Positions 1-64,000 of a stretch of DNA of 64,000 bases are shown piece by piece; position 1 is the stretch's first letter, and every line of letters starts with the position of its first letter. The DNA comes from Clostridia bacterium (GTDB taxonomy: Bacteria; Bacillota; Clostridia; Oscillospirales; Acutalibacteraceae). The stretch spans positions 81,726 to 145,725 of the forward strand of contig JAFTUG010000009.1 of NCBI GenBank assembly GCA_017466365.1. Reading direction: 5' to 3'. The notes below the pieces were generated by a model. That model had not been told where the DNA came from and did not search any database. It saw only the letters and a program-made list of their open reading frames with translations. A program made the translations under genes and the position numbers.

Positions 1-1377
1 TGGGTTGAGCATGACCCTCTTGCAATTCTCTACAGTCAGTTTCAGGCGGTATCTTCATGCATAATGCAGGGCGGAATCAGCCCCGAGGATATCGCAGGCA
101 TAGGCATCACAAATCAGCGTGAAACAACAATTCTTTGGGACAGACAGACGGGTAAGCCTGTTTATAACGCAATCGTATGGCAATGCCGCAGAACGGCGGA
201 AATCTGCGAAGAGCTTAAGGCGCAGGGTCTTGAAGAATACATAAAAGAAAAAACCGGTCTTGTTGTTGACGCATATTTTTCCGCAACAAAAATAAAGTGG
301 ATTCTCGATAATGTTCCCGCCGCAAAAGAGCTTGCCGAGCAGGGCAGACTACTTTTCGGAACGGTTGAAACATGGCTTATCTGGAATCTTACGGGCGGAA
401 GCGTTCATGTTACCGACTATTCAAATGCATCAAGAACAATGCTCTTTGATGTTGATAACCTTTGCTGGGATAAATTCCTTTGCGAAAAGCTCGGAATTCC
501 CATGTCAATTCTTCCCGAGCCCGTTCCCTCAAGCAAGGTTTACGGCAGAGTTTCAAAGGGCATTCTCGGCCTTGAATTCCTTGAAGGTATCCCCATCTGC
601 GGTGCGATCGGCGACCAGCCCGCCGCACTTTTCGGTCAGGGCTGCTTTGAAGCGGGTCAGGCTAAAAATACATACGGCACAGGCTGCTTCCTGCTTATGA
701 ATACAGGCAAAACCCGTGTAAAATCAAAGAATAATCTTGTAACGGGCGTTGCATGGGGCATCGAAAATGAGGTTGAATATGCAATCGAAGGCTCGGCTTT
801 CAATGCAGGCTCGGTTATCAAATGGCTGCGTGACGAGCTTCATATGATTGACACCGCAAAGCGCTGCGACGAGCTTGCGGAAAGTGTTCCCGATGCAAAC
901 GGAATTTATTTTGTTCCTGCATTTACGGGACTCGGTGCACCTTATTGGGATATGTATGCAAGAGGAACTCTTGTCGGTCTTACAAGAGGCGTAAACAGAG
1001 CGCATATCGCAAGAAGTGTGCTTGAAGCAATCGCATATCAGGTAACAGACCTTCTTGAAGCGATGAAATCCGATTCGGGTATCGACTTCACGGAGCTTCG
1101 TGTTGACGGCGGCGCAAGTGTCAGCAACATTATGATGAAGATTCAGGCGGATATGATAAGATGCAGCGTGAACCGCCCCAAAAACGTTGAAACAACGGCT
1201 CTCGGTGCGGCTTACCTTGCAGGTCTTGCCGTCGGTCTTTGGGAAAGCAAAGAAGAAATTCAGAATAACCGCAAGGTTGAAAGAGTTTTTGAGCCTGAAA
1301 TGGAGCTTGACCAAAGAAATGAACTTTATGCAGGCTGGAAAAAGGCTGTTGAATGCTCAATGGGCTGGGCAAAATAA
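1..1377 (+). CDS. glpK: Glycerol kinase, 5' truncated by the window edge
   Basis: ATP-dependent phosphorylation of glycerol to sn-glycerol 3-phosphate in the cytoplasm (FGGY carbohydrate kinase family). The reading frame is open from base 1, beginning WVEHDP, a stretch that lies about 40 residues into known glycerol kinases, so the true start is outside the window and the ATG at 64 is internal. Seen in the sequence: GITNQRETT, the ADP/substrate segments [13 protein letters not shown] and NTYGTGCF, and GLGAPYWD near the middle. About 458 of roughly 500 residues are visible. The stop is TAA. Malic enzyme follows after 15 bases, so the two are probably co-transcribed. Confidence 0.95.
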
Positions 1378-1392
1378 ATTGGAGATGTTAAA

Positions 1393-2562
1393 ATGGATTA
1401 TTTAAAGGAGTCTTTGCGGCTTCATTACGAATGGAAGGGCAAGCTTGAAACAAAAGCGAGAGCAGATGCCGCTTGCAAGCAGGATTTGTCGCTTGCATAT
1501 ACCCCCGGCGTTGCCGCACCCTGCCTTGAAATTCAAAAGGATATTAATAAAAGCTATGAGCTTACAAGAAGATGGAATACCGTTGCTGTCATAACCGACG
1601 GCACGGCTGTTCTCGGTCTGGGCGACATCGGACCCGAAGCAGGTATGCCTGTTATGGAGGGTAAGTGCCTTCTTTTCAAGGCTTTTGCCGATATTGATGC
1701 AATTCCTCTCTGCATCCGCTCAAAGGATACGGATGAAATCGTTAAATCCGTTTCGCTTTTTGCAGGAAGCTTCGGCGGCATAAATCTTGAGGATATTGCG
1801 GCTCCCAGATGCTTTGAAATTGAAAGAAAATTAAAGGAAATCTGCGATATTCCCGTATTCCATGATGATCAGCACGGCACTGCGGTTGTTGTGCTTGCGG
1901 CTGTGCTTAACGCGCTTCGCTGTGTCGGTAAAAAGCTTGAAAATTGCACAGTTGCAATGAGCGGTGCAGGCTCTGCGGGCTCGGCTATCGCAAAGCTCCT
2001 CAATGCCTGCGGTGCGGGGAATATTATTATGAGCGACAGAGAGGGGATTATCTGCAAGGGTCAGCCTCTTTCACCTGCTTTTGATGAACTTGCCGATTTT
2101 ACGAATAAAAACCGTATTACCGGCACTCTTGCCGATGCAATGAGGGGCGCGGATGTGTTTGTCGGCGTTTCCGCAGGCGGAATAGTCAGCAAGGAAATGG
2201 TTGCATCCATGGCTGAAAACGCTGTTGTTATGGCAATGGCAAATCCTTCGCCCGAAATTATGCCCGATGAGGCGCTTGCCGCAGGTGCTGCCGTAGTCGG
2301 TACGGGCAGAAGCGATTTTCCCAATCAGATCAACAATGTTCTTGCCTTCCCGGGAATTTTCAGAGGTGCGCTTGACGTGAGGGCATCGGATATCAATGAG
2401 GAAATGAAGCTTGCCGCCGCTCATGCGATAGCAGACCTTGTTTCGGAAGATAAACTCTGCCCCGAATATATCCTTCCCGAGGCGTTTGATGAGAGGGTGG
2501 GACCTGCCGTTGCAAAGGCTGTCGCAGCTGCAGCCGGAGACAGTAAAGTTGCACGAATTTAA
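1393..2562 (+). CDS. NAD(P)-dependent malic enzyme (oxaloacetate-decarboxylating)
   Basis: Oxidative decarboxylation of malate to pyruvate, a 389-residue short bacterial malic enzyme. Motifs seen: YTPGVAAPC near residue 36, the metal and substrate segment GLGDIGPEAGMPVMEGK, HDDQHGTAVV near 157, and the dinucleotide-binding GAGSAGSAIA near 190. The ATG is preceded by GGAG eight bases upstream. The gene lies 15 bases after glpK, so glycerol entry and pyruvate formation may be linked on one transcript. The length and motifs leave little doubt about the family; NAD versus NADP preference cannot be read here. Confidence 0.93.
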   Translation: MDYLKESLRLHYEWKGKLETKARADAACKQDLSLAYTPGVAAPCLEIQKDINKSYELTRRWNTVAVITDGTAVLGLGDIGPEAGMPVMEGKCLLFKAFADIDAIPLCIRSKDTDEIVKSVSLFAGSFGGINLEDIAAPRCFEIERKLKEICDIPVFHDDQHGTAVVVLAAVLNALRCVGKKLENCTVAMSGAGSAGSAIAKLLNACGAGNIIMSDREGIICKGQPLSPAFDELADFTNKNRITGTLADAMRGADVFVGVSAGGIVSKEMVASMAENAVVMAMANPSPEIMPDEALAAGAAVVGTGRSDFPNQINNVLAFPGIFRGALDVRASDINEEMKLAAAHAIADLVSEDKLCPEYILPEAFDERVGPAVAKAVAAAAGDSKVARI

Positions 2563-2733
2563 CGGATAAAGTTTAGCAAAAATAAACAAAAAATGTTGCA
2601 GTAATATTTATTTGTTTTTTTGCTATTGCTTTATTTTATAAAATATGCAATAATTATTCAGTAAAAATGGACTGAAGTGTTAAAACTTCTTCGGATTTAC
2701 ATCTGAAATTCAAAATTTTAAGGAGGAAAACTT

Positions 2734-5700
2734 ATGTCCAAAATGAAAAAGGTCATCAGCCTTGTGCTTTGTTTCGCACTTTTTGCAGGAACATTTGCAT
2801 TCCTTGGTGATCTCATCGCACCTTCCGCAAGTGCAGCAGAAGGTACAACAAACGTAAAAACATTTGCAGAAGTAGATGCAGCATACGACAAGTACGTCTA
2901 TGTCGGACTTGATGTTATCGAAGTTGCAAACGGCAAACTCACCGACGGTTATGTTAACGCTGGTGACTGGCTTGAATACCGTTGTACAATCCTTTCCGAT
3001 ATGTATGTCGGTAACTCCGCTCCTCATATCGTATATGAAAGAGATTTCTTCGATGTTCGTGTTGTTACAAGTACAACACCCAGCACATCCACAACATTTG
3101 AGAAGGCAGACTATGAAGGCAACAAGAAGTTCCCTGACGGTTCCTTTATGAACCCCGATCATCCCTATGCAGCACCCAATGTTCCTTCATACAACACACT
3201 TACAGCACTTCCCTATACAAACGTTGTAACCCAGATGGGCTTCTGTGAAATCGACGAAGCAACATATTCAAACTGGGACTTTGTTAAGGCAAACCTTGGT
3301 GTTACCACAACAGCATGGAACTCAAACTTCCCCATGACAGAAGACACATGGATTCTTTCATGGTACGTAAGAGTTAAGGAAGGCCTTAAAGATGGCGAAA
3401 CAGGTGAATCCTTCTCACCCGAAGCAATCTATAAGCACAACATCAACCCCTCAACAGGTAAGGGTGACTCCAGAAGACTTGCTGATATCTTCACAGCAGA
3501 TAAACAGGGCACATACGCATCTTCAACATCACTCGCACTCAGATATAATGTTGTTAAGCACGTTCTTCTTGACGACTGCTCACACACATTCACTATCGGC
3601 GTAAATCCCGCTGATAACCCCGAAGTTATCGAAAAAGAGCCTGTTACCTTCAACTATGTTGACGGCACAGTAATCGAAACAACCGAATATGCCGAAGGCG
3701 AAACAATCGTTATCCCCGAGGTTGCAAACCTTATCGGTTGGGCTGATTCAACAGGTAAGCTTGTTGAAATCAATACAACAATGGGTCAGAGAGCTCTCAC
3801 ATACACAGCAGTTCTCTCAACAGATAAGTTTGATGTTAAGATTAATCTTGACGGCGGCGCATTTGCAGAAGACGCAGCTCTTCCCGAAGGCGCAGTTAAG
3901 AATGCTGACGGCTCCGTAACCGTTAAGGCAGCATTCGGTGAGGAATATGACCTCACAGCTCTTCCTGTTCCCGAAAAGGCAGGCTATAAGGCAACATGGG
4001 ATCCCGCAACCGTAAAGGTTGAAAGCACAAAGGGTGCAACAGCAAAGGTTAAGTGGACTGCAGACACATTCACTGCAAAGTTCTATCTTGATAAGGCTGC
4101 ATATGAAGCAGACGCAGAAGCACTCAAATCAATTGATGTTGATTACAAGGCAACTCTTACATACGGCAGCGCAGCAGAGCTCGCAGCAATGAAGGTTGAC
4201 AGCAAGTTTGCAGGTTGGATTAATGCTGCAACAGGCGAAAAGGTAAGCTCACAGGTTGCTATCGGTGCTTACAATTTCACAGAAGATACAGAATTCTACG
4301 GCGACTGGACTCCCTATAACAGCACAGTAACTGTTTGGGGCCGTGACTATGCAAACGGCGGCTGGAAGGTTCTCGGAACCAAGTACGCAGATGCAGGCAC
4401 AACTCTTAAGATTAACGACCTCAAGGCTTATGTTAACGAAGAAACCACAGGCACAGCTGCTGCACAGTATGTTGTTGCAGGTTCAGAAAGCACATACAGC
4501 TCCGATACCGCAATCAGAAATGATTTCGTAATGGCAGAAGGCAACAAGGATGTTTATATTTACACAAGCATTAAGTTTGACGTAACATTCAAGGTTCCCG
4601 TATTCGATGAAAACGGCTACATTACAGAAGAATACAAAGATGAAGTAAAGAGCGTTACATCATCAGCAACAGACGATAAATACTTGACCGCTACCATACT
4701 TGCATCCGCTCCCGCAAAGATGACAGGTTATAAGTTCACAGGCTGGACTGATGCAGAAGGCAATGTTTACCCCGAAGGCAACATCGCATTTGATTATGCA
4801 AACGGCACAGCTTATGAATTCACCGCAGTGTATGAAGAGGTTGAATATACAATCGAATTCATCGTTAATAACGCATCGGCACTTAAGGAAACCATCAAGG
4901 CTGAAGGCACATACACTGTAGGCGATACATTCAAGCTTTCCGAAATGACACTCGTTAAGGAAGACGGCACAGAAGGCATTCTTCCCGAAATCGGTATTGA
5001 AAACAGTGAACAGGCAGGCGGTCCCTACAGAAACGTTAACGGCTATAAGTTCACCGGCTGGAAGGTTGGTACACAGACTGCAAACCTTACAGATTTCGAT
5101 ATCACAACAGAAGTTGAAATCACTCCCGCAGTTATCAGTGCAGTAACACTCAACGAAACAATCAGCATTAAGGGCTTCTGGGAAGCACTTTACTACGATT
5201 TCGTAGCTCACTACAGCACAGGCGAAGTTGATGCAGAAGGCAACCTTGTTTATAAGGCAATGCCCGCTGTTCAGGTTCAGACCGGCAAGAGCCTTGATGC
5301 AGCTTATGCAGCAGCTCTTGAAACAGTTAACGCAAACCTTCCCGAAGGCAAGAAATTCTCACTCTGGAAGCTTGAGGACGGTTCAAAGCAGCCCAACAAC
5401 ATGCCTGCATACGGCGTTGAGGTTTATGCAACATATCGCGGCAGATCACTTTCAATTTACCTTGATTACAACTACGGCACAGAAGAAGCTCCCGTTGAAC
5501 TTAAGGATTCAATGATCAAGAGCGCACAGTACAGCAAGTATCTCTTCGACGGCGTTGACGTTGAAAATGATATTCCCGAAGGCGAGCTTAATTCAATCGC
5601 TAACATGATCAGAATGTCAGTTGTTACTTCAGCAAACAGACCCGGAGAAGACTATGAAGTTGTAAACTGGAAGATTTATTATGTTGAAAGCGACAACGTA

Positions 5701-6144
5701 GAAGATATTTATAACAAGGAAAATTGGCGCGAAGGTATCAGCGATATCGAAGGCTCCACAATTGCTAAATATAACCTTATCTTCCAGGTAGAGTGGAAGG
5801 CACATAAGGACTTCCTCTTCAGAGTTTATAATACAGACGGTGCTCTTCGCAGCGCTATCGATAAGAAGTTCCAGAGACATTTCTGGTACATGAATAAGCC
5901 TGTTGATGAAGAAAACGCAGAGCCTCTCAACGCTCTTCCCGAAAGACTTATCATTCTTGGCTTCCTTCCCAAGCTTGACGGCTTCTCATTCGACAGATTC
6001 TTTGAAGCTGACATGTGGGCAAATATCAGCATCAGAGTTGATCCTATCAGCCTTTCAAAGGCATGGCTCAATCCCGCAAACTGGGGCGCACTTCTTGAAG
6101 CTCTCTTCAATGGTCTTTCATCAGGCTTCGGCGGTGCTATCTGA
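2734..6144 (+). CDS. Large secreted surface protein with InlB-type (Listeria-Bacteroides) repeats
   Basis: A 1136-residue exported protein. The N-terminus is a clear Sec signal peptide: KMKK, a hydrophobic core (LVLCFALFAGTFAFLG) and SASAAEG as probable cleavage region. The body contains repeated beta-rich units with the pattern GYKxTGW (for example near residues 670 and 770), typical of the InlB B-repeat/Flg_new family that extends surface proteins. No LPXTG sorting signal or C-terminal membrane anchor is visible, so attachment to the wall is unclear. The start has a strong AAGGAGG ribosome binding site. It stands alone, with a terminator directly after. Function is unknown; an adhesin or surface-layer role is a guess. 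Confidence 0.85.
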   Translation: MSKMKKVISLVLCFALFAGTFAFLGDLIAPSASAAEGTTNVKTFAEVDAAYDKYVYVGLDVIEVANGKLTDGYVNAGDWLEYRCTILSDMYVGNSAPHIVYERDFFDVRVVTSTTPSTSTTFEKADYEGNKKFPDGSFMNPDHPYAAPNVPSYNTLTALPYTNVVTQMGFCEIDEATYSNWDFVKANLGVTTTAWNSNFPMTEDTWILSWYVRVKEGLKDGETGESFSPEAIYKHNINPSTGKGDSRRLADIFTADKQGTYASSTSLALRYNVVKHVLLDDCSHTFTIGVNPADNPEVIEKEPVTFNYVDGTVIETTEYAEGETIVIPEVANLIGWADSTGKLVEINTTMGQRALTYTAVLSTDKFDVKINLDGGAFAEDAALPEGAVKNADGSVTVKAAFGEEYDLTALPVPEKAGYKATWDPATVKVESTKGATAKVKWTADTFTAKFYLDKAAYEADAEALKSIDVDYKATLTYGSAAELAAMKVDSKFAGWINAATGEKVSSQVAIGAYNFTEDTEFYGDWTPYNSTVTVWGRDYANGGWKVLGTKYADAGTTLKINDLKAYVNEETTGTAAAQYVVAGSESTYSSDTAIRNDFVMAEGNKDVYIYTSIKFDVTFKVPVFDENGYITEEYKDEVKSVTSSATDDKYLTATILASAPAKMTGYKFTGWTDAEGNVYPEGNIAFDYANGTAYEFTAVYEEVEYTIEFIVNNASALKETIKAEGTYTVGDTFKLSEMTLVKEDGTEGILPEIGIENSEQAGGPYRNVNGYKFTGWKVGTQTANLTDFDITTEVEITPAVISAVTLNETISIKGFWEALYYDFVAHYSTGEVDAEGNLVYKAMPAVQVQTGKSLDAAYAAALETVNANLPEGKKFSLWKLEDGSKQPNNMPAYGVEVYATYRGRSLSIYLDYNYGTEEAPVELKDSMIKSAQYSKYLFDGVDVENDIPEGELNSIANMIRMSVVTSANRPGEDYEVVNWKIYYVESDNVEDIYNKENWREGISDIEGSTIAKYNLIFQVEWKAHKDFLFRVYNTDGALRSAIDKKFQRHFWYMNKPVDEENAEPLNALPERLIILGFLPKLDGFSFDRFFEADMWANISIRVDPISLSKAWLNPANWGALLEALFNGLSSGFGGAI

Positions 6145-6180
6145 TTAACGGATTAATCCGAACACAATAAGCTAAACAAA

Positions 6181-6208
6181 ACTCCTCTGCGTGAAAACGC
6201 AGGGGAGT
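6181..6208 (+). terminator. Intrinsic terminator after the surface protein
   Basis: A hairpin with 12-base arms (ACTCCTCTGCGT and ACGCAGGGGAGT, one G-T pair) and GAAA loop, followed by TTTTAAT. It lies 36 bases after the stop of the 2734-6144 gene. Confidence 0.9.
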
Positions 6209-6264
6209 TTTAATATGCTTGCAATTAATCGTACTGCAGAGGCGGATATTATTTGTCGCAAAAA

Positions 6265-6294
6265 AACAAGGGGCTGTTTTCACAGTCCCTTGTT
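6265..6294 (-). terminator. Intrinsic terminator of the minus-strand lipoprotein gene
   Basis: The inverted repeat AACAAGGGGCTG / CAGTCCCTTGTT sits just past the 6303 stop. Read on the minus strand it is followed by a run of T, so it should end the transcript of the small lipoprotein gene and its upstream neighbour. Confidence 0.8.
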
Positions 6295-6302
6295 TAATGT
6301 GC

Positions 6303-6524
6303 TTACATTGTTGTATTGCTGTTGTCGGTTATATTGCCCGTCATATCAGGCATAACGTCCGTCATATCATCCGCAAGGGATGAAAGCTCGGTTTCAAGCT
6401 CGGTGAGAACGGGAGAATCCTCGCTCTTATCGGTAACTTTGCCGCCCTCTGCTCCGTTGCAGCCTGCAAATGCAAGAGCAATAAGAATAACCGCAACTGA
6501 AAGAATAAATGTTGTTTTTTTCAT
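6303..6524 (-). CDS. Small lipoprotein of unknown function
   Basis: A 73-residue product starting MKKTTFIL. A short charged N-terminus, a hydrophobic stretch and the lipobox LAFAGC mark it as a lipoprotein anchored outside the membrane, and the remainder is a short acidic, low-complexity tail rich in D, E and T. The start at 6524 is preferred over an upstream in-frame codon at 6551 because GGAAAGGAG lies just before it and the signal begins there. No family recognised. Confidence 0.7.
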   Translation of the reverse strand: MKKTTFILSVAVILIALAFAGCNGAEGGKVTDKSEDSPVLTELETELSSLADDMTDVMPDMTGNITDNSNTTM

Positions 6525-6604
6525 ATCATTACTCCTTTCCGACCAAGTCACAACTTTCGTTTGCGATTATTTTAACCGTACGGGAGCATAATATTCATAT
6601 GTTT

Positions 6605-7249
6605 TTATTTTTTTGCTTTCTTAAGCTTTTTGGGAGCTTTTTCTTCTTTGGGTTCGCCGATTTCGACGATGTAGAATGCGGCTGTCCATACAAGAAGAGC
6701 AACGAAAACAATTATCATTCCATTGTGGAATCCGCCGAAGGCAAGAGTATCAACAAGAACTATTTCGCCGAGAAGCGAAACGAGCCAGCCTGAGGAGAAA
6801 ATTTTGACAACATTGATTGTTCCGTCCAAAATCGGAGCTGCAGCAGCGTTAAAGCAGGCTGTCATTGTGATAACCGCCGCAATGCCTGCAACGGAGGCGA
6901 TAATAACAGGAATTCTCTTGTCACTGCAAATTGACCATATAATAATAAAAATTGCCGCAATAATTGCAATTGCAAAAGCGATAACCGTTGCAATAAGCTC
7001 TCCCTTTATGGGGTCAAGAATTGCAGGGAATTCAACGGGTCCGGAGGATTTAATGTCTTCATATGTGAAGCCGACTATTGTGTCGGTTCCGAGGAAAAAT
7101 CCGATAATCTGCTTAAGGGTGAATGTTTCTTCAATACCCGCATCAACAAGTGTTGTTGAAAGTCTTACAAGAACAAATTCAAGCAGAAGTGCTACGGGGA
7201 AGATTATTGCCGCAAGGAGCGCATTCACGATGCGATAAACATATTTCAT
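6605..7249 (-). CDS. Integral membrane protein of unknown function
   Basis: A 214-residue protein with about five hydrophobic segments (residues about 7-30, 87-108, 113-133, 150-170 and 178-197) and a basic, lysine-rich cytoplasmic-looking tail ending KKLKKAKK. No catalytic motif is recognisable. It lies 21 bases downstream of glnS on the same strand and may be the distal gene of the gltX-glnS transcript. Confidence 0.7.
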   Translation of the reverse strand: MKYVYRIVNALLAAIIFPVALLLEFVLVRLSTTLVDAGIEETFTLKQIIGFFLGTDTIVGFTYEDIKSSGPVEFPAILDPIKGELIATVIAFAIAIIAAIFIIIWSICSDKRIPVIIASVAGIAAVITMTACFNAAAAPILDGTINVVKIFSSGWLVSLLGEIVLVDTLAFGGFHNGMIIVFVALLVWTAAFYIVEIGEPKEEKAPKKLKKAKK

Positions 7250-7270
7250 GGCAAAAATCCTTTCTTTTAA

Positions 7271-8926
7271 TTATTTCCAAGAGGTGTTGAGTGCAACGGT
7301 GCGGTTGAAAATGAGCTTTTCATCGGTTGAGTTTTTGTCAACGCAGAAATAACCCTGACGCATAAACTGGAAGGTGTCACCGCATTTGGAGTTGCCTATA
7401 CCGCCCTCAACAAGGCAGCCTTCAAGAATCTCAAGAGAATTGGGGTTGAGATGGGTGAGATAATTCTCTTTGCCGTCTGCCATGGGGTCTTCAACGTTGA
7501 AAAGGCGGTCATAAAGGCGGATTTCGCATTTTTTGCAGTCCGAAGCGCTGACCCAGTGAATTGTGCCCTTAACCTTTCTGCCGTCGGGTGCATTGCCGCC
7601 CTTTGATTCGGGGTCATAGGTGCAGTGAAGGCAGGTAACTTCGCCGTTTTCGTCGGTTTCCCAGCTGTTGCAGGTTACGAGATATGCGCTCTTGAGACGT
7701 ACTTCATTACCGGGATAAAGTCTGAAATACTTCTTGGGAGGCTCAACCATAAAGTCATCACGTTCAACGAAAAGCTCTCTTGAGAAATGAACGGTTCTTG
7801 TGCCGAGTTCGGGCTTAAGAGGATTGATTTCAACCTCGATTGCCTCGCTCTGTCCCTCGGGGTAGTTGTCGATAATAACCTTAAGAGGACGGAGAACAGC
7901 CATTGCACGGGGTGCGTTTTCGTTGAGATTATCTCTTACGCAGGCTTCAAGCAGACCGTAGTCAACAACGCTGTCTGCCTTTGAAACGCCGATGCGGTTT
8001 ATGAAATCACGAACCGCTGCTGCAGGGTAGCCTCTTCTTCTCATACCGCAAAGAGTAATCATTCTGGGGTCGTCCCAACCGTCAACTGTTCCGTTCTGCA
8101 CCATTGCAAGGTTATATCTCTTGCTTGTTACGCAGTAGTTGAGGTTGAGGCGGGCAAACTCAATCTGTCTGGGAGGCTCTTCAAAACCGATTTCTTGGAT
8201 GAACCAGTCATAAAGAGGTCTGTGATTTTCAAATTCAAGCGAGCAGAGTGAATAGGTAACGTTTTCCCTTGCATCCGAAAGGGGATGAGCGAAGTCATAC
8301 ATGGGATATACGCACCATTTATCGCCTGTCTGATGGTGAGTAACATGAGCTATTCTGTAAATAACGGGGTCACGCATGTTGATGTTGGGCGATGCCATAT
8401 CAATCTTTGCACGGAGAGTTTTTTCACCGTTTGCGAATTCGCCTGCGGTCATGCGTGCGAAAAGATCAAGGTTTTCTTCAACCGAGCGGTCACGGTAGGG
8501 GCTGTTTTTGCCGGGCTCGGTGAGAGTTCCTCTGTATTCTCTGATTTCGTCGGCAGTAAGGTCGCAAACATATGCCTTGCCTTTCTTGATGAGCTTGATT
8601 GCACACTCATAGATGAAATCGAAATAGCTTGAAGCATAGAAAACATTGTTCCACTTGAAGCCGAGCCATTCGATATCAGCTTTGATTGCATCAACGTATT
8701 CAACATCTTCCTTTGAGGGATTGGTGTCGTCAAGACGGAGATTGCAAATGCCGCCGTATTTTTCGGCTGTTGCAAAGTCGATTGTGATAGCCTTTGCGTG
8801 ACCGATATGGAGATATCCGTTGGGCTCGGGCGGGAAACGGGTCTGAACACGGGAATTTACACCGTTTGCAAGGTCTTCGTCTATAAAATCATAAATAAAA
8901 TTTGAAGAGGTATTGATTTCGTCCAT
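7271..8926 (-). CDS. glnS: Glutaminyl-tRNA synthetase
   Basis: Charges tRNA-Gln with glutamine, a class I synthetase. Seen: [18 protein letters not shown] (HIGH motif), the DDTNP segment, [11 protein letters not shown], and [11 protein letters not shown] in the KMSKS position; 551 residues is the usual bacterial size. The ATG at 8926 is chosen over an in-frame TTG at 8944 because AAAGGA precedes the ATG and the protein then starts like its family. Many Firmicutes lack this enzyme and make Gln-tRNA by transamidation, so its presence matters here: it could charge a glutamine-type amber suppressor for the recoded prophage. The gene is 18 bases from gltX. Confidence 0.95.
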
Positions 8927-8944
8927 TGTTATGTGTCCTTTCAA

Positions 8945-10603
8945 TTATAAATTGCTCAATGCATCATTAAGTCTTGCCTTTATTTCATCCTCGCCGAGAA
9001 GCTGCATGATTGAGTAAAGGTCGGGCGTGTTTTTGCGTGAGGTAAGGGCAATACGGATAACCGTTGAAATATCGCCAACGTGACCCTTGAATGCCTCGGG
9101 ATTTTTCTTGTATTCCTTAACATTGGGAGTGAAGCCGAGAGGCTCGCACATCTCCTTGATTTTTGCAAACCACATATCCTTGTCGTCCGCAAGAGAGAAG
9201 GTCTCGGCGTATTTTGAGATAATTGCCGCCGCATCTTCTTTTGCTATATTTTCGGGCATGGTGTAATCGGGCTGATAGAGTGATTTATAGAAATATGAAA
9301 CATAATCCTTAACCTCGTTCCATTTTGCAATGTCCTTACGGGGCTTGGGATTTTCTCTGTCAATGTTGACAATTGCGGTTGAGAATTCGGGGTCTGCGGT
9401 GAAAATATCATAGAACTCTGGGTCATATGTCTTTGCCCATTCTGCAACATTATCATAAACCTGTTGAGCGGTCATAACCGAAATAACGTTTTTGGAAACG
9501 TCGTTGAGCTTAACAAGGTCGAAAAGGCAGCCGCTTGAGCTCATTTTCTTAAGGTTGAAGGGGAATTTATCAATGCTTTCCTTCGGATTTGCTCTGCGCC
9601 AATCTTCAAAGTTGGAGTTAAGAAGGGTGAGAAGATATTCAAGCACGCTCTCCTTCGGGAAGCCCTGCTCAAAGAAATAGCTTACGGCAGCTTCGGGGTC
9701 CTTTCTCTTTGAAAGCTTGCGCTTATCGCCTGTTTCTTCGTCGATTTTCATAACCTGCGGAGTATGGGCGAATTTAGGTGCTTTATATCCGCAAACACGG
9801 AAAAGCTCAATGTGCTTGGGAACGGAGGAAATCCATTCCTCGCCTCTGATAACATGAGTTGTTCTCATAAAATGGTCATCGCAGGCATGTGCAAAATGAT
9901 AGGTAGGAATGCCGTCAGACTTAAGAAGAACCTCATCGATTATGTTTTCGGGCATTTCAATCTTGCCTCTGATAACATCCTCAAAAACAATTTTCTTGTC
10001 TTCGCTTCCGCTTGAACGCAGACGGAGCACCCAGGGCTTGCCTTCTGCAATATTCTTTTCAATTTCCTCATAAGTGAGGTCACGGCACTTTGCCCATTTT
10101 CCGAAGTAGCCCCAGATAAGTGCGTCGCCCTGCTCCTGCTCCTTGCGAAGCTCGGAAAGCTCGTCCGCCGTGCAGAAACACGGATAAGCAGCACCTTTTT
10201 CAACAAGGCTCTTTGCAACTGTCTGATAAATTTCAGCTCTCTTGCTTTGCGTATAGGGACCGTAAGCACCCTTTTCAGTGCCGTAGCCCGTAACGCCTTC
10301 GGTAAATTCAACGCCGAAATAGTTGAAGCCCTCGATGATTGCGGAAACGCCGTCGTCAATCTCACGCTTCTTATCGGTATCTTCAATTCTTAAGAATGAA
10401 ACGCCGTTTGTTGTCTGTGCGGTAAGCACGTCAACAAGTGCGCTGAAAAGTCCGCCGATGTGGAGATATCCCGTGGGTGAGGGAGCGAATCTTGCTACTC
10501 TTGCACCTTCGGGAAGATTTCTTGCAGGATAGAGATTCTCATAATAATCTGGCGTTTTATCAATATGCGGAAAAAGAAGCTCCGCCAATTTTTTGTTATC
10601 CAA
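8945..10603 (-). CDS. gltX: Glutamyl-tRNA synthetase
   Basis: Charges tRNA-Glu with glutamate. The HIGH-type motif is in RFAPSPTGYLHIGGL near residue 40, followed by LRIEDTDKKRE, and the KMSKS-type motif is KRKLSKRKDPE near residue 295. At 552 residues it is slightly longer than typical bacterial GltX. The start is a TTG with AGGAG about ten bases upstream; no nearer ATG fits. It is probably the first gene of a gltX-glnS transcript, with an AT-rich promoter region at 10610-10670. Whether it also misacylates tRNA-Gln cannot be told from sequence alone. Confidence 0.93.
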   Translation of the reverse strand: MDNKKLAELLFPHIDKTPDYYENLYPARNLPEGARVARFAPSPTGYLHIGGLFSALVDVLTAQTTNGVSFLRIEDTDKKREIDDGVSAIIEGFNYFGVEFTEGVTGYGTEKGAYGPYTQSKRAEIYQTVAKSLVEKGAAYPCFCTADELSELRKEQEQGDALIWGYFGKWAKCRDLTYEEIEKNIAEGKPWVLRLRSSGSEDKKIVFEDVIRGKIEMPENIIDEVLLKSDGIPTYHFAHACDDHFMRTTHVIRGEEWISSVPKHIELFRVCGYKAPKFAHTPQVMKIDEETGDKRKLSKRKDPEAAVSYFFEQGFPKESVLEYLLTLLNSNFEDWRRANPKESIDKFPFNLKKMSSSGCLFDLVKLNDVSKNVISVMTAQQVYDNVAEWAKTYDPEFYDIFTADPEFSTAIVNIDRENPKPRKDIAKWNEVKDYVSYFYKSLYQPDYTMPENIAKEDAAAIISKYAETFSLADDKDMWFAKIKEMCEPLGFTPNVKEYKKNPEAFKGHVGDISTVIRIALTSRKNTPDLYSIMQLLGEDEIKARLNDALSNL

Positions 10604-10808
10604 AATTATGCACTCCTATTTATACAATATAATTATAATTTTACTTATACCCTATTATTATTGCAGAAAACAGCGCAAGTATCAAGAGGAATTTTCAAAT
10701 TTTTGCCTTTGTTTTCCTCTTTTTTTCTGTTTTTATCCTCAAGCGGAATAATGGCAGACTCAATTGCCAAAAATACGGGTGAAATATATAAGTGAGAAGA
10801 GGTTAATT

Positions 10809-11501
10809 ATGAAAAGAAGAATTAAAAAATCACCCAATATTTACCTTGCGCTTTTTGCCTGCCTTATTGCTGTAGGTGCAGGTGCGGCGGCAACACTCCG
10901 CGATAATTCATCCGGCACGGTTGAAAGCGACGGTTTTACAAGAATGACGATTGAATGGAAAATCGAGGAAACAAGTGTACCGCTGACCTATGATGTAAAC
11001 ATCGGAGTCAGCGGCATTGCGGATGAGCGTGAATTCATACCCGAAACAACTGCAGAAATTGAAGGAAACAAGCCGTTTTCGGGAAATTTCGCCATGCCTA
11101 TGGGTACGGATATCATCAAGGATTACAGCAATGGCGAAATGGTGCTTTCAAAAACCATGGGCGATTGGAGAGTGCATAACGGCATTGATTTTTCGGGAAG
11201 CGCAGGCAACGAGGTTGTTGCGGTTGCCGACGGAAAAATCACAAAGGTTTATGATGACAGCTTCTGGGGTACGGTTGTGGAAATTGACCACGGCAACGGA
11301 ATGACGGCAAGATACTGCGGAATGAAAAGCGGAAGCTGTCTGCCTGAAGGGAGCGAGGTTAAGATGTATGATAAAATCGGCTCGCTCGGTCATATTCCCG
11401 TGGAAATAGGCGAGGAGGACCATCTTCACTTTGAAATACTCATAGACGGCGAAAATGTTGACCCGCTCAAAGCCCTTAATAAGGTCAAGGACAATCTATA
11501 A
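10809..11501 (+). CDS. M23 peptidase, SpoIIQ-like membrane-anchored protein
   Basis: A 230-residue protein with a basic N-terminus and one membrane segment (NIYLALFACLIAVGAGAAA), so it is anchored with the catalytic domain outside. The lysostaphin/M23 fold is shown by WRVHNGIDF (H and D zinc ligands) and EDHLHFEI (HxH); all zinc ligands are present. The lead-in YSNGEMVLSKTMGDWR matches the arrangement in SpoIIQ, the forespore channel protein, so a sporulation role is likely though not proven. The ATG at 10809 is used because AGAAGAGG lies just upstream; an in-frame ATG at 10764 lacks one. Confidence 0.8.
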   Translation: MKRRIKKSPNIYLALFACLIAVGAGAAATLRDNSSGTVESDGFTRMTIEWKIEETSVPLTYDVNIGVSGIADEREFIPETTAEIEGNKPFSGNFAMPMGTDIIKDYSNGEMVLSKTMGDWRVHNGIDFSGSAGNEVVAVADGKITKVYDDSFWGTVVEIDHGNGMTARYCGMKSGSCLPEGSEVKMYDKIGSLGHIPVEIGEEDHLHFEILIDGENVDPLKALNKVKDNL

Positions 11502-11505
11502 TTAT

Positions 11506-11566
11506 GGCGGATGCAATGTCTGCCCGGCTCCCCATGGGCAAAATGCCACCGTCTGACGCATCCGCC
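11506..11566 (+). terminator. Long stem terminator after the M23 peptidase gene
   Basis: Perfect outer arms GGCGGATGC and GCATCCGCC enclose a 43-base loop with smaller internal pairing, then TTATTTT. It starts five bases after the peptidase stop codon. Confidence 0.6.
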
Positions 11567-11631
11567 TTATTTTCGGAAGTAAACACTTCCAATCCATACT
11601 ATGCTGAAAAATTGTAAATGGCTTAAAAAAA

Positions 11632-11655
11632 TCGGGCAGGATTTTTCCTGCCCGA
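11632..11655 (-). terminator. Intrinsic terminator of the hydrolase gene
   Basis: The inverted repeat TCGGGCAGGA / TCCTGCCCGA is followed by seven T on the minus strand, 14 bases past the hydrolase stop. Confidence 0.9.
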
Positions 11656-11668
11656 CAGCTGTATGTAA

Positions 11669-12607
11669 TTATAAATATTTTTCTATAAAAGCTTTTACTC
11701 TGCGGTCATATTCATCCTTTGCATCGTAGTAGCTGTATGCATGCACTGCACCGGGTACGGTGAAAATTTCCTTATCAACAGGGCAGGCATCGTAGAGCTT
11801 TTGGCACATGGGGAAGGGAACAAGCTTATCCTCTTCGCCGTGAATGAACATAACGGGGTTTACGGCATTAGGCATGGTGCCGAGCGGGTCTGCATCCTTC
11901 TTAAGGTCGTATTTGGAAATCTTGCGGCAGTATATGTTGGTTATTTCCGTAAAGAAATTTGCCGTGTGAGCAAGCCCCATGCCCTTCATTGTTTCGACAA
12001 CCTGCTCAAATGCGTTTGTATAACCGCAGTCCTCAATAACAGCCTTGACCTGCCTTTGCGGATTTGTGTTGTTGACGAGCATAACCGTTGCCGCACCCAT
12101 TGAAATACCGTGAAGCACGATTTGGATATCCTCGCCGAAGCGCTCAATGAGATAATCAATCCAGAGCTTTATATCCTTGTAATCAAGTGCGCCGAAGCCG
12201 ATAAGATTGCCGTCGCTTCGTCCGTGACCTCTCAAATCGGGCAAAAGATAGTTAAAGCCCATTGTGTTTCGGTAAAACGGGAGCAGATGGCTGCATTCAT
12301 CGGGGCCGTTGCAGTTATGACCGTGAACGCATATCGCAAAACGCTTTGTTTCTTTTTCGGCAGGCACATACCATGCCTTAAGGCGAAGGTTATCTTTAGA
12401 GATTATTTCAAGGTCCTCCGGATTGAGGGAATAGAGATAGCTGTTGTTTTTCTTCCTTATTTCCGCACGGAGCATTCTTTTCGGGTCTTTATCAATTTTT
12501 GGCTTTGGGCGTTTTATGCAAGCTTGTCTGTAGCCCTCCGCACCGACCAATGCGGCGGTAACGGCTGAAATTGCGCCGGCTCCGAGCAAAATCTTTCTTT
12601 TTTTCAT
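11669..12607 (-). CDS. Alpha/beta hydrolase, membrane-anchored or exported
   Basis: A 312-residue serine hydrolase. The N-terminus (MKKRKILLGAGAISAVTAALVGAEGY) is a signal anchor. The fold is shown by HGHNCNGPDE (oxyanion region), DLRGHGRSDG, the nucleophile elbow GISMGAA, an acid in HGEEDKLVP, and the histidine in GAVHAYSY. The order S-D-H is complete. It resembles the family of cell-surface esterase/lipase-like hydrolases common in Clostridia, but the substrate is unknown. It is a single-gene unit with its own terminator. Confidence 0.85.
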   Translation of the reverse strand: MKKRKILLGAGAISAVTAALVGAEGYRQACIKRPKPKIDKDPKRMLRAEIRKKNNSYLYSLNPEDLEIISKDNLRLKAWYVPAEKETKRFAICVHGHNCNGPDECSHLLPFYRNTMGFNYLLPDLRGHGRSDGNLIGFGALDYKDIKLWIDYLIERFGEDIQIVLHGISMGAATVMLVNNTNPQRQVKAVIEDCGYTNAFEQVVETMKGMGLAHTANFFTEITNIYCRKISKYDLKKDADPLGTMPNAVNPVMFIHGEEDKLVPFPMCQKLYDACPVDKEIFTVPGAVHAYSYYDAKDEYDRRVKAFIEKYL

Positions 12608-12686
12608 GGGATAACCTCCTTACACAGGAATTATTTTATCACAAGCAAGAAAATAATTCAATTAAACAGGTAAAATATAATGTTTA

Positions 12687-12760
12687 AAAAATTTTTTTGA
12701 AAATTTTTTTGAAAATTTTTTGAAAAAACTGTTGACAAAACGGGAATGATATAATATAAT
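12687..12760 (+). promoter_or_regulatory. tRNA promoter with A/T-tract repeats upstream
   Basis: TTGACA at 12732-12737, a 17-base spacer, and TATAAT at 12755-12760: a perfect housekeeping promoter. Directly upstream (about 12687-12727) a T-run followed by GAAAA recurs about three times with a 13-base period, resembling an UP element. It drives the two tRNA genes. Confidence 0.9.
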
Positions 12761-12790
12761 AAACAAGCTCTTTGGTGAGGGCAGTTAAAT

Positions 12791-12866
12791 GGCGGCATAG
12801 CTCAGAGGCTAGAGCAACCGGTTCATACCCGGTAGGTCGTGGGTTCAAATCCAACTGCCGCTACCA
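12791..12866 (+). tRNA. tRNA-Met (CAT anticodon), CCA encoded
   Basis: Cloverleaf: acceptor GGCGGCA with TGCCGCT, D-arm AGCTCAGAGGCTAGAGC, anticodon arm ACCGG-TTCATAC-CCGGT, T-arm with GGTTCAAATCC, and encoded CCA. The acceptor lacks the initiator's first-pair mismatch, so it is probably the elongator. A tRNA-Ile2 precursor with the same anticodon cannot be excluded by eye. Confidence 0.95.
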
Positions 12867-12874
12867 TATTGTTT

Positions 12875-12949
12875 GGCCCGGTGGTCAAGCGGTTAAGACA
12901 CCGCCCTTTCACGGCGGTAACACGGGTTCGAGTCCCGTCCGGGTCACCA
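12875..12949 (+). tRNA. tRNA-Glu (TTC anticodon), CCA encoded
   Basis: Acceptor GGCCCGG with CCGGGTC, D-arm GGTCAAGCGGTTAAGAC, anticodon arm CCGCC-CTTTCAC-GGCGG, and T-arm CGGGTTCGAGTCCCG. It starts eight bases after the tRNA-Met CCA on the same transcript. Confidence 0.97.
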
Positions 12950-12950
12950 C

Positions 12951-12978
12951 ACTCCTCGTTGCAACAGCGACGGGGAGT
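12951..12978 (+). terminator. Terminator of the tRNA transcript
   Basis: Hairpin ACTCCTCGTTGC / GCGACGGGGAGT with AACA loop, then TTTTTTC, directly after tRNA-Glu. Confidence 0.92.
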
Positions 12979-13103
12979 TTTTTCTTGTTTATTACAAATT
13001 ATTAAATTTTGATTACAATTCAGTCATAATTCCCTAACAGAAAAATAATACAATAAATTGGGAATATAATGTCGAAACAGAGAGATAAAACGGAGGAGAA
13101 AAA

Positions 13104-14135
13104 ATGAAAAGGAGAATTTTTTGTGTTTTAACGGCATTGCTTGTTATGCTTACCGTTTTCAGCGGCTGCAACAAAAATCCGCATGCCGATGAAACAACAA
13201 CCTTGGCAGGAGAAGGCGGCTCGGATATCGTTGAAGAAAACCTTACAACAACCCGTAAGCCTGTTTCAAACGAAAAGCTCATAGCACTGACCTTTGATGA
13301 CGGACCGCACAAGACTTATACGAACAGGGTTCTGGATATTCTTGAAAAAAACGGTGCAACGGCAACCTTCTTTCTTGTAGGCTATAACATTGAAAAGAAT
13401 GTAGAAACCATTAAGCGCGCGGCAAATTTAGGCTGCGAAATCGCAAACCACTCAAAGGACCACAAAAATTTGATGAAACTTACTCCCGAAGAAATTTCGG
13501 AGCAGGTAGGCGGTCCGAATGAGCTTGTAAAATCCCTTGCAGGTGTTGATATCAAGCTTTTCAGGGCACCGGGCGGAAATTATAACGGTGTTACGGATAA
13601 AATCGGCATGCCGCTTATCCAATGGTCGATTGATACGGAGGACTGGAAATATAAGGATGCGGCGCATAAGGGCAGAAGCGAAGAACAGCGCAATGCAGAC
13701 CTTAAGAAGATAGCCGACAGGGTTATCGAAAAGGCAGATAAGGGCGATATCATTCTTATGCACGATATCTACGGTTTTACGGCAGATTTATGCGAGCTTG
13801 TCATTCCCGGTCTTGTTGAGAAGGGCTTCAAGCTTGTTACGGTAAGCGAAATGTATAAGGCATACGGCAAGGAGCTTAAGGCGGGCGAGGTTTACTACAG
13901 TGTGGATTTTGCTTCGGGCAACACCCTTGTTGTTGAACCCGGTCAGTACAGAGTTAAAACCAAGGGCAGTGTTCTGAATATCCGCACAGAACCGAAAGCA
14001 GGCGCAGAATCGCTCGCAAAGGTTCCCAACGGCACACCGCTGACGGTTATCGAATGCAATCCCGGCTGGGCAAAGGTTCAGTATAATTCCGTAACGGGCT
14101 GGGTAAATACCGCATATCTTGAAGCAGCTGAATAA
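13104..14135 (+). CDS. Polysaccharide deacetylase lipoprotein with C-terminal SH3b domain
   Basis: A 343-residue exported carbohydrate esterase family 4 enzyme. It has a lipoprotein signal with lipobox VFSGC. The NodB domain (about residues 58-250) carries TFDDGP (catalytic D and metal D), the metal histidines in NHSKDH, the FRAPGG loop, and MHDIY near the end of the fold. Residues about 285-340 form a bacterial SH3-like wall-binding domain (VLNIRTEPKAG, GWAKV, GWVNTAYL). It should remove N- or O-acetyl groups from peptidoglycan or a related glycan at the cell surface. The start has CGGAGG upstream. Confidence 0.9.
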   Translation: MKRRIFCVLTALLVMLTVFSGCNKNPHADETTTLAGEGGSDIVEENLTTTRKPVSNEKLIALTFDDGPHKTYTNRVLDILEKNGATATFFLVGYNIEKNVETIKRAANLGCEIANHSKDHKNLMKLTPEEISEQVGGPNELVKSLAGVDIKLFRAPGGNYNGVTDKIGMPLIQWSIDTEDWKYKDAAHKGRSEEQRNADLKKIADRVIEKADKGDIILMHDIYGFTADLCELVIPGLVEKGFKLVTVSEMYKAYGKELKAGEVYYSVDFASGNTLVVEPGQYRVKTKGSVLNIRTEPKAGAESLAKVPNGTPLTVIECNPGWAKVQYNSVTGWVNTAYLEAAE

Positions 14136-14141
14136 AAAATT

Positions 14142-14173
14142 ACTGCATACCAACCAAACGGAAGGTATGCAGT
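14142..14173 (+). terminator. Terminator after the deacetylase gene
   Basis: Perfect 10-base arms ACTGCATACC / GGTATGCAGT with a 12-base loop, then ATTTTTA. It lies between two convergent genes. Confidence 0.85.
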
Positions 14174-14194
14174 ATTTTTATTGTCAGGTCGGAA

Positions 14195-15427
14195 TTATAT
14201 AAAAAACTTTATATAATCGATAATTTCACTTGCCATATCTCCGAGTTCCGTAAAGTTTTGCAGAAACATTTCAAAATAGGTAAACCACCTGTCAATATAT
14301 TCAATATCAAGCATTTTGCCCACATAGGACTCCATATCCGAAACAAAGCGGTTCCATCTCCAATCAAGGTTCTCCATAAGGTAACTGCGGTTTGAAACAA
14401 CGTCTGCTTTTATGGGGCTGCACTTATATTCAGCATACGTCTTTCCTGCAATATAGACTTTCAGAATAAGGTTAGTTTCGGAATGCGAGATTCCGAGAAA
14501 ATATTTTTTACCGTTAATTGTGATATATCTTGTCTGACCTTCGTCTTCGTAGCGACCGTAAACAAAGGTGTCGGATGTGCCGTCGGTATAGTTAACGGTT
14601 ATTTCTTCGCCGTTATAATCGGTAAAGCCGTATCTTCCGTTATAGAATTCGTAAGCATTGAGATAGTATTCAACGTTTGAAAGTTCAACGCTTTCAACGA
14701 AATAATCAATGTAGTATATGGTTGCTTCGGTTGGTTTTTCATAACCCGCAAAAGTTGCATATACGGTGTTGGTTCCGTTTACGGGCTCGTTTTTCATTGT
14801 GAAATAAAGGGATTTGGATTCAACTTCAATTTCATATCCGTTTGAGAAAACAACGATATAATCCTGATCATATATTTCAAAGAGATCACCGAAAAATGTT
14901 ATATCGGCGTTGATAATAAGATTTTCAACGATTTTTTCATCGAAAATGATATCGGTAATTTCATCGTCTATATATCCGATTTCAACGTCAAGCTCATTGT
15001 AATACCGTTCACAGTCTTTAAAGCTTGCTCCCATGATTACGGTGCCCTCTTCAAAATAAACGATGTCATAACATCCGTCGTCGGTTTCCACGCTGCATTC
15101 TATAGGTAAATCCGCATAGTATAAAATACCGTCGTCACCGAATTCGCCGTAACAGACGCCGCCGTCAACATAATAATATCCGCTCTTTGCTGCAGTGAAT
15201 TCATAGTAATAATAGTATGAGTCTTCTTCGGCAAGGAAAGGAGTAAGGTGATTTTTGCCTTCTGTGAGTTTTCCGCCGTAACGGTATTCGTCATAAAATC
15301 CGGGTTCGTCATAGCCTTCATCCCATAAAACCTTGTTGCCGATTTCTGTTGCAAAAGCAGGGATTGCTGCGAATGCCATGATAAATGCGAGTGCTGTGCA
15401 GAGTAATTTTTTAACTGTGTTTTTCAT
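14195..15427 (-). CDS. Secreted acidic protein of unknown function
   Basis: A 410-residue exported protein with a signal peptide (KNTVKKLLCTALAFIMAFA, cleavage near PAFATE). The mature part is very rich in Y, D, E and G with several clusters of consecutive tyrosines and short beta-strand-like segments (IYYIDYFVES, ITVNYTDGTSD). No enzyme motif or anchoring signal was recognised. It is monocistronic and convergent with the deacetylase gene. Confidence 0.75.
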   Translation of the reverse strand: MKNTVKKLLCTALAFIMAFAAIPAFATEIGNKVLWDEGYDEPGFYDEYRYGGKLTEGKNHLTPFLAEEDSYYYYYEFTAAKSGYYYVDGGVCYGEFGDDGILYYADLPIECSVETDDGCYDIVYFEEGTVIMGASFKDCERYYNELDVEIGYIDDEITDIIFDEKIVENLIINADITFFGDLFEIYDQDYIVVFSNGYEIEVESKSLYFTMKNEPVNGTNTVYATFAGYEKPTEATIYYIDYFVESVELSNVEYYLNAYEFYNGRYGFTDYNGEEITVNYTDGTSDTFVYGRYEDEGQTRYITINGKKYFLGISHSETNLILKVYIAGKTYAEYKCSPIKADVVSNRSYLMENLDWRWNRFVSDMESYVGKMLDIEYIDRWFTYFEMFLQNFTELGDMASEIIDYIKFFI

Positions 15428-15644
15428 TGTTTGTTCCTCCTGTTTTATCCTCGTTTTTACGGATTCAACCGTTCAATTAACAGCGTGTGAAAAACTGAAT
15501 TTGCTGCATAAATATTCAGAAAATTTATGTGCTTTTCACTGTGGCTTTATTATAGCACCGTAATTTCTAATTTTAAATGCTGCAAATCATTAAAGAATTA
15601 TTAAGAAAAATGAAATTTTATTAACAGATAAACGTTGTGGAATC

Positions 15645-15674
15645 TTGACTTAATATATTAATGTATGATAATAT
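15645..15674 (+). promoter_or_regulatory. Promoter of the DUF5058-type membrane pair
   Basis: TTGACT, 18-base spacer, TAATAT, about 30 bases upstream of the TTG start at 15706. The region from 15428 to 15644 is AT-rich; apart from the presumed minus-strand promoter of the secreted protein I see no feature in it. Confidence 0.55.
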
Positions 15675-15705
15675 TATTCTATTATGAATTTAGGAGTGAG
15701 AAACC

Positions 15706-16470
15706 TTGGATTTCAAAGAAAGCACCTTTATGTATGTGATCGCCCTCGGCGTAGTCGCATTCGTAACTCTTCAGTCCGTTTTCTTTATCGTGAAGTCATG
15801 GAAGCACGCAAAAGAGCTCGGCATTGACAAAGAAAAGCTTAAAAACACGGTCGTTTCAAGCATACTTTTTACCGTTGCGCCCGCTATTTCAATTCTTGCA
15901 ACAGTTATCGTTCTTGCAAACGCACTTGGTATTGTTCTTCCGTGGATAAGACTTACCGTTATCGGCAACCTTGCTTACGAAACAACAGCCGCACAGACAG
16001 CCGTTGAAGCAATGGGAGGCACACTTACAAGCTCGATCGCAGATCCGCAGCAGTTTTCAACCGTTGCATGGGCTATGACAATCGGCAGTATCGCACCGCT
16101 TATTCTTCTTCCCTTTGTTTGCAAGAAGCTCCAGAATAAAATCGGCAATGCGGTTAATAAAAACGAAAATGCTGCAAAGCTCGGCGATGCCATTTCCGCA
16201 GCGGCATTCATCGGTATCATTTCTGCTTTCATTGCAAGAGCCATCGCAGGCACAACCTCTGACGGCGCAGGCAACGCAGGCTTTATGTCAATATCCGTTC
16301 TTATCGTTGCAATGGTTGCAATGGTTGTTCTTGAATTAATCTGCAAAAAGTGGAATCTTGAAAAGCTTCGCCCCTTCACAATGCCTATCGCAATGTTCAT
16401 CGGTATGGGTGCGGCAATGCTTTTTGAAGCCGTTCTTCCCGCAGATATCGTTAACTTTGTTTGGAGATAA
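15706..16470 (+). CDS. DUF5058-type integral membrane protein
   Basis: A 254-residue, very hydrophobic protein with about six to seven membrane segments, for example MYVIALGVVAFVTLQSVFF at the N-terminus and FTMPIAMFIGMGAAMLFEAV near the C-terminus. It resembles the DUF5058 family found beside a second small membrane protein in Clostridia, but the assignment rests on memory of the family. The start is a TTG with AGGAG about ten bases upstream; no ATG lies at the right distance. It forms an operon with the next gene (20-base gap), suggesting a two-subunit transporter of unknown substrate. Confidence 0.75.
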   Translation: MDFKESTFMYVIALGVVAFVTLQSVFFIVKSWKHAKELGIDKEKLKNTVVSSILFTVAPAISILATVIVLANALGIVLPWIRLTVIGNLAYETTAAQTAVEAMGGTLTSSIADPQQFSTVAWAMTIGSIAPLILLPFVCKKLQNKIGNAVNKNENAAKLGDAISAAAFIGIISAFIARAIAGTTSDGAGNAGFMSISVLIVAMVAMVVLELICKKWNLEKLRPFTMPIAMFIGMGAAMLFEAVLPADIVNFVWR

Positions 16471-16490
16471 GAGAAAGGAGAGAATGAATT

Positions 16491-17147
16491 ATGCAGAAAA
16501 ATTATTTTGACAGAGTTCACAGATGGGGCATCCTCTGGAACATCGGCGCATTGCTCATGCTCCTTTCAATCCCCGTTGCCATTTCAATGTATCTCGGCGT
16601 ATGGCCCGAATTAAGCGTTCTCGGCTCGGTTTTAAGCAAGCTTATGCTTCTCTACTGGGTTACAGCCGTTATTGAGGTTATAACATATGTTCCCATGCTC
16701 GGCGCAGGCGGTACATATTTGAGCTTTGTAACAGGTAACATCACAAATCTCAAGCTTCCCGTCGGTCTCGCAGCTATGGAAAACGCAAACGTAAGAGCAA
16801 ACACCGAAGAAGGCGAAGTTATTTCAACAATCGCTATCGGTGTTTCCTCAATAACAACAACGGTTATCATCGCTGTGGGTGTCCTTGCCTTCTCACCTGT
16901 TCTTCCCCTCATCACAGCGGAAGGCTCGGCTTTCAAGCCTGCTTTTGAGTGGGTTCTTCCCGCACTTTTCGGTGCACTCGGTGCAAGCTATTTTGCAAAG
17001 CATTGGAAACTCGTTCCTCTTCCGGTTATCGTTGGTGTTATCGTTCTTATCTTCTCCCCCACAATGGGCGTAGGAACTCTTATGTTCATCACAATCGTTG
17101 CAGCTGTTGCAGGTGCATTCGGTCTTTACAAGGCAAAGAAATTATAA
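16491..17147 (+). CDS. Integral membrane protein, partner of the preceding gene
   Basis: A 218-residue protein with about six membrane segments and a glycine-rich loop (PMLGAGGTYLSFVTGNITNLKLP) that looks like a conserved transport motif. It is preceded by GAAAGGAG. The N-terminal stretch (NYFDRVHRWGILWN) is cytoplasmic in a positive-inside reading. Probably acts with the upstream DUF5058-type protein; no substrate can be named. Confidence 0.75.
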   Translation: MQKNYFDRVHRWGILWNIGALLMLLSIPVAISMYLGVWPELSVLGSVLSKLMLLYWVTAVIEVITYVPMLGAGGTYLSFVTGNITNLKLPVGLAAMENANVRANTEEGEVISTIAIGVSSITTTVIIAVGVLAFSPVLPLITAEGSAFKPAFEWVLPALFGALGASYFAKHWKLVPLPVIVGVIVLIFSPTMGVGTLMFITIVAAVAGAFGLYKAKKL

Positions 17148-17215
17148 TCGGAAAATGCTTTTTATATGATGTTTATAAAAAAACGGGTATTTTGCAATTT
17201 GTTGTGCAAAATTAC

Positions 17216-17244
17216 ACTTGATATCGGACAAGTTTTGGTATAAT
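17216..17244 (+). promoter_or_regulatory. Promoter with an inverted repeat resembling an Rrf2-type site
   Basis: An extended -10 (TGGTATAAT, hexamer 17239-17244) lies 47 bases upstream of the NifU-like gene. The inverted repeat ACTTG-N8-CAAGT (17216-17233) covers the -35 region. Rrf2-family regulators of Fe-S and cysteine genes bind sites of this general form, so control by such a regulator is plausible but inferred. Confidence 0.5.
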
Positions 17245-17291
17245 ATATTACAGGTATAAATTATCATCTCTTCTGAAAGGAGAAATTCAAA

Positions 17292-17987
17292 ATGATTAAC
17301 TATTCACGCGAAGTACAGGAAATGTGCTGCGTAGCCAAGGGCCCCAACCACGGTCCTGCACCCATCCCCGAAGAAGGCAAGTGGGTTAAGGCTTACGAAA
17401 TCAAGGATATTTCCGCTTTCACACACGGTGTTGGTTGGTGTGCTCCCCAGCAGGGTGCTTGCAAGCTTTCACTCAACGTTAAAAACGGTATCATCGAAGA
17501 AGCTCTTGTTGAAACAATCGGTTGCTCCGGTATGACTCATTCAGCTGCTATGGCTGCTGAAATTCTCCCCGGCAAAACAATCCTCGAAGCTCTCAACACA
17601 GACCTCGTTTGCGATGCTATCAACACAGCAATGAGAGAGCTCTTCCTCCAGATTGTTTACGGCCGTTCACAGTCCGCTTTCTCGGATGACGGTCTTTCAG
17701 TCGGTGCAGGCCTTGAAGACCTCGGTAAGGGCCTTCGTTCACAGGTTGATACAATGTACGGCACAAAGGTTAAGGGCGTTCGTTATCTTGAAATGGCAGA
17801 AGGCTATGTTACAAGACTTGCTCTTGACGAAGACAGCCAGGTTATCGGCTATGAATTTGTTTCACTCGGCAAGATGACTGACTTCATCAAGAAGGGCGAC
17901 ACACCCAACGACGCATACAACAAGGCAATCGGTACTTACGGCAGATTTGCAGACGCCGCAAAGTACATTGACCCCAGAAAAGAATAA
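17292..17987 (+). CDS. NifU-like iron-sulfur scaffold family protein
   Basis: A 231-residue protein with a NifU N-terminal-like core: GVGWCAPQQGACKLSL, VETIGCSGMTHSAAMAAEILPGKTILEAL. The cysteines near residues 50, 56 and 78 and the SxMTHS segment match the ligand arrangement of the family, although the protein is longer than classic IscU. It is followed after 22 bases by the GGGtGRT gene; the pair is recurrent in anaerobes, and its exact role in Fe-S metabolism is not established. The ATG is preceded by GAAAGGAG. Confidence 0.85.
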   Translation: MINYSREVQEMCCVAKGPNHGPAPIPEEGKWVKAYEIKDISAFTHGVGWCAPQQGACKLSLNVKNGIIEEALVETIGCSGMTHSAAMAAEILPGKTILEALNTDLVCDAINTAMRELFLQIVYGRSQSAFSDDGLSVGAGLEDLGKGLRSQVDTMYGTKVKGVRYLEMAEGYVTRLALDEDSQVIGYEFVSLGKMTDFIKKGDTPNDAYNKAIGTYGRFADAAKYIDPRKE

Positions 17988-18009
17988 TTGCAGGAGGAGG
18001 AAAAATATA

Positions 18010-19011
18010 ATGGCATTATTTGAAAGCTACGAAAGACGTATTGACCAGATCAATGCATGTCTTAAGGAATACGGCATTTCTTCAATCGAAGAATGCAAGG
18101 AAATCACTCTTGCAAAGGGTGTCGATTGCGACAAAATCGTTAGAGAAACTCAGCCCATCTGCTTTGAAAACGCTGTTTGGGCTTACACAGTAGGCTGCGC
18201 TATCGCTATCAAGACAGGCTGCACAAAGGCTGCTGACGCTGCTGCAGCTATCGGTATCGGTCTCCAGTCATTCTGCATCCCCGGTTCAGTTGCTGATAAC
18301 AGAAAGGTTGGTATCGGTCACGGTAACCTCGGCAAAATGCTCCTCTCCGAAGAAACAGAATGCTTCTGCTTCCTCGCAGGTCACGAATCATTCGCTGCTG
18401 CTGAAGGCGCTATCAAAATCGCTCTTAACGCTAATAAGGTTAGAGTTAAGCCTCTCCGCGTTATCCTTAACGGTCTCGGCAAGGATGCAGCTATGATTAT
18501 TTCAAGAATCAACGGCTTCACTTACTGCAAGACAGAGTTCGATCCCTATGCTGAAACTGTTACAGTTGTTGAAGAAAAAGCATATTCAACAGGCGACAGA
18601 GCAAAGGTAATATGCTACGGCGCAGACAACGTTCCCGAAGGCGTTGCTATTATGAAGCTTGAAAACGTTGGCGTTTCCATCACAGGTAACTCAACCAACC
18701 CCACAAGATTCCAGCATCCCGTTGCAGGCACATATAAGAAGTGGTGCAACGAAAACGGTGTTAACTATTTCTCGGTTGCATCAGGCGGCGGCACAGGCCG
18801 TACACTTCATCCTGACAACATGGCAGCAGGCCCTGCTTCCTACGGTATGACAGACACAATGGGCAGAATGCATTCAGATGCACAGTTCGCAGGTTCTTCA
18901 TCAGTTCCCGCTCATGTTGAAATGATGGGCTTGATAGGAATGGGCAACAATCCTATGGTTGGTGCTACCGTTGCTTGCGCTGTTGCAGTTGAAGAAAGCG
19001 CTAAAAAATAA
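18010..19011 (+). CDS. GGGtGRT family protein; 3' end supplied by the prophage
   Basis: A 333-residue cytoplasmic protein carrying the defining motif SGGGTGRTLHPDN near residue 260 and many conserved cysteines, in operon with the NifU-like gene. Start ATG with AGGAGGAGG upstream. The prophage att core lies in codons near the 3' end (18913-18938); the last 73 bases (18939-19011) therefore come from the phage and restore an uninterrupted gene. The displaced host 3' end is at 41443-41512. Compared with it the C-terminus differs slightly (GMGNNPMVGATV here, GAGNNPMVGMTV there), so the lysogen makes a chimeric protein. Function is unknown beyond the presumed Fe-S link. Confidence 0.9.
   Translation: MALFESYERRIDQINACLKEYGISSIEECKEITLAKGVDCDKIVRETQPICFENAVWAYTVGCAIAIKTGCTKAADAAAAIGIGLQSFCIPGSVADNRKVGIGHGNLGKMLLSEETECFCFLAGHESFAAAEGAIKIALNANKVRVKPLRVILNGLGKDAAMIISRINGFTYCKTEFDPYAETVTVVEEKAYSTGDRAKVICYGADNVPEGVAIMKLENVGVSITGNSTNPTRFQHPVAGTYKKWCNENGVNYFSVASGGGTGRTLHPDNMAAGPASYGMTDTMGRMHSDAQFAGSSSVPAHVEMMGLIGMGNNPMVGATVACAVAVEESAKK
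18913..18938 (+). other. attL core (26-bp direct repeat of attR)
   Basis: A 26-base sequence beginning CATGTTGAAATG and ending TTGATAGG is identical at 18913-18938 and 41417-41442. It lies inside the 3' end of the GGGtGRT gene, just left of the integrase gene, as expected for a tyrosine-recombinase attachment site. Confidence 0.92.
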
Positions 19012-19083
19012 GGGTTTTCAAGGCTTTTAAGATTTTTAAATAGAATTAACAGAGCCAAAAGTAAAACCAACACAAAAAAATAG

Positions 19084-19126
19084 ATGCACACATCATTTTT
19101 AGTAAAAAACCTAATGATGTGTGCAT
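19084..19126 (+). terminator. Strong hairpin just upstream of the integrase gene
   Basis: Perfect 14-base arms (ATGCACACATCATT and its complement), a 15-base loop, then ATTTTTTTGG leading straight into the integrase ribosome binding site. It looks like an intrinsic terminator shielding the integrase gene from read-through of the host operon. Confidence 0.75.
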
Positions 19127-19146
19127 ATTTTTTTGGAGGTTTTACA

Positions 19147-20082
19147 ATGAAAAAAATCAAAATGACAACAAAAGAAACACTTACTTTTAAAGAGGGTTGC
19201 AATTTATATTTAGATAATTGCCGCCAGCGCAATTTGCGACAAGGAACGATTAATCACTACAAACAAAGCTATACACAATTCTATAAATATTTCAATCCAG
19301 AAATGCCAATAGAAGAAATGACAAAAACAAAGTATAATGATTATGTAGTGTATTTAACAGAAACTTTAAATAATGATGTTAGTGTTAATGCTTATTTACG
19401 AGATTTAATAACAACCTTGCATTTTCTAATGGATGAGGGCTATTTAGAAAGATTTAAAATGCAAGCAATTAAGGTTGACAAAACCGCAGTTGAAACATAC
19501 ACAGAAGAAGAATTAGCAAAGCTATTAAAAAAGCCAGATATTAAAAAGTGTAGTTTTGCAGAGTATCAAAGCTGGGTAATGACTTGTTTTCTTTTCTCTA
19601 CTGGAGTGCGACAAAGAAGTTTAAATAATATTAAAATTTCCGATATAGATTTTGATAATAAATTCATTACTTTAAGAGTTACTAAAAATAGAAAAATTCT
19701 TGTAATACCTATGGAAAACGGGTTAAAAAATATCCTAACTGAATACTTGAAATACAGACAACATAAAAATACAGACGAGTATTTGTTTACTAATATCTAT
19801 GGGCAACAACTAACCAAAAGCACAGGTTATCATAGGCTTTATGAGTATAACAAAGCAAGAGGAGTAGAAACAACTGGGTTGCACCGATATAGACATACTT
19901 TTGCTAAACAATGGATATTAAACGGTGGCAATGTGGTTACATTATCTACACTTCTGGGGCATAGCAGTTTACAGATTACCCAGAATTATATTAATTTGTT
20001 AGTTACAGATGTTAGTAAACAAGTTGAGGATATTTGTTTACTAGATAAATTTAGCGGAAAACAAAGAATAAAAATGAGATAA
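19147..20082 (+). CDS. int: Tyrosine-type site-specific integrase
   Basis: A 311-residue phage integrase that would recombine attP with attB in the GGGtGRT gene. There is an N-terminal SAM-like core-binding domain (about residues 10-100), then a catalytic domain with Arg in STGVRQRSLNN, HRYRHTFAKQW (H-x-x-R), LGHSSLQIT, and the nucleophile in QNYINL. The ATG at 19147 with TTTGGAGG upstream is used; an in-frame ATG at 19084 sits within the terminator hairpin. No in-frame TAG occurs and the stop is TAA, so the enzyme can be made in the normal host code. Confidence 0.93.
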   Translation: MKKIKMTTKETLTFKEGCNLYLDNCRQRNLRQGTINHYKQSYTQFYKYFNPEMPIEEMTKTKYNDYVVYLTETLNNDVSVNAYLRDLITTLHFLMDEGYLERFKMQAIKVDKTAVETYTEEELAKLLKKPDIKKCSFAEYQSWVMTCFLFSTGVRQRSLNNIKISDIDFDNKFITLRVTKNRKILVIPMENGLKNILTEYLKYRQHKNTDEYLFTNIYGQQLTKSTGYHRLYEYNKARGVETTGLHRYRHTFAKQWILNGGNVVTLSTLLGHSSLQITQNYINLLVTDVSKQVEDICLLDKFSGKQRIKMR

Positions 20083-20111
20083 AAAAATATAAAATTTTCT
20101 GCAAAAAAGTA

Positions 20112-20168
20112 TTGACATATCACTCAATGAGTGATATAATATAATCACAGTAAGGGAGATACTTACTG
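20112..20168 (+). promoter_or_regulatory. Consensus promoter with palindromic operator in its spacer
   Basis: TTGACA at 20112-20117, 17-base spacer, TATAAT at 20135-20140. The sequence TATCACTCA-A-TGAGTGATA (20118-20136) is a perfect inverted repeat filling the spacer, so a bound repressor would block RNA polymerase. A second hairpin, CAGTAAG-N7-CTTACTG (20148-20168), covers the expected transcription start. The same half-site TATCACTCA recurs at 21448-21456. Confidence 0.88.
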
Positions 20169-20199
20169 AATATGCGGCAAGTGCAGAAAGGAGATTAAA

Positions 20200-20340
20200 A
20201 TGAGCGAAGAAATGAATGCTTGTGAATTACTTAAAGAAATTGCAGAAGAAAATCAAACAAGAAAAATTCTTGAAATTCTTAACAACTGCAAAGACTTGGA
20301 AGAAGCAAAGGAAAAAATAAAAGCCTTACTTAATAAATAA
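20200..20340 (+). CDS. Small acidic helical phage protein
   Basis: A 46-residue protein (starts MSEEMNACELLKEI) made of alternating charged and aliphatic residues, suggesting one or two amphipathic helices. It has an AAAGGAG ribosome binding site seven bases upstream and is the first gene behind the operator-controlled promoter at 20112. No family recognised; a regulatory or antirepressor-like role is only a positional guess. Confidence 0.65.
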   Translation: MSEEMNACELLKEIAEENQTRKILEILNNCKDLEEAKEKIKALLNK

Positions 20341-20454
20341 GCAAGGCAAAGCAAAACACCAAAAGGGAGCGATACTTGCCATCGCTTCCTACGGTAGTTA
20401 TAGCATACCATAAAATAAATAAAAAGGCAAGAGAAAAAATAAGGTGTCAAAAAT

Positions 20455-20628
20455 ATGAATACTATTTTAGAATTACGCCGTGCCGCAGGAATGACACAAA
20501 AAGCATTTGCAGAATATTTTGGTATTCCTAAAAGAACTATTGAACAATGGGAAGGTAACCAAAGAGAATGTAAAGAGTACATCATTGAATTGATGAAGTA
20601 CAAACTTGAAAATGAAAACTTAATCTGA
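20455..20628 (+). CDS. XRE-family helix-turn-helix regulator (minimal)
   Basis: A 57-residue protein that is almost only an HTH domain: LRRAAGMTQKAFAEYFGIPKRTIEQWE has the pattern of the XRE/Cro fold, here with an arginine-tryptophan recognition helix common in small Clostridia phage proteins. Probably a Cro-like switch protein acting on the palindromes at 20118 or 21062. The stop is TGA, and it is convergent with the minus-strand regulators across a bidirectional terminator. Confidence 0.85.
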   Translation: MNTILELRRAAGMTQKAFAEYFGIPKRTIEQWEGNQRECKEYIIELMKYKLENENLI

Positions 20629-20634
20629 AAAAAA

Positions 20635-20668
20635 GGGAAGTTGCAAAAGTGCAAACTTCCCTTTTTTC
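20635..20668. terminator. Bidirectional terminator between convergent regulators
   Basis: GGGAAGTT / AACTTCCC arms with additional inner pairing, a run of A on the left and T on the right, between the XRE gene stop (20628) and the minus-strand gene stop (20667). Confidence 0.85.
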
Positions 20669-20843
20669 ATCTTAAAATTTGAGCTACTTTTACTGCCGTT
20701 TCATATTCAAGCACATATTTAGCTACTGTATCACGGCTTCTGCGAAGCCTTTTAGCAACCTTGGTATAACTCCCTAATTGCTGATACAATTCCCACATTT
20801 TGCGCTTTTCTTTATTAGTAACTCTTGTGCCTTTTGCCGCCAT
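20667..20843 (-). CDS. Small helix-turn-helix protein
   Basis: A 58-residue basic protein. The segment YQQLGSYTKVAKRLRRSRDTVAKYV fits a resolvase/Mor-like HTH that reads as a recognition helix. Its ATG overlaps the stop of the upstream gene (TAATG), so translation is coupled. Likely a DNA-binding regulator of the lysogeny module. No internal TAG. Confidence 0.75.
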   Translation of the reverse strand: MAAKGTRVTNKEKRKMWELYQQLGSYTKVAKRLRRSRDTVAKYVLEYETAVKVAQILR

Positions 20844-21031
20844 TATTTCTTGGTGTGGAGATACTTGTCTGTATCAGACATTGCAGTTTCAAAAGCCTTT
20901 TTAATTCTTTCTACGGGCTTTACTGCTGTGCCGCCGTGCTTTGTAATAAGCTCGTTTTCTTTGTCGATTTTCTCAAAGAAATTCTTGGGAACTACGATTT
21001 CGTTTGTTTCCAAATCAAGTGTGATTTTCAT
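20843..21031 (-). CDS. Small phage protein of unknown function, upstream of the HTH gene
   Basis: A 62-residue protein: an N-terminal beta-strand-like part (MKITLDLETNEIVVPKNFF) then a helix ending in a lysine-rich tail. AAGGAAGG precedes the ATG by eight bases. It is transcribed with the HTH gene on the minus strand, opposite to all other phage genes, which suggests the module expressed in the lysogen. No family recognised. Confidence 0.7.
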   Translation of the reverse strand: MKITLDLETNEIVVPKNFFEKIDKENELITKHGGTAVKPVERIKKAFETAMSDTDKYLHTKK

Positions 21032-21061
21032 TTTTTTACCTTCCTTTTTTTTGAAAAATTA

Positions 21062-21079
21062 GCATTATATCTGTAATGC
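21062..21079 (-). promoter_or_regulatory. Inverted repeat overlapping the minus-strand promoter
   Basis: GCATTA-N6-TAATGC is a perfect inverted repeat. On the minus strand it contains TATAAT as a good -10, about 33-38 bases upstream of the 21031 start codon; the -35 is weak. The arrangement suggests autoregulation or repression by the opposing XRE protein. Confidence 0.6.
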
Positions 21080-21163
21080 GGTAACAGTGTAGCATAAAAT
21101 TTGAGTGTTTTTTTTTTTTAGAAAAAAGAGCGCAAAATTTAATGTTTTTTGTATAAAACAAGC

Positions 21164-21258
21164 GGAAACTGCATAGAAAATTAGCGAAAATGAATATTCC
21201 TAACGAAAACTGCATATCAACTAACAAAAACTGCATAAAACCAAAAGAAAACTGCATA
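21164..21258 (+). repeat. Iteron array with 21-base period
   Basis: Near-identical units GAAAACTGCATA start at 21164 (one base different), 21205, 21226 and 21247, with a degenerate unit in phase at 21186 and perhaps at 21267. The period equals two helical turns, placing all copies on one face of the DNA, as in plasmid-type iterons or a cooperative regulator site. The region sits in the AT-rich stretch between the lysogeny and late modules. Confidence 0.8.
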
Positions 21259-21474
21259 AATATAGTGAAAATCAGCGCAAAAGTGCAAAAAAATCTTGAT
21301 TACCGAAAGAAATACTATATTAATTCAGTAAATTTTAAAATTTTGCTGAAAAAATTAGAGGAATTATTTAAAAAAGTTACTTGTATATGTAGCCAAAAGA
21401 ATAGAAGGAATGAAGGTATAGAAAACCGCCTTAAAGGGTTAATAGGGTATCACTCAGCCGATATAGATAAATGA

Positions 21475-22215
21475 GTGCGAGAGAAGCAGACTTGTTTTAA
21501 ACTTCCCTTCTGCGCTCGTCAGAACAGTATCTAAAACTGTTAGTGTGGGATAACACTATAAAAGTTGGGGAGGAAATACGCAGAGATAACAAGGGCTAAA
21601 TGAGTTATCTATTCCAGAAGGAAAAAGAACTGCTTTAGCAGTTATAACTGGTAGTAGTGTAAATAAAATGTGTGCGGCTCTCCGATGCTTTGGGCAAAAA
21701 AGGAAAATCGTATAGAAGCTACTTTGATATATAATGAGGAACTCTGGGGGGGCTATGCGGGCTTTAAAAATCCCCTTCGGGGCTTTTTAAATCCCTTTGG
21801 AGTTGCGCAAGCGCAACTCAAAAATTCAAAAGTGAAGTAATAGCCAAAAGCAAAAGAGAAGTAGAAGCAAGTGCGCAAGCCGCAATTAACCGATACTTTA
21901 ACGGCTTTTGGGCAGAAATTTTTAGAGATATATATAACAAACTTTACTTACTATTGGAGAGGTAAAAAACACTCTCAATATCTAGTAATGGATATAATCA
22001 ATTAATCAATGGTGCGGCGCTCAACCGTTCCTTAACCAAAAATTGGGCAACGCAGGAAAACTAATCAAAAAGAGTTTTCATAATACTATGCAAGGAATAC
22101 TAAATTTTCCTAATGCTATATTTTTCTCCTTTGGTGGGGTGGCTAGATGCCAGCCGCCCCACATATATTTTTATGGAGAAGGTTAACAACATTAACAAAA
22201 TAGGAGTGATTATAA
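21475..22215 (+). other. 740-base region without an intact gene: hairpins and coding-like fragments
   Basis: I find no gene with a plausible start. Contents: a run of hairpins at 21501-21573; a frame open from 21590 to a TGA at 21727 (one TAG) whose middle looks protein-like (IPEGKRTALAVITGSS) but has no good start; a terminator-like CCCC-TTCG-GGGC hairpin at about 21769-21785; a perfect palindrome at 21800-21819; and a protein-like frame from about 21757 to 22064 interrupted by one TAA at 21963. The frame includes AINRYFNGFWAEIFRDIYN. The stretch ends with a GC-rich hairpin at about 22135-22160 (GGGGTGGCT / AGCCGCCCC). It may be a decayed gene, an RNA locus, or both. Confidence 0.5.
21501..21573 (+). 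ncRNA. Structured RNA candidate with a CTA-containing seven-base loop (not a canonical tRNA)
   Basis: The hairpin ACAGT-ATCTAAA-ACTGT (21524-21540) has a five-pair stem and a seven-base loop with T before CTA and A after it, exactly an amber anticodon loop. It is preceded by a D-arm-like TCTG-N7-CAGA, and CTTCCC at 21502 could pair with GGGGAG at 21567 (one G-T) as an acceptor. Against a tRNA: no GG in the D-loop, no TTCRA T-loop (instead AGTGT-GGGATA-ACACT), an end mismatch and no CCA. It is therefore only a weak suppressor candidate. Confidence 0.2.
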
Positions 22216-22362
22216 ATGGCAACTAAAACAGAGAGTGTAGCAATTAAGGTTACGCCAGAAGAAAAAGAATTAATTAAGAAATTAGCAGAAAATGCTGATA
22301 TGACAGTATCAAAGTATTTATACAAAGTTATATAGGGGGTATTAAACAATGAGAGATATTAA
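22216..22362 (+). CDS. Ribbon-helix-helix protein, C-terminus depends on the code used
   Basis: A small DNA-binding protein: KTESVAIKVTPEEKELIKKLAENADMTVSKYL has the beta-strand and helix pattern of Arc/CopG/MobC-type RHH proteins. In the standard code it would end at TAG 22333 (39 residues); with TAG read through it ends at TAA 22360 (48 residues), overlapping the next gene by 14 bases. TAGGAG precedes the ATG. It is the first gene of the rightward late series and could regulate it. Confidence 0.7.
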
Positions 22363-22813
22363 AGGATATGAGGGCTTATATGCCGTTACTAGTTGCGGAA
22401 AAGTATGGAGTTACCGCAGTTAGAAATTTTTGAAACCAGCAGATAATGGACACGGTTACTTATCTTTAGTGCTTATTAAAGACGGAATAAAGAAACATTA
22501 CAGAGTGCATAGGTTAGTAGCAGAAGCTTATTTAGGTGAAGCACAAGGAAGAGATGTTAACCACAAAGATAGTTGCAGGAGTAATAATAATATTAACAAC
22601 TTGGAATATGTAACTAGAAAAGAAAACTGCAAACTAGCTAATATGAGTGGTAGAACTGGCAAAGTAAAAGTTATTTGTGTTGAAACTGGCGCAATATATG
22701 AAAGTTAGGCAGAAGCCACAAGAGAAACGGGAATAGGAAGATACAATATTAGTAATTGTATAACTGGAAAACAGAAAACCGCAGGCGGTTATCATTGGGA
22801 GTGTGTAGAATGA
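22349..22813 (+). CDS. HNH endonuclease with NUMOD4 and NUMOD1 domains (two in-frame TAG)
   Basis: A 154-residue nuclease when TAG is decoded. The NUMOD4 segment (GYEGLYAVTSCGKVWSYRS-TAG-KFLKP) leads into an HNH-type core (HRLVAEAYLG, VNHKD, NNLEYVTRKENC), followed by a NUMOD1-like DNA-binding part (EAxRETGI, TGKQKTAGGYHW). TAG codons at 22421 and 22706 fall at positions where the families often have polar residues. Stop TGA overlaps the ATG of the next gene (ATGA). Such enzymes occur as free-standing homing endonucleases or next to terminases, where they assist packaging. Confidence 0.85.
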
Positions 22814-23247
22814 ATAGCGGTGCAATAGGTAGGGTTGGTGAATTACTCTTTTAGGAGATAATGGAAAACGGCGGCTATACTGTAGAAGATGTTAGCGGCA
22901 ATAGTGAATACTGGTATAGAGATATTGATTTTTTAGTTACTTCTCCATATAGCGGTTTAACAAAATCATTTGAGGTTAAATGGGATAGCCGCATTAATAA
23001 AACTGGTAACTTATTTTTAGAGATAGCCAGCGCAAACAGTAAAGGCGGTAAAGGCTGGTTTAAGTTCTGCGAAGCTGACTATATAGCATACGGAGATGCG
23101 GCAAGCCGCAAGTTTTATGTTATTCCACTTCTGGAACTTAAAGAGAGAGTAGCGCAGTTGCCGCAGAGATAGGCAAGATGCGGCTAGGAAAGTATAGGTT
23201 TATTAGTATCATTAAATGATATTAAAGATATTATAAAAATTATATAA
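22810..23247 (+). CDS. PD-(D/E)XK nuclease-like protein (three in-frame TAG)
   Basis: A 145-residue protein starting MNSGAIGRVGELLF-TAG-EIM. The motif IDFLV followed about 15 residues later by FEVKWDSR is the D...ExK signature of the PD-(D/E)XK fold, found in resolvases and restriction-like nucleases. In the standard code it would start later and end at TAG 23170. With TAG decoded it runs 25 codons further to TAA 23245, which is fused to the GGGGG ribosome binding site of the next gene exactly as at other phage junctions, so the long form is preferred. Possible role: processing of branched phage DNA. Confidence 0.75.
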
Positions 23248-23259
23248 GGGGGAATTACA

Positions 23260-23439
23260 ATGGCAATTATTTTAATTTTATTATGGTGGGTATTAGTTTA
23301 GTTATCTGCTCCTACTTGGTGCTTTGTGCTTCTGGCGGTGGTAGCTTTTCTAAAATGCCTAGATGCTTTTATAGAAGCAATAAAAACAGTAATAGAAGCA
23401 TACGACAAAAAACTAATTGAAAAGGCAAATAAGAAATAA
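23260..23439 (+). CDS. Small membrane protein (one in-frame TAG)
   Basis: A 59-residue protein with two hydrophobic segments (MAIILILLWWVLV-TAG-LSAPTW and CFVLLAVVAFLKCLDAF) and a charged lysine-rich tail. The amber codon at 23299 sits in the loop between them. TAAGGGGG precedes the start. It could be a holin-like or superinfection protein; the sequence gives no proof. Confidence 0.65.
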
Positions 23440-23454
23440 GGGGGCGGCGCAATT

Positions 23455-23607
23455 ATGCAGGATTATTTAAAGGAATTTAGAGAAAAACTCAATTTAAAGG
23501 ATAAGTTTGATTAGGCTTTACTTCTGGATACAATGTTATTCATTGCAGAAGCAGAACAGAGAAAAAAGGGCAATAACAATAAATCAAGCAGTAACAAAAG
23601 TAACTAA
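23455..23607 (+). CDS. Small phage protein of unknown function (one in-frame TAG)
   Basis: A 50-residue protein, helix-rich at the N-terminus (MQDYLKEFREKLNLKDKFD-TAG-ALLLDTMLFIAEAEQ) and ending in an N/S/K-rich tail. TAAGGGGGCGG precedes the ATG. The continuous hydrophobic-acidic pattern across the TAG supports reading through it. No family recognised. Confidence 0.6.
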
Positions 23608-23622
23608 TAATAGAGGCTAAAT

Positions 23623-23655
23623 GGGTATAGCGGCGGCGCTATGCCCTTTTTCTTT
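23623..23655 (+). terminator. Terminator before the terminase genes
   Basis: Arms GGGTATAGCG / CGCTATGCCC (one G-T pair) followed by TTTTTCTTTT. It separates the small nuclease cluster from the packaging genes. A 31-codon open frame (ATG at 23619) crosses it and is not called. Confidence 0.75.
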
Positions 23656-23728
23656 TGGAACTAAAGTTATAGAGAGAATAGCAAAATACTTTACTTATAT
23701 AAAGAAGAAATAATAAGGCGGTGAGAAT

Positions 23729-24073
23729 ATGGCTAGAACAATTACAACTAAACAAAGAGCGGCGCTGGAAATGCTTACTTCTGGCAAAGGTTACACTTTT
23801 AAAGAGATAGCCGAAACAGTAGGAGTTAATGTAAAGACACTTTATGACTGGCGCAATAACCCCGATTATACCCTGTTTCAAGACGAGCTAAAGCGCATAA
23901 ATGATGCACGCTGGCAAGCGGCAGAAGATGCGGCTAGAGAGGGCGCAATAAACCTATGTAGGGAAGGTAATTAGAAAATGATAGAATTTGTATTAAAGAA
24001 CTGCGGCTACAACCCTACAAGCAAAGTAGAGGCAGATGTAACACTTGATACAGTAATTGAAATTACGGAATAA
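23729..24073 (+). CDS. terS: Terminase small subunit, HTH type (one in-frame TAG)
   Basis: A 114-residue DNA-recognition subunit of the packaging motor. The N-terminal HTH reads MLTSGKGYTFKEIAETVGVNVKTLYDWRNNPDYTLF, as in phBC6A51-type small terminases. The C-terminal part EGN-TAG-KMIEFVLKNCGYNP matches the family's oligomerisation and peptide region, where Q or P precedes K-M. Only with TAG decoded does the conserved VLKNxGY segment stay in the protein. AAGGCGG precedes the ATG. Confidence 0.88.
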
Positions 24074-24088
24074 AAGGAGTAGATAGAA

Positions 24089-24778
24089 ATGGCTAAAACA
24101 AATACAGGATTAGTAGCATACGCAAAAGCGCAATTAGGTTTACCTTATTGGTACGGCACTTTTGGATAGACGGCAACAGAAGCGCTTTATAAAGCAAAGG
24201 CTAAACAATATCCCAGTAGATACAAGCGCTCTAATTATAATCAAGGCTGGGCGCACTAGTACGGCGCAAGAGTACACGATTGTGTAGGACTTATTAAGGG
24301 GTATTTATGGAGTGATACTCCTACAAGCGCTCCTAAATACAAGGCGGCGCAGGATTTAAGCGCTGACGGAATGATTAAGGCTTGCAAGAGAAAAGGCGCT
24401 ATAAAAACAATGCCAGAAGTTGTAGGGCTTTTGGTACATTACAAAGGACATATAGGGGTATATATCGGTAACGGCTATGTAATTGAAGCAAGGGGGCATA
24501 ATTACGGAGTTGTAAAGACAAAGTTAAGCGATAGAGGCTGGACTAGCTGGGGCTATTGCCCTTTTATCACTTATGCAACCGCCGCAAATTACTTTAAAAA
24601 GTGTGATGCTAAATATACTTCTATTGTTGATGCTCTTGGTAGTATCGGAGTTAATAGCTCTTTTAGTTATAGATTAAAGATAGCTGGTGCTAATGGAATT
24701 AAAGGATATGTAGGAACGGCGCAACAGAACATTAAATTATTAACCCTTCTAAAGCAAGGCAAGTTAATTAAGCCTTAA
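24089..24778 (+). CDS. Endolysin, NlpC/P60-type (two in-frame TAG)
   Basis: A 229-residue cell-wall hydrolase. The start AYAKAQLGLPYWYGTFG-TAG-TATEALY and the segment GWAH-TAG-YGARVHDCVGLIKGYLW are the hallmark of Clostridia phage NlpC/P60 endolysins, in which both amber positions are glutamine as far as I recall (YGTFGQ and QYG before the catalytic Cys). The catalytic Cys is in HDCVG (residue 65) and His in YKGHIGVYIG (residue 121). Residues about 175-229 look like a short wall-binding module (IGVNSSFSYRLKIAGANGI). A truncated 26-residue peptide is all the host code would give, so lysis depends on recoding. It lies unusually between the terminase subunits. Confidence 0.9.
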
Positions 24779-24794
24779 CAGGAGTTAATAAACA

Positions 24795-26033
24795 ATGGCA
24801 GTTACACTAAAACTTGATAAATCTATATTTGTTCCTAAATACTATCCTTTATTGTTTAACTATTCGCATAGGTGGGAAATTTATATGGGTAGCGCTGGCT
24901 CTGCTAAATCCTACTTTATAACACAAAAGATAATTGCTAGATGCTGGAACGAGCCTATAAAAGTTTTAGTTTGCCGCAGAACTGCTACAACTATTAGAAA
25001 CACTTGTTTTAGCTTGTTTAAGGATATACTAACCAAATGGCGGCTATATCCGCAGTATGTGAAGATAAGGGAAACAGATTTTAATATTAAATTCCCTAAT
25101 GGCTCTGAAATTATCTTTAGTGGGCTTGATGAAGAAACAAAACTATTAAGCCTTAATAATATAGGTTGCATTTTTATAGAGGAAGCATTTGAAGTGCCAA
25201 AGCCAATAGTAGAGTAGTTAAACCTACGATTAAGAGGCACTACCCAGAATAAGCAAATTATAATGGCTTTTAACCCTATTAGCAAAAACCATTGGCTTTA
25301 TGATTTCTGCGAGAAAGAGCCGCCGCAGAGTTTTATATACATACATAGCACATATAAAGATAACCCTTTTCTAGATGAAGAAAATAGAAAAGCATTAGAG
25401 GAAATGCGCACCAGAAACCCCAGTAAATATAGGGTTTATGGCTTGGGTGAATGGGGAGTAGATGTAGAGGGGCTAGTAATTACCAACTGGCGCACAGAAG
25501 AATTTAACCCTATGGAGTTAGCGGCTCTTGGATATGAACATAGAGCAGGAATGGATTTAGGCTGGGTAGATAAAAGCGCAATTATTAATACTCTTTATGA
25601 CAGAGCAAATAAAACTATATATGTATTTGATGAATTTTATAAAAGCGGTTGCCAGTTATCGGAACTTGCTACGGCTCTAAAAGATATGTAGCTAACAAAA
25701 ACAAAAGTATATGTAGATGCCGCAGAAGCACGAAGTATAGCCTACTTCAAGCAAGAAGGGTTAAGGGCAGAAGCCTGTAAAAAGGGTGCAGGAAGTGTTA
25801 AAGCTGGTTTAATGTTCCTGCAAGATTGCCTAATAATAGTACACCCTAATTGTAAAAACTTTATTATGGAATTAGAAAACTTTAGCTATATAAAGAGCAA
25901 GCAAACAGGAGAATTTACAGAAGATACTACACACGAATATTCGCACGCAATAGATGCTTGCAGATATGGATATAGTGATATTTACACACAACAGAAATTA
26001 AAAACTATAAATAAATCTACACTAAATTTATAA
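24795..26033 (+). CDS. terL: Terminase large subunit (two in-frame TAG)
   Basis: A 412-residue packaging ATPase-nuclease. Walker A is GSAGSAKS (residues 32-39), Walker B CIFIEEAFE, and the coupling region VE-TAG-LNLRLRGTTQ contains an amber codon at 25215 exactly where this family has glutamine (QLNLRLRG). The second amber is at 25689 (DM-TAG-LTKTKVYVD). The nuclease domain carries GMDLGW, VDAAEA and HAIDACRYGY with the acidic metal ligands. Without TAG decoding the ATPase and nuclease domains would be separate fragments. Confidence 0.93.
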
Positions 26034-26047
26034 ATGGGGGTAGAAAG

Positions 26048-26344
26048 ATGATTGAATATTTATATAACGCAATAGTTGCCAGCGCTGAAACAGATATAGA
26101 GATAGTAGCAAAGGTAACAAGCGCAGAGGGCGCACCGATTAATAGTAATTGCAACCTAGTATTATACGATAATGACGGCGCAGAAAAATATATTGTTAAT
26201 GGTGAAACAGTAGATACTAATGGCTACTGGCGCTTTGTCATTCCAGCCGATGAAACAAGGGGTAAAAAGAACAGTAGATTATTTTACTGCATTAGAGAAG
26301 GTAATAAACCACTTTGTTTTAAAGAGCCTGTTTATTTGATGTGA
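26048..26344 (+). CDS. Small phage protein, beta-rich, unknown function
   Basis: A 98-residue protein with no TAG. The pattern (IVAKVTSAEGAPI, NLVLYDNDGAEKYIVNG, WRFVIPADETRGK, RLFYCIREGNKPLCFKEPVYL) suggests an immunoglobulin-like beta sandwich. Small proteins of this type occur beside tail fibre genes in Clostridia phages, so it may belong to the host-binding apparatus with the next gene. Stop TGA. Confidence 0.65.
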   Translation: MIEYLYNAIVASAETDIEIVAKVTSAEGAPINSNCNLVLYDNDGAEKYIVNGETVDTNGYWRFVIPADETRGKKNSRLFYCIREGNKPLCFKEPVYLM

Positions 26345-26354
26345 GGTGTTATAA

Positions 26355-27989
26355 GTGGCTATTGAATTAATAAAACAAAAAGCAAATATAAACCTAGAAT
26401 CAGAGCAAGACGAACTAAATTTTAAACAGGCTCTAAAGGGTGAAAAGGGAGATAGCGGCTTTTCTCCTATTGTAGAAGTGATTGAGGCAGAAGAAGGACA
26501 CAATGTTGTTATTACAGACAATGAAGGGGTAAAAACCTTTTTTGTTAAAGACGGTGAAAGCGGCACAACTCTAACAAGTGGAGATAATACAGTAGTAGAA
26601 GATAATGCTATTAATGTTTATACAAATACTGGCTATATAATTAGTGATAATGATATTAGATTATAGCCAATATATGATAATGGAACTTCTGGAACTAATA
26701 AATTAGTTTATACAGATAATGAAGTAATGGTTATATATAATGGCGGTATATATATCAAAAGAAGTGAAAACGGCATTGATTTTGAAAATATTAGATTGCC
26801 ATTTAGTTGTAAATCTATGTTTTATAATCCAATTAGCAAAAAGATTTATGGATTATGTGTTAATAGTTACTTTATATATAGCGAAGATGACGGATTAACT
26901 TGGCAATTAAAACAACATAACATTGCTGGCGGTGCTGACTATATATGCAGAGCGCAAGCACATATCGGGGGCTTTGCATTAATAAATAAAACCTCTAAAA
27001 AGTTATATGGGTTAACTGAAAACTTTGTTTAGAGTGGTGGGGCAATAACAAGCACTATTGTTCCAGAGTTTTTAACACAGTTTGCTCAACACCAGTTTAT
27101 TTGGTGCAATACCGCAGGCACTTTTAAATATGGCGCAGGAAGTCAAGAGGGTAATTTTGCTTCTCTTACTCTTACTGGATTTGAAAGGGTTAGTTGTTTA
27201 GTGAATATTGAAGGTTATCCAATAGTAGGTTTAAGTAATAGCCAAAGGATTTTTAGATTAAAGAATTTTAGCGGTGTTACTGATAATGAATGGGTTGAAT
27301 ATACCTTACCGCAAACTTGCTCTGTTTATGACATTACTTTTAATCCATACGATAAAACATATTACATACTTACTAATGTTAATACTTATTTTAAAACTAA
27401 AGATTTTATTGAATATGAAAGTATAGATGCAGACGGATTAAGAGGTAAAGATGCAGAATTTACTTTAATGGGTATTCAAGCAACAGTAGAGAATGAGCCA
27501 AACAAGCTGCTTTTAGCGCCAACTAGAACAAAGTTAGAAAATAAAGCGCAAGAATGGGATAGAGCGCTAGATAAAAGTAGATGGGTTGGCAATGGATTAG
27601 AACTGGTTGGAGAATAGATTAATGTAAAACCAGCAAGCGAAACTATAAAAGTTACTGCAAGTGGAATTTAGCTAGGAATAGTAGATGAATACCATATAAC
27701 CGAAAATATGCTAAAAGCTATTTATTTATCGCTTGCTGACTTGTGGGTTAGCTTTAATCCAACGGATATGGAAACTTGGTTTTGGGAAAGCGGATTCCCA
27801 GTAGATGATAGTTTTATAGCACATAAATTTATATTTAGTGAAGCAGGAACTTTTTATGAATAGTTAAATTGGGAAATTGAATATACGGTAGAGCAATACG
27901 AATATGGTTATATGTTTGTTGATGCTACTAACAATATTACTGAATATGTGAAATTAGGAAACCTATCTAGTCTTTTAAATAAGGGGTGA
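26355..27989 (+). CDS. Tail-fibre-like protein with BNR/Asp-box repeat (five in-frame TAG)
   Basis: A 544-residue protein starting with GTG. A phage fibre-type N-terminus (KQKANINLESEQDELNFKQALKGEKGDSGFSPIVEVIE) with a short collagen-like GEKGDSG leads into repeated beta-propeller blades, one with the Asp-box SEDDGLTW and neighbours such as NPISKKIYGL and NPYDKTYYIL. TAG at 26664, 27030, 27615, 27669 and 27861 are all in frame and the stop is TGA. It is probably a receptor-binding or glycan-binding fibre. Its place between the large terminase and the portal is unusual. Confidence 0.75.
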
Positions 27990-27994
27990 TTATA

Positions 27995-28168
27995 TTGTTA
28001 AATCCAGATAATATTTACAGAATGAAAGATAATAGCTTGATAGCTATATACAACATTATTAAGGACAGATTAGAAACAGAAGAATTAAAGCCTAGTGTAG
28101 AAGCAATATTTATTGTTAATCTTGATATTCTAAAGTTAGAAATAGATAGAAGGGGGCTAAATGTGTGA
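27995..28168 (+). CDS. Small phage protein between fibre and portal genes
   Basis: A 57-residue protein without TAG. TTG at 27995 is taken as the start because AAGGGG lies eight bases upstream; a GTG at 27986 in the same frame overlaps that site. Content is helical (YNIIKDRLETEELKPSVEAIFIVNLDILKLEIDR). The stop TGA overlaps the GTG start of the portal gene. No family recognised. Confidence 0.55.
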   Translation: MLNPDNIYRMKDNSLIAIYNIIKDRLETEELKPSVEAIFIVNLDILKLEIDRRGLNV

Positions 28169-29487
28169 TTTATTTATCTAAAGAAACAGAATTAACAACA
28201 GAACTGTTACAAAAACTAATTAACAAGTTTACTGTTGAGAACTTACCCAGATTAAAGAAGTGGGAAAACTACTATAAAGGCAGACACGCAATATTAAATA
28301 AGAGTTATAAAGACAGTAGCAAGGAATGTAACCATATTGTAACAAACTACTGCAAGATTATTACTGATACCTATAGCGGCTATATTTGCGGCAAGCCTGT
28401 TACATATACCAGCAACAATGATATTGAAGATGTGCAAGAAGTAATTAACTATAACGATAGCAATGCAGAGGATATGTAGTTTTTAACTAATGCTCTTGTT
28501 TATGGTGTTAGCTATGAGTTGAAATGGCTAGATAGATATGCGCAAGTGCGTTATTCACAAGTTAACCCTACTTCTGGCTTTGCTATTTATGATAACACAT
28601 TAGATTGTGAATTGCTTTATTTTGTGCGCTGGTATAAGGAAAACACACTAGATGAAAGCAACGATTATATTATTGAAGTATATAGCGCTTTTGAAAAGAT
28701 TAGATACAGAAGCGCAGGACTAGGCGGCGCACTTACACACATTGATAATGAACAACACTATTTTAAAGATGTTCCAGTTAGTGTGTTTTATCTTAATGAG
28801 AATGAGGAAAATATTTTTAACTCTATTATCACTCTTAACGATGCTTACAATGAATTACAAAGTAGTGAAATTGATGATTTTAATGCTTGGGTTGATGCCT
28901 ATTTAGTGTTAAAAGGGGTTGATGCGGAAACAGACGATATAGCCGCAATGAAAGAGAATAGAGTGTTAGTATTGCCTAGTGATGCAAGCGCAGAATGGTT
29001 AACCAAAAATGCTAATGATACACAGATTGTTAATATGCTTGACAATATTAAAAAGAATATTTTTAAAGTTACCGCTTGCCCAGATATGGCAGACGAGAAT
29101 TTTTTAGCGCAGAGTGGAACGGCGCTAGCCTATAAATTAGTAGGATTTGAAAATGTAGCTAGCGGCATTGTAGCAAGATTTACAAAGGCTTTACAAAGAA
29201 GAATTGAACTAATTTGCAATGTGCTAAACCTTAAAGCAAGTGAGGCAGTATGGAGAGATATTAATATTAATTTTGTTAGAAACCTACCAGTTAATATTAC
29301 TGAAACTATCCAGTTAGTTAATAACCTTAAAGGCTCTGTTTCAGATGCTACATTAATTAGCCAGTTACCATTTATTGATGATGTTAACGCAGAATTAGAA
29401 GCACTCCAGAAGCAGAAACAAGATAACATTGCGCTTTACTCCTTCGGCTCTCCTGCTTCTGGCGCAGAAGATGAAGAAGAAGCCTAA
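28165..29487 (+). CDS. Portal protein, SPP1 gp6-like (one in-frame TAG)
   Basis: A 440-residue head portal subunit that forms the DNA entry ring. Typical segments: WENYYKGRHAIL, NHIVTNYCKIITDTYSGYICGKPV, and SGTALAYKLVGFENVASG. The amber codon at 28477 lies in AEDM-TAG-FLTNALVYG, a region where the family has a polar residue before a hydrophobic helix. Start is GTG with AAGGGGG nine bases upstream; stop TAA. It is followed by the Mu gpF-like gene, the normal order. Confidence 0.92.
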
Positions 29488-29562
29488 AAACTGGGGCAGA
29501 AATTATTAAAGTGGTTATATACAATTTCTACTTATAATAGAACGGCGCAGGAGTGATTAAAA

Positions 29563-30345
29563 ATGAGTAATAATTATTGGGCTGAACGAATGGCAAAAGC
29601 GCAAGATAAGATAACATAGAAACATATAGAAGATGTTGAAAAACAGTTATCTAAATACTATTCAACAGCTATGAAGCGCACTATAGCAGACTTTGAAGCA
29701 ACCTACGATAAGTTACTAGCAACTGTAGCTGACGGTGTAGAGCCTACTCCAGCGGATTTATACAAGCTGGATAGATACTGGGAACTGCAAGCACAGTTAA
29801 AAACAGAACTAGAAAAACTGGGAGAAAGACAAGTAAAGTTATTTAGTGATGCTTTTGAGGAATAGTTTTTTGATATATATAACTCTATTTCTATTCCTTC
29901 TGCAACGGCATATAGCACTATTGATAAAGGAATAGCGCAACAGATGATTAATCAAATATGGGTTGCAGACGGAAAGAACTTTAGTTAGAGAATATGGGGC
30001 AACACAGAAAAGTTAATAGAAACTCTTAACGAGGAATTAATAAATTGTGTTGCTACTGGAAGAAATACAAACGAATTAAAACAACTGCTACAAGAAAGAT
30101 TTAATGTTAGTTACTCTAACGCAGATAGCATAGTTAGAACTGAAACGGCGCATATACAGACACAAGCGGCTAAACAAAGATATACCGATTACGGAATACA
30201 AGAGGTTGAAGTGTGGGCTGATGAAGATGAGCGCAGATGTGAAGTGTGCGGCAAACTTCACTAGAAGCGATACCCAGTAGGCGCAAATATGCCTATACCG
30301 GCGCACCCTAGATGCCGTTGCGCTATTATTCCGGTAGTAGATTGA
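29563..30345 (+). CDS. Minor head protein, Mu gpF/SPP1 gp7-like (four in-frame TAG)
   Basis: A 260-residue minor capsid protein. Diagnostic parts: NYWAERMAKAQDKIT near the start, DGKNFS-TAG-RIWGNTEKL (usually FSQRIW or FSERIW), and the C-terminal zinc-binding-like CEVCGKLH-TAG-KRYPVGANMP...HPRCRC. Ambers at 29617, 29863, 29986 and 30262. The C-terminal Cys/His motif is lost in the standard code, which supports decoding. Stop TGA. Confidence 0.9.
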
Positions 30346-30460
30346 TTTAATAAATAGCGAGCCTTTTTTACTTGGGGTTAGGCTCTAATAAAAGAAACAA
30401 CAAAATTTTGAAGGGGCGGCTAGATGATTCTAACTGCAACTTATTTAGGAGAGTATAGAA

Positions 30461-31027
30461 ATGACAGAACAAACAATTAACACTAGTGTTGAAACAGAAG
30501 CAGTAGAAACAACTGCAACAGAAGAAGTAAAAACCTACACACAAGATGAAGTATTAGCGCTTTTATAGAGTGAAACAGATAAAAGAGTATCACAGGCGCT
30601 AAAGACACAACAAAAGAAATACGAAAAACAGCTATCTTTATCAAAACTTGACGGAGATGAAAGAGCAAAGGCAGAAAAGGATAACCGCATAGCAGAACTA
30701 GAGGAACAGTTAGCGGCTTTTCAGATAGAGCGCAACAGAAGCGAATTAAAAAGTGTTTTAGGCTCTAGAGGTTTGAGCGCTGAATTTGCTGATATTATCG
30801 CAATTAATGATGATATTGAGGCTTCGCAAGCAAACATTGATAAATTAGACAAGCTGTTTAAAGCGGCGGTTAAAGCAGAGGTAGAGAAAAGGCTAGCAGG
30901 AAGTGCGCCAAAAGGAAACACTACCAGCGCCGCAGAAATTACAAAAGATACTGCTAAAAAAATGAGTTTAGCAGAACTACAAGAACTGGAAAGAACAAAC
31001 CCAGAACTATTTAACAAATTATTTTAA
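30461..31027 (+). CDS. Capsid scaffold protein, DUF4355 type (one in-frame TAG)
   Basis: A 188-residue, highly charged coiled-coil protein directly before the capsid gene, the usual place for a scaffold. TYTQDEVLALL-TAG-SETDKRVSQAL matches the DUF4355 signature, where Q before S-E-x-DKRV is common. A long helix (residues 45-100) and a conserved C-terminus (SLAELQELERTNPELFNKLF) are present. AGGAG lies before the ATG; stop TAA. Confidence 0.88.
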
Positions 31028-31044
31028 TTAGGAGGCTTTTTATA

Positions 31045-31815
31045 ATGGCTAATACAGTTTATTCAAATAAAATTATTGAAGCAAAAGCAAAGGATTTACT
31101 TACAACTGCGGTTAATACTCGTTCACTTATGACTATTGATAATGAGTTAGCACAGGGCGCAGGAATGACAAAAACAGTTAATGTTTACACATATAGCGGA
31201 ACTGCTGAAGAAGTAGAAGCAGGACAGGGCAACACTAACAGAGGCTCTATTAAATATGTTCCTACTGATTACACAGTAAAAATGGTACAGTAGGCTTTTG
31301 ATTATCAAGATGAGGATTTTATGAAAGATAATACTATCGTTGATAATATGATTAAGGGCGCTAATCAAGTAATGGTTAATAAAATGACTGCTGATTTTAT
31401 CGCAGAGTGCGCAAAGGCTACACTTTCACATACTTTTACTGCTTTTGGTTATGAGGCTATTGTTGACGGTATCGCAAAGTTAAACCTTGAAGATGAAAGC
31501 AAGTTATTTGTAGTTATTCCTAATGCTTGGAAAGCTGATTTAAGAAAAGATGAAGATTACAAGAGCGCAAGAATGGGCGAAGTTATCTATAACGGATAGG
31601 TTGGCACAATTTGCGGTATTCCTGTAATTGCTACTAATGCTCTTACCGATGCGGCTTATGTAATGAGCGCAGAAGCAGTTAAACTCTTTATGAAGAAAGA
31701 TGTAGAAGTAGAACAGGATAGAGATGCAGACACAAGAACTAATAGTGTTTACCTTCGTACTGCATATCTTGTAGCACTTGTAGATAATACAAAGATTTGC
31801 AAACTTTCACAGTAA
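31045..31815 (+). CDS. Major capsid protein (two in-frame TAG)
   Basis: A 256-residue HK97-fold coat protein of the short N4-gp56/DUF-type found in Firmicutes siphophages. Start MANTVYSNKIIEAKAKDLL, then NVYTYSGTAEEV, VKMVQ-type segment interrupted by TAG (31291) before AFDYQDEDFM, and GEVIYNG-TAG-VGTICGIPVIAT (31597). The GxxIPV segment is conserved near the C-terminus of this family. AGGAGG upstream. It is the most highly made virion protein, so two ambers here demand efficient suppression. Confidence 0.9.
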
Positions 31816-31828
31816 TTAAACCTATAAA

Positions 31829-31853
31829 GGGAGTAGGGCTAACTCCTACTCCC
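31829..31853 (+). terminator. Hairpin after the capsid gene (partial terminator)
   Basis: Perfect nine-base arms GGGAGTAGG / CCTACTCCC with seven-base loop, then CTATATATATA. The weak T-tract suggests partial termination or mRNA end protection rather than a full stop. Confidence 0.6.
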
Positions 31854-31876
31854 CTATATATATAGGGGGTTAAACA

Positions 31877-32170
31877 ATGATTGATGAACTAAAGGTATAT
31901 TTAGGAGAAACCGCAGATAACTTTACAGATGCGCAAATAGGGCTAGCTTTAAAGTTTGCATTAGCAGAAATTGAAGCATACACTAAACGCACTCTAGATT
32001 ATGAGTTAGAGGTTGCGGCACTCCAGATAGCAAAGATTAAGCTATTAAGACTTGACACAGAAGGGTTAGCCGCTACTGGATTTAATGGAGTTAGTGAAAC
32101 ATACATAGACGGTTACCCAGACGAGATTAAGGCGCTACTAAACAGAAAGCGCAAGATTAAGGTGGTGTAA
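31877..32170 (+). CDS. Head-tail connector protein
   Basis: A 97-residue helical protein with no TAG, of the short gp6-like connector family: MIDELKVYLGETADNFTDAQIGLALKFALAEIEAYTKR, then VAALQIAKIKLLRLDTEGL. It has AGGGGG before the ATG and TAA as stop, and lies directly after the capsid gene, as is usual. Confidence 0.8.
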   Translation: MIDELKVYLGETADNFTDAQIGLALKFALAEIEAYTKRTLDYELEVAALQIAKIKLLRLDTEGLAATGFNGVSETYIDGYPDEIKALLNRKRKIKVV

Positions 32171-32172
32171 TA

Positions 32173-32463
32173 ATGATTAACGCAGATATGCGCACTTATG
32201 ATTATTACACCTATAGCGGCTTTAATGAATATGCAGAGCCGCAGTTATCAGAAGAAGTGCAAGGCTCTATTAAAATTGCAATTTATACAACTTCTCAAAA
32301 TGTAACAGATAATATCAACTATAGAGATGCTAACTATATAGGATTAACCAGAGCAAGCGCAGTAGATGATAGTTATGTTATTCAGTACGGAGAAGAAAAA
32401 CTAAAAGTTCTCTATATCCAGTCAAAAGGCAGATTTAAACAGGTATTCTTTAAAAAGATATGA
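32173..32463 (+). CDS. Head-tail adaptor or head completion protein
   Basis: A 96-residue beta-rich protein without TAG (RTYDYYTYSGFNEYAEPQLSEEVQGSIKIAIY; DDSYVIQYGEEKLKVLYI). Size, content and position match SPP1 gp16-like stoppers. The stop TGA overlaps the start of the next gene (ATGA). The family call is positional. Confidence 0.7.
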   Translation: MINADMRTYDYYTYSGFNEYAEPQLSEEVQGSIKIAIYTTSQNVTDNINYRDANYIGLTRASAVDDSYVIQYGEEKLKVLYIQSKGRFKQVFFKKI

Positions 32464-32951
32464 GTATTTAGCTAGAAGGATTAGAGGATATTTTAGCAAG
32501 TATAGAGCAAGTAGCAGACACTTCAAATTTAGATGATGCGCTAGGCAAGGCTTGTGCAATGGTAGAAAGAAGCGCAAAACAGAAAGCGCCAAAAGGTGAA
32601 GGAACATTAAGGCGCAGTATTACAAGCAAAGTAGAAGATAATCAAGGAATAGTTTTTACTCCGTTATTTTATGCGCCCTATGTTGAATACGGAACAGGCA
32701 TTTATGCAGAGGACGGCAAGGGGCGGCAAAATGTGCCGTGGGTATATGTTGAAGGCTCAACTAAAGAAAGTAGCAGTAGTAAAACATACACCGAACAAGA
32801 AGCAGAGGCGGCAGTAGAATATTTACGCAGTAAAGGGCTAGAAGCATATAAAAGCTATGGTAGAAAGCCAGAGCCTTTTATGCGCCCTGCGCTATATGAA
32901 AACAGAGAAAAAATATTAGAACTTATTAAGGGGGAATTGTTAAATGATTGA
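32460..32951 (+). CDS. HK97 gp10-like head-tail protein (one in-frame TAG)
   Basis: A 163-residue tail completion protein: MSI-TAG-LEGLEDILASIEQ at the start (amber as the fourth codon), VERSAKQKAPKGEGTLRRSI, YAPYVEYGTGIYA, and PFMRPALYENREKIL. These are the signature blocks of the HK97 gp10/TIGR01725 family. In the standard code only a later start could be used and the conserved N-terminus would be lost. Confidence 0.88.
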
Positions 32952-33288
32952 TTATACCCCTAATTTAGTAGCAACATTACAGACAATATTACCTACACAC
33001 TATGAAATGGTATTAACAAGCAAGACGGCTACACCGTGTATAAGCTATATGGAGCTAAACAACAATATGACGGAAACAGGAGATACACTAGGATATAGCC
33101 GCATTACATACTAGGTTAAAGTGTGGGGAAACGATATTAAAACAGTTACTAAATATGCTCTAGAGGTTGATAAGGCATTAAAACAACTGGGATTTAAAAG
33201 AATATCCAGCGGAGAAATGCACGATAACCAGAGTACAATTATTCAGAAAATACTAACCTATGAAGCATTGGCTTTAGAAAATTATTAA
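32944..33288 (+). CDS. Tail completion or tail terminator protein (one in-frame TAG)
   Basis: A 114-residue protein. It starts inside the previous gene (eight-base overlap) and has the pattern TPCISYMELNNN, GYSRITY-TAG-VKVWGNDI, and GFKRISSGEMHD, resembling the gp17/tail terminator family, in which the amber position is commonly a polar residue in YxVKVW. Stop TAA. Confidence 0.8.
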
Positions 33289-33305
33289 TATAGGGGGCTT
33301 TTATA

Positions 33306-33695
33306 ATGGCAGTTATTAGTAAAGGTATTACTTTATCATACAAGGAAAGCACAGGTAGCACTTTTGTAGAACTTGAAAACCTACAGGAGATTCCAGAGTT
33401 AGGCGGAGATACAGAGGCTATTGAAATTACCACTTTAGCAGATGCCGCACATATGTATACAGACGGCATTAAAAACTATGGTGATAGCCTAACATTTAAA
33501 TTCCTTTATGAAAAAGAATAGTTTAGCACACTTAACGCACTTGCAGATAGTGTTGAATGGAAGGTAGAACTACCAGACGGCGCTACTTGCACCTTCGGCG
33601 GCACTTGCTCTGCTAAACTTGACGGAGTAGGAGTTAATGCGGCTCTTACTTATACATTAGCAGTTAAGCCTAATTCAGAGATGAAATGGGCATAA
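33306..33695 (+). CDS. Major tail tube protein (one in-frame TAG)
   Basis: A 129-residue tube protein: MAVISKGITLSYKE, LQEIPELGGDTEAIEITTLADAAHMYTDGIKNYGDSLTFKFLYEKE-TAG-FSTLNAL, and a C-terminal beta-hairpin with YTLAVKPNSEMKW. The EALEVTTL and KFxY blocks are typical of short siphophage tail tubes. The amber at 33519 follows the second block. AGGGGG upstream. Confidence 0.85.
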
Positions 33696-33713
33696 CATAA
33701 CCCATTAATGGGA

Positions 33714-33746
33714 GTAGTGGAGAGTATTCTCTCCACTCTCCACTAC
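33714..33746 (+). terminator. Two mutually exclusive hairpins after the tail tube gene
   Basis: AGTGGAGAG-TATT-CTCTCCACT (33716-33737) and GTAGTGGAGAG / CTCTCCACTAC (33714-33746) share the same left arm, so only one can form. There is no strong T-tract. It may attenuate transcription or stabilise the abundant tube mRNA. Confidence 0.55.
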
Positions 33747-33776
33747 AAATTTATATAAATCAAGGAGAGATTAAAA

Positions 33777-34112
33777 ATGATGTATGTTGACTTTTCAGCA
33801 GGTAATAAAGAATACAAATTAAGATTAAATACAAGAAACATTGTTACACTTGAAAAATAGTTAGGTTGTAATCCTTTAGCGCTTTTCGGTGACGGCTCTA
33901 CAATGCCAACAGTAACAGAAATGGTTAATGTATTGTATTGTGCGCTCCAGCCACTTAATCACGGAATAACATTAAATGATGCTTATGATATTTTTGATGC
34001 TTATTTAGCAGACGGTAACGGCGCAACAGACTTTATTACAGTAATTTTAGATATTTACAAAGTATCAGGACTTATTAGAAATGAAGTTAAGGAAGAAACC
34101 GAAAAAAACTAA
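33777..34112 (+). CDS. Tail assembly chaperone, short form (gpG-like, one in-frame TAG)
   Basis: A 111-residue chaperone for tape-measure assembly: YVDFSAGNKEYKLRLNTRNIVTLEK-TAG-LGCNPLALFGDG matches the family block LExxLGxNPL. AAGGAGAG precedes two consecutive ATG codons (33777, 33780). The gene ends GAA-AAA-AAC-TAA, and this end is a slippery sequence for -1 frameshifting into the next frame, as in lambda G/GT and many Gram-positive siphophages. Confidence 0.88.
34103..34109 (+). promoter_or_regulatory. -1 programmed ribosomal frameshift site
   Basis: The heptamer A-AAA-AAC is in the correct phase (X XXY YYZ) immediately before the TAA of the short chaperone. A slip of one base makes the ribosome bypass that TAA and continue in an uninterrupted frame to 34513. 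I did not identify a clear downstream pseudoknot. Confidence 0.88.
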
Positions 34113-34513
34113 TTAAAGGAGAGGCTAGCCCTTCTCCATTCTTATTTAGTGATTATTTGTATAAATGGTTAGAAAATGCTCTGGATTATGGGATTAGTGA
34201 GGCTGACTTTTGGAATATGACACTAGCGGAACTGGAGCGCCTATTAGATAGCAAGCGCCGCACCCAGAAGCGGCAAGCACAAGAAAAGGCTACATTTGAT
34301 TACATATTAGCAGATTTAATAGGGCGCAGTATATCTAGGTTATATAGCGCTAGTAATGAAATGCCAGATATAGCAACAGTATATCCTACTCTATTTGACA
34401 CTAAACAAATAGAAGAACAAAAGAGCATTAAAAAGGCTGAATTATCTGCGGCAAGGTTTAGACAGTTTGCAAATTCCTTTAATGCTAAAAGGGGGCAACA
34501 ACTGAATGAATGA
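34109..34513 (+). CDS. Tail assembly chaperone extension (T part of gpGT-like fusion)
   Basis: After the -1 slip the frame reads LIKGEASPSPFLFSDYLYKWLENALDYGISEADFWNM and ends at TGA 34511. The FxDYLYKWLE...GISExDFWxMT block is the usual T-domain start in Firmicutes phages. There is no ATG near the beginning; a TTG at 34157 is the only alternative, so fusion by frameshift is the preferred reading. The stop overlaps the tape measure ATG at 34506. No TAG occurs in this part. Confidence 0.85.
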   Translation, partial: LIKGEASPSPFLFSDYLYKWLENALDYGISEADFWNMTLAELERLLDSKRRTQKRQAQEKATFDYILADLIGRSISRLYSASNEMPDIATVYPTLFDTKQIEEQKSIKKAELSAARFRQFANSFNAKRGQQLNE

Positions 34514-36347
34514 GCAATTAAAAATTATAATTTCGGCTGAAATAGACAAATTAAAGAAAAATGTTGATGAAGCAAAGAGCAAGGTTGGCAGTTTTAAAGA
34601 TGAAGTTAACAAGGCTTCAAAGAATGTAGATAAAGATTTTAAAGCGGCTGGAGAAGCAATAAACAACGGAATGAAAGTAGGGGCGGCGGCGCTTACTGGT
34701 GTTGCTACTGCTTTACTTGCTCTTGGCGAAAGTACAAAAGAATATAGAAACGAATAGGCAAAATTACAAACAGCTTTTGAAACCGCAGGCGCTAGCGCAG
34801 AAGTAGCAAAAGGAACATATAACGATTTATACAGAGTTCTTGGAGATACAGGACAGGCTACAGAAGCGGCGGCGCACTTGGCGCAATTAACAACTAATGA
34901 GCAAGAGTTAAGCCAATGGACTAATATTTGTCAAGGTGTTTATGCTACTTTTGGCGCTTCTCTACCTATTGAAGGTTTAACCGAAGCGGCTAACGAAACT
35001 GCAAAAGTAGGACAAGTTACAGGCGGCTTGGCTGATGCTCTTAACTGGGCTGGTATTAGTGAAGATGCTTTTAATGAAAAACTGGCGGCTTGCAACACAG
35101 AAGCAGAAAGAGAAGAATTAATTAGAGAAACCCTAAACGGAATTTATAGCGAAGCGGCGGCAAACTATGAAAAGAATAACGCATAGATTCTGGCGCAGAA
35201 TGAAGCACAAGAAAAATTAAACTCTGCTATGGCTACTCTGGGTGAAGCAACTGCGCCTATTATGACAATGCTAACCAGTTTAGCAGGAGATGTATTAAGT
35301 GCATTAACACCTTATGTAAAGGATTTTGCGGATAACTATTTACCAGACATTCAAGAAGCATTAAAGACAGTAGCAGAGAAACTAGAAAGCGCTTTAACAT
35401 TCTTAATGGAACATAAAGCTATTTTAGGGGTTATGGCTGGTATTATCGGAACTGTTGTTACTGCTATTGGCTTATATAATGCGGTTGCGGCGGTTAAGGC
35501 GGCAATGGATGCGGCACAAGTTACTACTTTAGGTGGTTTAATCGCAGTTCACGCAGCACACGCAGCGGCGGTTATGGCTTCTCTAGCGCCTTATGTTGCT
35601 ATAGTTGCGGCAATAGGGGCAGTTATCGCTATTATTGTTGTTTGCGTTAAGCATTGGGACGAGATAAAAGCAAAAGTTATAGAAGTTTGGAACGCAATGA
35701 AAGAAAAGATTTCAGAGGCTAAAGAAAAAATAGTAAACAAAATTACTGAATTAAAAGAAGGAATACAAAACAAAATTAATTCAGTAAAAGAAAATATCAG
35801 CAATACCTTCAACAACATTAAAGAAGGTATGCAACAGAAAATCCAGAGCGCAAAAGAAAATGTATTAGGGGTATTTGATAAAATCAAAGACGGAATTAAG
35901 AAAAAAATAGAAAGCGCAAGAGATACCGTTAAAAATGTTATAGAGAAAATAAAAGGCTTTTTTAACTTTGAGTTTAAGTTACCGAAGTTGAAAACTCCTA
36001 AATTTGCTATTTCTCCTGTTGGCTGGAAAGTTGGAGATTTATTATAGGGTGTTATACCTAAATTAAGTGTTCAATGGAACGCAAGAGGCGGTGTTTTTGA
36101 CAAGCCTACTATTTTTGGATATGGTAATAGCCTACAAGGTATCGGAGAAAACGGCGCAGAGGCAGTAGTACCACTAGAAAACAATTTAGAATGGTTAGAT
36201 AAACTGGCTACTATGTTAAATGATAGAATGGGCGGCGGCTCTCCAGTAGTGCTACAAGTAGATGGTAAAACATTCGCTCAAATTAGCTTTGATAGCATAA
36301 ATCAATTCATAAAACAAACTGGCAACTTGCCAATACAACTAGTTTAA
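34506..36347 (+). CDS. Tape measure protein (three in-frame TAG)
   Basis: A 613-residue tail length protein, short for a siphophage, predicting a short tail. The N-terminus is a coiled coil (IDKLKKNVDEAKSKVGSFKDEV), followed by small-residue-rich membrane-like segments (VGAAALTGVATALLAL; VMAGIIGTVVTAIGLY; YVAIVAAIGAVIAIIVV) and an amphipathic helical repeat region (KIVNKITELKEGIQNKINSVKENI). The C-terminus GYGNSLQGIGENGAEAVVPLE is the standard tape measure end. Ambers at 34755, 35184 and 36045. Confidence 0.92.
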
Positions 36348-36363
36348 GGGGGTAGAGATTATA

Positions 36364-36720
36364 ATGAGTTACTTTAAAATTAATGGTGTTGATTATTCAA
36401 CCTATGTTAGCGGCTTGAAGGTTGCTAAAAATCATATATATAATTCACAAACTAATGCGGCTGGAGATACAGTAGCGGATTATATCAACTCTAAAAGAGT
36501 GATAGAAGTTAATATTATTCCTGTTGATGCGGCGGCGCTCTCTACTCTATTAACAACTATTGATTAGTTTAATGTTACACTATCATTCCTTAATCCGCAG
36601 ACAGGCGCAATAGAGGATAATATAGCTTGTATTATTCCCAGTAATGCTATTGAGTATTACACAATACAGGCAGATAAAGTATTAACAAAAGCATTTAATT
36701 TAAGTTTTACGGAGTTATAA
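36364..36720 (+). CDS. Distal tail-type protein (one in-frame TAG)
   Basis: A 118-residue protein (SYFKINGVDYSTYVSGLKVAKNHIYNSQTNAAGDTVADYINSKRVIEVNIIPV) with the layout of short Dit-like tail tip proteins. The amber at 36565 is in LLTTID-TAG-FNVTLSFLNP. It has TAAGGGGG upstream and TAA as the stop, and lies between tape measure and tail endopeptidase-like genes, the normal order. Confidence 0.8.
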
Positions 36721-36733
36721 GGGGGTATTAGTA

Positions 36734-38767
36734 ATGTTAATAAATGATATTGTGCTAGCCTCTTTAAGAACTCCTGTTAGAACAGTAGAAGGTAGAGCCG
36801 AAGTATATAATAGTGACGGCTCTACCGCATATTCTTTAAGAAGTGATAGCTATTTAAAAGAGTTTAAAGTAGAACGCATAGGAGATAACACAAAATTCTT
36901 TGGATATGGCTTTGTTCACAAGGCTAATGTAAAAGCAAGAGATGTAAACAGAGAAATTGAATTAAGTACAAGTAATACAGTATTACCATACTTTATTGAT
37001 AGAACAAGCGGAGAGCCAGTAGAGATTAAGACATATCCAAAAATGAATATTACAGAAGTTAATAGAGATGAAAATACAAACGAACTTTCTATAACTTGCT
37101 ATGATGCGTTATACAAGGCTACAAAACATAAAGTAGAAGAACTGGCGCTAACCGTTCCCTATACCATACAAGAGTTTGTTGTAGCTTGTGCTTCACTATT
37201 GGGAATTAGTGGTGTTACAACAGTAAATGTTACTGATGATTGCTTTAGTGTTTCATATCCAGAAGGGGCAAACTTTGAAGGAACTGAAACTATTAGAGAT
37301 GCACTAAATGCGGCGGCGGAAGCAACACAAACTATTTACTATATAGATAGTAATAATATACTGGTGTTTAAAAGATTAGATATTAGCGGAGATGCGGTAT
37401 TTAATATTGAAAAGGCTGATTATATCCAGTTAGACAGTAAAACAAACAGAAGATTAGCAACTTTAGTTAGCGCAACTGAATTAGGAGATAGTTTAGAAAC
37501 CACTCATAAGGTATATAACAAGAATATGGCTGATTATCACTAGGCAGTAAACCCAGCAGGAGAAACTTTTACAGAAGTTGATAACGGTTATGTAATTGAT
37601 GTTAGCGGAGAAGATTATAAAAGAATTTCTTTTATACCCTTAAATAAAGAACTTAAAGCAGGAACTTATTATGTAATTAGTTATGATTGGGTTAATATCG
37701 GCACAGAAGAAACAAGTAGTGTAGCCTGTTATTTACCAGATATAGAGCAGTATTTAAGTAATGGTGTAGCATTTACACCAAAAGAAGATACACAAAAAAT
37801 AGGGATATACCTACAAGCCGCAGATGTAGGAAAAGATATTCAAGTAGAAATTACAAATATACAACTTGAAGAAGGAACGGCGGCTACTGACTATGTACCC
37901 TACGGCTACTATTATTTAACTGGTACAACTCAATATATTAGGGATAATCCATTTTGGGATTTAAGAGAAGATAGAACAACATTGTTAGAAAACGCACTAG
38001 CGGCGGTTGGTGGTTTAACCATTAACTAGTTTGAGTGTAACTGGAGAGGTAATTATTTACTTGAAATTGGAGATAAGATTAGCCTAGAAACTAAAGATAA
38101 TAATACGGTATATTCATATATACTAGATGATACAATACACTACAACGGCGCATTAAGTGAGGCTACACAATGGAATTACACAGACAATGAGGAAGAAACA
38201 GAAGCAACGCCTACAACACTAGGAGATGCAATTAAACAAACCTATGCTAAAGTTGATAAGGCTAATAAACAAATTGAAATAGTAGCAAGCGAAACTAACG
38301 CTAATAGTGAAGCGATAGCCGCAATTAGATTAGATACAGATAGTATTAATGCTTCTGTATCAAAAGTTGCAGAAGATACTACCGCCGCAATAGAAGCGGC
38401 AAATAGTAGCATAGCAACATTAACTACTAAAGTTGATGCTTCTATAACCGCAGAGAATGTATAGTTAGTAGTGTAGAAGGAATTAGAAAACGGAGTAGAA
38501 AAAGTTACTACTTCAACTGGATTTACTTTTGATGATGAAGGACTAACTGTATCAAAGACAAATAGCGAGATTAAAACGCAAATAACCGAGGACGGAATGA
38601 GCGTTTATAAGAATGAGGAAGAAGTATTAACCGCAAATAATGAAGGAGTAAAGGCGGCTAACCTTCACGCAACAACCTATTTAATTATAGGTAATTATAG
38701 CCGCTTTGAAGATTACACTAATGCAGACGGAGAAGCAAGAACTGGTTGCTTCTGGATTGGTGATTAA
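36734..38767 (+). CDS. Tail tip/endopeptidase-like protein (four in-frame TAG)
   Basis: A 677-residue protein. The N-terminal part resembles prophage tail (Tal/gp18-like) baseplate hubs: FKVERIGDNTKFFGYGFVHKANVKARDVNREIEL, then ITCYDALYKATKHKV, and EFVVACASLLGI. The middle has a carbohydrate-binding-like segment (residues about 275-390). The C-terminal third is a coiled coil and fibre-like tail (KVDKANKQIEIVASETNANSEAIAAI). Ambers at 37541, 38027, 38462 and 38474. No peptidase motif could be confirmed. Confidence 0.82.
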
Positions 38768-38778
38768 GGGGGTATTAA

Positions 38779-40866
38779 ATGGCTAGCGGAACAATAACAG
38801 GAACAACGAGCAATAAGTATATTAGTGCTAAAATTGAGTGGAGTAGCACAGCAGACACAGCTAACAATAAATCTACTGTAACGGCGAAACTTTATTATAT
38901 GAAGTCAACAGCTTCTACTACAGCTACTAGCGGTGTTATTAATGCAACTATTACTATTAATGGTAATAAATACACATATAATTCTGGCACTAGTAAAACA
39001 TTACCAGTAGACGGCAAATGGTATTATATTACTGAACACGAGGTAGTAGTAGCGCATAATTCAGACGGAAAGAAAAGTATAACAATTAGCGCTACTGGCG
39101 GTATGACAGGAAGTAGTTTTACCTCTACAAGTTTAAGCGGAACGGCAGTATTAACGGATATTCCCAGAAAAGCAACAATAACAAGCGCACCTAATTTTAC
39201 TGATAGTGATAACCCTACTGTTTACTATTCTAATCCAGCAGGAAGTGCAGTAGATTCGCTAAAAATTTGTATTTCATCTACTGGCGCTAGTGATGATATA
39301 GCAAGCTATAGGAGTTGTTCACAAACTGGTAGTAGTTATACTTTCTATCTAACCAGCGCTGAAATTAGCAGATTAAGAGCATTAGTTACTAGCGGCTCTA
39401 GCGCAAGTGTTAAGTTCTATCTTAAAACTACAATAGGTGGAACTGATTACTATAGCACAGTTACAAAAACATTCACTATTAGCGATACCTCTGTTACTTT
39501 CAGTTATAACATATACGATACAAACAGTTTAACAACATCTTTAACTGGTGATAGTAGCAAGATAGTTAAAGGCTATAGTAATGTTTATTATAGTTATTCT
39601 GCAAAATCCAATAGTGGCGCTACAATTACTAGTAATAGTATTAGTTGCGGCTCATAGTATTCAACCGCAACAAGCGGCACATTTAATAAAGTAGAAAGCG
39701 CAAGCTTTGTATTAAAGGCTACAGACAGTAGGGGCAGTAACTTTAGTACAACAGTAACAAAAACATTAATTAACTATTTTAAACCTACACTAAATATGAC
39801 AGTTTACCCACCTAATGCAAGCGGTGATATGATACTAGTATTTACTGGGGCTTTTTATAATGCTTCTTTTGGAAGTTCAACAAATACTATTACAGTTAGA
39901 TATAGTATCAGCCACGAAGATAGTGGCTTTAGTTAGGGCGGCGCAGTTACACTATCCAAAAGCGGTAATAGCTTTACTGGATAGGTTAATATTACTGGGT
40001 TAGATTATAAAAATGTTTATGTAATTAGCGCTAATGCTTATGATTTACTTGATGAAATACAACTAGAGCCAGTTAGAGCAATAGGAACACCTGTTTTTGA
40101 TTGGGGAAAAGAGGATTTTTCTTTTCATTGTAAAGTGAATATGGATATGTCAGATGCTATTTATGGCACAAATACAAGCGGAGAAAAAGTAGAGGCGCTT
40201 ATGCCCTGTAATGGTTATAATAACCTTTCTTTAGGTTATGGTGGTTATAGTAATGGAGAAGGCGCAACTGATATATGGGGTAATTATGTTACTGTATATT
40301 GTAAAAATGATATTGATTTAAGAAGTGATACCCATTGTTACAATGATTTAACAGTTGACGGTGCAACAACACTAAATGATGATGTGGATATTAATGCTGA
40401 TTTACAAGTAGAAAATGTGAAAGTTAATAGCAGTATTAATGTTAGCCTTGATGTAAATTGTGTTAATACTGTAAATGCGGCTAGAGTATGTATAAACAGT
40501 AAAGATGTAGGAGCGCAAACAACACTAAAAAGCGGCATATATCAATATATGCACGGCACACAATCATTTACTTTAAGTGGTACAAGTGCATTAAGTAAAT
40601 AGTTAACTGGATATATAATGGTGTGGAGCTATTATAGTAATGGTAATACTTATGTAAACTGTACTAATTATACTTTTGTACCAAAAAGTGTGTTAGGTTA
40701 TAACGGTGGGCGCATATCAATGCCTTTAGTATTAGATGACGGAACTTGTGGCGCAAAATCTTTAATAATTACAGAAAGCGATGGAGTAACAACTATTAAG
40801 GGTGAAGAAAGAAACGATGACGCACCTAATAACAACTGGGTATTAAATAAAGTAATTGGTTATTAA
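38779..40866 (+). CDS. DUF859-like tail protein (four in-frame TAG)
   Basis: A 695-residue S/T/G-rich beta protein starting MASGTITGTTSNKYISAKIEWSS. This start, KWYYITEHEVVVAHNSDGKKSI and a late GTPVFDWGKEDFSFHCKV segment are typical of the DUF859/siphovirus tail family seen in Streptococcus and Clostridia phages. The C-terminal 180 residues look like a receptor-binding head with repeated N-D-rich strands. Ambers at 39655, 39934, 39982 and 40600. TAAGGGGG precedes the ATG. Confidence 0.8.
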
Positions 40867-40878
40867 GGGGGTTAACAA

Positions 40879-41187
40879 ATGGAATTAACAACTTTTTTAG
40901 AACTTCTTGCTAATTTTGGTTTTCCTATTGCTTGTGTAGTTGCTATGGGCGCTTTTATCTATCATATATACCAAACAACAACAAAAGAAAATGCGGCTAA
41001 TATGGCGGCAGTATAGGCAAGATGCAAAGAGCGAGAAGAAATATTATATAGTGAGATAGCGCAAAATAGAGCAGTAAATGAAAAAGCAATAGAAACCATT
41101 GCGCAGTATGCGGAGAAATTAGAAACAATACAAACAGATATTAAAGAGATAAAAACAGATATTACAGTTATTATGGCTAAACAATAA
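40879..41187 (+). CDS. Holin, BhlA/UviB-like (one in-frame TAG)
   Basis: A 102-residue protein with one N-terminal membrane segment (ANFGFPIACVVAMGAFIYHIY) and a charged coiled-coil tail (KEREEILYSEIAQNRAVNEKAIETIAQYAEKLETIQTDI), the form of BhlA-type holins. The amber at 41014 separates the membrane helix from the coiled coil, so the host code gives only the membrane part. It is the last phage gene, followed by a strong terminator. Confidence 0.82.
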
Positions 41188-41191
41188 AAGT

Positions 41192-41236
41192 AGGGTTAGT
41201 GCGTTTTTTTTGGCGTACTAACCCTTTATTTTTTTG
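41192..41236 (+). terminator. Terminator of the late transcript
   Basis: AGGGTTAGTGCG / CGTACTAACCCT arms (one G-T) with a T-rich loop, then TTTATTTTTTT, five bases after the holin stop. Confidence 0.92.
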
Positions 41237-41260
41237 CCTTTTTTGTGATGAAAAAAGGTG

Positions 41261-41289
41261 TTGACTTTCAAATGAAAATCTGCTATGAT
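41261..41289 (+). promoter_or_regulatory. Promoter at the prophage right end pointing to attR
   Basis: TTGACT, 17-base spacer, TATGAT. In the lysogen it faces only the 3' remnant of the host gene; in the circular phage it would lie upstream of attP and the integrase gene. Confidence 0.75.
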
Positions 41290-41336
41290 GGGTGCAGGTT
41301 ATACGAAAATGATGGGTGCATCTTATATGATGTGTC
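41285..41336 (+). repeat. Short direct repeats beside attR, possible integrase arm sites
   Basis: ATGATGGGTGCA occurs at 41285-41296 and 41309-41320, with a degenerate copy (ATGATGTGTC) from 41327. The att core itself contains ATGATGGG. The spacing of 24 and 18 bases and proximity to the core suggest integrase or excisionase binding sites. Confidence 0.5.
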
Positions 41337-41386
41337 CAATTCAAAAGCGCTGAAACCCTTGATATATAAGGGTTTTCGCTAACGCT

Positions 41387-41512
41387 CAGTTTGCAGGTTC
41401 ATCATCAGTGCCCGCCCATGTTGAAATGATGGGCTTGATAGGTGCAGGTAACAACCCCATGGTTGGTATGACAGTTGCATGCGCAGTTGCTGTTGAAGAG
41501 GCAATGAAATAA
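41387..41512 (+). pseudogene. Displaced 3' end of the GGGtGRT gene at attR
   Basis: Reads in frame QFAGSSSVPAHVEMMGLIG... to a TAA at 41510, parallel to 18883-19011. Bases 41387-41416 are the phage-borne arm, 41417-41442 the core, and 41443-41512 the original host gene end. It has no start codon in context and is a recombination product, not a decayed duplicate. Confidence 0.9.
41417..41442 (+). other. attR core (26-bp direct repeat of attL)
   Basis: Identical to 18913-18938; marks the right boundary of the prophage. Confidence 0.92.
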
Positions 41513-41544
41513 TTTGTAACCATTCGGTTACTTTTATAAAACAA

Positions 41545-41582
41545 TTAAAGCCTTGTTCTCTTGATTGAGGACAAGGCTTTAA
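41545..41582. terminator. Bidirectional terminator between attR remnant and XRE gene
   Basis: TTAAAGCCTTGT / ACAAGGCTTTAA, perfect 12-base arms with a 14-base loop. It was the natural end of the GGGtGRT operon and also overlaps the stop codon of the minus-strand XRE gene. Confidence 0.85.
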
Positions 41583-41899
41583 TTTATGGTCAATAAATCC
41601 AAAAGCTGTTCAATTGTTTTTAATGCTTCGGGCGAAAGTTGTGTTAATTTATCAGACAATTTTGATATCTTGTCATTGGAAATGATGCCCGTCAGCAGAT
41701 AATCTGTACTTATTTCAAGTGCAGAACATAATTTCACAATGTTTTCGGGTCTGATTGCTTTTTTGCCGAGTTCAAGATTTGATATCATTTGAACGGAAAC
41801 GTTAATTTTTTCGGCAAGTTGCTCTTGAGTATAACCTAAAGTTTTTCTCCTTAAGCAGGCTCGTTCTCCCATATCTTTCAGAAGTTGTTTGTTTTCCAT
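41579..41899 (-). CDS. XRE-family transcriptional regulator (chromosomal)
   Basis: A 106-residue protein with an N-terminal HTH (ERACLRRKTLGYTQEQLAEKINVSVQMISNLELGKKAIRPENIVKLCSALEISTDYLL) of the SinR/Cro-type and a short C-terminal helix (LSPEALKTIEQLLDLL) likely for dimerisation. GGAGG precedes the ATG. It is divergent from the 42073 membrane protein gene, and repeated CxCCTATxGAT sites lie between them, so it probably controls both. Confidence 0.85.
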   Translation of the reverse strand: MENKQLLKDMGERACLRRKTLGYTQEQLAEKINVSVQMISNLELGKKAIRPENIVKLCSALEISTDYLLTGIISNDKISKLSDKLTQLSPEALKTIEQLLDLLTIN

Positions 41900-41916
41900 A
41901 TATGCCTCCAGAATAT

Positions 41917-42039
41917 CACCTATGGATATAATTATACATTTATTGCAATTTAAATATAATCGCCTATAGATTAAATTGATGTTGACAAAATTGAGCTATA
42001 GATGTATAATTTGGATGAAATATGTGTCAATAGGTGATT
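41917..42039 (+). promoter_or_regulatory. Divergent control region: consensus promoter with four repeated operator-like sites
   Basis: TTGACA (41982-41987), 17-base spacer, TATAAT (42005-42010) faces the 42073 gene. Sites CACCTATGGAT (41917), CGCCTATAGAT (41961), GAGCTATAGAT (41993, inside the spacer) and an inverted AATCACCTATT (42029-42039) repeat a common element. They are likely bound by the adjacent XRE regulator. Confidence 0.75.
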
Positions 42040-42072
42040 TTTAGTTGCAGCATTAAAATGGAGGAGTAAAAA

Positions 42073-43104
42073 ATGAGCGAAGAAAAAAATAGTCAGACAA
42101 ATTCTGAATTAACAGAAAAAAGCGAAACACAAGAAAAAATTCAAGCTGATAATGAACCTTTGAAGAATGAAGATGTTGTGTCTGCAAGCATTGAGGCTCA
42201 GCCGTCAATGCCTGTTGACAACAAAGGCAGAAAGAAAAAAATTATATTCGCTTTGTCAGCTGTAGTTTTTGTGGCTGTTCTTGTTCTTCTGACAATCAAT
42301 GTTTTTATACCTGCTTCAAAATATAATAAAGCAGTGAAGCTTGATGCGGCAGGTTCATATGATGAAGCCATAGCAATTTTCAGTGAACTTGGCGACTATA
42401 AAGATTCAATCGAGCTTAAAGCTGAAACAGAAAAACATAAGGCAGAGGCTTTGCTCAAAGCGAAAATCGCAGATGCACAGAAACTTTATGATACAGGCGA
42501 TAAGCTCGGAGCATATAAAATGCTTCTTCCTGAAAAGGACAAAGAAGGTGTTTCGGAAATTCTTTCGGATTACGAAAAGAAGATTATCGAAGAAGCCGGT
42601 GCCGATGTTTTTTGGGATGAAGATGAAATGTCCGACTATCATTGGGCATATTCAAAGAAACTGGACACAAATTGGGGGCTTAATGATCCGTATTTCTATA
42701 TTTATCTCTCGCAGAGTAAAGAAGAACCAGCTGATTTGACGGTATTTTTGTTTTTACAATTCGCACACGGTGATCGCTACAAATTCACAACACCAGTTCA
42801 TCCCAACACCATAAGATTCAGAGGCAATGATAAAACAATAGATATTCCTGTTGCCCTTTCTGAAAGAAGCTTTGATACAAGTGATGATGGTTATTGGATA
42901 GAAAATATGCATGTTTCAATAACTCCGGAGCAGGCAAATGAGATATCTGCAATGTTTGCAGGTGATTCAGATGTAAAAATCCGTGTTATGGGTTCGTCAA
43001 AAAGTCTTGACTATACCTTGTCTTCAGCCAGACGTGCAGGTGTAGAAGGTATTGTTGAATTCATAAATGTAATGTATTCGGTTTATGATACCGAAACAGA
43101 ATAA
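42073..43104 (+). CDS. Membrane-anchored protein with tetratricopeptide-like region
   Basis: A 343-residue protein: an acidic, low-complexity cytoplasmic N-terminus (about 52 residues), one membrane segment (KKIIFALSAVVFVAVLVLLTINVFI), then an extracellular part with a repeat-like AVKLDAAGSYDEAIAIFSELGDYKDSIELKAE, a pattern common in Clostridia membrane proteins. The remainder (residues 170-343) is beta-rich with no recognised domain. GGAGGAG precedes the ATG. Expression is probably set by the adjacent XRE regulator. Confidence 0.75.
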   Translation: MSEEKNSQTNSELTEKSETQEKIQADNEPLKNEDVVSASIEAQPSMPVDNKGRKKKIIFALSAVVFVAVLVLLTINVFIPASKYNKAVKLDAAGSYDEAIAIFSELGDYKDSIELKAETEKHKAEALLKAKIADAQKLYDTGDKLGAYKMLLPEKDKEGVSEILSDYEKKIIEEAGADVFWDEDEMSDYHWAYSKKLDTNWGLNDPYFYIYLSQSKEEPADLTVFLFLQFAHGDRYKFTTPVHPNTIRFRGNDKTIDIPVALSERSFDTSDDGYWIENMHVSITPEQANEISAMFAGDSDVKIRVMGSSKSLDYTLSSARRAGVEGIVEFINVMYSVYDTETE

Positions 43105-43110
43105 AGCATC

Positions 43111-43145
43111 AATCCCTGTTCTTTCGAGAGCAGGGATTTTTGTTT
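43111..43145 (+). terminator. Terminator after the membrane protein gene
   Basis: AATCCCTG / CAGGGATT with an inner TCT-TTCG-AGA hairpin, then TTTTTGTTTTT. Confidence 0.9.
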
Positions 43146-43205
43146 TTAATCTTATACTTGTAACTTGTTGAAAAAATGATATAATTAAAACATGGCTATC
43201 TGTTT

Positions 43206-43346
43206 GGGCTTCCTCTGACGAGGAAGCTGTCCGTAGGACTGAAGGAGAGAAGATTTTGCATGGATTTATTGAATTATAATAGGTCGTGATGTTCTCTCCC
43301 TCCGTCTTTTGCTTCGCAAAATCCACCTCCCTCGTCAGAGGGAGGC
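43206..43346. repeat. Short interspersed palindromic element (MITE-like)
   Basis: A 140-base unit bounded by two near-identical palindromes: GCTTCCTCTGACGAGGAAGC (43208-43227) and CCTCCCTCGTCAGAGGGAGG (43326-43345). Between them are GAAGGAGAGA facing TCTCTCCCTCCGTC and the palindrome TTTTGCTTCGCAAAA. I recall such CCTCCCTCGTCAGAGGGAGG units as frequent intergenic repeats in gut Clostridia. It encodes nothing and lies immediately upstream of the beta-lactamase-like gene. Confidence 0.75.
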
Positions 43347-43421
43347 AGTGAAGATTCTGCAAGCCTGAATGAATCAGCGTTTACTTACGGTAAAGATTTT
43401 GATAACAAAGGGGAGATAGAA

Positions 43422-44945
43422 ATAAAAACATTAACAAAGCTTTCATCGAAGCGTATCTATGATTTTTATCAGGAGCTTGAAAAATACGGCATTGAAAATC
43501 ATGGTCTGCTGATTGAACAAGGCGGTGAAATTCTCTTTGAGGAATATGCCTATCCTTACTGCGCCGATATGCCGCATACTCTTTTCTCTGTAACAAAATC
43601 AATCGTTGCAACGGCGGCAGGCTTTGCGATTGAAGAAGGTCTTTTTTCCCTTGATACAAAGATTTTACCCCTTTTTCCTGAATATGAGCATTGCGAAAGC
43701 GAAGAATGGGAGAGCTTAACCGTTCGTTCCGTTCTTACCATGCAGAGCAACAAGGAATTCAGCTTTTTGCAGGATATGACGGGCAACTATGCAGAGATGT
43801 TTATGAAAGCTCCTTTCAGAAAAGAAAAAGGTTTTTTATACAGCAATAACGATGCTCATATGGTTGCGGCGGTTATTCAGAAAACCTCGGGCATGAGCCT
43901 TGTTGGCTATCTGACACCCCGACTTTTTGAACCCCTCGGAATAAATCCTCCCGCATGGGAAACAAACAGTATCGGCGAATGTATAGGCGGTACGGGTGCA
44001 TATCTCACTCTGCGTGACCTTGCAAAAATCTGCCGTTGCTATGCCGACGGCGGTGTGTATAACGGAAAGCAGATTATTCCCGAATGGTGGACAAAAGAGG
44101 CAACAAAAAAGCAGGTTGACCTGCCCGGCAGAGAGAATGAGGACGGCTACGGATATCTTTTTTGGCTTGAAGGCGATATTTTCAGCATGAACGGAATGTT
44201 CGGTCAGCAGATATCGTATATACCGAAGTATGATGCCGTTATTGCAAGCCTTAACAGCGTTGTCAACGATAATATGCACAACAAGCTGATAAAAAATCTT
44301 CTTCCCAAGGCTTTTGAGGAGGAAACAACCGAGGAATGGGATAAAAAGCTCAAGGAACATCTTTCAAACCGAGGCGAAAAAATCCCCGACTGCGGTCCTC
44401 TGCCCCCGATTCCCACGGGCAAAACTTTTTATATGACAAGTGTATCGGATGCACTTGCAAAATTTATGTTCCCTGCAAGCCTTATTCCCCGTTCGCTTAC
44501 TTCAAGCTTTGCGAAAAAGCCGAAGAAAAATCTTGACTGTGTATCATTCGAGCTTGATGAAAAGGTTCTTTACATAAGCTGGTTCGAGGAAGAAGACAGA
44601 GTTGTTATTGACTGCGGACTTGACGGAAAACCCCGTATATCCCATTGTTCGATAAAGGGTTATCCCTATACGGTGTGGGCATATGCCTATGCAAGAAAGA
44701 ATGTTGTTTATGTTGTTGTGAAACCACTCAACACCCTTGCAACGCAAAGAATTACAATTGAGTTTTCGGGCGATACAATGAAAATGACGATGAAAGGCAC
44801 TCCCGATTTCAAAGAATTCATAGCGAAGAATGCAGAGCAGAGCACTTTCTACAGAAAAACAAGCGATAAGTTTCCTTTTATCTCAAAAGGACTCGGCCTT
44901 GCGTTATCAACCATAGAAATGCCAATGAAATTCAAAACGAGGTAA
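43422..44945 (+). CDS. Serine beta-lactamase-like hydrolase; no standard start codon
   Basis: About 507 residues. The class C beta-lactamase/DD-peptidase fold is shown by SVTKS (SxxK nucleophile), YSNNDAHMVAAVIQ (YxN motif) and a C-terminal extra domain. The protein reads like a family start from codon 43422 (IKTLTKLSSKRIYDFYQELEKYGIENHGLLIEQGGEILF), but that codon is ATA. AAGGGGAG lies six bases before it, and no ATG, GTG or TTG is at a suitable distance; the first in-frame ATG (43569) would remove about 49 conserved residues including the lead-in to the nucleophile. It is followed after four bases by a GH127-like gene, suggesting sugar ester or glycan processing. Confidence 0.8.
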   Translation: MKTLTKLSSKRIYDFYQELEKYGIENHGLLIEQGGEILFEEYAYPYCADMPHTLFSVTKSIVATAAGFAIEEGLFSLDTKILPLFPEYEHCESEEWESLTVRSVLTMQSNKEFSFLQDMTGNYAEMFMKAPFRKEKGFLYSNNDAHMVAAVIQKTSGMSLVGYLTPRLFEPLGINPPAWETNSIGECIGGTGAYLTLRDLAKICRCYADGGVYNGKQIIPEWWTKEATKKQVDLPGRENEDGYGYLFWLEGDIFSMNGMFGQQISYIPKYDAVIASLNSVVNDNMHNKLIKNLLPKAFEEETTEEWDKKLKEHLSNRGEKIPDCGPLPPIPTGKTFYMTSVSDALAKFMFPASLIPRSLTSSFAKKPKKNLDCVSFELDEKVLYISWFEEEDRVVIDCGLDGKPRISHCSIKGYPYTVWAYAYARKNVVYVVVKPLNTLATQRITIEFSGDTMKMTMKGTPDFKEFIAKNAEQSTFYRKTSDKFPFISKGLGLALSTIEMPMKFKTR

Positions 44946-44949
44946 AAAT

Positions 44950-46758
44950 ATGAATAAGTGGAAATTTTATACTTCAAACGAAATAAAACCCCTCGGCTGG
45001 CTGAAAAAACAGCTTGAAATTCAGGCAGAGGGCTTAAGCGGAAATCTTGATAAAATCTGGAACGACATTAAAAACAGCGCATGGATCGGCGGCGATAAAG
45101 AGGGTTGGGAAAGAGTGCCTTATTGGCTTGACGGCTTTATTCCCCTTGCATATCTTCTCCAAAATGAGGATATGATCGCTAGAGCGAAAAAATATATTGA
45201 TGCGATTATTTCGTTTCAGAAGCCCGACGGCTGGATTTGCCCCTGCAAGGATGAGGACAGAAAAACCTATGACACATGGGCAGTTCAGCTTATAACAAAA
45301 ACATTAACGGTTTATTATCAGTGTTCAAACGACGAAAGAATCCCCGATGTAATATACAAAACTCTTAAGAACTATTATGATCTGCTCAAATCAGGCGAAA
45401 TAAAGCTCTATGACTGGGGCAACGCAAGATGGTTCGAGTGCTTCATCGCAATCAATTTCATCTATGAACGCTGTAAAGAAGAGTGGCTCAAAGACCTTGC
45501 AAAAATCCTTAAGGAGCAGGGAATGGATTATAACAAGGCTATCCCTTTGTGGGAAAGACCCCTCAACCGCTGGAGATTTGATACCCATATCGTCAATATC
45601 GCAATGATGCTCAAAAGCGAGGCGGTTTCATGCGGTATTCTCGGCGAAGAATATATGGACAATGCCGAAAAGCTCCACGAAATCCTTAAGAAATATAACG
45701 GCACTCCCGTCGGACTTTTCACAGGCGACGAATGCCTTTCGGGATTGAGTCCCGTTCAGGGCACGGAGCTTTGTTCTGTTGCGGAACAGATGTATTCCTA
45801 TGAAATTCTCTATGCTTTTACGGGTGACAAAAAATGGGCGGAAAGGCTTGAGGTTCTTGCCTTCAACGCTCTCCCCGCAACCATAAGCGACGATATGTGG
45901 ACTCACCAGTATGACCAGATGAGTAATCAGATTGCATGCGTAAATTTTCCGGGCAAGGCGATTTTCAGAACCAACGGCAGCGAATCCCATCTTTTCGGTC
46001 TTGAACCGAATTACGGCTGCTGCACTGCAAACTTCAATCAGGCATGGCCTAAATTTGCTCTTTCGGTATTCATGTATGACGGCAATACCGTTATCAATGC
46101 TGTTCCCGTTCCTGCCGAACTTAAAACCAATGATAAACACATAAAAATCGAAACGGAATATCCATTTAAAAATACATTAAATTATAAAATAAAGGCAGAA
46201 AAAGGATTTACATTCAAAATCCGCATTCCGTCATTTGCGGAAAATCTTATAGTTAACGGTGAAAAAGCAAGCGGAGATATGCTTTCGTTTGATATCGGTG
46301 CAGGCGAAGAAAAGGAAATTGTTATTTCGTTTGATACCGTTCCTTATTTTGAAAAGCGACCCCATGACCTCAATACCGTGAAATGCGGCTCGCTCGTTTT
46401 CTCTGTTCCCGTTAAGTCTGAAAAGAATATGCTCGAATATGAGCGTGACGGAGTTGAGAGAAAGTTCCCCTATTGCGATTATGAGCTTATCCCCGTTTCT
46501 GATTGGAACTATGCTTACTGCGCTGATGCGCTCGGAATTGAGTGGGGCGAAGTGAGCGAAATTCCGTTCTCGTCGGAGAATCCGCCCGTTACGGTCAAGG
46601 CAACCGTTAAAAAGATTAACTGGGGCTATGAGGACGGCTACGATACCGTCTGCGCAAAAATCCCCGAATCGAGAGAACCGATAAGCGAGGCGGAAGAAAT
46701 TCAGCTTTATCCCTACGGCTGCGCAAAGCTCCGTATGACGGAAATACCGCTTATATAA
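44950..46758 (+). CDS. Glycoside hydrolase, GH127/DUF1680-like (beta-L-arabinofuranosidase family)
   Basis: A 602-residue cytoplasmic (no signal peptide) hydrolase with an (alpha/alpha)6 barrel. Seen: KPLGWLKKQLEIQAEGLSG at the start, GGDKEGWERVPYWLDGFIPLAYLL, DGWICP, WGNARW, and GSESHLFGLEPNYGCCTANFNQAWPKF, whose CC pair matches the zinc-thiolate active-site region of GH127. It is coupled to the beta-lactamase-like gene (four-base gap). Likely cleaves arabinose- or related sugar-containing plant or host glycans imported into the cell; the exact substrate is not readable. Confidence 0.85.
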   Translation: MNKWKFYTSNEIKPLGWLKKQLEIQAEGLSGNLDKIWNDIKNSAWIGGDKEGWERVPYWLDGFIPLAYLLQNEDMIARAKKYIDAIISFQKPDGWICPCKDEDRKTYDTWAVQLITKTLTVYYQCSNDERIPDVIYKTLKNYYDLLKSGEIKLYDWGNARWFECFIAINFIYERCKEEWLKDLAKILKEQGMDYNKAIPLWERPLNRWRFDTHIVNIAMMLKSEAVSCGILGEEYMDNAEKLHEILKKYNGTPVGLFTGDECLSGLSPVQGTELCSVAEQMYSYEILYAFTGDKKWAERLEVLAFNALPATISDDMWTHQYDQMSNQIACVNFPGKAIFRTNGSESHLFGLEPNYGCCTANFNQAWPKFALSVFMYDGNTVINAVPVPAELKTNDKHIKIETEYPFKNTLNYKIKAEKGFTFKIRIPSFAENLIVNGEKASGDMLSFDIGAGEEKEIVISFDTVPYFEKRPHDLNTVKCGSLVFSVPVKSEKNMLEYERDGVERKFPYCDYELIPVSDWNYAYCADALGIEWGEVSEIPFSSENPPVTVKATVKKINWGYEDGYDTVCAKIPESREPISEAEEIQLYPYGCAKLRMTEIPLI

Positions 46759-46760
46759 CA

Positions 46761-46795
46761 AAAACCGGACTTCCCTAATCGGAAAGTCCGGTTTT
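46761..46795. terminator. Bidirectional terminator between GH127 and aquaporin genes
   Basis: AAAACCGGACTT / AAGTCCGGTTTT arms, flanked by A- and T-runs, between convergent genes. Confidence 0.9.
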
Positions 46796-46809
46796 TCTAT
46801 ATATTTTTC

Positions 46810-47475
46810 TTATTTCTTTTCTGCTGCGAGGAACTTATAAACGAGCGCTGCAAGAACGCCGCCGATAAGGGGAGCAACAATGAATACCCAAACGCTTGAG
46901 AGTGCATCGCCGCCAACGAGAAGTGCGGGACCGAAGCTTCTTGCGGGGTTAACGGAAGTGCCTGTGAAGGAGATTCCGAGAATGTGAACAAGAGTAAGTG
47001 TGAGACCGATTACGATACCTGCAACGGATGAATTTTCAATCTTCGAGGTAACGCCGAGAATTGCGATAACGAAAACGAATGTGAGAATGATTTCAACGAG
47101 GAAAGAAAGACCGATGCTGTCGTTATAGAGTGCGTTTGCACCGAGACCGCTTTCTTTACCGACAAGTGCCATAAGCACTGCCGCACCTGCTGTTGCGCCT
47201 GCGAACTGTGCAATAATGTAGCCGATGAAATCTGCGATTGAAAGCTTGCCGCTTACGAGCATTGCGATTGAAACTGCGGGGTTGATGTGGCAGCCTGAAA
47301 CGTTGCCGATTGAGTAAGCCATTGCAACAATAACAAGACCGAATGCAAGTGCTGTGAGAAGATAGCCTGTTCCGTTTTCAGCCGAGCAGCCTACCACGGC
47401 GGCAGTGCCGCAAGCAAAGAGAACGAGAACGAAGGTGCCGATGAATTCTGCGATGTACTTTTTGATTGATTGCAT
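46810..47475 (-). CDS. aqpZ: Aquaporin (MIP family)
   Basis: A 221-residue channel with six membrane segments and both half-helix motifs, HINPAVS and SVNPARSFGPAL. The context NPARS followed by FGPAL and small residues points to a water-selective AqpZ type rather than a glycerol facilitator, though glpK occurs in the same window. The ATG at 47475 has TGGGAGG upstream. It starts 19 bases after argD on the same strand and is probably the last gene of the arginine operon. Confidence 0.9.
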   Translation of the reverse strand: MQSIKKYIAEFIGTFVLVLFACGTAAVVGCSAENGTGYLLTALAFGLVIVAMAYSIGNVSGCHINPAVSIAMLVSGKLSIADFIGYIIAQFAGATAGAAVLMALVGKESGLGANALYNDSIGLSFLVEIILTFVFVIAILGVTSKIENSSVAGIVIGLTLTLVHILGISFTGTSVNPARSFGPALLVGGDALSSVWVFIVAPLIGGVLAALVYKFLAAEKK

Positions 47476-47494
47476 AAAGATACCTCCCAAAAGT

Positions 47495-48658
47495 TTATTC
47501 TTCGATAGCTTCAATGAGCTTATCAATAGCCATTTCAAGCAGACAGAAGGGGATGTTGAGCGGAGGAAGAAGGCGAACCTTTGTTTTTGCGCTTAAAACG
47601 AGAACACCCTTTTCCATTGCCGATGCAATAACCGCCTTTGCAGGCTTTGTGCATTCGATGCCGAGCATGAGACCCTTGCCCGATACGCTCTTAACATTTT
47701 TGCACTGTGAAAGCCTTGAAATTATGTATTCGCTCTTTTCGTTAACTTCATCAAGAAGCTCGTCGGTAATTCTTGAAAGAATGCTGATTGCGCCTGCACA
47801 GCAGATGGGATTTCCGCCGAAGGTTGAGCCGTGTGAACCGGGAGTGAGAACATCCTGAACCTTTTCGCCGAGCATTGTGCAGCCGAGGGGGAGACCGCCT
47901 GCAAGACCCTTTGCGGTTGAAACAATATCGGGTGTTATACCGTAGTTCATATATCCGTAAAGCTTGCCTGTTCTGCCGTTACCCGTCTGTACTTCATCAA
48001 TGATAACGAGCATATTTTTTTCTTTTGCGATTTCGCAAACGCCCTTGACGAATTCCTCTGTAAGGGGAAGAACTCCTCCCTCGCCCTGAATGGTTTCCAT
48101 CATAATTGCGGCGCAGCTGTTATTTTCCGCAAGCTCCTTTACGGAGTCGAGATTATTTGCTTCTGCATAAACAAAGCCCTCGGTGAAAGGTCCGAAATCA
48201 GTGTGGAAATTATCCTGACCTGTTGCGGCAAGAGTTGTTATTGTTCTGCCGTGGAAGCTGTTTTTGAGGGTGATTATGGTTGAATTGCCCTCACCTTTAT
48301 TCTTAAGCGCCCAGAGTCTTGCTGCTTTTATGGCGCATTCGTTTGCTTCAGCACCCGAGTTTGAGAAGAAAACCTTCTTCATTCCCGTTCTTTCGCAGAG
48401 CATTTCGGCAAGGTCTGCGCAGGGCTTTGTATAGTAGAGATTTGAGGTGTGACCGAGAAGTGAAGCCTGAACGGTTACTGCCTCAACCCATTCGTCATCG
48501 GCAGCACCGAAGGTGTTAACAGCGATACCGCTTCCGAGGTCGATATATTCTTTTTCGTTATTATCGTAGAGCAATGCGCCGTTGCCTTCTGAAAGCTCAA
48601 CGGGAAAACGTGCATATGTGCCTGCGATATACTGTTTATCTTTTTCAAAAACTGACAT
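47495..48658 (-). CDS. argD: Acetylornithine aminotransferase
   Basis: PLP-dependent enzyme converting N-acetylglutamate semialdehyde to N-acetylornithine, 387 residues. Seen: GIAVNTFGAADDEWVEAV, FFSNSGAEANECAIKAAR, SFHGRTITTLAATGQ, IIDEVQTGNGRTGKLYGY, and the lysine region DIVSTAKGLAGGLPLG. It follows argB with an 11-base gap. Confidence 0.95.
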   Translation of the reverse strand: MSVFEKDKQYIAGTYARFPVELSEGNGALLYDNNEKEYIDLGSGIAVNTFGAADDEWVEAVTVQASLLGHTSNLYYTKPCADLAEMLCERTGMKKVFFSNSGAEANECAIKAARLWALKNKGEGNSTIITLKNSFHGRTITTLAATGQDNFHTDFGPFTEGFVYAEANNLDSVKELAENNSCAAIMMETIQGEGGVLPLTEEFVKGVCEIAKEKNMLVIIDEVQTGNGRTGKLYGYMNYGITPDIVSTAKGLAGGLPLGCTMLGEKVQDVLTPGSHGSTFGGNPICCAGAISILSRITDELLDEVNEKSEYIISRLSQCKNVKSVSGKGLMLGIECTKPAKAVIASAMEKGVLVLSAKTKVRLLPPLNIPFCLLEMAIDKLIEAIEE

Positions 48659-48669
48659 AATTTTTCCTC

Positions 48670-49527
48670 TTAACTCTGAACGAACATTGTGCCGAGACCC
48701 TCATCTGTAAGAATTTCAATAAGAAGGGAGTGGGGTACTCTGCCGTCGATAATAAACACTTTATTAACGCCTCTGCGGATTGCCTCACGGCAGCATTCAA
48801 TCTTGGGAATCATGCCGCCCGAGATGATTCCTTCATTGATAAGCTCGGGTATTTCGCTTACCGATACCTTGGAAATGAGTGATGAAGGGTCGTTTATATC
48901 ACGGAGCAAGCCTGCAATATCCGTCATGGAAATGAAGCTTTCTGCACCGAGAATGCCTGCGATTTTTGCAGCGGCGGTATCTGCGTTGATGTTGTAAACA
49001 TTTCCGTCATTATCGCAGCCTGTTGTTGAAATAACGGGAACGTATCCCATGTTGAGAAGGTCAAGAATCGGCTCGGGGTTGATATCGGTGATTTCGCCTA
49101 CAAAGCCGAGTCTTTCATCCTTAACCTCGGCGGTGATAAGGTGATTATCCGCGCCGCAAAGACCGATTGCCTTGCAGCCGAGTCTGCCGAGAAGAGCAAC
49201 AAGGCTCTTATTAACCTTGCCTGCAAGCACCATCTGAACAACATCAGCGGTTTCTTTATCGGTAACTCGAAGACCGTCAACAAATTCGCTCTTTTTGCCG
49301 ATTTTGCCGAGAATATCGGTAATTTCGGGGCCGCCGCCGTGAACGAGAACAACCTTGATGCCGATTTGCGAAAGCAGAGCGATATCGCCCATAACCGCAT
49401 CCTTAAGCTCTTCGTTAATCATGGCGTTGCCGCCGTATTTGATAACAACAATTTTATCTGAATATTTCTGTATGTAAGGGAGAGCCTCAACAAGCACCTG
49501 ACCCCTCATTGCGTTTGAAAGTTCCAT
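48670..49527 (-). CDS. argB: Acetylglutamate kinase
   Basis: Phosphorylates N-acetylglutamate, 285 residues. Seen: VVIKYGGNAM at the N-terminus, VLVHGGGPEI, the substrate loop GLRVTDKETADVVQMVLAGKVNKSLV, VYNINADTAAAKIAG, and GGMIPKIECCREAIRRGV near the C-terminus. AGAGGTAA lies before the ATG. Third gene of argCJBD. Confidence 0.96.
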   Translation of the reverse strand: MELSNAMRGQVLVEALPYIQKYSDKIVVIKYGGNAMINEELKDAVMGDIALLSQIGIKVVLVHGGGPEITDILGKIGKKSEFVDGLRVTDKETADVVQMVLAGKVNKSLVALLGRLGCKAIGLCGADNHLITAEVKDERLGFVGEITDINPEPILDLLNMGYVPVISTTGCDNDGNVYNINADTAAAKIAGILGAESFISMTDIAGLLRDINDPSSLISKVSVSEIPELINEGIISGGMIPKIECCREAIRRGVNKVFIIDGRVPHSLLIEILTDEGLGTMFVQS

Positions 49528-49552
49528 TGTATTTTACCTCTGATATTTAATC

Positions 49553-50764
49553 TTATGTTCTGTAATCGCCGTTTATTTTTACGTAATCATATGTAAGGTC
49601 GCAGCCCCATGCAGTTGCGGATGCATCCCCGCTGTTAAGCTCGATAAGCACCTGAATTTCTTTTTCGGTGAGAACCTCTTTTGCGATTTCTTCCGAGAAA
49701 TCGATGCCTGCGCCGTTTTTGCAAACCTTGACTTCTCCTGCAACGGATTTGAATGCAACATCAACCTTGTTAACGTCAACATCCGCACCGCTGTAGCCGA
49801 TAGCGCAGAGAACTCTGCCCCAGTTTGCATCGGCGCCGAACATTGCAGCCTTGAAAAGAGATGAGCAGATAACGGATTTTGAAACGGTAACTGCCGTTTC
49901 CTTTGAATTTGCGCCCGTTACGATGCATTCGAGGAGCTTTGTTGCTCCCTCACCGTCGCCTGCAATCATGCGGCAAAGATGGGTTGTGACAGCATTGAGT
50001 GCCTTGCAGAATTCGTCGAATTCCGCACCCTCTGCGGTGATTTCCTCGTTCCCTGCCATGCCGTTTGCCATAACGGAAACCATATCGTTTGTTGAGGTGT
50101 CGCCGTCAACGCTTACCATGTTGAATGAATCCTTAACATCCTCACTCAATGCCTTCTGAAGCATCTCGCTTGAAATTGCGCAGTCGGTAGTTACGAAAAC
50201 GAGCATCGTTGCCATGTTGGGATGAATCATGCCCGAACCTTTTGCGATACCGCCGATTTTGCATTCAACACCGCAGATTTCAAATGAATATGAAACGATT
50301 TTTTCAACCGTGTCGGTTGTCATAATTGCAGCGGCAGCATCTTCGCTTTCAGCCTTAAGCTCCTTAACAAGAGAGGGGACGCCCTTTGCGATAGGCTCGA
50401 TATCAAGTGTCTGACCGATAACGCCCGTTGATGCAACGATGATATCCTTTTCGGAGATGTTCAGCTCTTTTGAAATAAGAGCACACATTTCTTCTGCGAT
50501 TTCAATGCCGTTTGCATTGCAGGTGTTGGCGTTGCCGCTGTTGCAGATAACTGCCTGTGCACAGCCGTCCGAAACGTTATTCTTTGTTACGGTTATAGGT
50601 GCGCCTTTAACGAGATTTGTTGTGTAAACACAAGCGGCATTTGCCTTTTTCTCGCTGAAAATGAGGGCGAGGTCTTTTTTTGTTTTATTCTTTCTTATAC
50701 CGCAGTGAACACCGCTTGCGGTAAAGCCTTTTGCGGCGCAGATGCCGCCCGAAATTTGTTTCAT
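49553..50764 (-). CDS. argJ: Bifunctional ornithine acetyltransferase / N-acetylglutamate synthase
   Basis: A 403-residue self-cleaving enzyme of the acetyl-recycling arginine pathway. The autocleavage site is KGSGMIHPNMATMLVFVTTD with the T nucleophile after ATML-type sequence. Also seen: CNSGNANTC, VSVDGDTSTNDM, ANWGRVLCAIGYSGAD and the C-terminal YVKINGDYRT. Its presence shows that the cell uses the cyclic pathway. Second gene of argCJBD. Confidence 0.96.
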   Translation of the reverse strand: MKQISGGICAAKGFTASGVHCGIRKNKTKKDLALIFSEKKANAACVYTTNLVKGAPITVTKNNVSDGCAQAVICNSGNANTCNANGIEIAEEMCALISKELNISEKDIIVASTGVIGQTLDIEPIAKGVPSLVKELKAESEDAAAAIMTTDTVEKIVSYSFEICGVECKIGGIAKGSGMIHPNMATMLVFVTTDCAISSEMLQKALSEDVKDSFNMVSVDGDTSTNDMVSVMANGMAGNEEITAEGAEFDEFCKALNAVTTHLCRMIAGDGEGATKLLECIVTGANSKETAVTVSKSVICSSLFKAAMFGADANWGRVLCAIGYSGADVDVNKVDVAFKSVAGEVKVCKNGAGIDFSEEIAKEVLTEKEIQVLIELNSGDASATAWGCDLTYDYVKINGDYRT

Positions 50765-50786
50765 TTCTATGTATCTATCCTTTCAA

Positions 50787-51725
50787 TCAAAGGGACAAAC
50801 CCGTTTTCGGGTCGATTCCCATGAGTATGTTCATGCATTCGATTGCTGCGCCCGATGCACCCTTGCCGAGGTTATCGTAGCGTGCAAGCAGAAGAATTCT
50901 CTCTTCGTTGCCCTGAACGAAAATCTGCATTCCGTCGTTACCGCTCATGCTTTCGGCGCAGAACATTGCATCCTCGCCGAGGTTTTCGGTGTACTTAACG
51001 AAATCCGAGTTGTATGAAGCCTTGTAAATATCTATTATATCACGAATACCCTTGCCATTGCAAAGGTTTTTTGCAAAAAGAGGAACGGAAACTGCCATTC
51101 CGCTGTAAAAATCTGCAACAATGGGGCTGAACATGGGCGCATTTTCAATTCCCGTTATCGCTTTCATCTCTTTGAGATGCTTATGCTCCTGTGTCAGACC
51201 GTACTGGCGGGGAGAATTGAGGTAGGCTTCTCTTGAACCGCTTTCATACTGTGCAATCATTTTTTTGCCGCCGCCGCTGTAGCCCGTTACCGAGGTGCAG
51301 GTTAAAAGTGCGTCGGCAGGGAGAATTCCCGCCGCAACAAGGGGATAAACAAGGGCTATAAATCCGCTTGCATGGCAGCCGGGAACTGCAACACGCTTTG
51401 AATTCCTGATTTTTTCAAGATGTGCGGGTGAAAGCTCGGGGAAACCGTATGCCCACTCGGGAAGAGTGCGGTGAGCCGTCGAAGCATCAATAACCTTTAC
51501 ATCGGGGTTTTCGATAAGCGAAACAGCCTCTCTTGCCGCCGCATCGGGAAGGCAGAGAAAAGCGATGTCGCAGGAGTTGAGAGCTTCTTTTCTTGCCTCG
51601 GTATCCTTTCTCTTCTCTTCGCTTAAGGTGATAAGCTCAATATCCTCACGGTTTGATATGCGCTGAAAAATGCGCAGACCCGTTGTTCCTTCTTTGCCGT
51701 CTATAAAAATTTTAGTCTTTTCCAT
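50787..51725 (-). CDS. argC: N-acetyl-gamma-glutamyl-phosphate reductase
   Basis: A 312-residue reductase of the short (type 2) class. Seen: IFIDGKEGTTGLRIFQRI, FLCLPDAAAREAVS, the catalytic Cys in VAVPGCHASGFIALVYPLV, and TSVTGYSGGGKKMI. The stop is TGA. First gene of the arginine operon, behind the promoter at 51758-51786. Confidence 0.95.
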   Translation of the reverse strand: MEKTKIFIDGKEGTTGLRIFQRISNREDIELITLSEEKRKDTEARKEALNSCDIAFLCLPDAAAREAVSLIENPDVKVIDASTAHRTLPEWAYGFPELSPAHLEKIRNSKRVAVPGCHASGFIALVYPLVAAGILPADALLTCTSVTGYSGGGKKMIAQYESGSREAYLNSPRQYGLTQEHKHLKEMKAITGIENAPMFSPIVADFYSGMAVSVPLFAKNLCNGKGIRDIIDIYKASYNSDFVKYTENLGEDAMFCAESMSGNDGMQIFVQGNEERILLLARYDNLGKGASGAAIECMNILMGIDPKTGLSL

Positions 51726-51744
51726 TTTGATATACCTCTTGAGA

Positions 51745-51786
51745 TAATATACGCATAATTATACATAAAATACTGCATAAAGTCAA
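51745..51786 (-). promoter_or_regulatory. Promoter of argCJBD with ARG-box-like sequence
   Basis: On the minus strand TTGACT, a 17-base spacer and TATAAT (51758-51763). The overlapping AT-rich near-palindrome TATGTATAATTATGCGTATA resembles ArgR/AhrC boxes, which would allow repression by arginine. The box is an inference from composition and symmetry. Confidence 0.65.
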
Positions 51787-51870
51787 GTTTGTTTTGCATA
51801 TTTACGCATTATCAGCAAAAATTATACAATAATTCGCCGATTGCTGCCGCTGTTTGTGCAATATGATATA

Positions 51871-52869
51871 TTATACGATAATTTTCTTCTTTGCCACAAT
51901 CTCGTTTTCAAGAGCTTCACCGTCAAAATAGCTCTTGATGTTGCCGAGAGTGATTTCCGCAATTCTTTTAAGCGCTTCGTGGGTGAGAAATGCCTGATGT
52001 GAGGTAACAAGCACATTCGGCATCATAATAAGGCGTGAAAGCACATCGTCCTTCAGTATGCTTTCAGAGAAGTCCTCATAGAAAAATTCGCTTTCTTCCT
52101 CGTAAACATCAAGACCTGCGCCGCCGATTTTACCGTTTTTAATACCGTTGATAAGCGATTCGGTGTCAATGAGTGCACCTCTTGAAGTGTTGAGAATGAA
52201 AACTTTATCTTTCATCATCTTTATTGAATAGTCATTTATCATGTGGTAGGTTTCGCTTGTGAGAGGGCAGTGGAGCGAAATAACATCAGCACGCTGAAAA
52301 AGTTCTTCAAGCGGCACATATTCAAGATAGCCCTGTGAGGGATAGGGGTCATAGGCGATAACATTCATTCCGATGCCTCTGCAAATATCGATGAATGCCA
52401 TGCCGATTTTGCCCGTACCGATTGCGCCGAGGGTTTTGCCGTGCAAATCAAAGCCGACAAAGCCGTTAAGGCTGAAATTGAAATCCCTTGTGCGGATATA
52501 TGCCTTGTGGGTTTTACGCACAAGTGTGAGAAGAAGTGCGAGAGTATGCTCCGCAACGGCGTGGGGCGAATATTCGGGCACACGCACAACAGTCATAACA
52601 TCCTTTGCGGCGGAGAGGTCAACGTTGTTGTAGCCCGCACAGCGCATGGCAATTATTTCAACGCCGTTTTCCTTGAGAACATTTATTGTTTCCTTGCCGA
52701 TATCGTCGTTAACAAAAGCAATAACAGCCTTGAAGCCTTTTGCCATAACAGCGGTACGGGGGCTTAATTTGGATTCAAAATATTCAATTTCAATGCCGTA
52801 ATCGTTTTTAAGATTATCAAAATAAATCTTATCGTATGGTTTGGTATCAAAAAAAGCAACTTTAATCAT
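51871..52869 (-). CDS. ldhA: D-2-hydroxyacid dehydrogenase (D-lactate dehydrogenase type)
   Basis: A 332-residue NAD-dependent oxidoreductase. Seen: FDTKPYDKIYFD at the start, RCAGYNNVDLSAA, VPEYSPHAVAEHTLALLL, the Rossmann motif GAIGTGKIGMAFIDICRGIGM, ILNTSRGALIDTESL, GLDVYEEES, and TSHQAFLTHEAL with the catalytic His. These favour fermentative D-lactate dehydrogenase. ATG at 52869 is preferred (GAAGGATGATAAT before it and typical MIKVAFF start) over ATG at 52887. Confidence 0.88.
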   Translation of the reverse strand: MIKVAFFDTKPYDKIYFDNLKNDYGIEIEYFESKLSPRTAVMAKGFKAVIAFVNDDIGKETINVLKENGVEIIAMRCAGYNNVDLSAAKDVMTVVRVPEYSPHAVAEHTLALLLTLVRKTHKAYIRTRDFNFSLNGFVGFDLHGKTLGAIGTGKIGMAFIDICRGIGMNVIAYDPYPSQGYLEYVPLEELFQRADVISLHCPLTSETYHMINDYSIKMMKDKVFILNTSRGALIDTESLINGIKNGKIGGAGLDVYEEESEFFYEDFSESILKDDVLSRLIMMPNVLVTSHQAFLTHEALKRIAEITLGNIKSYFDGEALENEIVAKKKIIV

Positions 52870-52932
52870 ATTATCATCCTTCAACATAAAGATATCCTTT
52901 CGGAGATATTTTGCCCCCGAAAGGATGGATTA

Positions 52933-54177
52933 TTATTTAAGTTTATGAATAAAGAGTCCGCTTAAGAGCTTGGGTTCAAACCAGGTTGATTTGGGAGGCA
53001 TAATCTGACCTGCATCGGCAATATCCATAAGCTCCTTGAGAGTTGTGGGATACATCGAAAAAGCAAGGCACATATCCTCGCTCGCTCTGCGTTCAAGCTC
53101 GCCGAGACCTCTGATTCCGCCGACGAAATCAATGCGTTTATCCGTTCTCGGGTCATCAATTCCGAGGATGGGGGAAATGAGGTTGCTCTGAAGAATAGAA
53201 ACATCAAGTGCTTCAACGGGGTCTGCGGCATTGAATGAGCCTTCCTTTGCGGTCAGCTTATACCATTTTCCGCCGAGAAGCATTCCGAAGGTGTGAGCGT
53301 TTTCGGGCTTGTATGCTGTTTTGCCTATTTCTTCAATTTCAAATTTATCGCTGAGTTTCTCGATGAATTCCGCTTCGGTGTTGCCGTTAAGATCTTTCAT
53401 AACACGGTTATAGTCCATGATTTCAAGCTCGTCGCAGTCAAAAAGCACCGCAAGGAAGAAGTTAAATTCCTCGCTGCCGTTATAATCGGGATACTGCTCT
53501 CTGCGCTTAAGACCAACCTTTACAGCCGATGCCGCTCTGTGATGACCGTCGGCGATATAAAGATAATCAACGTCTGCAAAAAGCTTTGCGATTTTTGCGT
53601 TTGTTTCGGGGCAGTCGATAACCCATACAGTGTTTGCAATGCCGTCATCGGTCACGAAATCGTAAACGGGAGCATGACTTTCTTTCCAATCTGAAACGGT
53701 TTTTGCGATTTCAGTCTGCGGACGGTAGGTGAGGAAAATCGGGCCCGTGTTTGCATCGCAATAGTCAACATGATTTATTCTGTCGGCTTCTTTATCGGCT
53801 CTTGTCAGCTCATGCTTTTTGATAATTGAATTTATATAATCGTCAATTGATACACAGCCGACAAGTCCCGTCTGGCTTCTGCCGTTCATAATCTGGCGGT
53901 AAATATAGAATTTTGCCTCTTCGTCCTGCTTGCAGATGCCGTCGGAAACAAGCTTATCAAGATTTTCTCTTGCTTTAAGATAAACGGATTCGGAATAAAG
54001 GTCGGTGCCTGCGGGCAAATCAATTTCCGCCTTATCAACATGAAGGAAGGAATAGGGATTGCCCTTGACCATTTCTGCTGCTTCTGCGCTGTTCATAACG
54101 TCATATGGAAGTGCCGCAACCTTGTCTGCATATTCGGGAACGGGTCTTATAGCTTTAAACGGTCTGAAAACTGCCAT
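52933..54177 (-). CDS. DUF1015 family protein
   Basis: A 414-residue cytoplasmic protein. The start AVFRPFKAIRPVPEYADKVAALPYDVMNSAEA and NPYSFLHVDKAEIDLP, the central YIADGHHRAASAVK and the C-terminal MPPKSTWFEPKLLSGLFIHKL are the family's conserved blocks; DGHHR looks like a catalytic or nucleotide-binding element. In many anaerobes it lies beside 2-hydroxyacid dehydrogenase genes, as here, but no reaction is established. The ATG at 54177 has AAAGGTG upstream. Confidence 0.88.
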   Translation of the reverse strand: MAVFRPFKAIRPVPEYADKVAALPYDVMNSAEAAEMVKGNPYSFLHVDKAEIDLPAGTDLYSESVYLKARENLDKLVSDGICKQDEEAKFYIYRQIMNGRSQTGLVGCVSIDDYINSIIKKHELTRADKEADRINHVDYCDANTGPIFLTYRPQTEIAKTVSDWKESHAPVYDFVTDDGIANTVWVIDCPETNAKIAKLFADVDYLYIADGHHRAASAVKVGLKRREQYPDYNGSEEFNFFLAVLFDCDELEIMDYNRVMKDLNGNTEAEFIEKLSDKFEIEEIGKTAYKPENAHTFGMLLGGKWYKLTAKEGSFNAADPVEALDVSILQSNLISPILGIDDPRTDKRIDFVGGIRGLGELERRASEDMCLAFSMYPTTLKELMDIADAGQIMPPKSTWFEPKLLSGLFIHKLK

Positions 54178-54259
54178 GTGTATCACCTTTATATAAATTT
54201 GTTTACTTAATAAGTATATTACATCACTGTGAATAGTTTGTCAATTTATTGTTTGAATA

Positions 54260-54288
54260 TTGATTTTTATTTTTTCTGATAGTATAAT
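54260..54288 (+). promoter_or_regulatory. Promoter of the zinc-ribbon/uronate cluster
   Basis: TTGATT, 17-base spacer, TATAAT, 31 bases before the ATG at 54319. Confidence 0.75.
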
Positions 54289-54318
54289 ACATATGTATAT
54301 AAAAAGGAGGAATGTTTA

Positions 54319-54978
54319 ATGTATTGTTCAAAATGCGGAAGGCAGCTTCCCGACGGCACGGTTAACTGCCCGAATTGCGACCCTATAGTTGTTAATCCCG
54401 AGCCGCAGGTGCAGCAGAAAAATTCTTTGTTTAAAGCTCCCGGCAAAGGCTCAAAGAGCTATGCTGCTCTTTTTACGGCGCTTCTCGTTTTCCCCGCAAC
54501 AATCTGCACGGCAATCGACCTTGCCTTTGACAAATACGATTATTGGTTCGGCTATGTTGTGGGCGCACTTATCGTAACTTGGGTTCTTGCAGTGCTTCCC
54601 GTTCTGCGAATAACTCCGCCGCTTGTTACGGCATTCATCTGCTTTGGCGCAATAGTCAGCTACACGTTTTATATTGTCCATAAAACGGGGCATTTCATGT
54701 GGCTTTCCAAATTTATATTGCCGATGTTCATATTAACCGCGGCATTTATTGCAATCGATGTTTCGCTGATCGGTTCAAAGAGATTGAAGGGCTTACATAT
54801 TCTTTCTCTTCTTTCACTTGAAAGCGCACTTTATCTTGTATGCCTTGAAGCAACGCTCGACAACTGGATTAACGGCGTTATCGACCTTAAATGGTCGCTT
54901 ATAGTTGCCTGCGGATTTATTTCCGTTGTTGCGGTTCTTGAAGCATTCAGTTATATAGGAAGAATAAATAAGAAATAA
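54319..54978 (+). CDS. Zinc-ribbon membrane protein of unknown function
   Basis: A 219-residue protein. The N-terminal zinc ribbon is [22 protein letters not shown] (two CxxC pairs). After a linker come about six membrane segments, for example [19 protein letters not shown] and [18 protein letters not shown]. Such proteins are common in Firmicutes without known role. It precedes uxuA by 20 bases and may be co-transcribed. Confidence 0.75.
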
Positions 54979-54998
54979 TACTTCAGGAGGAATACCCT

Positions 54999-56045
54999 AT
55001 GAAAATGTCGTTCCGCTGGTACGGCGAATCAGACCCTGTTTCACTTCAGTATATCCGCCAGATTCCCAATATGAAAAGCATCGTAAGCGCAGTTTATGAT
55101 GTTAAACCCGGCGAAGTATGGCCCGAGGAAAGCCTTGCAAAAATGAAAAAGCAGTGCGATGATAACGGGCTTGTTTTTGATGTTGTTGAATCAATCCCCG
55201 TGCATGAGGATATAAAGCTCGGCAGGGGCGAGGTTGATAAGCTTATTGATGTTTATTGCGAAAATATCCGCCGCTGCGCAAAGTACGGCGTAAAGTGCGT
55301 AACCTATAATTTCATGCCTGTTTTCGACTGGACACGCACCCAGCTCGATAAAGAAGCTCCCGACGGCTCAACCAGCCTTGTTATGTACTGGGAGCAGATG
55401 AAGGGCCTTGACCCTCTTAAGGATGATATCCACCTTCCAGGCTGGGATTCGAGCTATACGCAGGATGAAGTCAGAGAGCTTATCTCGGCTTACGGCGAAA
55501 TCGGTGCAGAGGGACTCTGGGCAAATCTTGAGAGATTCCTCAAGAAGGTAATTCCCGTTGCCGAGGAATGCGGAGTGAGAATGGCTATCCATCCCGACGA
55601 CCCCCCGTATCCCATTTTCGGACTTCCCAGAATCATCACCAACGAAGAAAATCTCGACAGAATGCTCGCAATCGTTGACAGCCCTGCCAACAGTCTCTGC
55701 CTTTGCACGGGTTCGCTCGGCTGTGCATCGTCAAACGATGTTGTTGCCATGGTGCGCAAATACAGCGCAATGGACAGAATCGCATTCATGCATATGAGAA
55801 ATATTCTTATCATGCCCGACGGCAGCTTTGAAGAAAGCGGACATCTTTCCGAATGCGGCAGTCTTGATATGTACGATATCACAAAGGCTCTTGTTGAAAC
55901 AGGTTTTGACGGCTATGTGAGACCCGACCACGGCAGAATGATCTGGGGCGAAACAGGCAAACCCGGCTACGGACTCTATGACCGTGCACTCGGTGCGGCT
56001 TATATCAACGGACTTTTTGAAGCCTGCGAAAAAGCAGTTAAATAA
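54999..56045 (+). CDS. uxuA: Mannonate dehydratase
   Basis: Converts D-mannonate to 2-keto-3-deoxygluconate in glucuronate catabolism, 348 residues. Seen: [93 protein letters not shown], which contain the metal ligands of the TIM barrel. Start ATG with CAGGAGG. First enzyme of a complete uxuA-eda-kdgK lower pathway. Confidence 0.96.
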
Positions 56046-56056
56046 AGGAGAAAACC

Positions 56057-56698
56057 ATGAACGCTATTTCAGAAAAAATAATGTCAATCGGCGTAGTGCC
56101 GGTAATTAAATTAAACAATCCCGAAAGAGATGCAGTTGCTCTTGCAAAGGCTCTCGTTGAAGGCGGCGTGCCCGTTGCGGAAGTAACTTTCCGTGCAGCA
56201 GGTGCGGCAAAAGCAATTAAGCTTATGAGCGATAACGTGCCTGAAATGCTTGTCGGAGCAGGAACAGTGCTTGAAACTTCGCAGGTTGACGAAGCAATTG
56301 AAGCGGGTGCAAAGTTTATCGTAACACCCGGTCTTGACGAAGAAATCGTTAAATACTGCCAGAGCAAGAATATCCCCATCTATGCAGGATGCACAACTCC
56401 TACCGATTATCATACGGCTTACAGACTCGGTCTTGATGTTCTTAAGTTCTTCCCTGCAGAGCAGAGCGGCGGTCTTTCAAAAATCAAGGCCATGAGCGCT
56501 CCCTTCCCCATGTTCAAGGTTATGCCCACGGGCGGTATTTCGCTTAAGAATCTCGGCGAATATCTCTCATGCCCCGTTATTGCGGCTTGCGGCGGTTCAT
56601 ATATGGTAACCGCAGACCTTATCGATAATCAGAAGTGGGATGAAATCATCGACCTTTGCAAAAAGTCGGTTGAAATTGTTAAGGAGGCAAGAGGATAA
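56057..56698 (+). CDS. eda: KDPG/KHG aldolase
   Basis: Cleaves 2-keto-3-deoxy-6-phosphogluconate to pyruvate and glyceraldehyde 3-phosphate, 213 residues. Seen: VVPVIKLNNPE, GGVPVAEVTFR (catalytic Glu), GAGTVLE, FIVTPGLDEE, LGLDVLKFFPAEQSGG with the Schiff-base Lys, MPTGGIS, and GGSYM. Its TAA overlaps the ATG of kdgK (TAATG), so translation is coupled. Confidence 0.95.
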   Translation: MNAISEKIMSIGVVPVIKLNNPERDAVALAKALVEGGVPVAEVTFRAAGAAKAIKLMSDNVPEMLVGAGTVLETSQVDEAIEAGAKFIVTPGLDEEIVKYCQSKNIPIYAGCTTPTDYHTAYRLGLDVLKFFPAEQSGGLSKIKAMSAPFPMFKVMPTGGISLKNLGEYLSCPVIAACGGSYMVTADLIDNQKWDEIIDLCKKSVEIVKEARG

Positions 56699-57720
56699 TG
56701 GCAAAAGTAGTAACCTTCGGCGAAATCATGCTTCGCCTTGCTCCCAACGGATATTACCGTTTCTTCCAGGATGATCAGCTTCAGGCAACCTTCGGCGGCG
56801 GTGAAGCCAACGTTTCTGTTTCGCTTGCAAACTACGGCATGGAGTCTGTTTATGTAACAAAGCTTCCTGCTCACGCAATCGGACAGGCTGCCGTTAACTC
56901 ACTCCGTTATTTCGGCGTTGATACAAGCAAAATCGTCAGAGGCGGCGACAGAGTGGGAATTTATTTCCTCGAAAAGGGTGCTTCGCAGAGAGGCAGCGTC
57001 TGCATTTATGACAGAGCGCATTCCGCAATTCAGGAGGCTGCCCCCTCGGATTTTGATTGGGACAGCATTTTTGAAGGCGCAGATTGGTTCCATTTCACGG
57101 GAATCACTCCCGCACTCGGCGCAAATCTTGTTGAAATCTGCAAGCAGGCTTGCGTTGCGGCAAAGGCAAAGGGAGTTAAAATCTCCTGCGACCTCAACTA
57201 CAGAGGCAAGCTTTGGACAAGAGCCGAAGCAAGAGAGGCTATGACCGAGCTTTGCAAGTATGTTGACGTCTGCATTTCAAACGAAGAAGACGCAAAGGAC
57301 GTTTTCGGAATTGAAGCCGAGAATACCGATATCTACGGCGGAAAGCTCAACAAAGAGGGCTATAAATCCGTTGCAAAGCAGCTTGCCGATAAGTTCGGCT
57401 TTGAAAAGGTTGCAATCACACTCCGCACATCAATCTCCGCAAGCGATAATGACTGGGCAGGTATGCTCTATGACGGCGAAAACTATTGCTTCTCAAAAGA
57501 ATACCACCTTCATATCGTTGACAGAGTAGGCGGCGGCGACAGCTTCGGCGGCGGTCTTATCTATGCTCTTCTTTCGGGCAAGGATACACAGAGCGCAATC
57601 GAGTTTGCTGTTGCGGCATCGGCACTCAAGCATTCAATTGAGGGCGATTTTAACAGAATCGGTGTTGCAGAGGTTGAAAAGCTTGCAGGCGGCGACGGCT
57701 CGGGTCGAGTTCAAAGATAA
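56698..57720 (+). CDS. kdgK: 2-keto-3-deoxygluconate kinase (PfkB family)
   Basis: Phosphorylates KDG, linking UxuA to Eda. 340 residues. Seen: VTFGEIMLRLAPNGY, the glycine-rich FGGGEANVSVSLANYG, KISCDLNYRGKLW, SNEEDAKDVFGI, and the catalytic DRVGGGDSFGGGLIYAL with Asp in GGGDSFG. Unlike pseudo-kinases all sugar and ATP motifs are present. Last enzyme gene of the pathway cluster. Confidence 0.93.
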   Translation: MAKVVTFGEIMLRLAPNGYYRFFQDDQLQATFGGGEANVSVSLANYGMESVYVTKLPAHAIGQAAVNSLRYFGVDTSKIVRGGDRVGIYFLEKGASQRGSVCIYDRAHSAIQEAAPSDFDWDSIFEGADWFHFTGITPALGANLVEICKQACVAAKAKGVKISCDLNYRGKLWTRAEAREAMTELCKYVDVCISNEEDAKDVFGIEAENTDIYGGKLNKEGYKSVAKQLADKFGFEKVAITLRTSISASDNDWAGMLYDGENYCFSKEYHLHIVDRVGGGDSFGGGLIYALLSGKDTQSAIEFAVAASALKHSIEGDFNRIGVAEVEKLAGGDGSGRVQR

Positions 57721-57728
57721 GCTGCGAT

Positions 57729-58607
57729 ATGCATGATTTTAAATCTGCGATTAAGAAAATATTTAATCCTCCGCTTTGGCTGATAATTATTCTGACAGTG
57801 TTAAGCACGGCATCTTTGATTGCCGTTTTCGGCGGATTTATTTCTTCCGAAATTTTTGCCTATGCATCATATTTTCTGTCTGCATATGCCCTTACGGCTG
57901 TTTGCTTTTTCTGTGCAAGCGTTCTGCCGGGTTATATTAAAAATTTCAAAAAGAAATTCAATGAGCATCCCTACGGAAATAAATATCTGACAGATATAGG
58001 CTATAAGGTGAGAGTGTCCCTTTATGTTTCTCTTGCCGTTAACCTTGCTTATTCCGTTTTTAAGCTGATTGCAGGCTTTGTTTACTCATCCTTCTGGTGG
58101 GGAGCAATAGCGGTGTATTATATTATTCTTTCCGTTATCAGGTTTTTGATTTTACGTTATATGAGAAGTGAAAATCAGACCATGCGCGGCGAATGGAAAC
58201 GTTGCAGGCTGTGCGGAATATTAATGGTTTTGCTCAATCTTTCATTGAGCGGAATAGTTTTTCAGATTGTCCGTCTTAATCAATCCTACAGCTACCACGA
58301 AATAATCGTTATAGCTTCGGCGGCATATACATTTTACACTGTTACGGTTTCAATAATCGATATAGTTAAGTACCGAAAATACGGCAGCCCCGTTATTTCG
58401 GCTGCCAAAAACATTCGGTTTGCCACGGCTCTGGTTTCGGTTATGACGCTTGAAACGGCAATGCTTTCCGCTTTCGGCGGTGATGATGTTCTTTTCGGAC
58501 AAATTATGACAGCATGCACGGGTACAGCCGTATGTATTGCGGTTTTGGTAATTTCGGTTTCCATGATAGTAAAATCAACCAAAGCATTGAAAACATACAG
58601 CAATTAA
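57729..58607 (+). CDS. Integral membrane protein of unknown function
   Basis: A 292-residue protein with about seven to eight hydrophobic segments (for example LIIILTVLSTASLIAVFGGF, YASYFLSAYALTAVCFFCASVL, IYSLAVNLAYSVFKLIAGFVY-type stretch, TACTGTAVCIAVLVISVSMIV). It starts eight bases after kdgK, without a strong ribosome binding site, so it may be translated at a low level. No transporter signature recognised. Confidence 0.65.
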   Translation: MHDFKSAIKKIFNPPLWLIIILTVLSTASLIAVFGGFISSEIFAYASYFLSAYALTAVCFFCASVLPGYIKNFKKKFNEHPYGNKYLTDIGYKVRVSLYVSLAVNLAYSVFKLIAGFVYSSFWWGAIAVYYIILSVIRFLILRYMRSENQTMRGEWKRCRLCGILMVLLNLSLSGIVFQIVRLNQSYSYHEIIVIASAAYTFYTVTVSIIDIVKYRKYGSPVISAAKNIRFATALVSVMTLETAMLSAFGGDDVLFGQIMTACTGTAVCIAVLVISVSMIVKSTKALKTYSN

Positions 58608-58612
58608 AATTT

Positions 58613-58655
58613 AATCCCCTCTGATTTTGGTATCAAAATCAGAGGGGATTTTTGT
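58613..58655. terminator. Bidirectional terminator between membrane protein and rpoD
   Basis: AATCCCCTCTGATTTTG / CAAAATCAGAGGGGATT, perfect 17-base arms with a four-base loop and T-tract on one side, A-rich on the other. Confidence 0.95.
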
Positions 58656-58659
58656 GCTT

Positions 58660-59745
58660 TTAATCAAGGAAATCCTTAAGACGCTTGCTTCTGCTGGGGT
58701 GGCGAAGCTTGCGGAGTGCCTTTGCCTCAATCTGACGGATTCTTTCACGGGTAACGCCGAATTCGCTGCCCACCTCTTCAAGAGTGTGAGGATGTCCGTC
58801 CTCGAGTCCGAAGCGGAGAGCAAGAACCTTTGCTTCTCTCGGGGTAAGGGTTTTAAGAACATCATTGAGCTGTTCTTTAAGAAGAAGCATGGAAGCTGCA
58901 TCTGCGGGTGCGGGCGCATCGTCATCGGGAATAAAGTCGCCGAGATGGCTGTCCTCCTCTTCGCCGATGGGTGTTTCAAGCGAAACAGGCTCTTGTGCCA
59001 CACGCATGATTTCACGAACCTTCTCAACGGGCATATCAAGCTCTGCGGCGATTTCTTCTGCCGAGGGGTCTCTGCCGTTCTTGTGGAGAAGCTGGCTGTT
59101 TGTTTTCTTAACCTTATTGATGGTTTCAACCATGTGAACGGGGATACGGATTGTTCTTGCCTGGTCGGCAATGGCTCTTGTGATAGCCTGTCTTATCCAC
59201 CATGTTGCGTAGGTTGAGAACTTAAAGCCCTTTGTATAGTCGAACTTATCAACAGCCTTGATAAGACCGAGGTTTCCTTCCTGAATGAGGTCAAGGAACT
59301 GCATTCCTCTGCCGACATAGCGTTTTGCAATGCTTACAACAAGGCGAAGGTTTGCCTCTGCAAGGCGCTGCTTTGCATGCTGGTCATCGTCTGAAATTCT
59401 GATTGCAAGCTCGATTTCCTCTTCGGGAGTGAGAAGGGGAACTCTGCCGATTTCTTTAAGGTAAACCTTAACAGGGTCGTCAACGGTCATGCCCTTGTCG
59501 TCTCCGCCGCCGATATCAAGGGATTTGGGAAGGTCCACGTCGAAGTTTTCGATTGCCGCGCTTGAGAGGTCATCAACAATCTCGATATTCTGGGCTTCGA
59601 GTGTTTCGTAAAGCTTATCAAGCTCTTCAATATCGAGGTCCATTTCGATGATTACGGCATCAATTTCCTGGGTAGTCAGCTTACCTGCCGCCTTGCCCTT
59701 TTCCACCAATGTTTTAAACGGTGCTTTCAATTCTTTTACTTCCAT
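58660..59745 (-). CDS. rpoD: Principal sigma factor (sigma-70)
   Basis: The housekeeping sigma factor, 361 residues. Region 1.1 remnant at the N-terminus ([20 protein letters not shown]), region 1.2 [21 protein letters not shown], region 2 [59 protein letters not shown], region 3 [12 protein letters not shown], and region 4 [29 protein letters not shown]. It recognises the TTGACA/TATAAT promoters seen throughout the window. It follows dnaG by 25 bases. Confidence 0.97.
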
Positions 59746-59770
59746 ACAATCACATCCTAATTCATTATTA

Positions 59771-61522
59771 TCATTTTTTCATAAATGCTTTTAAAAATTC
59801 CTCATCGCTTAAAGAACCTGCATCCGTCACCTTTGAAGCGGCGGCATGATTCTTTAAAACATTTATGCAATCCTCGCATTCACGCAAGGTGTTGCTTAAA
59901 TTTGGTGCAATGAGCGATATTCTTGTTACCGAATCCATCTCTTCAGGGGTAAAATCAGCGGAAAACAGGCTTAAGCTCGGCTCTGCTCCGCTTTCCAGTC
60001 CTTTAATAAGGCATTCAAAAATCCTGCGGTTGAAGGCGGTAACAAAATCATCGGGTGAAATTTTTTCCTTCAGTTTATTATAAAAATCGGGATTTCGCAA
60101 AAAAGAGGCAATGAGAGTTTCCTCCGCTTTTGCGGCTCCGAGATTTTTTGTTCTTTCGGGGTTGTTTTTGTCCTCGTTGCTCTTGAGAAGCATTTCGGCG
60201 GTTTCGGTGCGTTTTTTTGCTTCGTCTGCCCTGCGCTGCCTTGCAGATGCCGTTTTCAGCTGCGCCTTTATGCTCTCAACGCTGACCCCAAGCTCGTTTG
60301 AAAGACGGGTTGCGTATATATCCTGCTCAATGCTTCCGCATGATGCAAGCACTTGAGTTGCCGCCATAAGAAAACGCAGCTTTCCGTCGTCGGTTTCAAG
60401 GTTATATTTGTTTCTTTCTTCAAGAAGCTTGTATTCCGTTTTATTGGAGGCTTCTTTGAGAAGGTCTGCGAATCTTTCTTTTCCGTGCTTTCTTATGATT
60501 TCATCGGCATCCTTGCCGCCTGACATTCTTACAACACGCAGCTTAAGCCCTGTTTTTCCCAAAACGCCGAGTGCCCTTGCCGTTGCGGTTTTTCCCGCTT
60601 CGTCGTTGTCGTAGCAGATAATTATTTCTTCGGCATAGCGTGAAAGCAGATTTGCCTGCTCATTTGTGAATGCCGTGCCGAGACAAGCGATTGCATTTGT
60701 AAATCCTGCCTGATGAAGGGCAATAACGTCCATATATCCCTCAACAAGAATAAACTTGTTATCGTTGTTGTTTTTCGCAAGATTCATGGCAAAAACGCCG
60801 TTGCTCTTTTTATAAACCAAGGTATCCGAGGTGTTTATGTATTTCGGCTTTGAGTCGTCCATAACTCTGCCGCCGAAGGCGATAACGTTGCCACGAAGGT
60901 CGATTATCGGAAACATAACACGGTTGCGGAAGTTATCATAATAATTCGCCCTGCCGTTTTTATCCGAACGCCTTGCAAGGTTTGCAAGCACAAGCTCATG
61001 CTCGGTAAAGCCCTTGCTTTTCAGGTGGTTTATCAGCTCACGCCAATCGTTCGGCGCATAGCCGAGACCGAAACGGCGGATGGTATTTATCGAAAGACCT
61101 CTTTTGAGAAAATAGTCAAGAGCATCTTTATTTTTGGGGTCCATAAGGCAGGTGTGATAAAACCTTGCCGCCTCACGGTTGGCTTCAAGCAGACGCATTC
61201 GCTGCTTTGAAAGAGTGTCATCATATCCGTCCTCGGGCATCGACATTCCAGCCATCTGTGCAACAGCCTTTACGGCTTCAACATAGTCGAGGTTGTCCAT
61301 CCTGCGGACAAAGCTTATAACGTCGCCGCCTGCGCCGCAGCCGAAGCAATAGAATGAACGGCTTTCGGGGTAAACCGTAAACGATGGTGTTTTTTCGTTG
61401 TGAAACGGGCAAAGACCGACAAGGTTTTTACCCCTGCGCTTAAGAGAAATATGAGAGGAAATAACCTGCTCAATATCGATTTTATCCTGCAATTCCTGAA
61501 TGAATCTCTCGCTTATTCTCAT
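59771..61522 (-). CDS. dnaG: DNA primase
   Basis: Synthesises RNA primers for replication, 583 residues. The zinc-binding domain is [31 protein letters not shown] (CHC2), the RNA polymerase domain has [16 protein letters not shown], and the Toprim motifs are [16 protein letters not shown] and [11 protein letters not shown]. The C-terminal DnaB-interacting part (residues 430-583) is present. TGA stop. Placed between the CHAP protein gene and rpoD, the conserved macromolecular synthesis order. Confidence 0.96.
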
Positions 61523-61538
61523 TTGCCCGTCACTCCTT

Positions 61539-62555
61539 TCATTTCTTTTTGATTATTAAAACCACAAGTGCCGCAATGCCGGTAACAAGCACGCCGCATA
61601 CAGCACCGATAACGATTTTGCCCGTCGGCGAGGAGCTTTTCTCCTCAATAATCTCGGTTGTGTATTCCTGAATAACGGAATGATAGTTTTCGGTTATTTC
61701 AACACTTAAAAAAGTTACCGCAAAGGTGGCTGTTTCCGTTACGGTCAGGCTTGTCTGCGCTGTTGTGGTAACAGCCGTTGTTGCCGGCTTGGTTGTTGTC
61801 GGCTTCGTGGTTGTAACTCTTGTTGTTGTAACGGGTTTTGTTGTGGTCGGTTTTGCAGTTGTGGGTCTGGTGGTCGTGGTAGTTGGCTTCGTTGTGGTGG
61901 TTGTGGGCTTGGTGGTAGTTGTTGTCGGTTTTTCGGTGGTGGTAACCTTGGTGGTCGCGGTAGTTGTAACCGTTGTTTTTTTCGTTGTTTTTTCGGTGGT
62001 TTGGGAATTACCCGATGAACCCTTCAAAACGGGGTCAGGCTTTTCGCCCGTGCTGACGGGAGTATAAAGTTTATAGGAATCCGAGGGATATTTCAGCTTT
62101 CTTTCAACGCCCGCCTTGCCGCCGTTTACAACATTCTGTTCAAACAAAACAAGGTGGTCACCCTTGTTATACTTAACTATTGCCCAGTGGTCGGAGGTGC
62201 CTCTCATGGCAGCGCTGACATAAACAACATCGCCCGGCTTGGGCTTTGAAGGAGTAACGAATTTATATCCTTCAGAGTTCATTTTTATTCCGGAGGTGCC
62301 TGCGGAAATATCAAGACCGTAAGCCTCTTTATAAAAACGTATTACAAGCTCGTTGCAGTAAAGAGTGGGCCCGTTTTCGTTATATAGAGCATCCACTCCG
62401 TAAAATGTATCGGCAACAAAATTTTTGCCCTTTATTTCAACATATGTTCCCGAACTGATATCGTCATACCAGTCGGCAAACGCATTCGGTACGATTCCGC
62501 TGACAAAAAGCAGAACCGCACAAAGCACGGCTATCGCCGTTTTCTTAATATTCAT
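61539..62555 (-). CDS. Secreted CHAP/NlpC-like protein with threonine-rich stalk and C-terminal membrane anchor
   Basis: A 338-residue surface protein. The signal peptide (KKTAIAVLCAVLLFVSGIV, cleavage near NAFADW) is followed by a cysteine hydrolase-like domain: YCNELVIRFYKEAYG (candidate Cys), KPGDVVYVSAAM, and SDHWAIVKYNKGDHL (candidate His). Residues about 170-265 are a T/P/K stalk (repeats of KPTTTTT), then a membrane helix (GKIVIGAVCGVLVTGIAALVVLI) and a KKK end. It may cut peptidoglycan or bind it at a distance from the membrane. Inserted between dgt and dnaG. Confidence 0.78.
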   Translation of the reverse strand: MNIKKTAIAVLCAVLLFVSGIVPNAFADWYDDISSGTYVEIKGKNFVADTFYGVDALYNENGPTLYCNELVIRFYKEAYGLDISAGTSGIKMNSEGYKFVTPSKPKPGDVVYVSAAMRGTSDHWAIVKYNKGDHLVLFEQNVVNGGKAGVERKLKYPSDSYKLYTPVSTGEKPDPVLKGSSGNSQTTEKTTKKTTVTTTATTKVTTTEKPTTTTTKPTTTTTKPTTTTTRPTTAKPTTTKPVTTTRVTTTKPTTTKPATTAVTTTAQTSLTVTETATFAVTFLSVEITENYHSVIQEYTTEIIEEKSSSPTGKIVIGAVCGVLVTGIAALVVLIIKKK

Positions 62556-62584
62556 TCTCTTTCTTCACTCAATTTTCATTTTTA

Positions 62585-63601
62585 TTATAGAAAAGCGTCG
62601 TTAATTTCGCTCCATGCCTTGGGAATATAAAGCTCGTTGAATATCCTTACGGCGTATCTGTCCGTCATTCCCGCTATAAAATCGCATGCGGCGGTGCCTA
62701 TGCCGTCACGTTCGGCGATTTCAAGAAACTGCGCAGGAAGATTTTCTTCTTTTTTGGCGAAATGGAAATAAAGCTTCTGAATGAGGTCAACCGCCTTTTT
62801 TTCCTCGCTCTTGCAGGCAGGGTTTGTGTAAACCTTTGCAAACATAAAGCTGTGAAGCTCGTCAAACGCCTGCTGAATGCCCTTTTCCATGCGGATATCG
62901 TCATCGCTGTTTTCAATGCAGCTTAAAACAAGAGTATTTATTCTTGCGCTTTTTGATGTGCCGAGCTCATGGCGGATAGCAAGAGGAATATCGTCCTCAC
63001 GCATGATTCCCGCTATAGTCGCATCATCGATATCGTGGTTTATGTAGGCAATTTTATCGGCAAGGCGGACTATTCTGCCTTCAAGGGTTGCCGCCTGCTC
63101 GCCGTTGGTGTGTCTTTCTATGCCGTTACGCACCTCGAACGTGAGGTTAAGACCCTTGCCGTCCTTTTCAAGAACATCAACAACACGAAGGCTCTGCTCA
63201 TAATGCTTAAAGCCCGTGGGACAAACTGCATTCAGCGCTCTTTCGCCTGCATGGCCGAACGGAGTGTGACCCAAATCATGGCCGAGTGCTATAGCTTCGG
63301 TAAGGTCGCCGTTGAGCATGAGTGCGCCTGCAATCGTTCTTGCAATCTGGGAAACTTCAAGGGTGTGGGTGAGACGGGTGCGGTAGTAATCGCCCTCGGG
63401 GGAGAGGAAAACCTGCGTCTTATGCTTAAGACGGCGGAAAGAGCTGCAATGGATGATTCTGTCACGGTCCCGCTGAAAGGCTGTTCTTACGGGGCACTCC
63501 TCCTCGGGGCGCAGTCTGCCTTTGCTTTCGCTTGCAAGCGCCGCTTTAGGGGATAAAGTCTGTTTTTCTCTCTCACATGCACTTTCTCTGATAGTTTTCA
63601 T
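62585..63601 (-). CDS. dgt: Deoxyguanosinetriphosphate triphosphohydrolase-like protein
   Basis: An HD-domain dNTPase, 338 residues. Seen: FQRDRDRIIHCSSFRRLKHKTQVF, TRLTHTLEVSQIARTIAGAL, the metal-binding ALGHDLGHTPFGHAGERAL, and LADKIAYINHDIDDA. It hydrolyses dGTP or other dNTPs to deoxynucleoside and tripolyphosphate. The ATG is at 63601. It heads the dgt-dnaG-rpoD series on the minus strand. Confidence 0.92.
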   Translation of the reverse strand: MKTIRESACEREKQTLSPKAALASESKGRLRPEEECPVRTAFQRDRDRIIHCSSFRRLKHKTQVFLSPEGDYYRTRLTHTLEVSQIARTIAGALMLNGDLTEAIALGHDLGHTPFGHAGERALNAVCPTGFKHYEQSLRVVDVLEKDGKGLNLTFEVRNGIERHTNGEQAATLEGRIVRLADKIAYINHDIDDATIAGIMREDDIPLAIRHELGTSKSARINTLVLSCIENSDDDIRMEKGIQQAFDELHSFMFAKVYTNPACKSEEKKAVDLIQKLYFHFAKKEENLPAQFLEIAERDGIGTAACDFIAGMTDRYAVRIFNELYIPKAWSEINDAFL

Positions 63602-64000
63602 CTTTTTTCACCCCTTCATATACTAATACGAAAAAAACGGGTCGATTCCTGCAAAAACTTTATGAATTTTTTATGAACAAACAAAACGTACACTTGTCCT
63701 TAAACTGCTGTTGAAAAATGCGTTCAAAATTTTATCGGCTGAATGTCGATTCGGCGGGATGCGGTCATCCTGCCCTACACCGTGTCTGTCGTCTGATTTA
63801 CAGGAGAATACTCTATTCGTTTTCCCGATAAAATGATGTTTCCTGACGGCAGAACAACTGTCTTTTTGCACAAAAATCCGACATAAAATTTGTGTAAAAC
63901 CGAGAAAGCGAAAAATCGTAATTTTTTTGTGTAACATTTTGTGATTTTCGTCATTTATATATGAGGGCAAAAATTACAGGGGTTTATACCCTTTAATTTA
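63602..64000. other. 399 bases without a gene; contains a structured RNA candidate
   Basis: No convincing reading frame. The open frame 63671-63970 on the minus strand has no ribosome binding site and an atypical composition. The block 63729-63844 can fold behind a perfect closing stem (separate entry). The remainder is AT-rich and presumably contains the dgt promoter. Confidence 0.5.
63729..63844. ncRNA. Structured RNA candidate
   Basis: Perfect 10-base closing arms ATTTTATCGG (63729-63738) and CCGATAAAAT (63835-63844) surround a GC-richer core with the hairpin GGGATG-CGGT-CATCC and a small ACACCGTGT palindrome. Outside the stem, CTGC and GCAG segments (about 63705 and 63858) may extend it. 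The length (about 116-160 bases) and isolated position upstream of dgt fit a small regulatory RNA or leader. Strand and family are unknown. Confidence 0.4.

Follow-up and report, generated by a model that had tools for sequence, protein, structure and literature searches.

The late operon of a prophage carried in the 64,000-nucleotide stretch of Clostridia DNA analysed here (the window) very probably uses genetic code 15, in which TAG encodes glutamine, inside a bacterium that itself uses the standard code; we draw this from sequence comparison. The element, an SPP1-like siphophage integrated at approximately 18.88-41.50 kb, is about 22.6 kb long and is flanked by two copies of a 116-bp repeat that corresponds to the end of a host gene (Table 1). 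The two copies, attL and attR, are 84% identical over 116 bp (blastn of the left against the right flank), and with an integrase and flanking attachment repeats both present the element has the makings of an intact temperate prophage. No replication module was recognised among the prophage ORFs scanned; 21190-21474 and 26048-26344 are among the few that lay outside that scan. A related recoded prophage lies at the same host gene in G133, a genome of another genus, and is 71% identical to the window's prophage over 20680-21054. L188, a near-copy of the G133 phage, is 99.995% identical to it over 19,917 bases, may come from the same sample and hence is not independent confirmation.

Table 1. Features of the prophage, in window coordinates
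Feature	Position	Strand	In-frame TAG	Basis or remark
attL	18880..18995	+		3' end of GGGtGRT-family host gene (Pfam PF14057)
Tyrosine integrase	19084..20082	+	0 of 15 Gln codons	PF00589, E 4.7e-29
Early region	20200..21031	both	0 of 7 Gln codons
46-aa ORF	within 20200..21031	+
HTH	20455-20628	+
HTH/NinH-like	20667-20843	-
62-aa ORF	20843-21031	-
Conserved noncoding stretch	21395..21667	+		Precedes recoded genes; 70.6% identity over 289 nt to G133 phage
39-aa NikA-like ORF	22216..22335	+	TAG at 22333 is stop or sense (end then 22362)	PF21983, E 5e-9
HNH endonuclease	22349..22813	+	2
Accessory protein	22810..23247	+	3	PD-(D/E)XK-like by motif
Two small ORFs (59, 50 aa)	23260..23607	+	1 each
Terminase small subunit	23729..24073	+	1
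NlpC/P60 lysis-type protein	24089..24778	+	2	C terminus resembles endolysin PHROGs
Terminase large subunit (TerL)	24795..26033	+	2	Terminase_3
98-aa ORF	26048..26344	+	0
544-aa protein	26355..27989	+	5	No Pfam or PHROG match
SPP1-type portal	28165..29487	+	1	PF05133, E 1.1e-98
MuF-like head morphogenesis protein	29563..30345	+	4
Scaffold-like protein	30461..31027	+	1	Name inferred from position
Major head protein	31045..31815	+	2	phrog_544
Head-tail connectors, major tail protein (33306-33695), tail chaperone, others (7 genes)	31877..34513	+	4
Tape measure protein	34506..36347	+	3
Three genes (118, 677, 695 aa)	36364..40866	+	9 together
Holin- or spanin-like protein (weak)	40879..41187	+	1
attR	41384..41499	+		Remnant of GGGtGRT gene 3' end (blastn)

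Among 23 late coding sequences comprising 5873 codons, a script counted 40 in-frame TAG codons and no internal TAA or TGA. With two small coding sequences added, TAG accounts for 42 of the 206 glutamine-type codons (CAA, CAG and TAG) and occurs in 21 of 25 genes, in line with the preliminary description, which had placed in-frame TAGs in nearly every late gene and had found no internal TAA or TGA. Its hand count of about 43 comes down to 42; the 43rd would be the ambiguous TAG at 22333-22335, which stands directly before a ribosome binding site and may be the true terminator of the NikA-like ORF. All 25 late genes end at TAA (18) or TGA (7) and none at TAG, as had been claimed for every gene, with the NikA-like ORF before the late block as a possible exception. 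The probability that all 42 stops would be TAG by chance is 7e-14 or 3e-28, given the stop mix of one or the other of two shifted frames. Once TAG is read as sense, all 25 frames are open from end to end, and the share of 22216-41187 covered by plus-strand ORFs of at least 100 aa rises from 41.8% under table 11 to 88.6%; by the same measure, coverage is 51.6% with TAA as sense and 45.5% with TGA as sense. A regulated number of TAGs, such as one per gene, was rejected, as the per-gene counts fit a binomial distribution (chi2 24.5, df 23). The five early ORFs of 19084-21031 (integrase, two HTH-like and two others) follow the standard code, with TAG at 0 of 22 glutamine codons, against 42 of 206 in the late genes, although the early sample is small.

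That TAG is decoded as an amino acid had been proposed from the sequence; alignment with relatives identifies the amino acid as glutamine. Across those relatives that are not themselves classed as recoded, glutamine faces TAG in 256 of 573 alignment cells, compared with 760 of 1725 facing CAA and 636 of 1252 facing CAG in the prophage (near-copies were not weighted down). Thus, TAG behaves as a glutamine codon, being faced by glutamine as often as CAA is. Glutamine is found in all 21 aligned relatives at TerL residue 141, in all 11 at major tail residue 72, and in all 12 with a residue at scaffold-like position 36 (one further relative has a gap). Taken singly, only 13 of the 33 TAG columns have glutamine as their most frequent residue; the CAA/CAG control indicates that glutamine positions in general vary that much. 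Mismatch rates at codon positions 1, 2 and 3, calculated for 18 TAG-bearing genes against the best relative of any kind, are 0.26, 0.23 and 0.52 before the first TAG and 0.26, 0.20 and 0.55 after it. L188, L190, L207, L220 and L221, which duplicate other contigs or the G133 phage, were left out of the trees, the glutamine-facing counts and the accessory-gene test below, and identical rows (12 in the head-protein set, five in the TerL set) were removed from the trees.

We searched for a tRNA that could read TAG. ARAGORN and Infernal yielded none in the prophage (Infernal was run on 19.0-24.0 kb with E up to 5 and on 24.0-43.5 kb with E up to 10), and no CTA anticodon was found among the 28 tRNAs of the host MAG (G000), the 40 tRNAs of G133 or, by ARAGORN, 63 loci of the phage family, both viral and genomic and many of them partial; Infernal at E up to 3 gave no suppressor tRNA in L188. 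Relaxing ARAGORN to an 80% threshold gave two CTA candidates in 14 sequences versus one in shuffled sequence, one of the two lying on the minus strand inside a late gene of the window's prophage, and at 70% six versus 13; these candidates were set aside. Two weaker tRNA-model matches in G000 are, by eye, a tRNA-Phe truncated where its contig stops and the 3' piece of a tRNA-Arg(CCT), and ARAGORN calls neither of two such matches in G133. A pattern search for a CTA-type tRNA gave a match in 75 of 99 related genomes, but those listed in the host's family were rejected, as they belong to two recurring kinds, which correspond in G000 to tRNA-Arg(TCT) and a tRNA-Leu. One odd match beyond these kinds was seen in G001, and some in other families of the order. 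Pyrrolysine was discarded as the inserted residue: the one host genome has no match to a PylS N-terminal model and no tRNA-Pyl.

In a lysogen, host release factor 1 (RF1) would terminate translation at TAG, so that the late proteins would not be completed even if transcribed, a putative amber control of lysogeny; during lytic growth, a glutamine-charged TAG-reading activity would have to outcompete RF1. We think the decoder is probably a suppressor tRNA, either provided in trans or carried on DNA that neither assembly contains. Such a tRNA could lie in unassembled DNA, since completeness is 79.6% for the host MAG, and G133, at 98%, lacks some ordinary tRNAs. The main alternative, possible but distinctly less favoured, is that some factor not recognised here enables ordinary tRNA-Gln to decode TAG. 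A host-based scheme with no suppressor tRNA at all is about as likely as this alternative: after inhibition or titration of RF1 by the phage, UAG would be decoded as a near-cognate codon by ordinary tRNA-Gln. This would fit the failure to find a CTA tRNA in the prophage, the two hosts or the 63 loci, and loss of RF1 would be cheap because the host makes little use of TAG; however, as many as five TAGs in one gene and two in the major head protein call for efficient decoding, and the host's tRNA-Gln(CTG) and tRNA-Gln(TTG) have nothing unusual about them when read by eye, their anticodon stems being of 5 bp and not of the 4-bp kind described in the available text of PMC13092985. No RF1 inhibitor was noticed, in an annotation not directed at finding one. 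It is unlikely that ARAGORN and Infernal missed an atypical phage-encoded tRNA for TAG, located for example in the noncoding stretch at 21395-21667, which precedes the recoded genes and is common to the other recoded prophage. Infernal at E up to 10 gave no tRNA match in 21100-22220, no Rfam family reached its cut-off in the stretch, the fold of 21395-21735 is no better than shuffles (z -1.0), and no phage other than that of G133 and its near-copy L188 was found to share the stretch. A structured RNA ahead of the late genes was rejected on the same grounds (two phages, fold like shuffles) and is kept as a lead.

A reassignment of TAG in the host's own code is, in our view, very improbable. None of 35 hand-picked standard ORFs of the window terminates in TAG, and few do in the wider genome; yet 10 of 268 ORFs of at least 150 aa in a 386-kb sample do end with it, the same sample has only five TAG-bridged ORFs, all weak and with a single TAG, and prfA, which encodes RF1, is present; the host is thus standard-code, as first described. 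That the late genes are ordinary decaying pseudogenes is scarcely credible: table 11 stops do interrupt 21 of the 25, but these are 42 TAGs with no TAA or TGA, constraint persists past the first TAG, and the in-frame-TAG pattern recurs in several other contigs.

Amber-recoded phages were already known, as the preliminary description stated; an integrated example in a standard-code host, which it singled out for detailed study, has precedents, since TAG-recoded prophages in standard-code bacteria are reported in the available text of PMC10746230, citing Borges et al. 2022. The prophage joins this published class, and recoded phages without a suppressor tRNA have also been published. As in the code 15 gut phages and prophages described in the sections available of PMC10746230 and PMC10136315, some of them integrated in standard-code hosts, TAG stands for glutamine chiefly in late genes for structure and lysis. 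In structural genes, TAG likewise encodes glutamine in code 15 crAss-like phages, for which the consulted part of PMC9523058 gives proteomic proof, and in phAss-1 (PMC10607447, in part), and phAss-1 TerL has TAG where other TerL proteins have glutamine, as here; these belong to other phage groups, however, and are described there as having suppressor tRNAs. Several of the code 15 phages so described are far larger and have a suppressor tRNA of their own, among them phAss-1 with 136 kb and Lak with about 540 kb; the window's prophage has about 22.6 kb and shows no such tRNA in phage or binned host. Suppressor tRNAs are common in recoded phages but not defining, at 52.4% in the portion available of PMC11210395 and 13% of 285 in PMC9610469, and the decoding route of phages without one is left open in the available text of PMC10136315 and PMC11210395. 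The expected families do occur in the usual SPP1-like order (portal PF05133, Terminase_3, MuF, major head and tail proteins); the best TerL identity among the matches listed from 50,697 phage records is 36.7%, which points to a distinct group. The 695-aa tail-region protein matches a tail PHROG and the 677-aa protein none; as a scan query the latter found nothing.

The window's prophage and that of G133 have four TAG positions in common, and relatives carry CAG or CAA at many of the prophage's TAG positions. These sense codons are not a sign of sequencing error, because the G133 phage is recoded with four shared TAGs and only TAG occurs inside the late genes. Sister phages have a TAG-free TerL that is up to 81% identical, and some family members terminate genes with TAG and lack it as a sense codon in the genes covered. 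Among 20 relatives whose structural genes are free of TAG, 10 contain it in frame in accessory genes that precede the terminase; there TAG makes up 30 of 91 glutamine-type codons, versus 0 of 1972 in the remaining genes aligned. The query set for this test includes four accessory genes chosen from relatives. The rows include kin (L045 and L046 are the same in that gene; L036, L037 and L038 are near-copies), which a Fisher P value disregards, so these are to be taken as counts. The accessory protein at 22810..23247 is of this kind; Pfam support for its PD-(D/E)XK assignment is weak and comes from relatives only.

Recoding may therefore spread gene by gene in this phage family. A graded series, from members with TAG as terminator through accessory-only members to a scattered few that are fully recoded, with accessory genes recoded first, is a tentative reading that we rate as less likely than not. 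Under that reading, as no TAG-reading tRNA was found in the loci scanned, the cells would need a route not yet described to read TAG as glutamine. With an integrated phage, an assembled host, a second host 98% complete and sisters with TAG-free TerL, the decoding agent should be findable. Some relatives look like intermediates on the way to full recoding and, if the graded reading is true, the family would show a stop codon being reassigned one gene after another, whereas published work places recoding mainly in late genes.

The integrated phage spans about 18.88-41.50 kb of the window, within a host assembly (G000) of 2.06 Mb in 20 contigs and 79.6% completeness. Its ends are formed by a 116-bp direct repeat (84% identity), derived from the 3' end of a GGGtGRT-family host gene. 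The SPP1-like order of late genes proposed in the preliminary description was recovered. No replication protein was recognised among the prophage ORFs scanned.

Features of the prophage, its host and related phages
Feature	Location	Remarks
Tyrosine integrase	window 19084-20082	followed by a short early region, then one long rightward operon
Operon, start		HNH endonuclease, PD-(D/E)XK-like accessory protein, small terminase, NlpC/P60 protein, large terminase
Operon, continued		SPP1-type portal, MuF, scaffold-like, major head, connectors, major tail, tape measure, more tail genes
AACTGCAT repeats, several	window 21160-21280	iteron-like spacing; CTGTATA-type repeats at the matching place in the G133 phage (by eye)
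Noncoding stretch	window 21395-21667; G133:C6 57178-57460	shared by the two recoded prophages at 70.6% identity and found in those two phages only; by eye, a covarying helix may enclose a conserved AAGGGCTRAATGA loop; Rfam gives no family at its cut-off
TAG closing a 39-aa NikA-like ORF	window 22333-22335	fused to a ribosome binding site
MuF-family gene	G133:C6 64764-66020	14 TAG and a C-terminal extension; 0 or 1 TAG in most other genes of that prophage
Second integrase-like gene	G133:C6 77102-78061	adjoins the prophage; recognised by sequence, without a family search
3' piece of tRNA-Arg(CCT)	G000:C1 60810-60852	about 110 bases from the full gene; such as an integrated element might leave
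tRNA-Ile(TAT) gene	L043 7738-7814; L045 3208-3283; L046 8359-8434	upstream of the TAG-bearing accessory gene in these viral contigs

We found 42 in-frame TAG codons spread over 21 of the 25 late genes; none of the 25 contains an internal TAA or TGA, as had been claimed, and none terminates in TAG. The earlier count of about 43 would include the TAG at 22333, the only TAG of the prophage that is a candidate terminator; it may be a real stop, so that the accompanying statement that every gene ends in TAA or TGA holds for all late genes but possibly not for the NikA-like ORF. With TAG read as sense, ORFs of 100 aa or longer cover 88.6% of the region instead of 41.8%; the corresponding figures with TAA or TGA as sense are 51.6% and 45.5%.

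Among relatives not classed as recoded, glutamine lies opposite the TAG codons of the window in 256 of 573 alignment cells (44.7%, near-copies not down-weighted). In a positive control drawn from the same genes and alignments, it lies opposite CAA in 760 of 1725 cells (44.1%) and opposite CAG in 636 of 1252 (50.8%); by this measure, TAG is thus indistinguishable from a glutamine codon. In individual alignment columns, glutamine is the most frequent residue for 13 of the 33 TAG positions, and it is invariant opposite some TAGs (21/21 at residue 141 of the large terminase subunit, TerL; 11/11 at residue 72 of the major tail protein). Codon-position mismatch is equal before and after the first TAG in the 18 (of 21) TAG-bearing genes that have a relative, which indicates that the proteins are made past their TAGs, or were until very recently. 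These alignments demonstrate, at the level of sequence, that TAG stands for glutamine in the late genes.

The host itself uses the standard code, in agreement with the preliminary description, with TAG rare: 268 ORFs of at least 150 aa in a 386-kb sample end in TAA (184), TGA (74) or TAG (10), and release factor 1 (RF1) is present. The early phage genes are likewise free of sense TAG, with none among 22 glutamine codons in five ORFs of this phage and none among 15 in three ORFs of a related phage in a second host genome, G133.

G133 belongs to another genus and is 98% complete. TerL matches were found in 49 of 200 family genomes, of which only G133 is close (71%) apart from the window's own; a head-protein search of 398 genomes again found only G133 close (83%), with two others at 43%. 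Comparison of the sequences by eye places its prophage at the same host gene; the gene order is shared, and this phage is likewise recoded, with 32 TAG among 5917 aligned codons. Four TAG positions, in the MuF, major head, tail terminator and major tail proteins, are common to both phages. In the G133 host, 3 of 65 sampled ORFs end in TAG and prfA, the RF1 gene, is present. The viral contig L188 represents this phage again (99.995% identity across 19,917 bases), possibly from the same sample. The MuF-family gene of the G133 prophage appears to be a segment derived from a phage with heavier recoding, and the adjoining integrase-like gene is possibly part of a second element at the same site.

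We extended the comparison to loci from a TerL search (30) and a head-protein search (40; some contigs in both), counting TAG in true reading frames in 64 sequences, including both prophages and five duplicates. Sense TAG facing glutamine in structural genes was found in the two prophages and in L185, L184, L213, L212, L219, L035 and L218; the head proteins of L184 and L185 are identical, possibly representing one phage, and the calls for L035 and L218 are based on few codons. None was found in the structural genes covered in the remaining relatives. Some of these use TAG as a terminator (most clearly L039, L048, L191, L203 and L030; ambiguously L189 and L216), and in the genes covered none of them contains sense TAG. 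Five changes of the recoding label are required on the head-protein tree (37 rows, 7 recoded), where well-supported branches force at least three of them; the TerL tree (27 rows, 4 recoded; several long branches flagged) requires four, all of them forced. This indicates that recoding, or recoded gene segments, moved more than once within the group.

Some relatives with TAG-free structural genes carry TAG elsewhere. In 10 of 20 such contigs, the small genes that separate the early region from the terminase (HNH and PD-(D/E)XK-like) contain in-frame TAG, which makes up 30 of 91 glutamine-type codons; in the aligned stretches of other reference genes on the same contigs, the figure is 0 of 1972. 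The extremes are L031, with 10 TAG in one 158-codon gene, and L043, with four. In this accessory gene, 38 codons distinguish L043 from its near-twin L045: 32 of the differences are silent, three change the residue to another and three have TAG in L043 facing E, Q or K in L045; the mostly silent differences imply constraint on the protein while TAG comes and goes. L260, found later through the accessory protein, shows the pattern again: it has three TAG in that gene, three in a neighbouring ORF and one in another accessory gene, and its aligned TerL and tail genes are free of TAG. In the last-named accessory gene, L260 and L031 each have TAG where the other has glutamine. One TAG is common to L045 and L046. 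TAGs a few codons before TAA or TGA, at the ends of the small terminase in L029, L033 and L034, of lysis-type genes in L040 and L043 and of the holin-like gene in L260, could be either sense codons or terminators; L044 has a single TAG, two codons before the gene end, which is weak. Two stops of other kinds lie outside the genes proper: a TAA at the gene end in L110, whose TerL is 57% identical to that of the window's phage, and, in L044, a TGA upstream of the start. The family may decode TAG efficiently enough for proteins of low abundance, only some members having extended the change to structural genes; alternatively, the accessory genes may have been acquired recently from recoded phages sharing the same cells.

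A CTA-anticodon tRNA, the type able to read TAG, was found neither in the prophage nor among the 28 tRNAs of G000, the 40 of G133 or 63 family loci scanned, many of them partial; as both genomes also lack some ordinary tRNAs, such a tRNA could have escaped assembly. At sub-threshold scores, the tRNA model returned two extra matches per genome: those in G000 read as a tRNA-Phe cut by a contig end and as the tRNA-Arg(CCT) piece, and neither in G133 is called by ARAGORN. In published work, such a suppressor is carried by 52.4% of code-15 phages (PMC11210395) and 13% of 285 TAG-recoded genomes (PMC9610469), and is absent from some reassigned crAss-like clades (PMC10136315); recoded phages without it are already published, and this prophage agrees with them.

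In the lysogen, host RF1 would terminate at TAG and leave the late proteins incomplete; during lytic growth, they would be completed by a glutamine-carrying TAG reader, which most likely is provided in trans or comes from a gene in the unassembled DNA. The missing decoder and the accessory TAGs of the relatives are what merit follow-up. The initial observation and its interpretation both stand, and the prophage belongs to the known TAG-recoded temperate phages of standard-code hosts.
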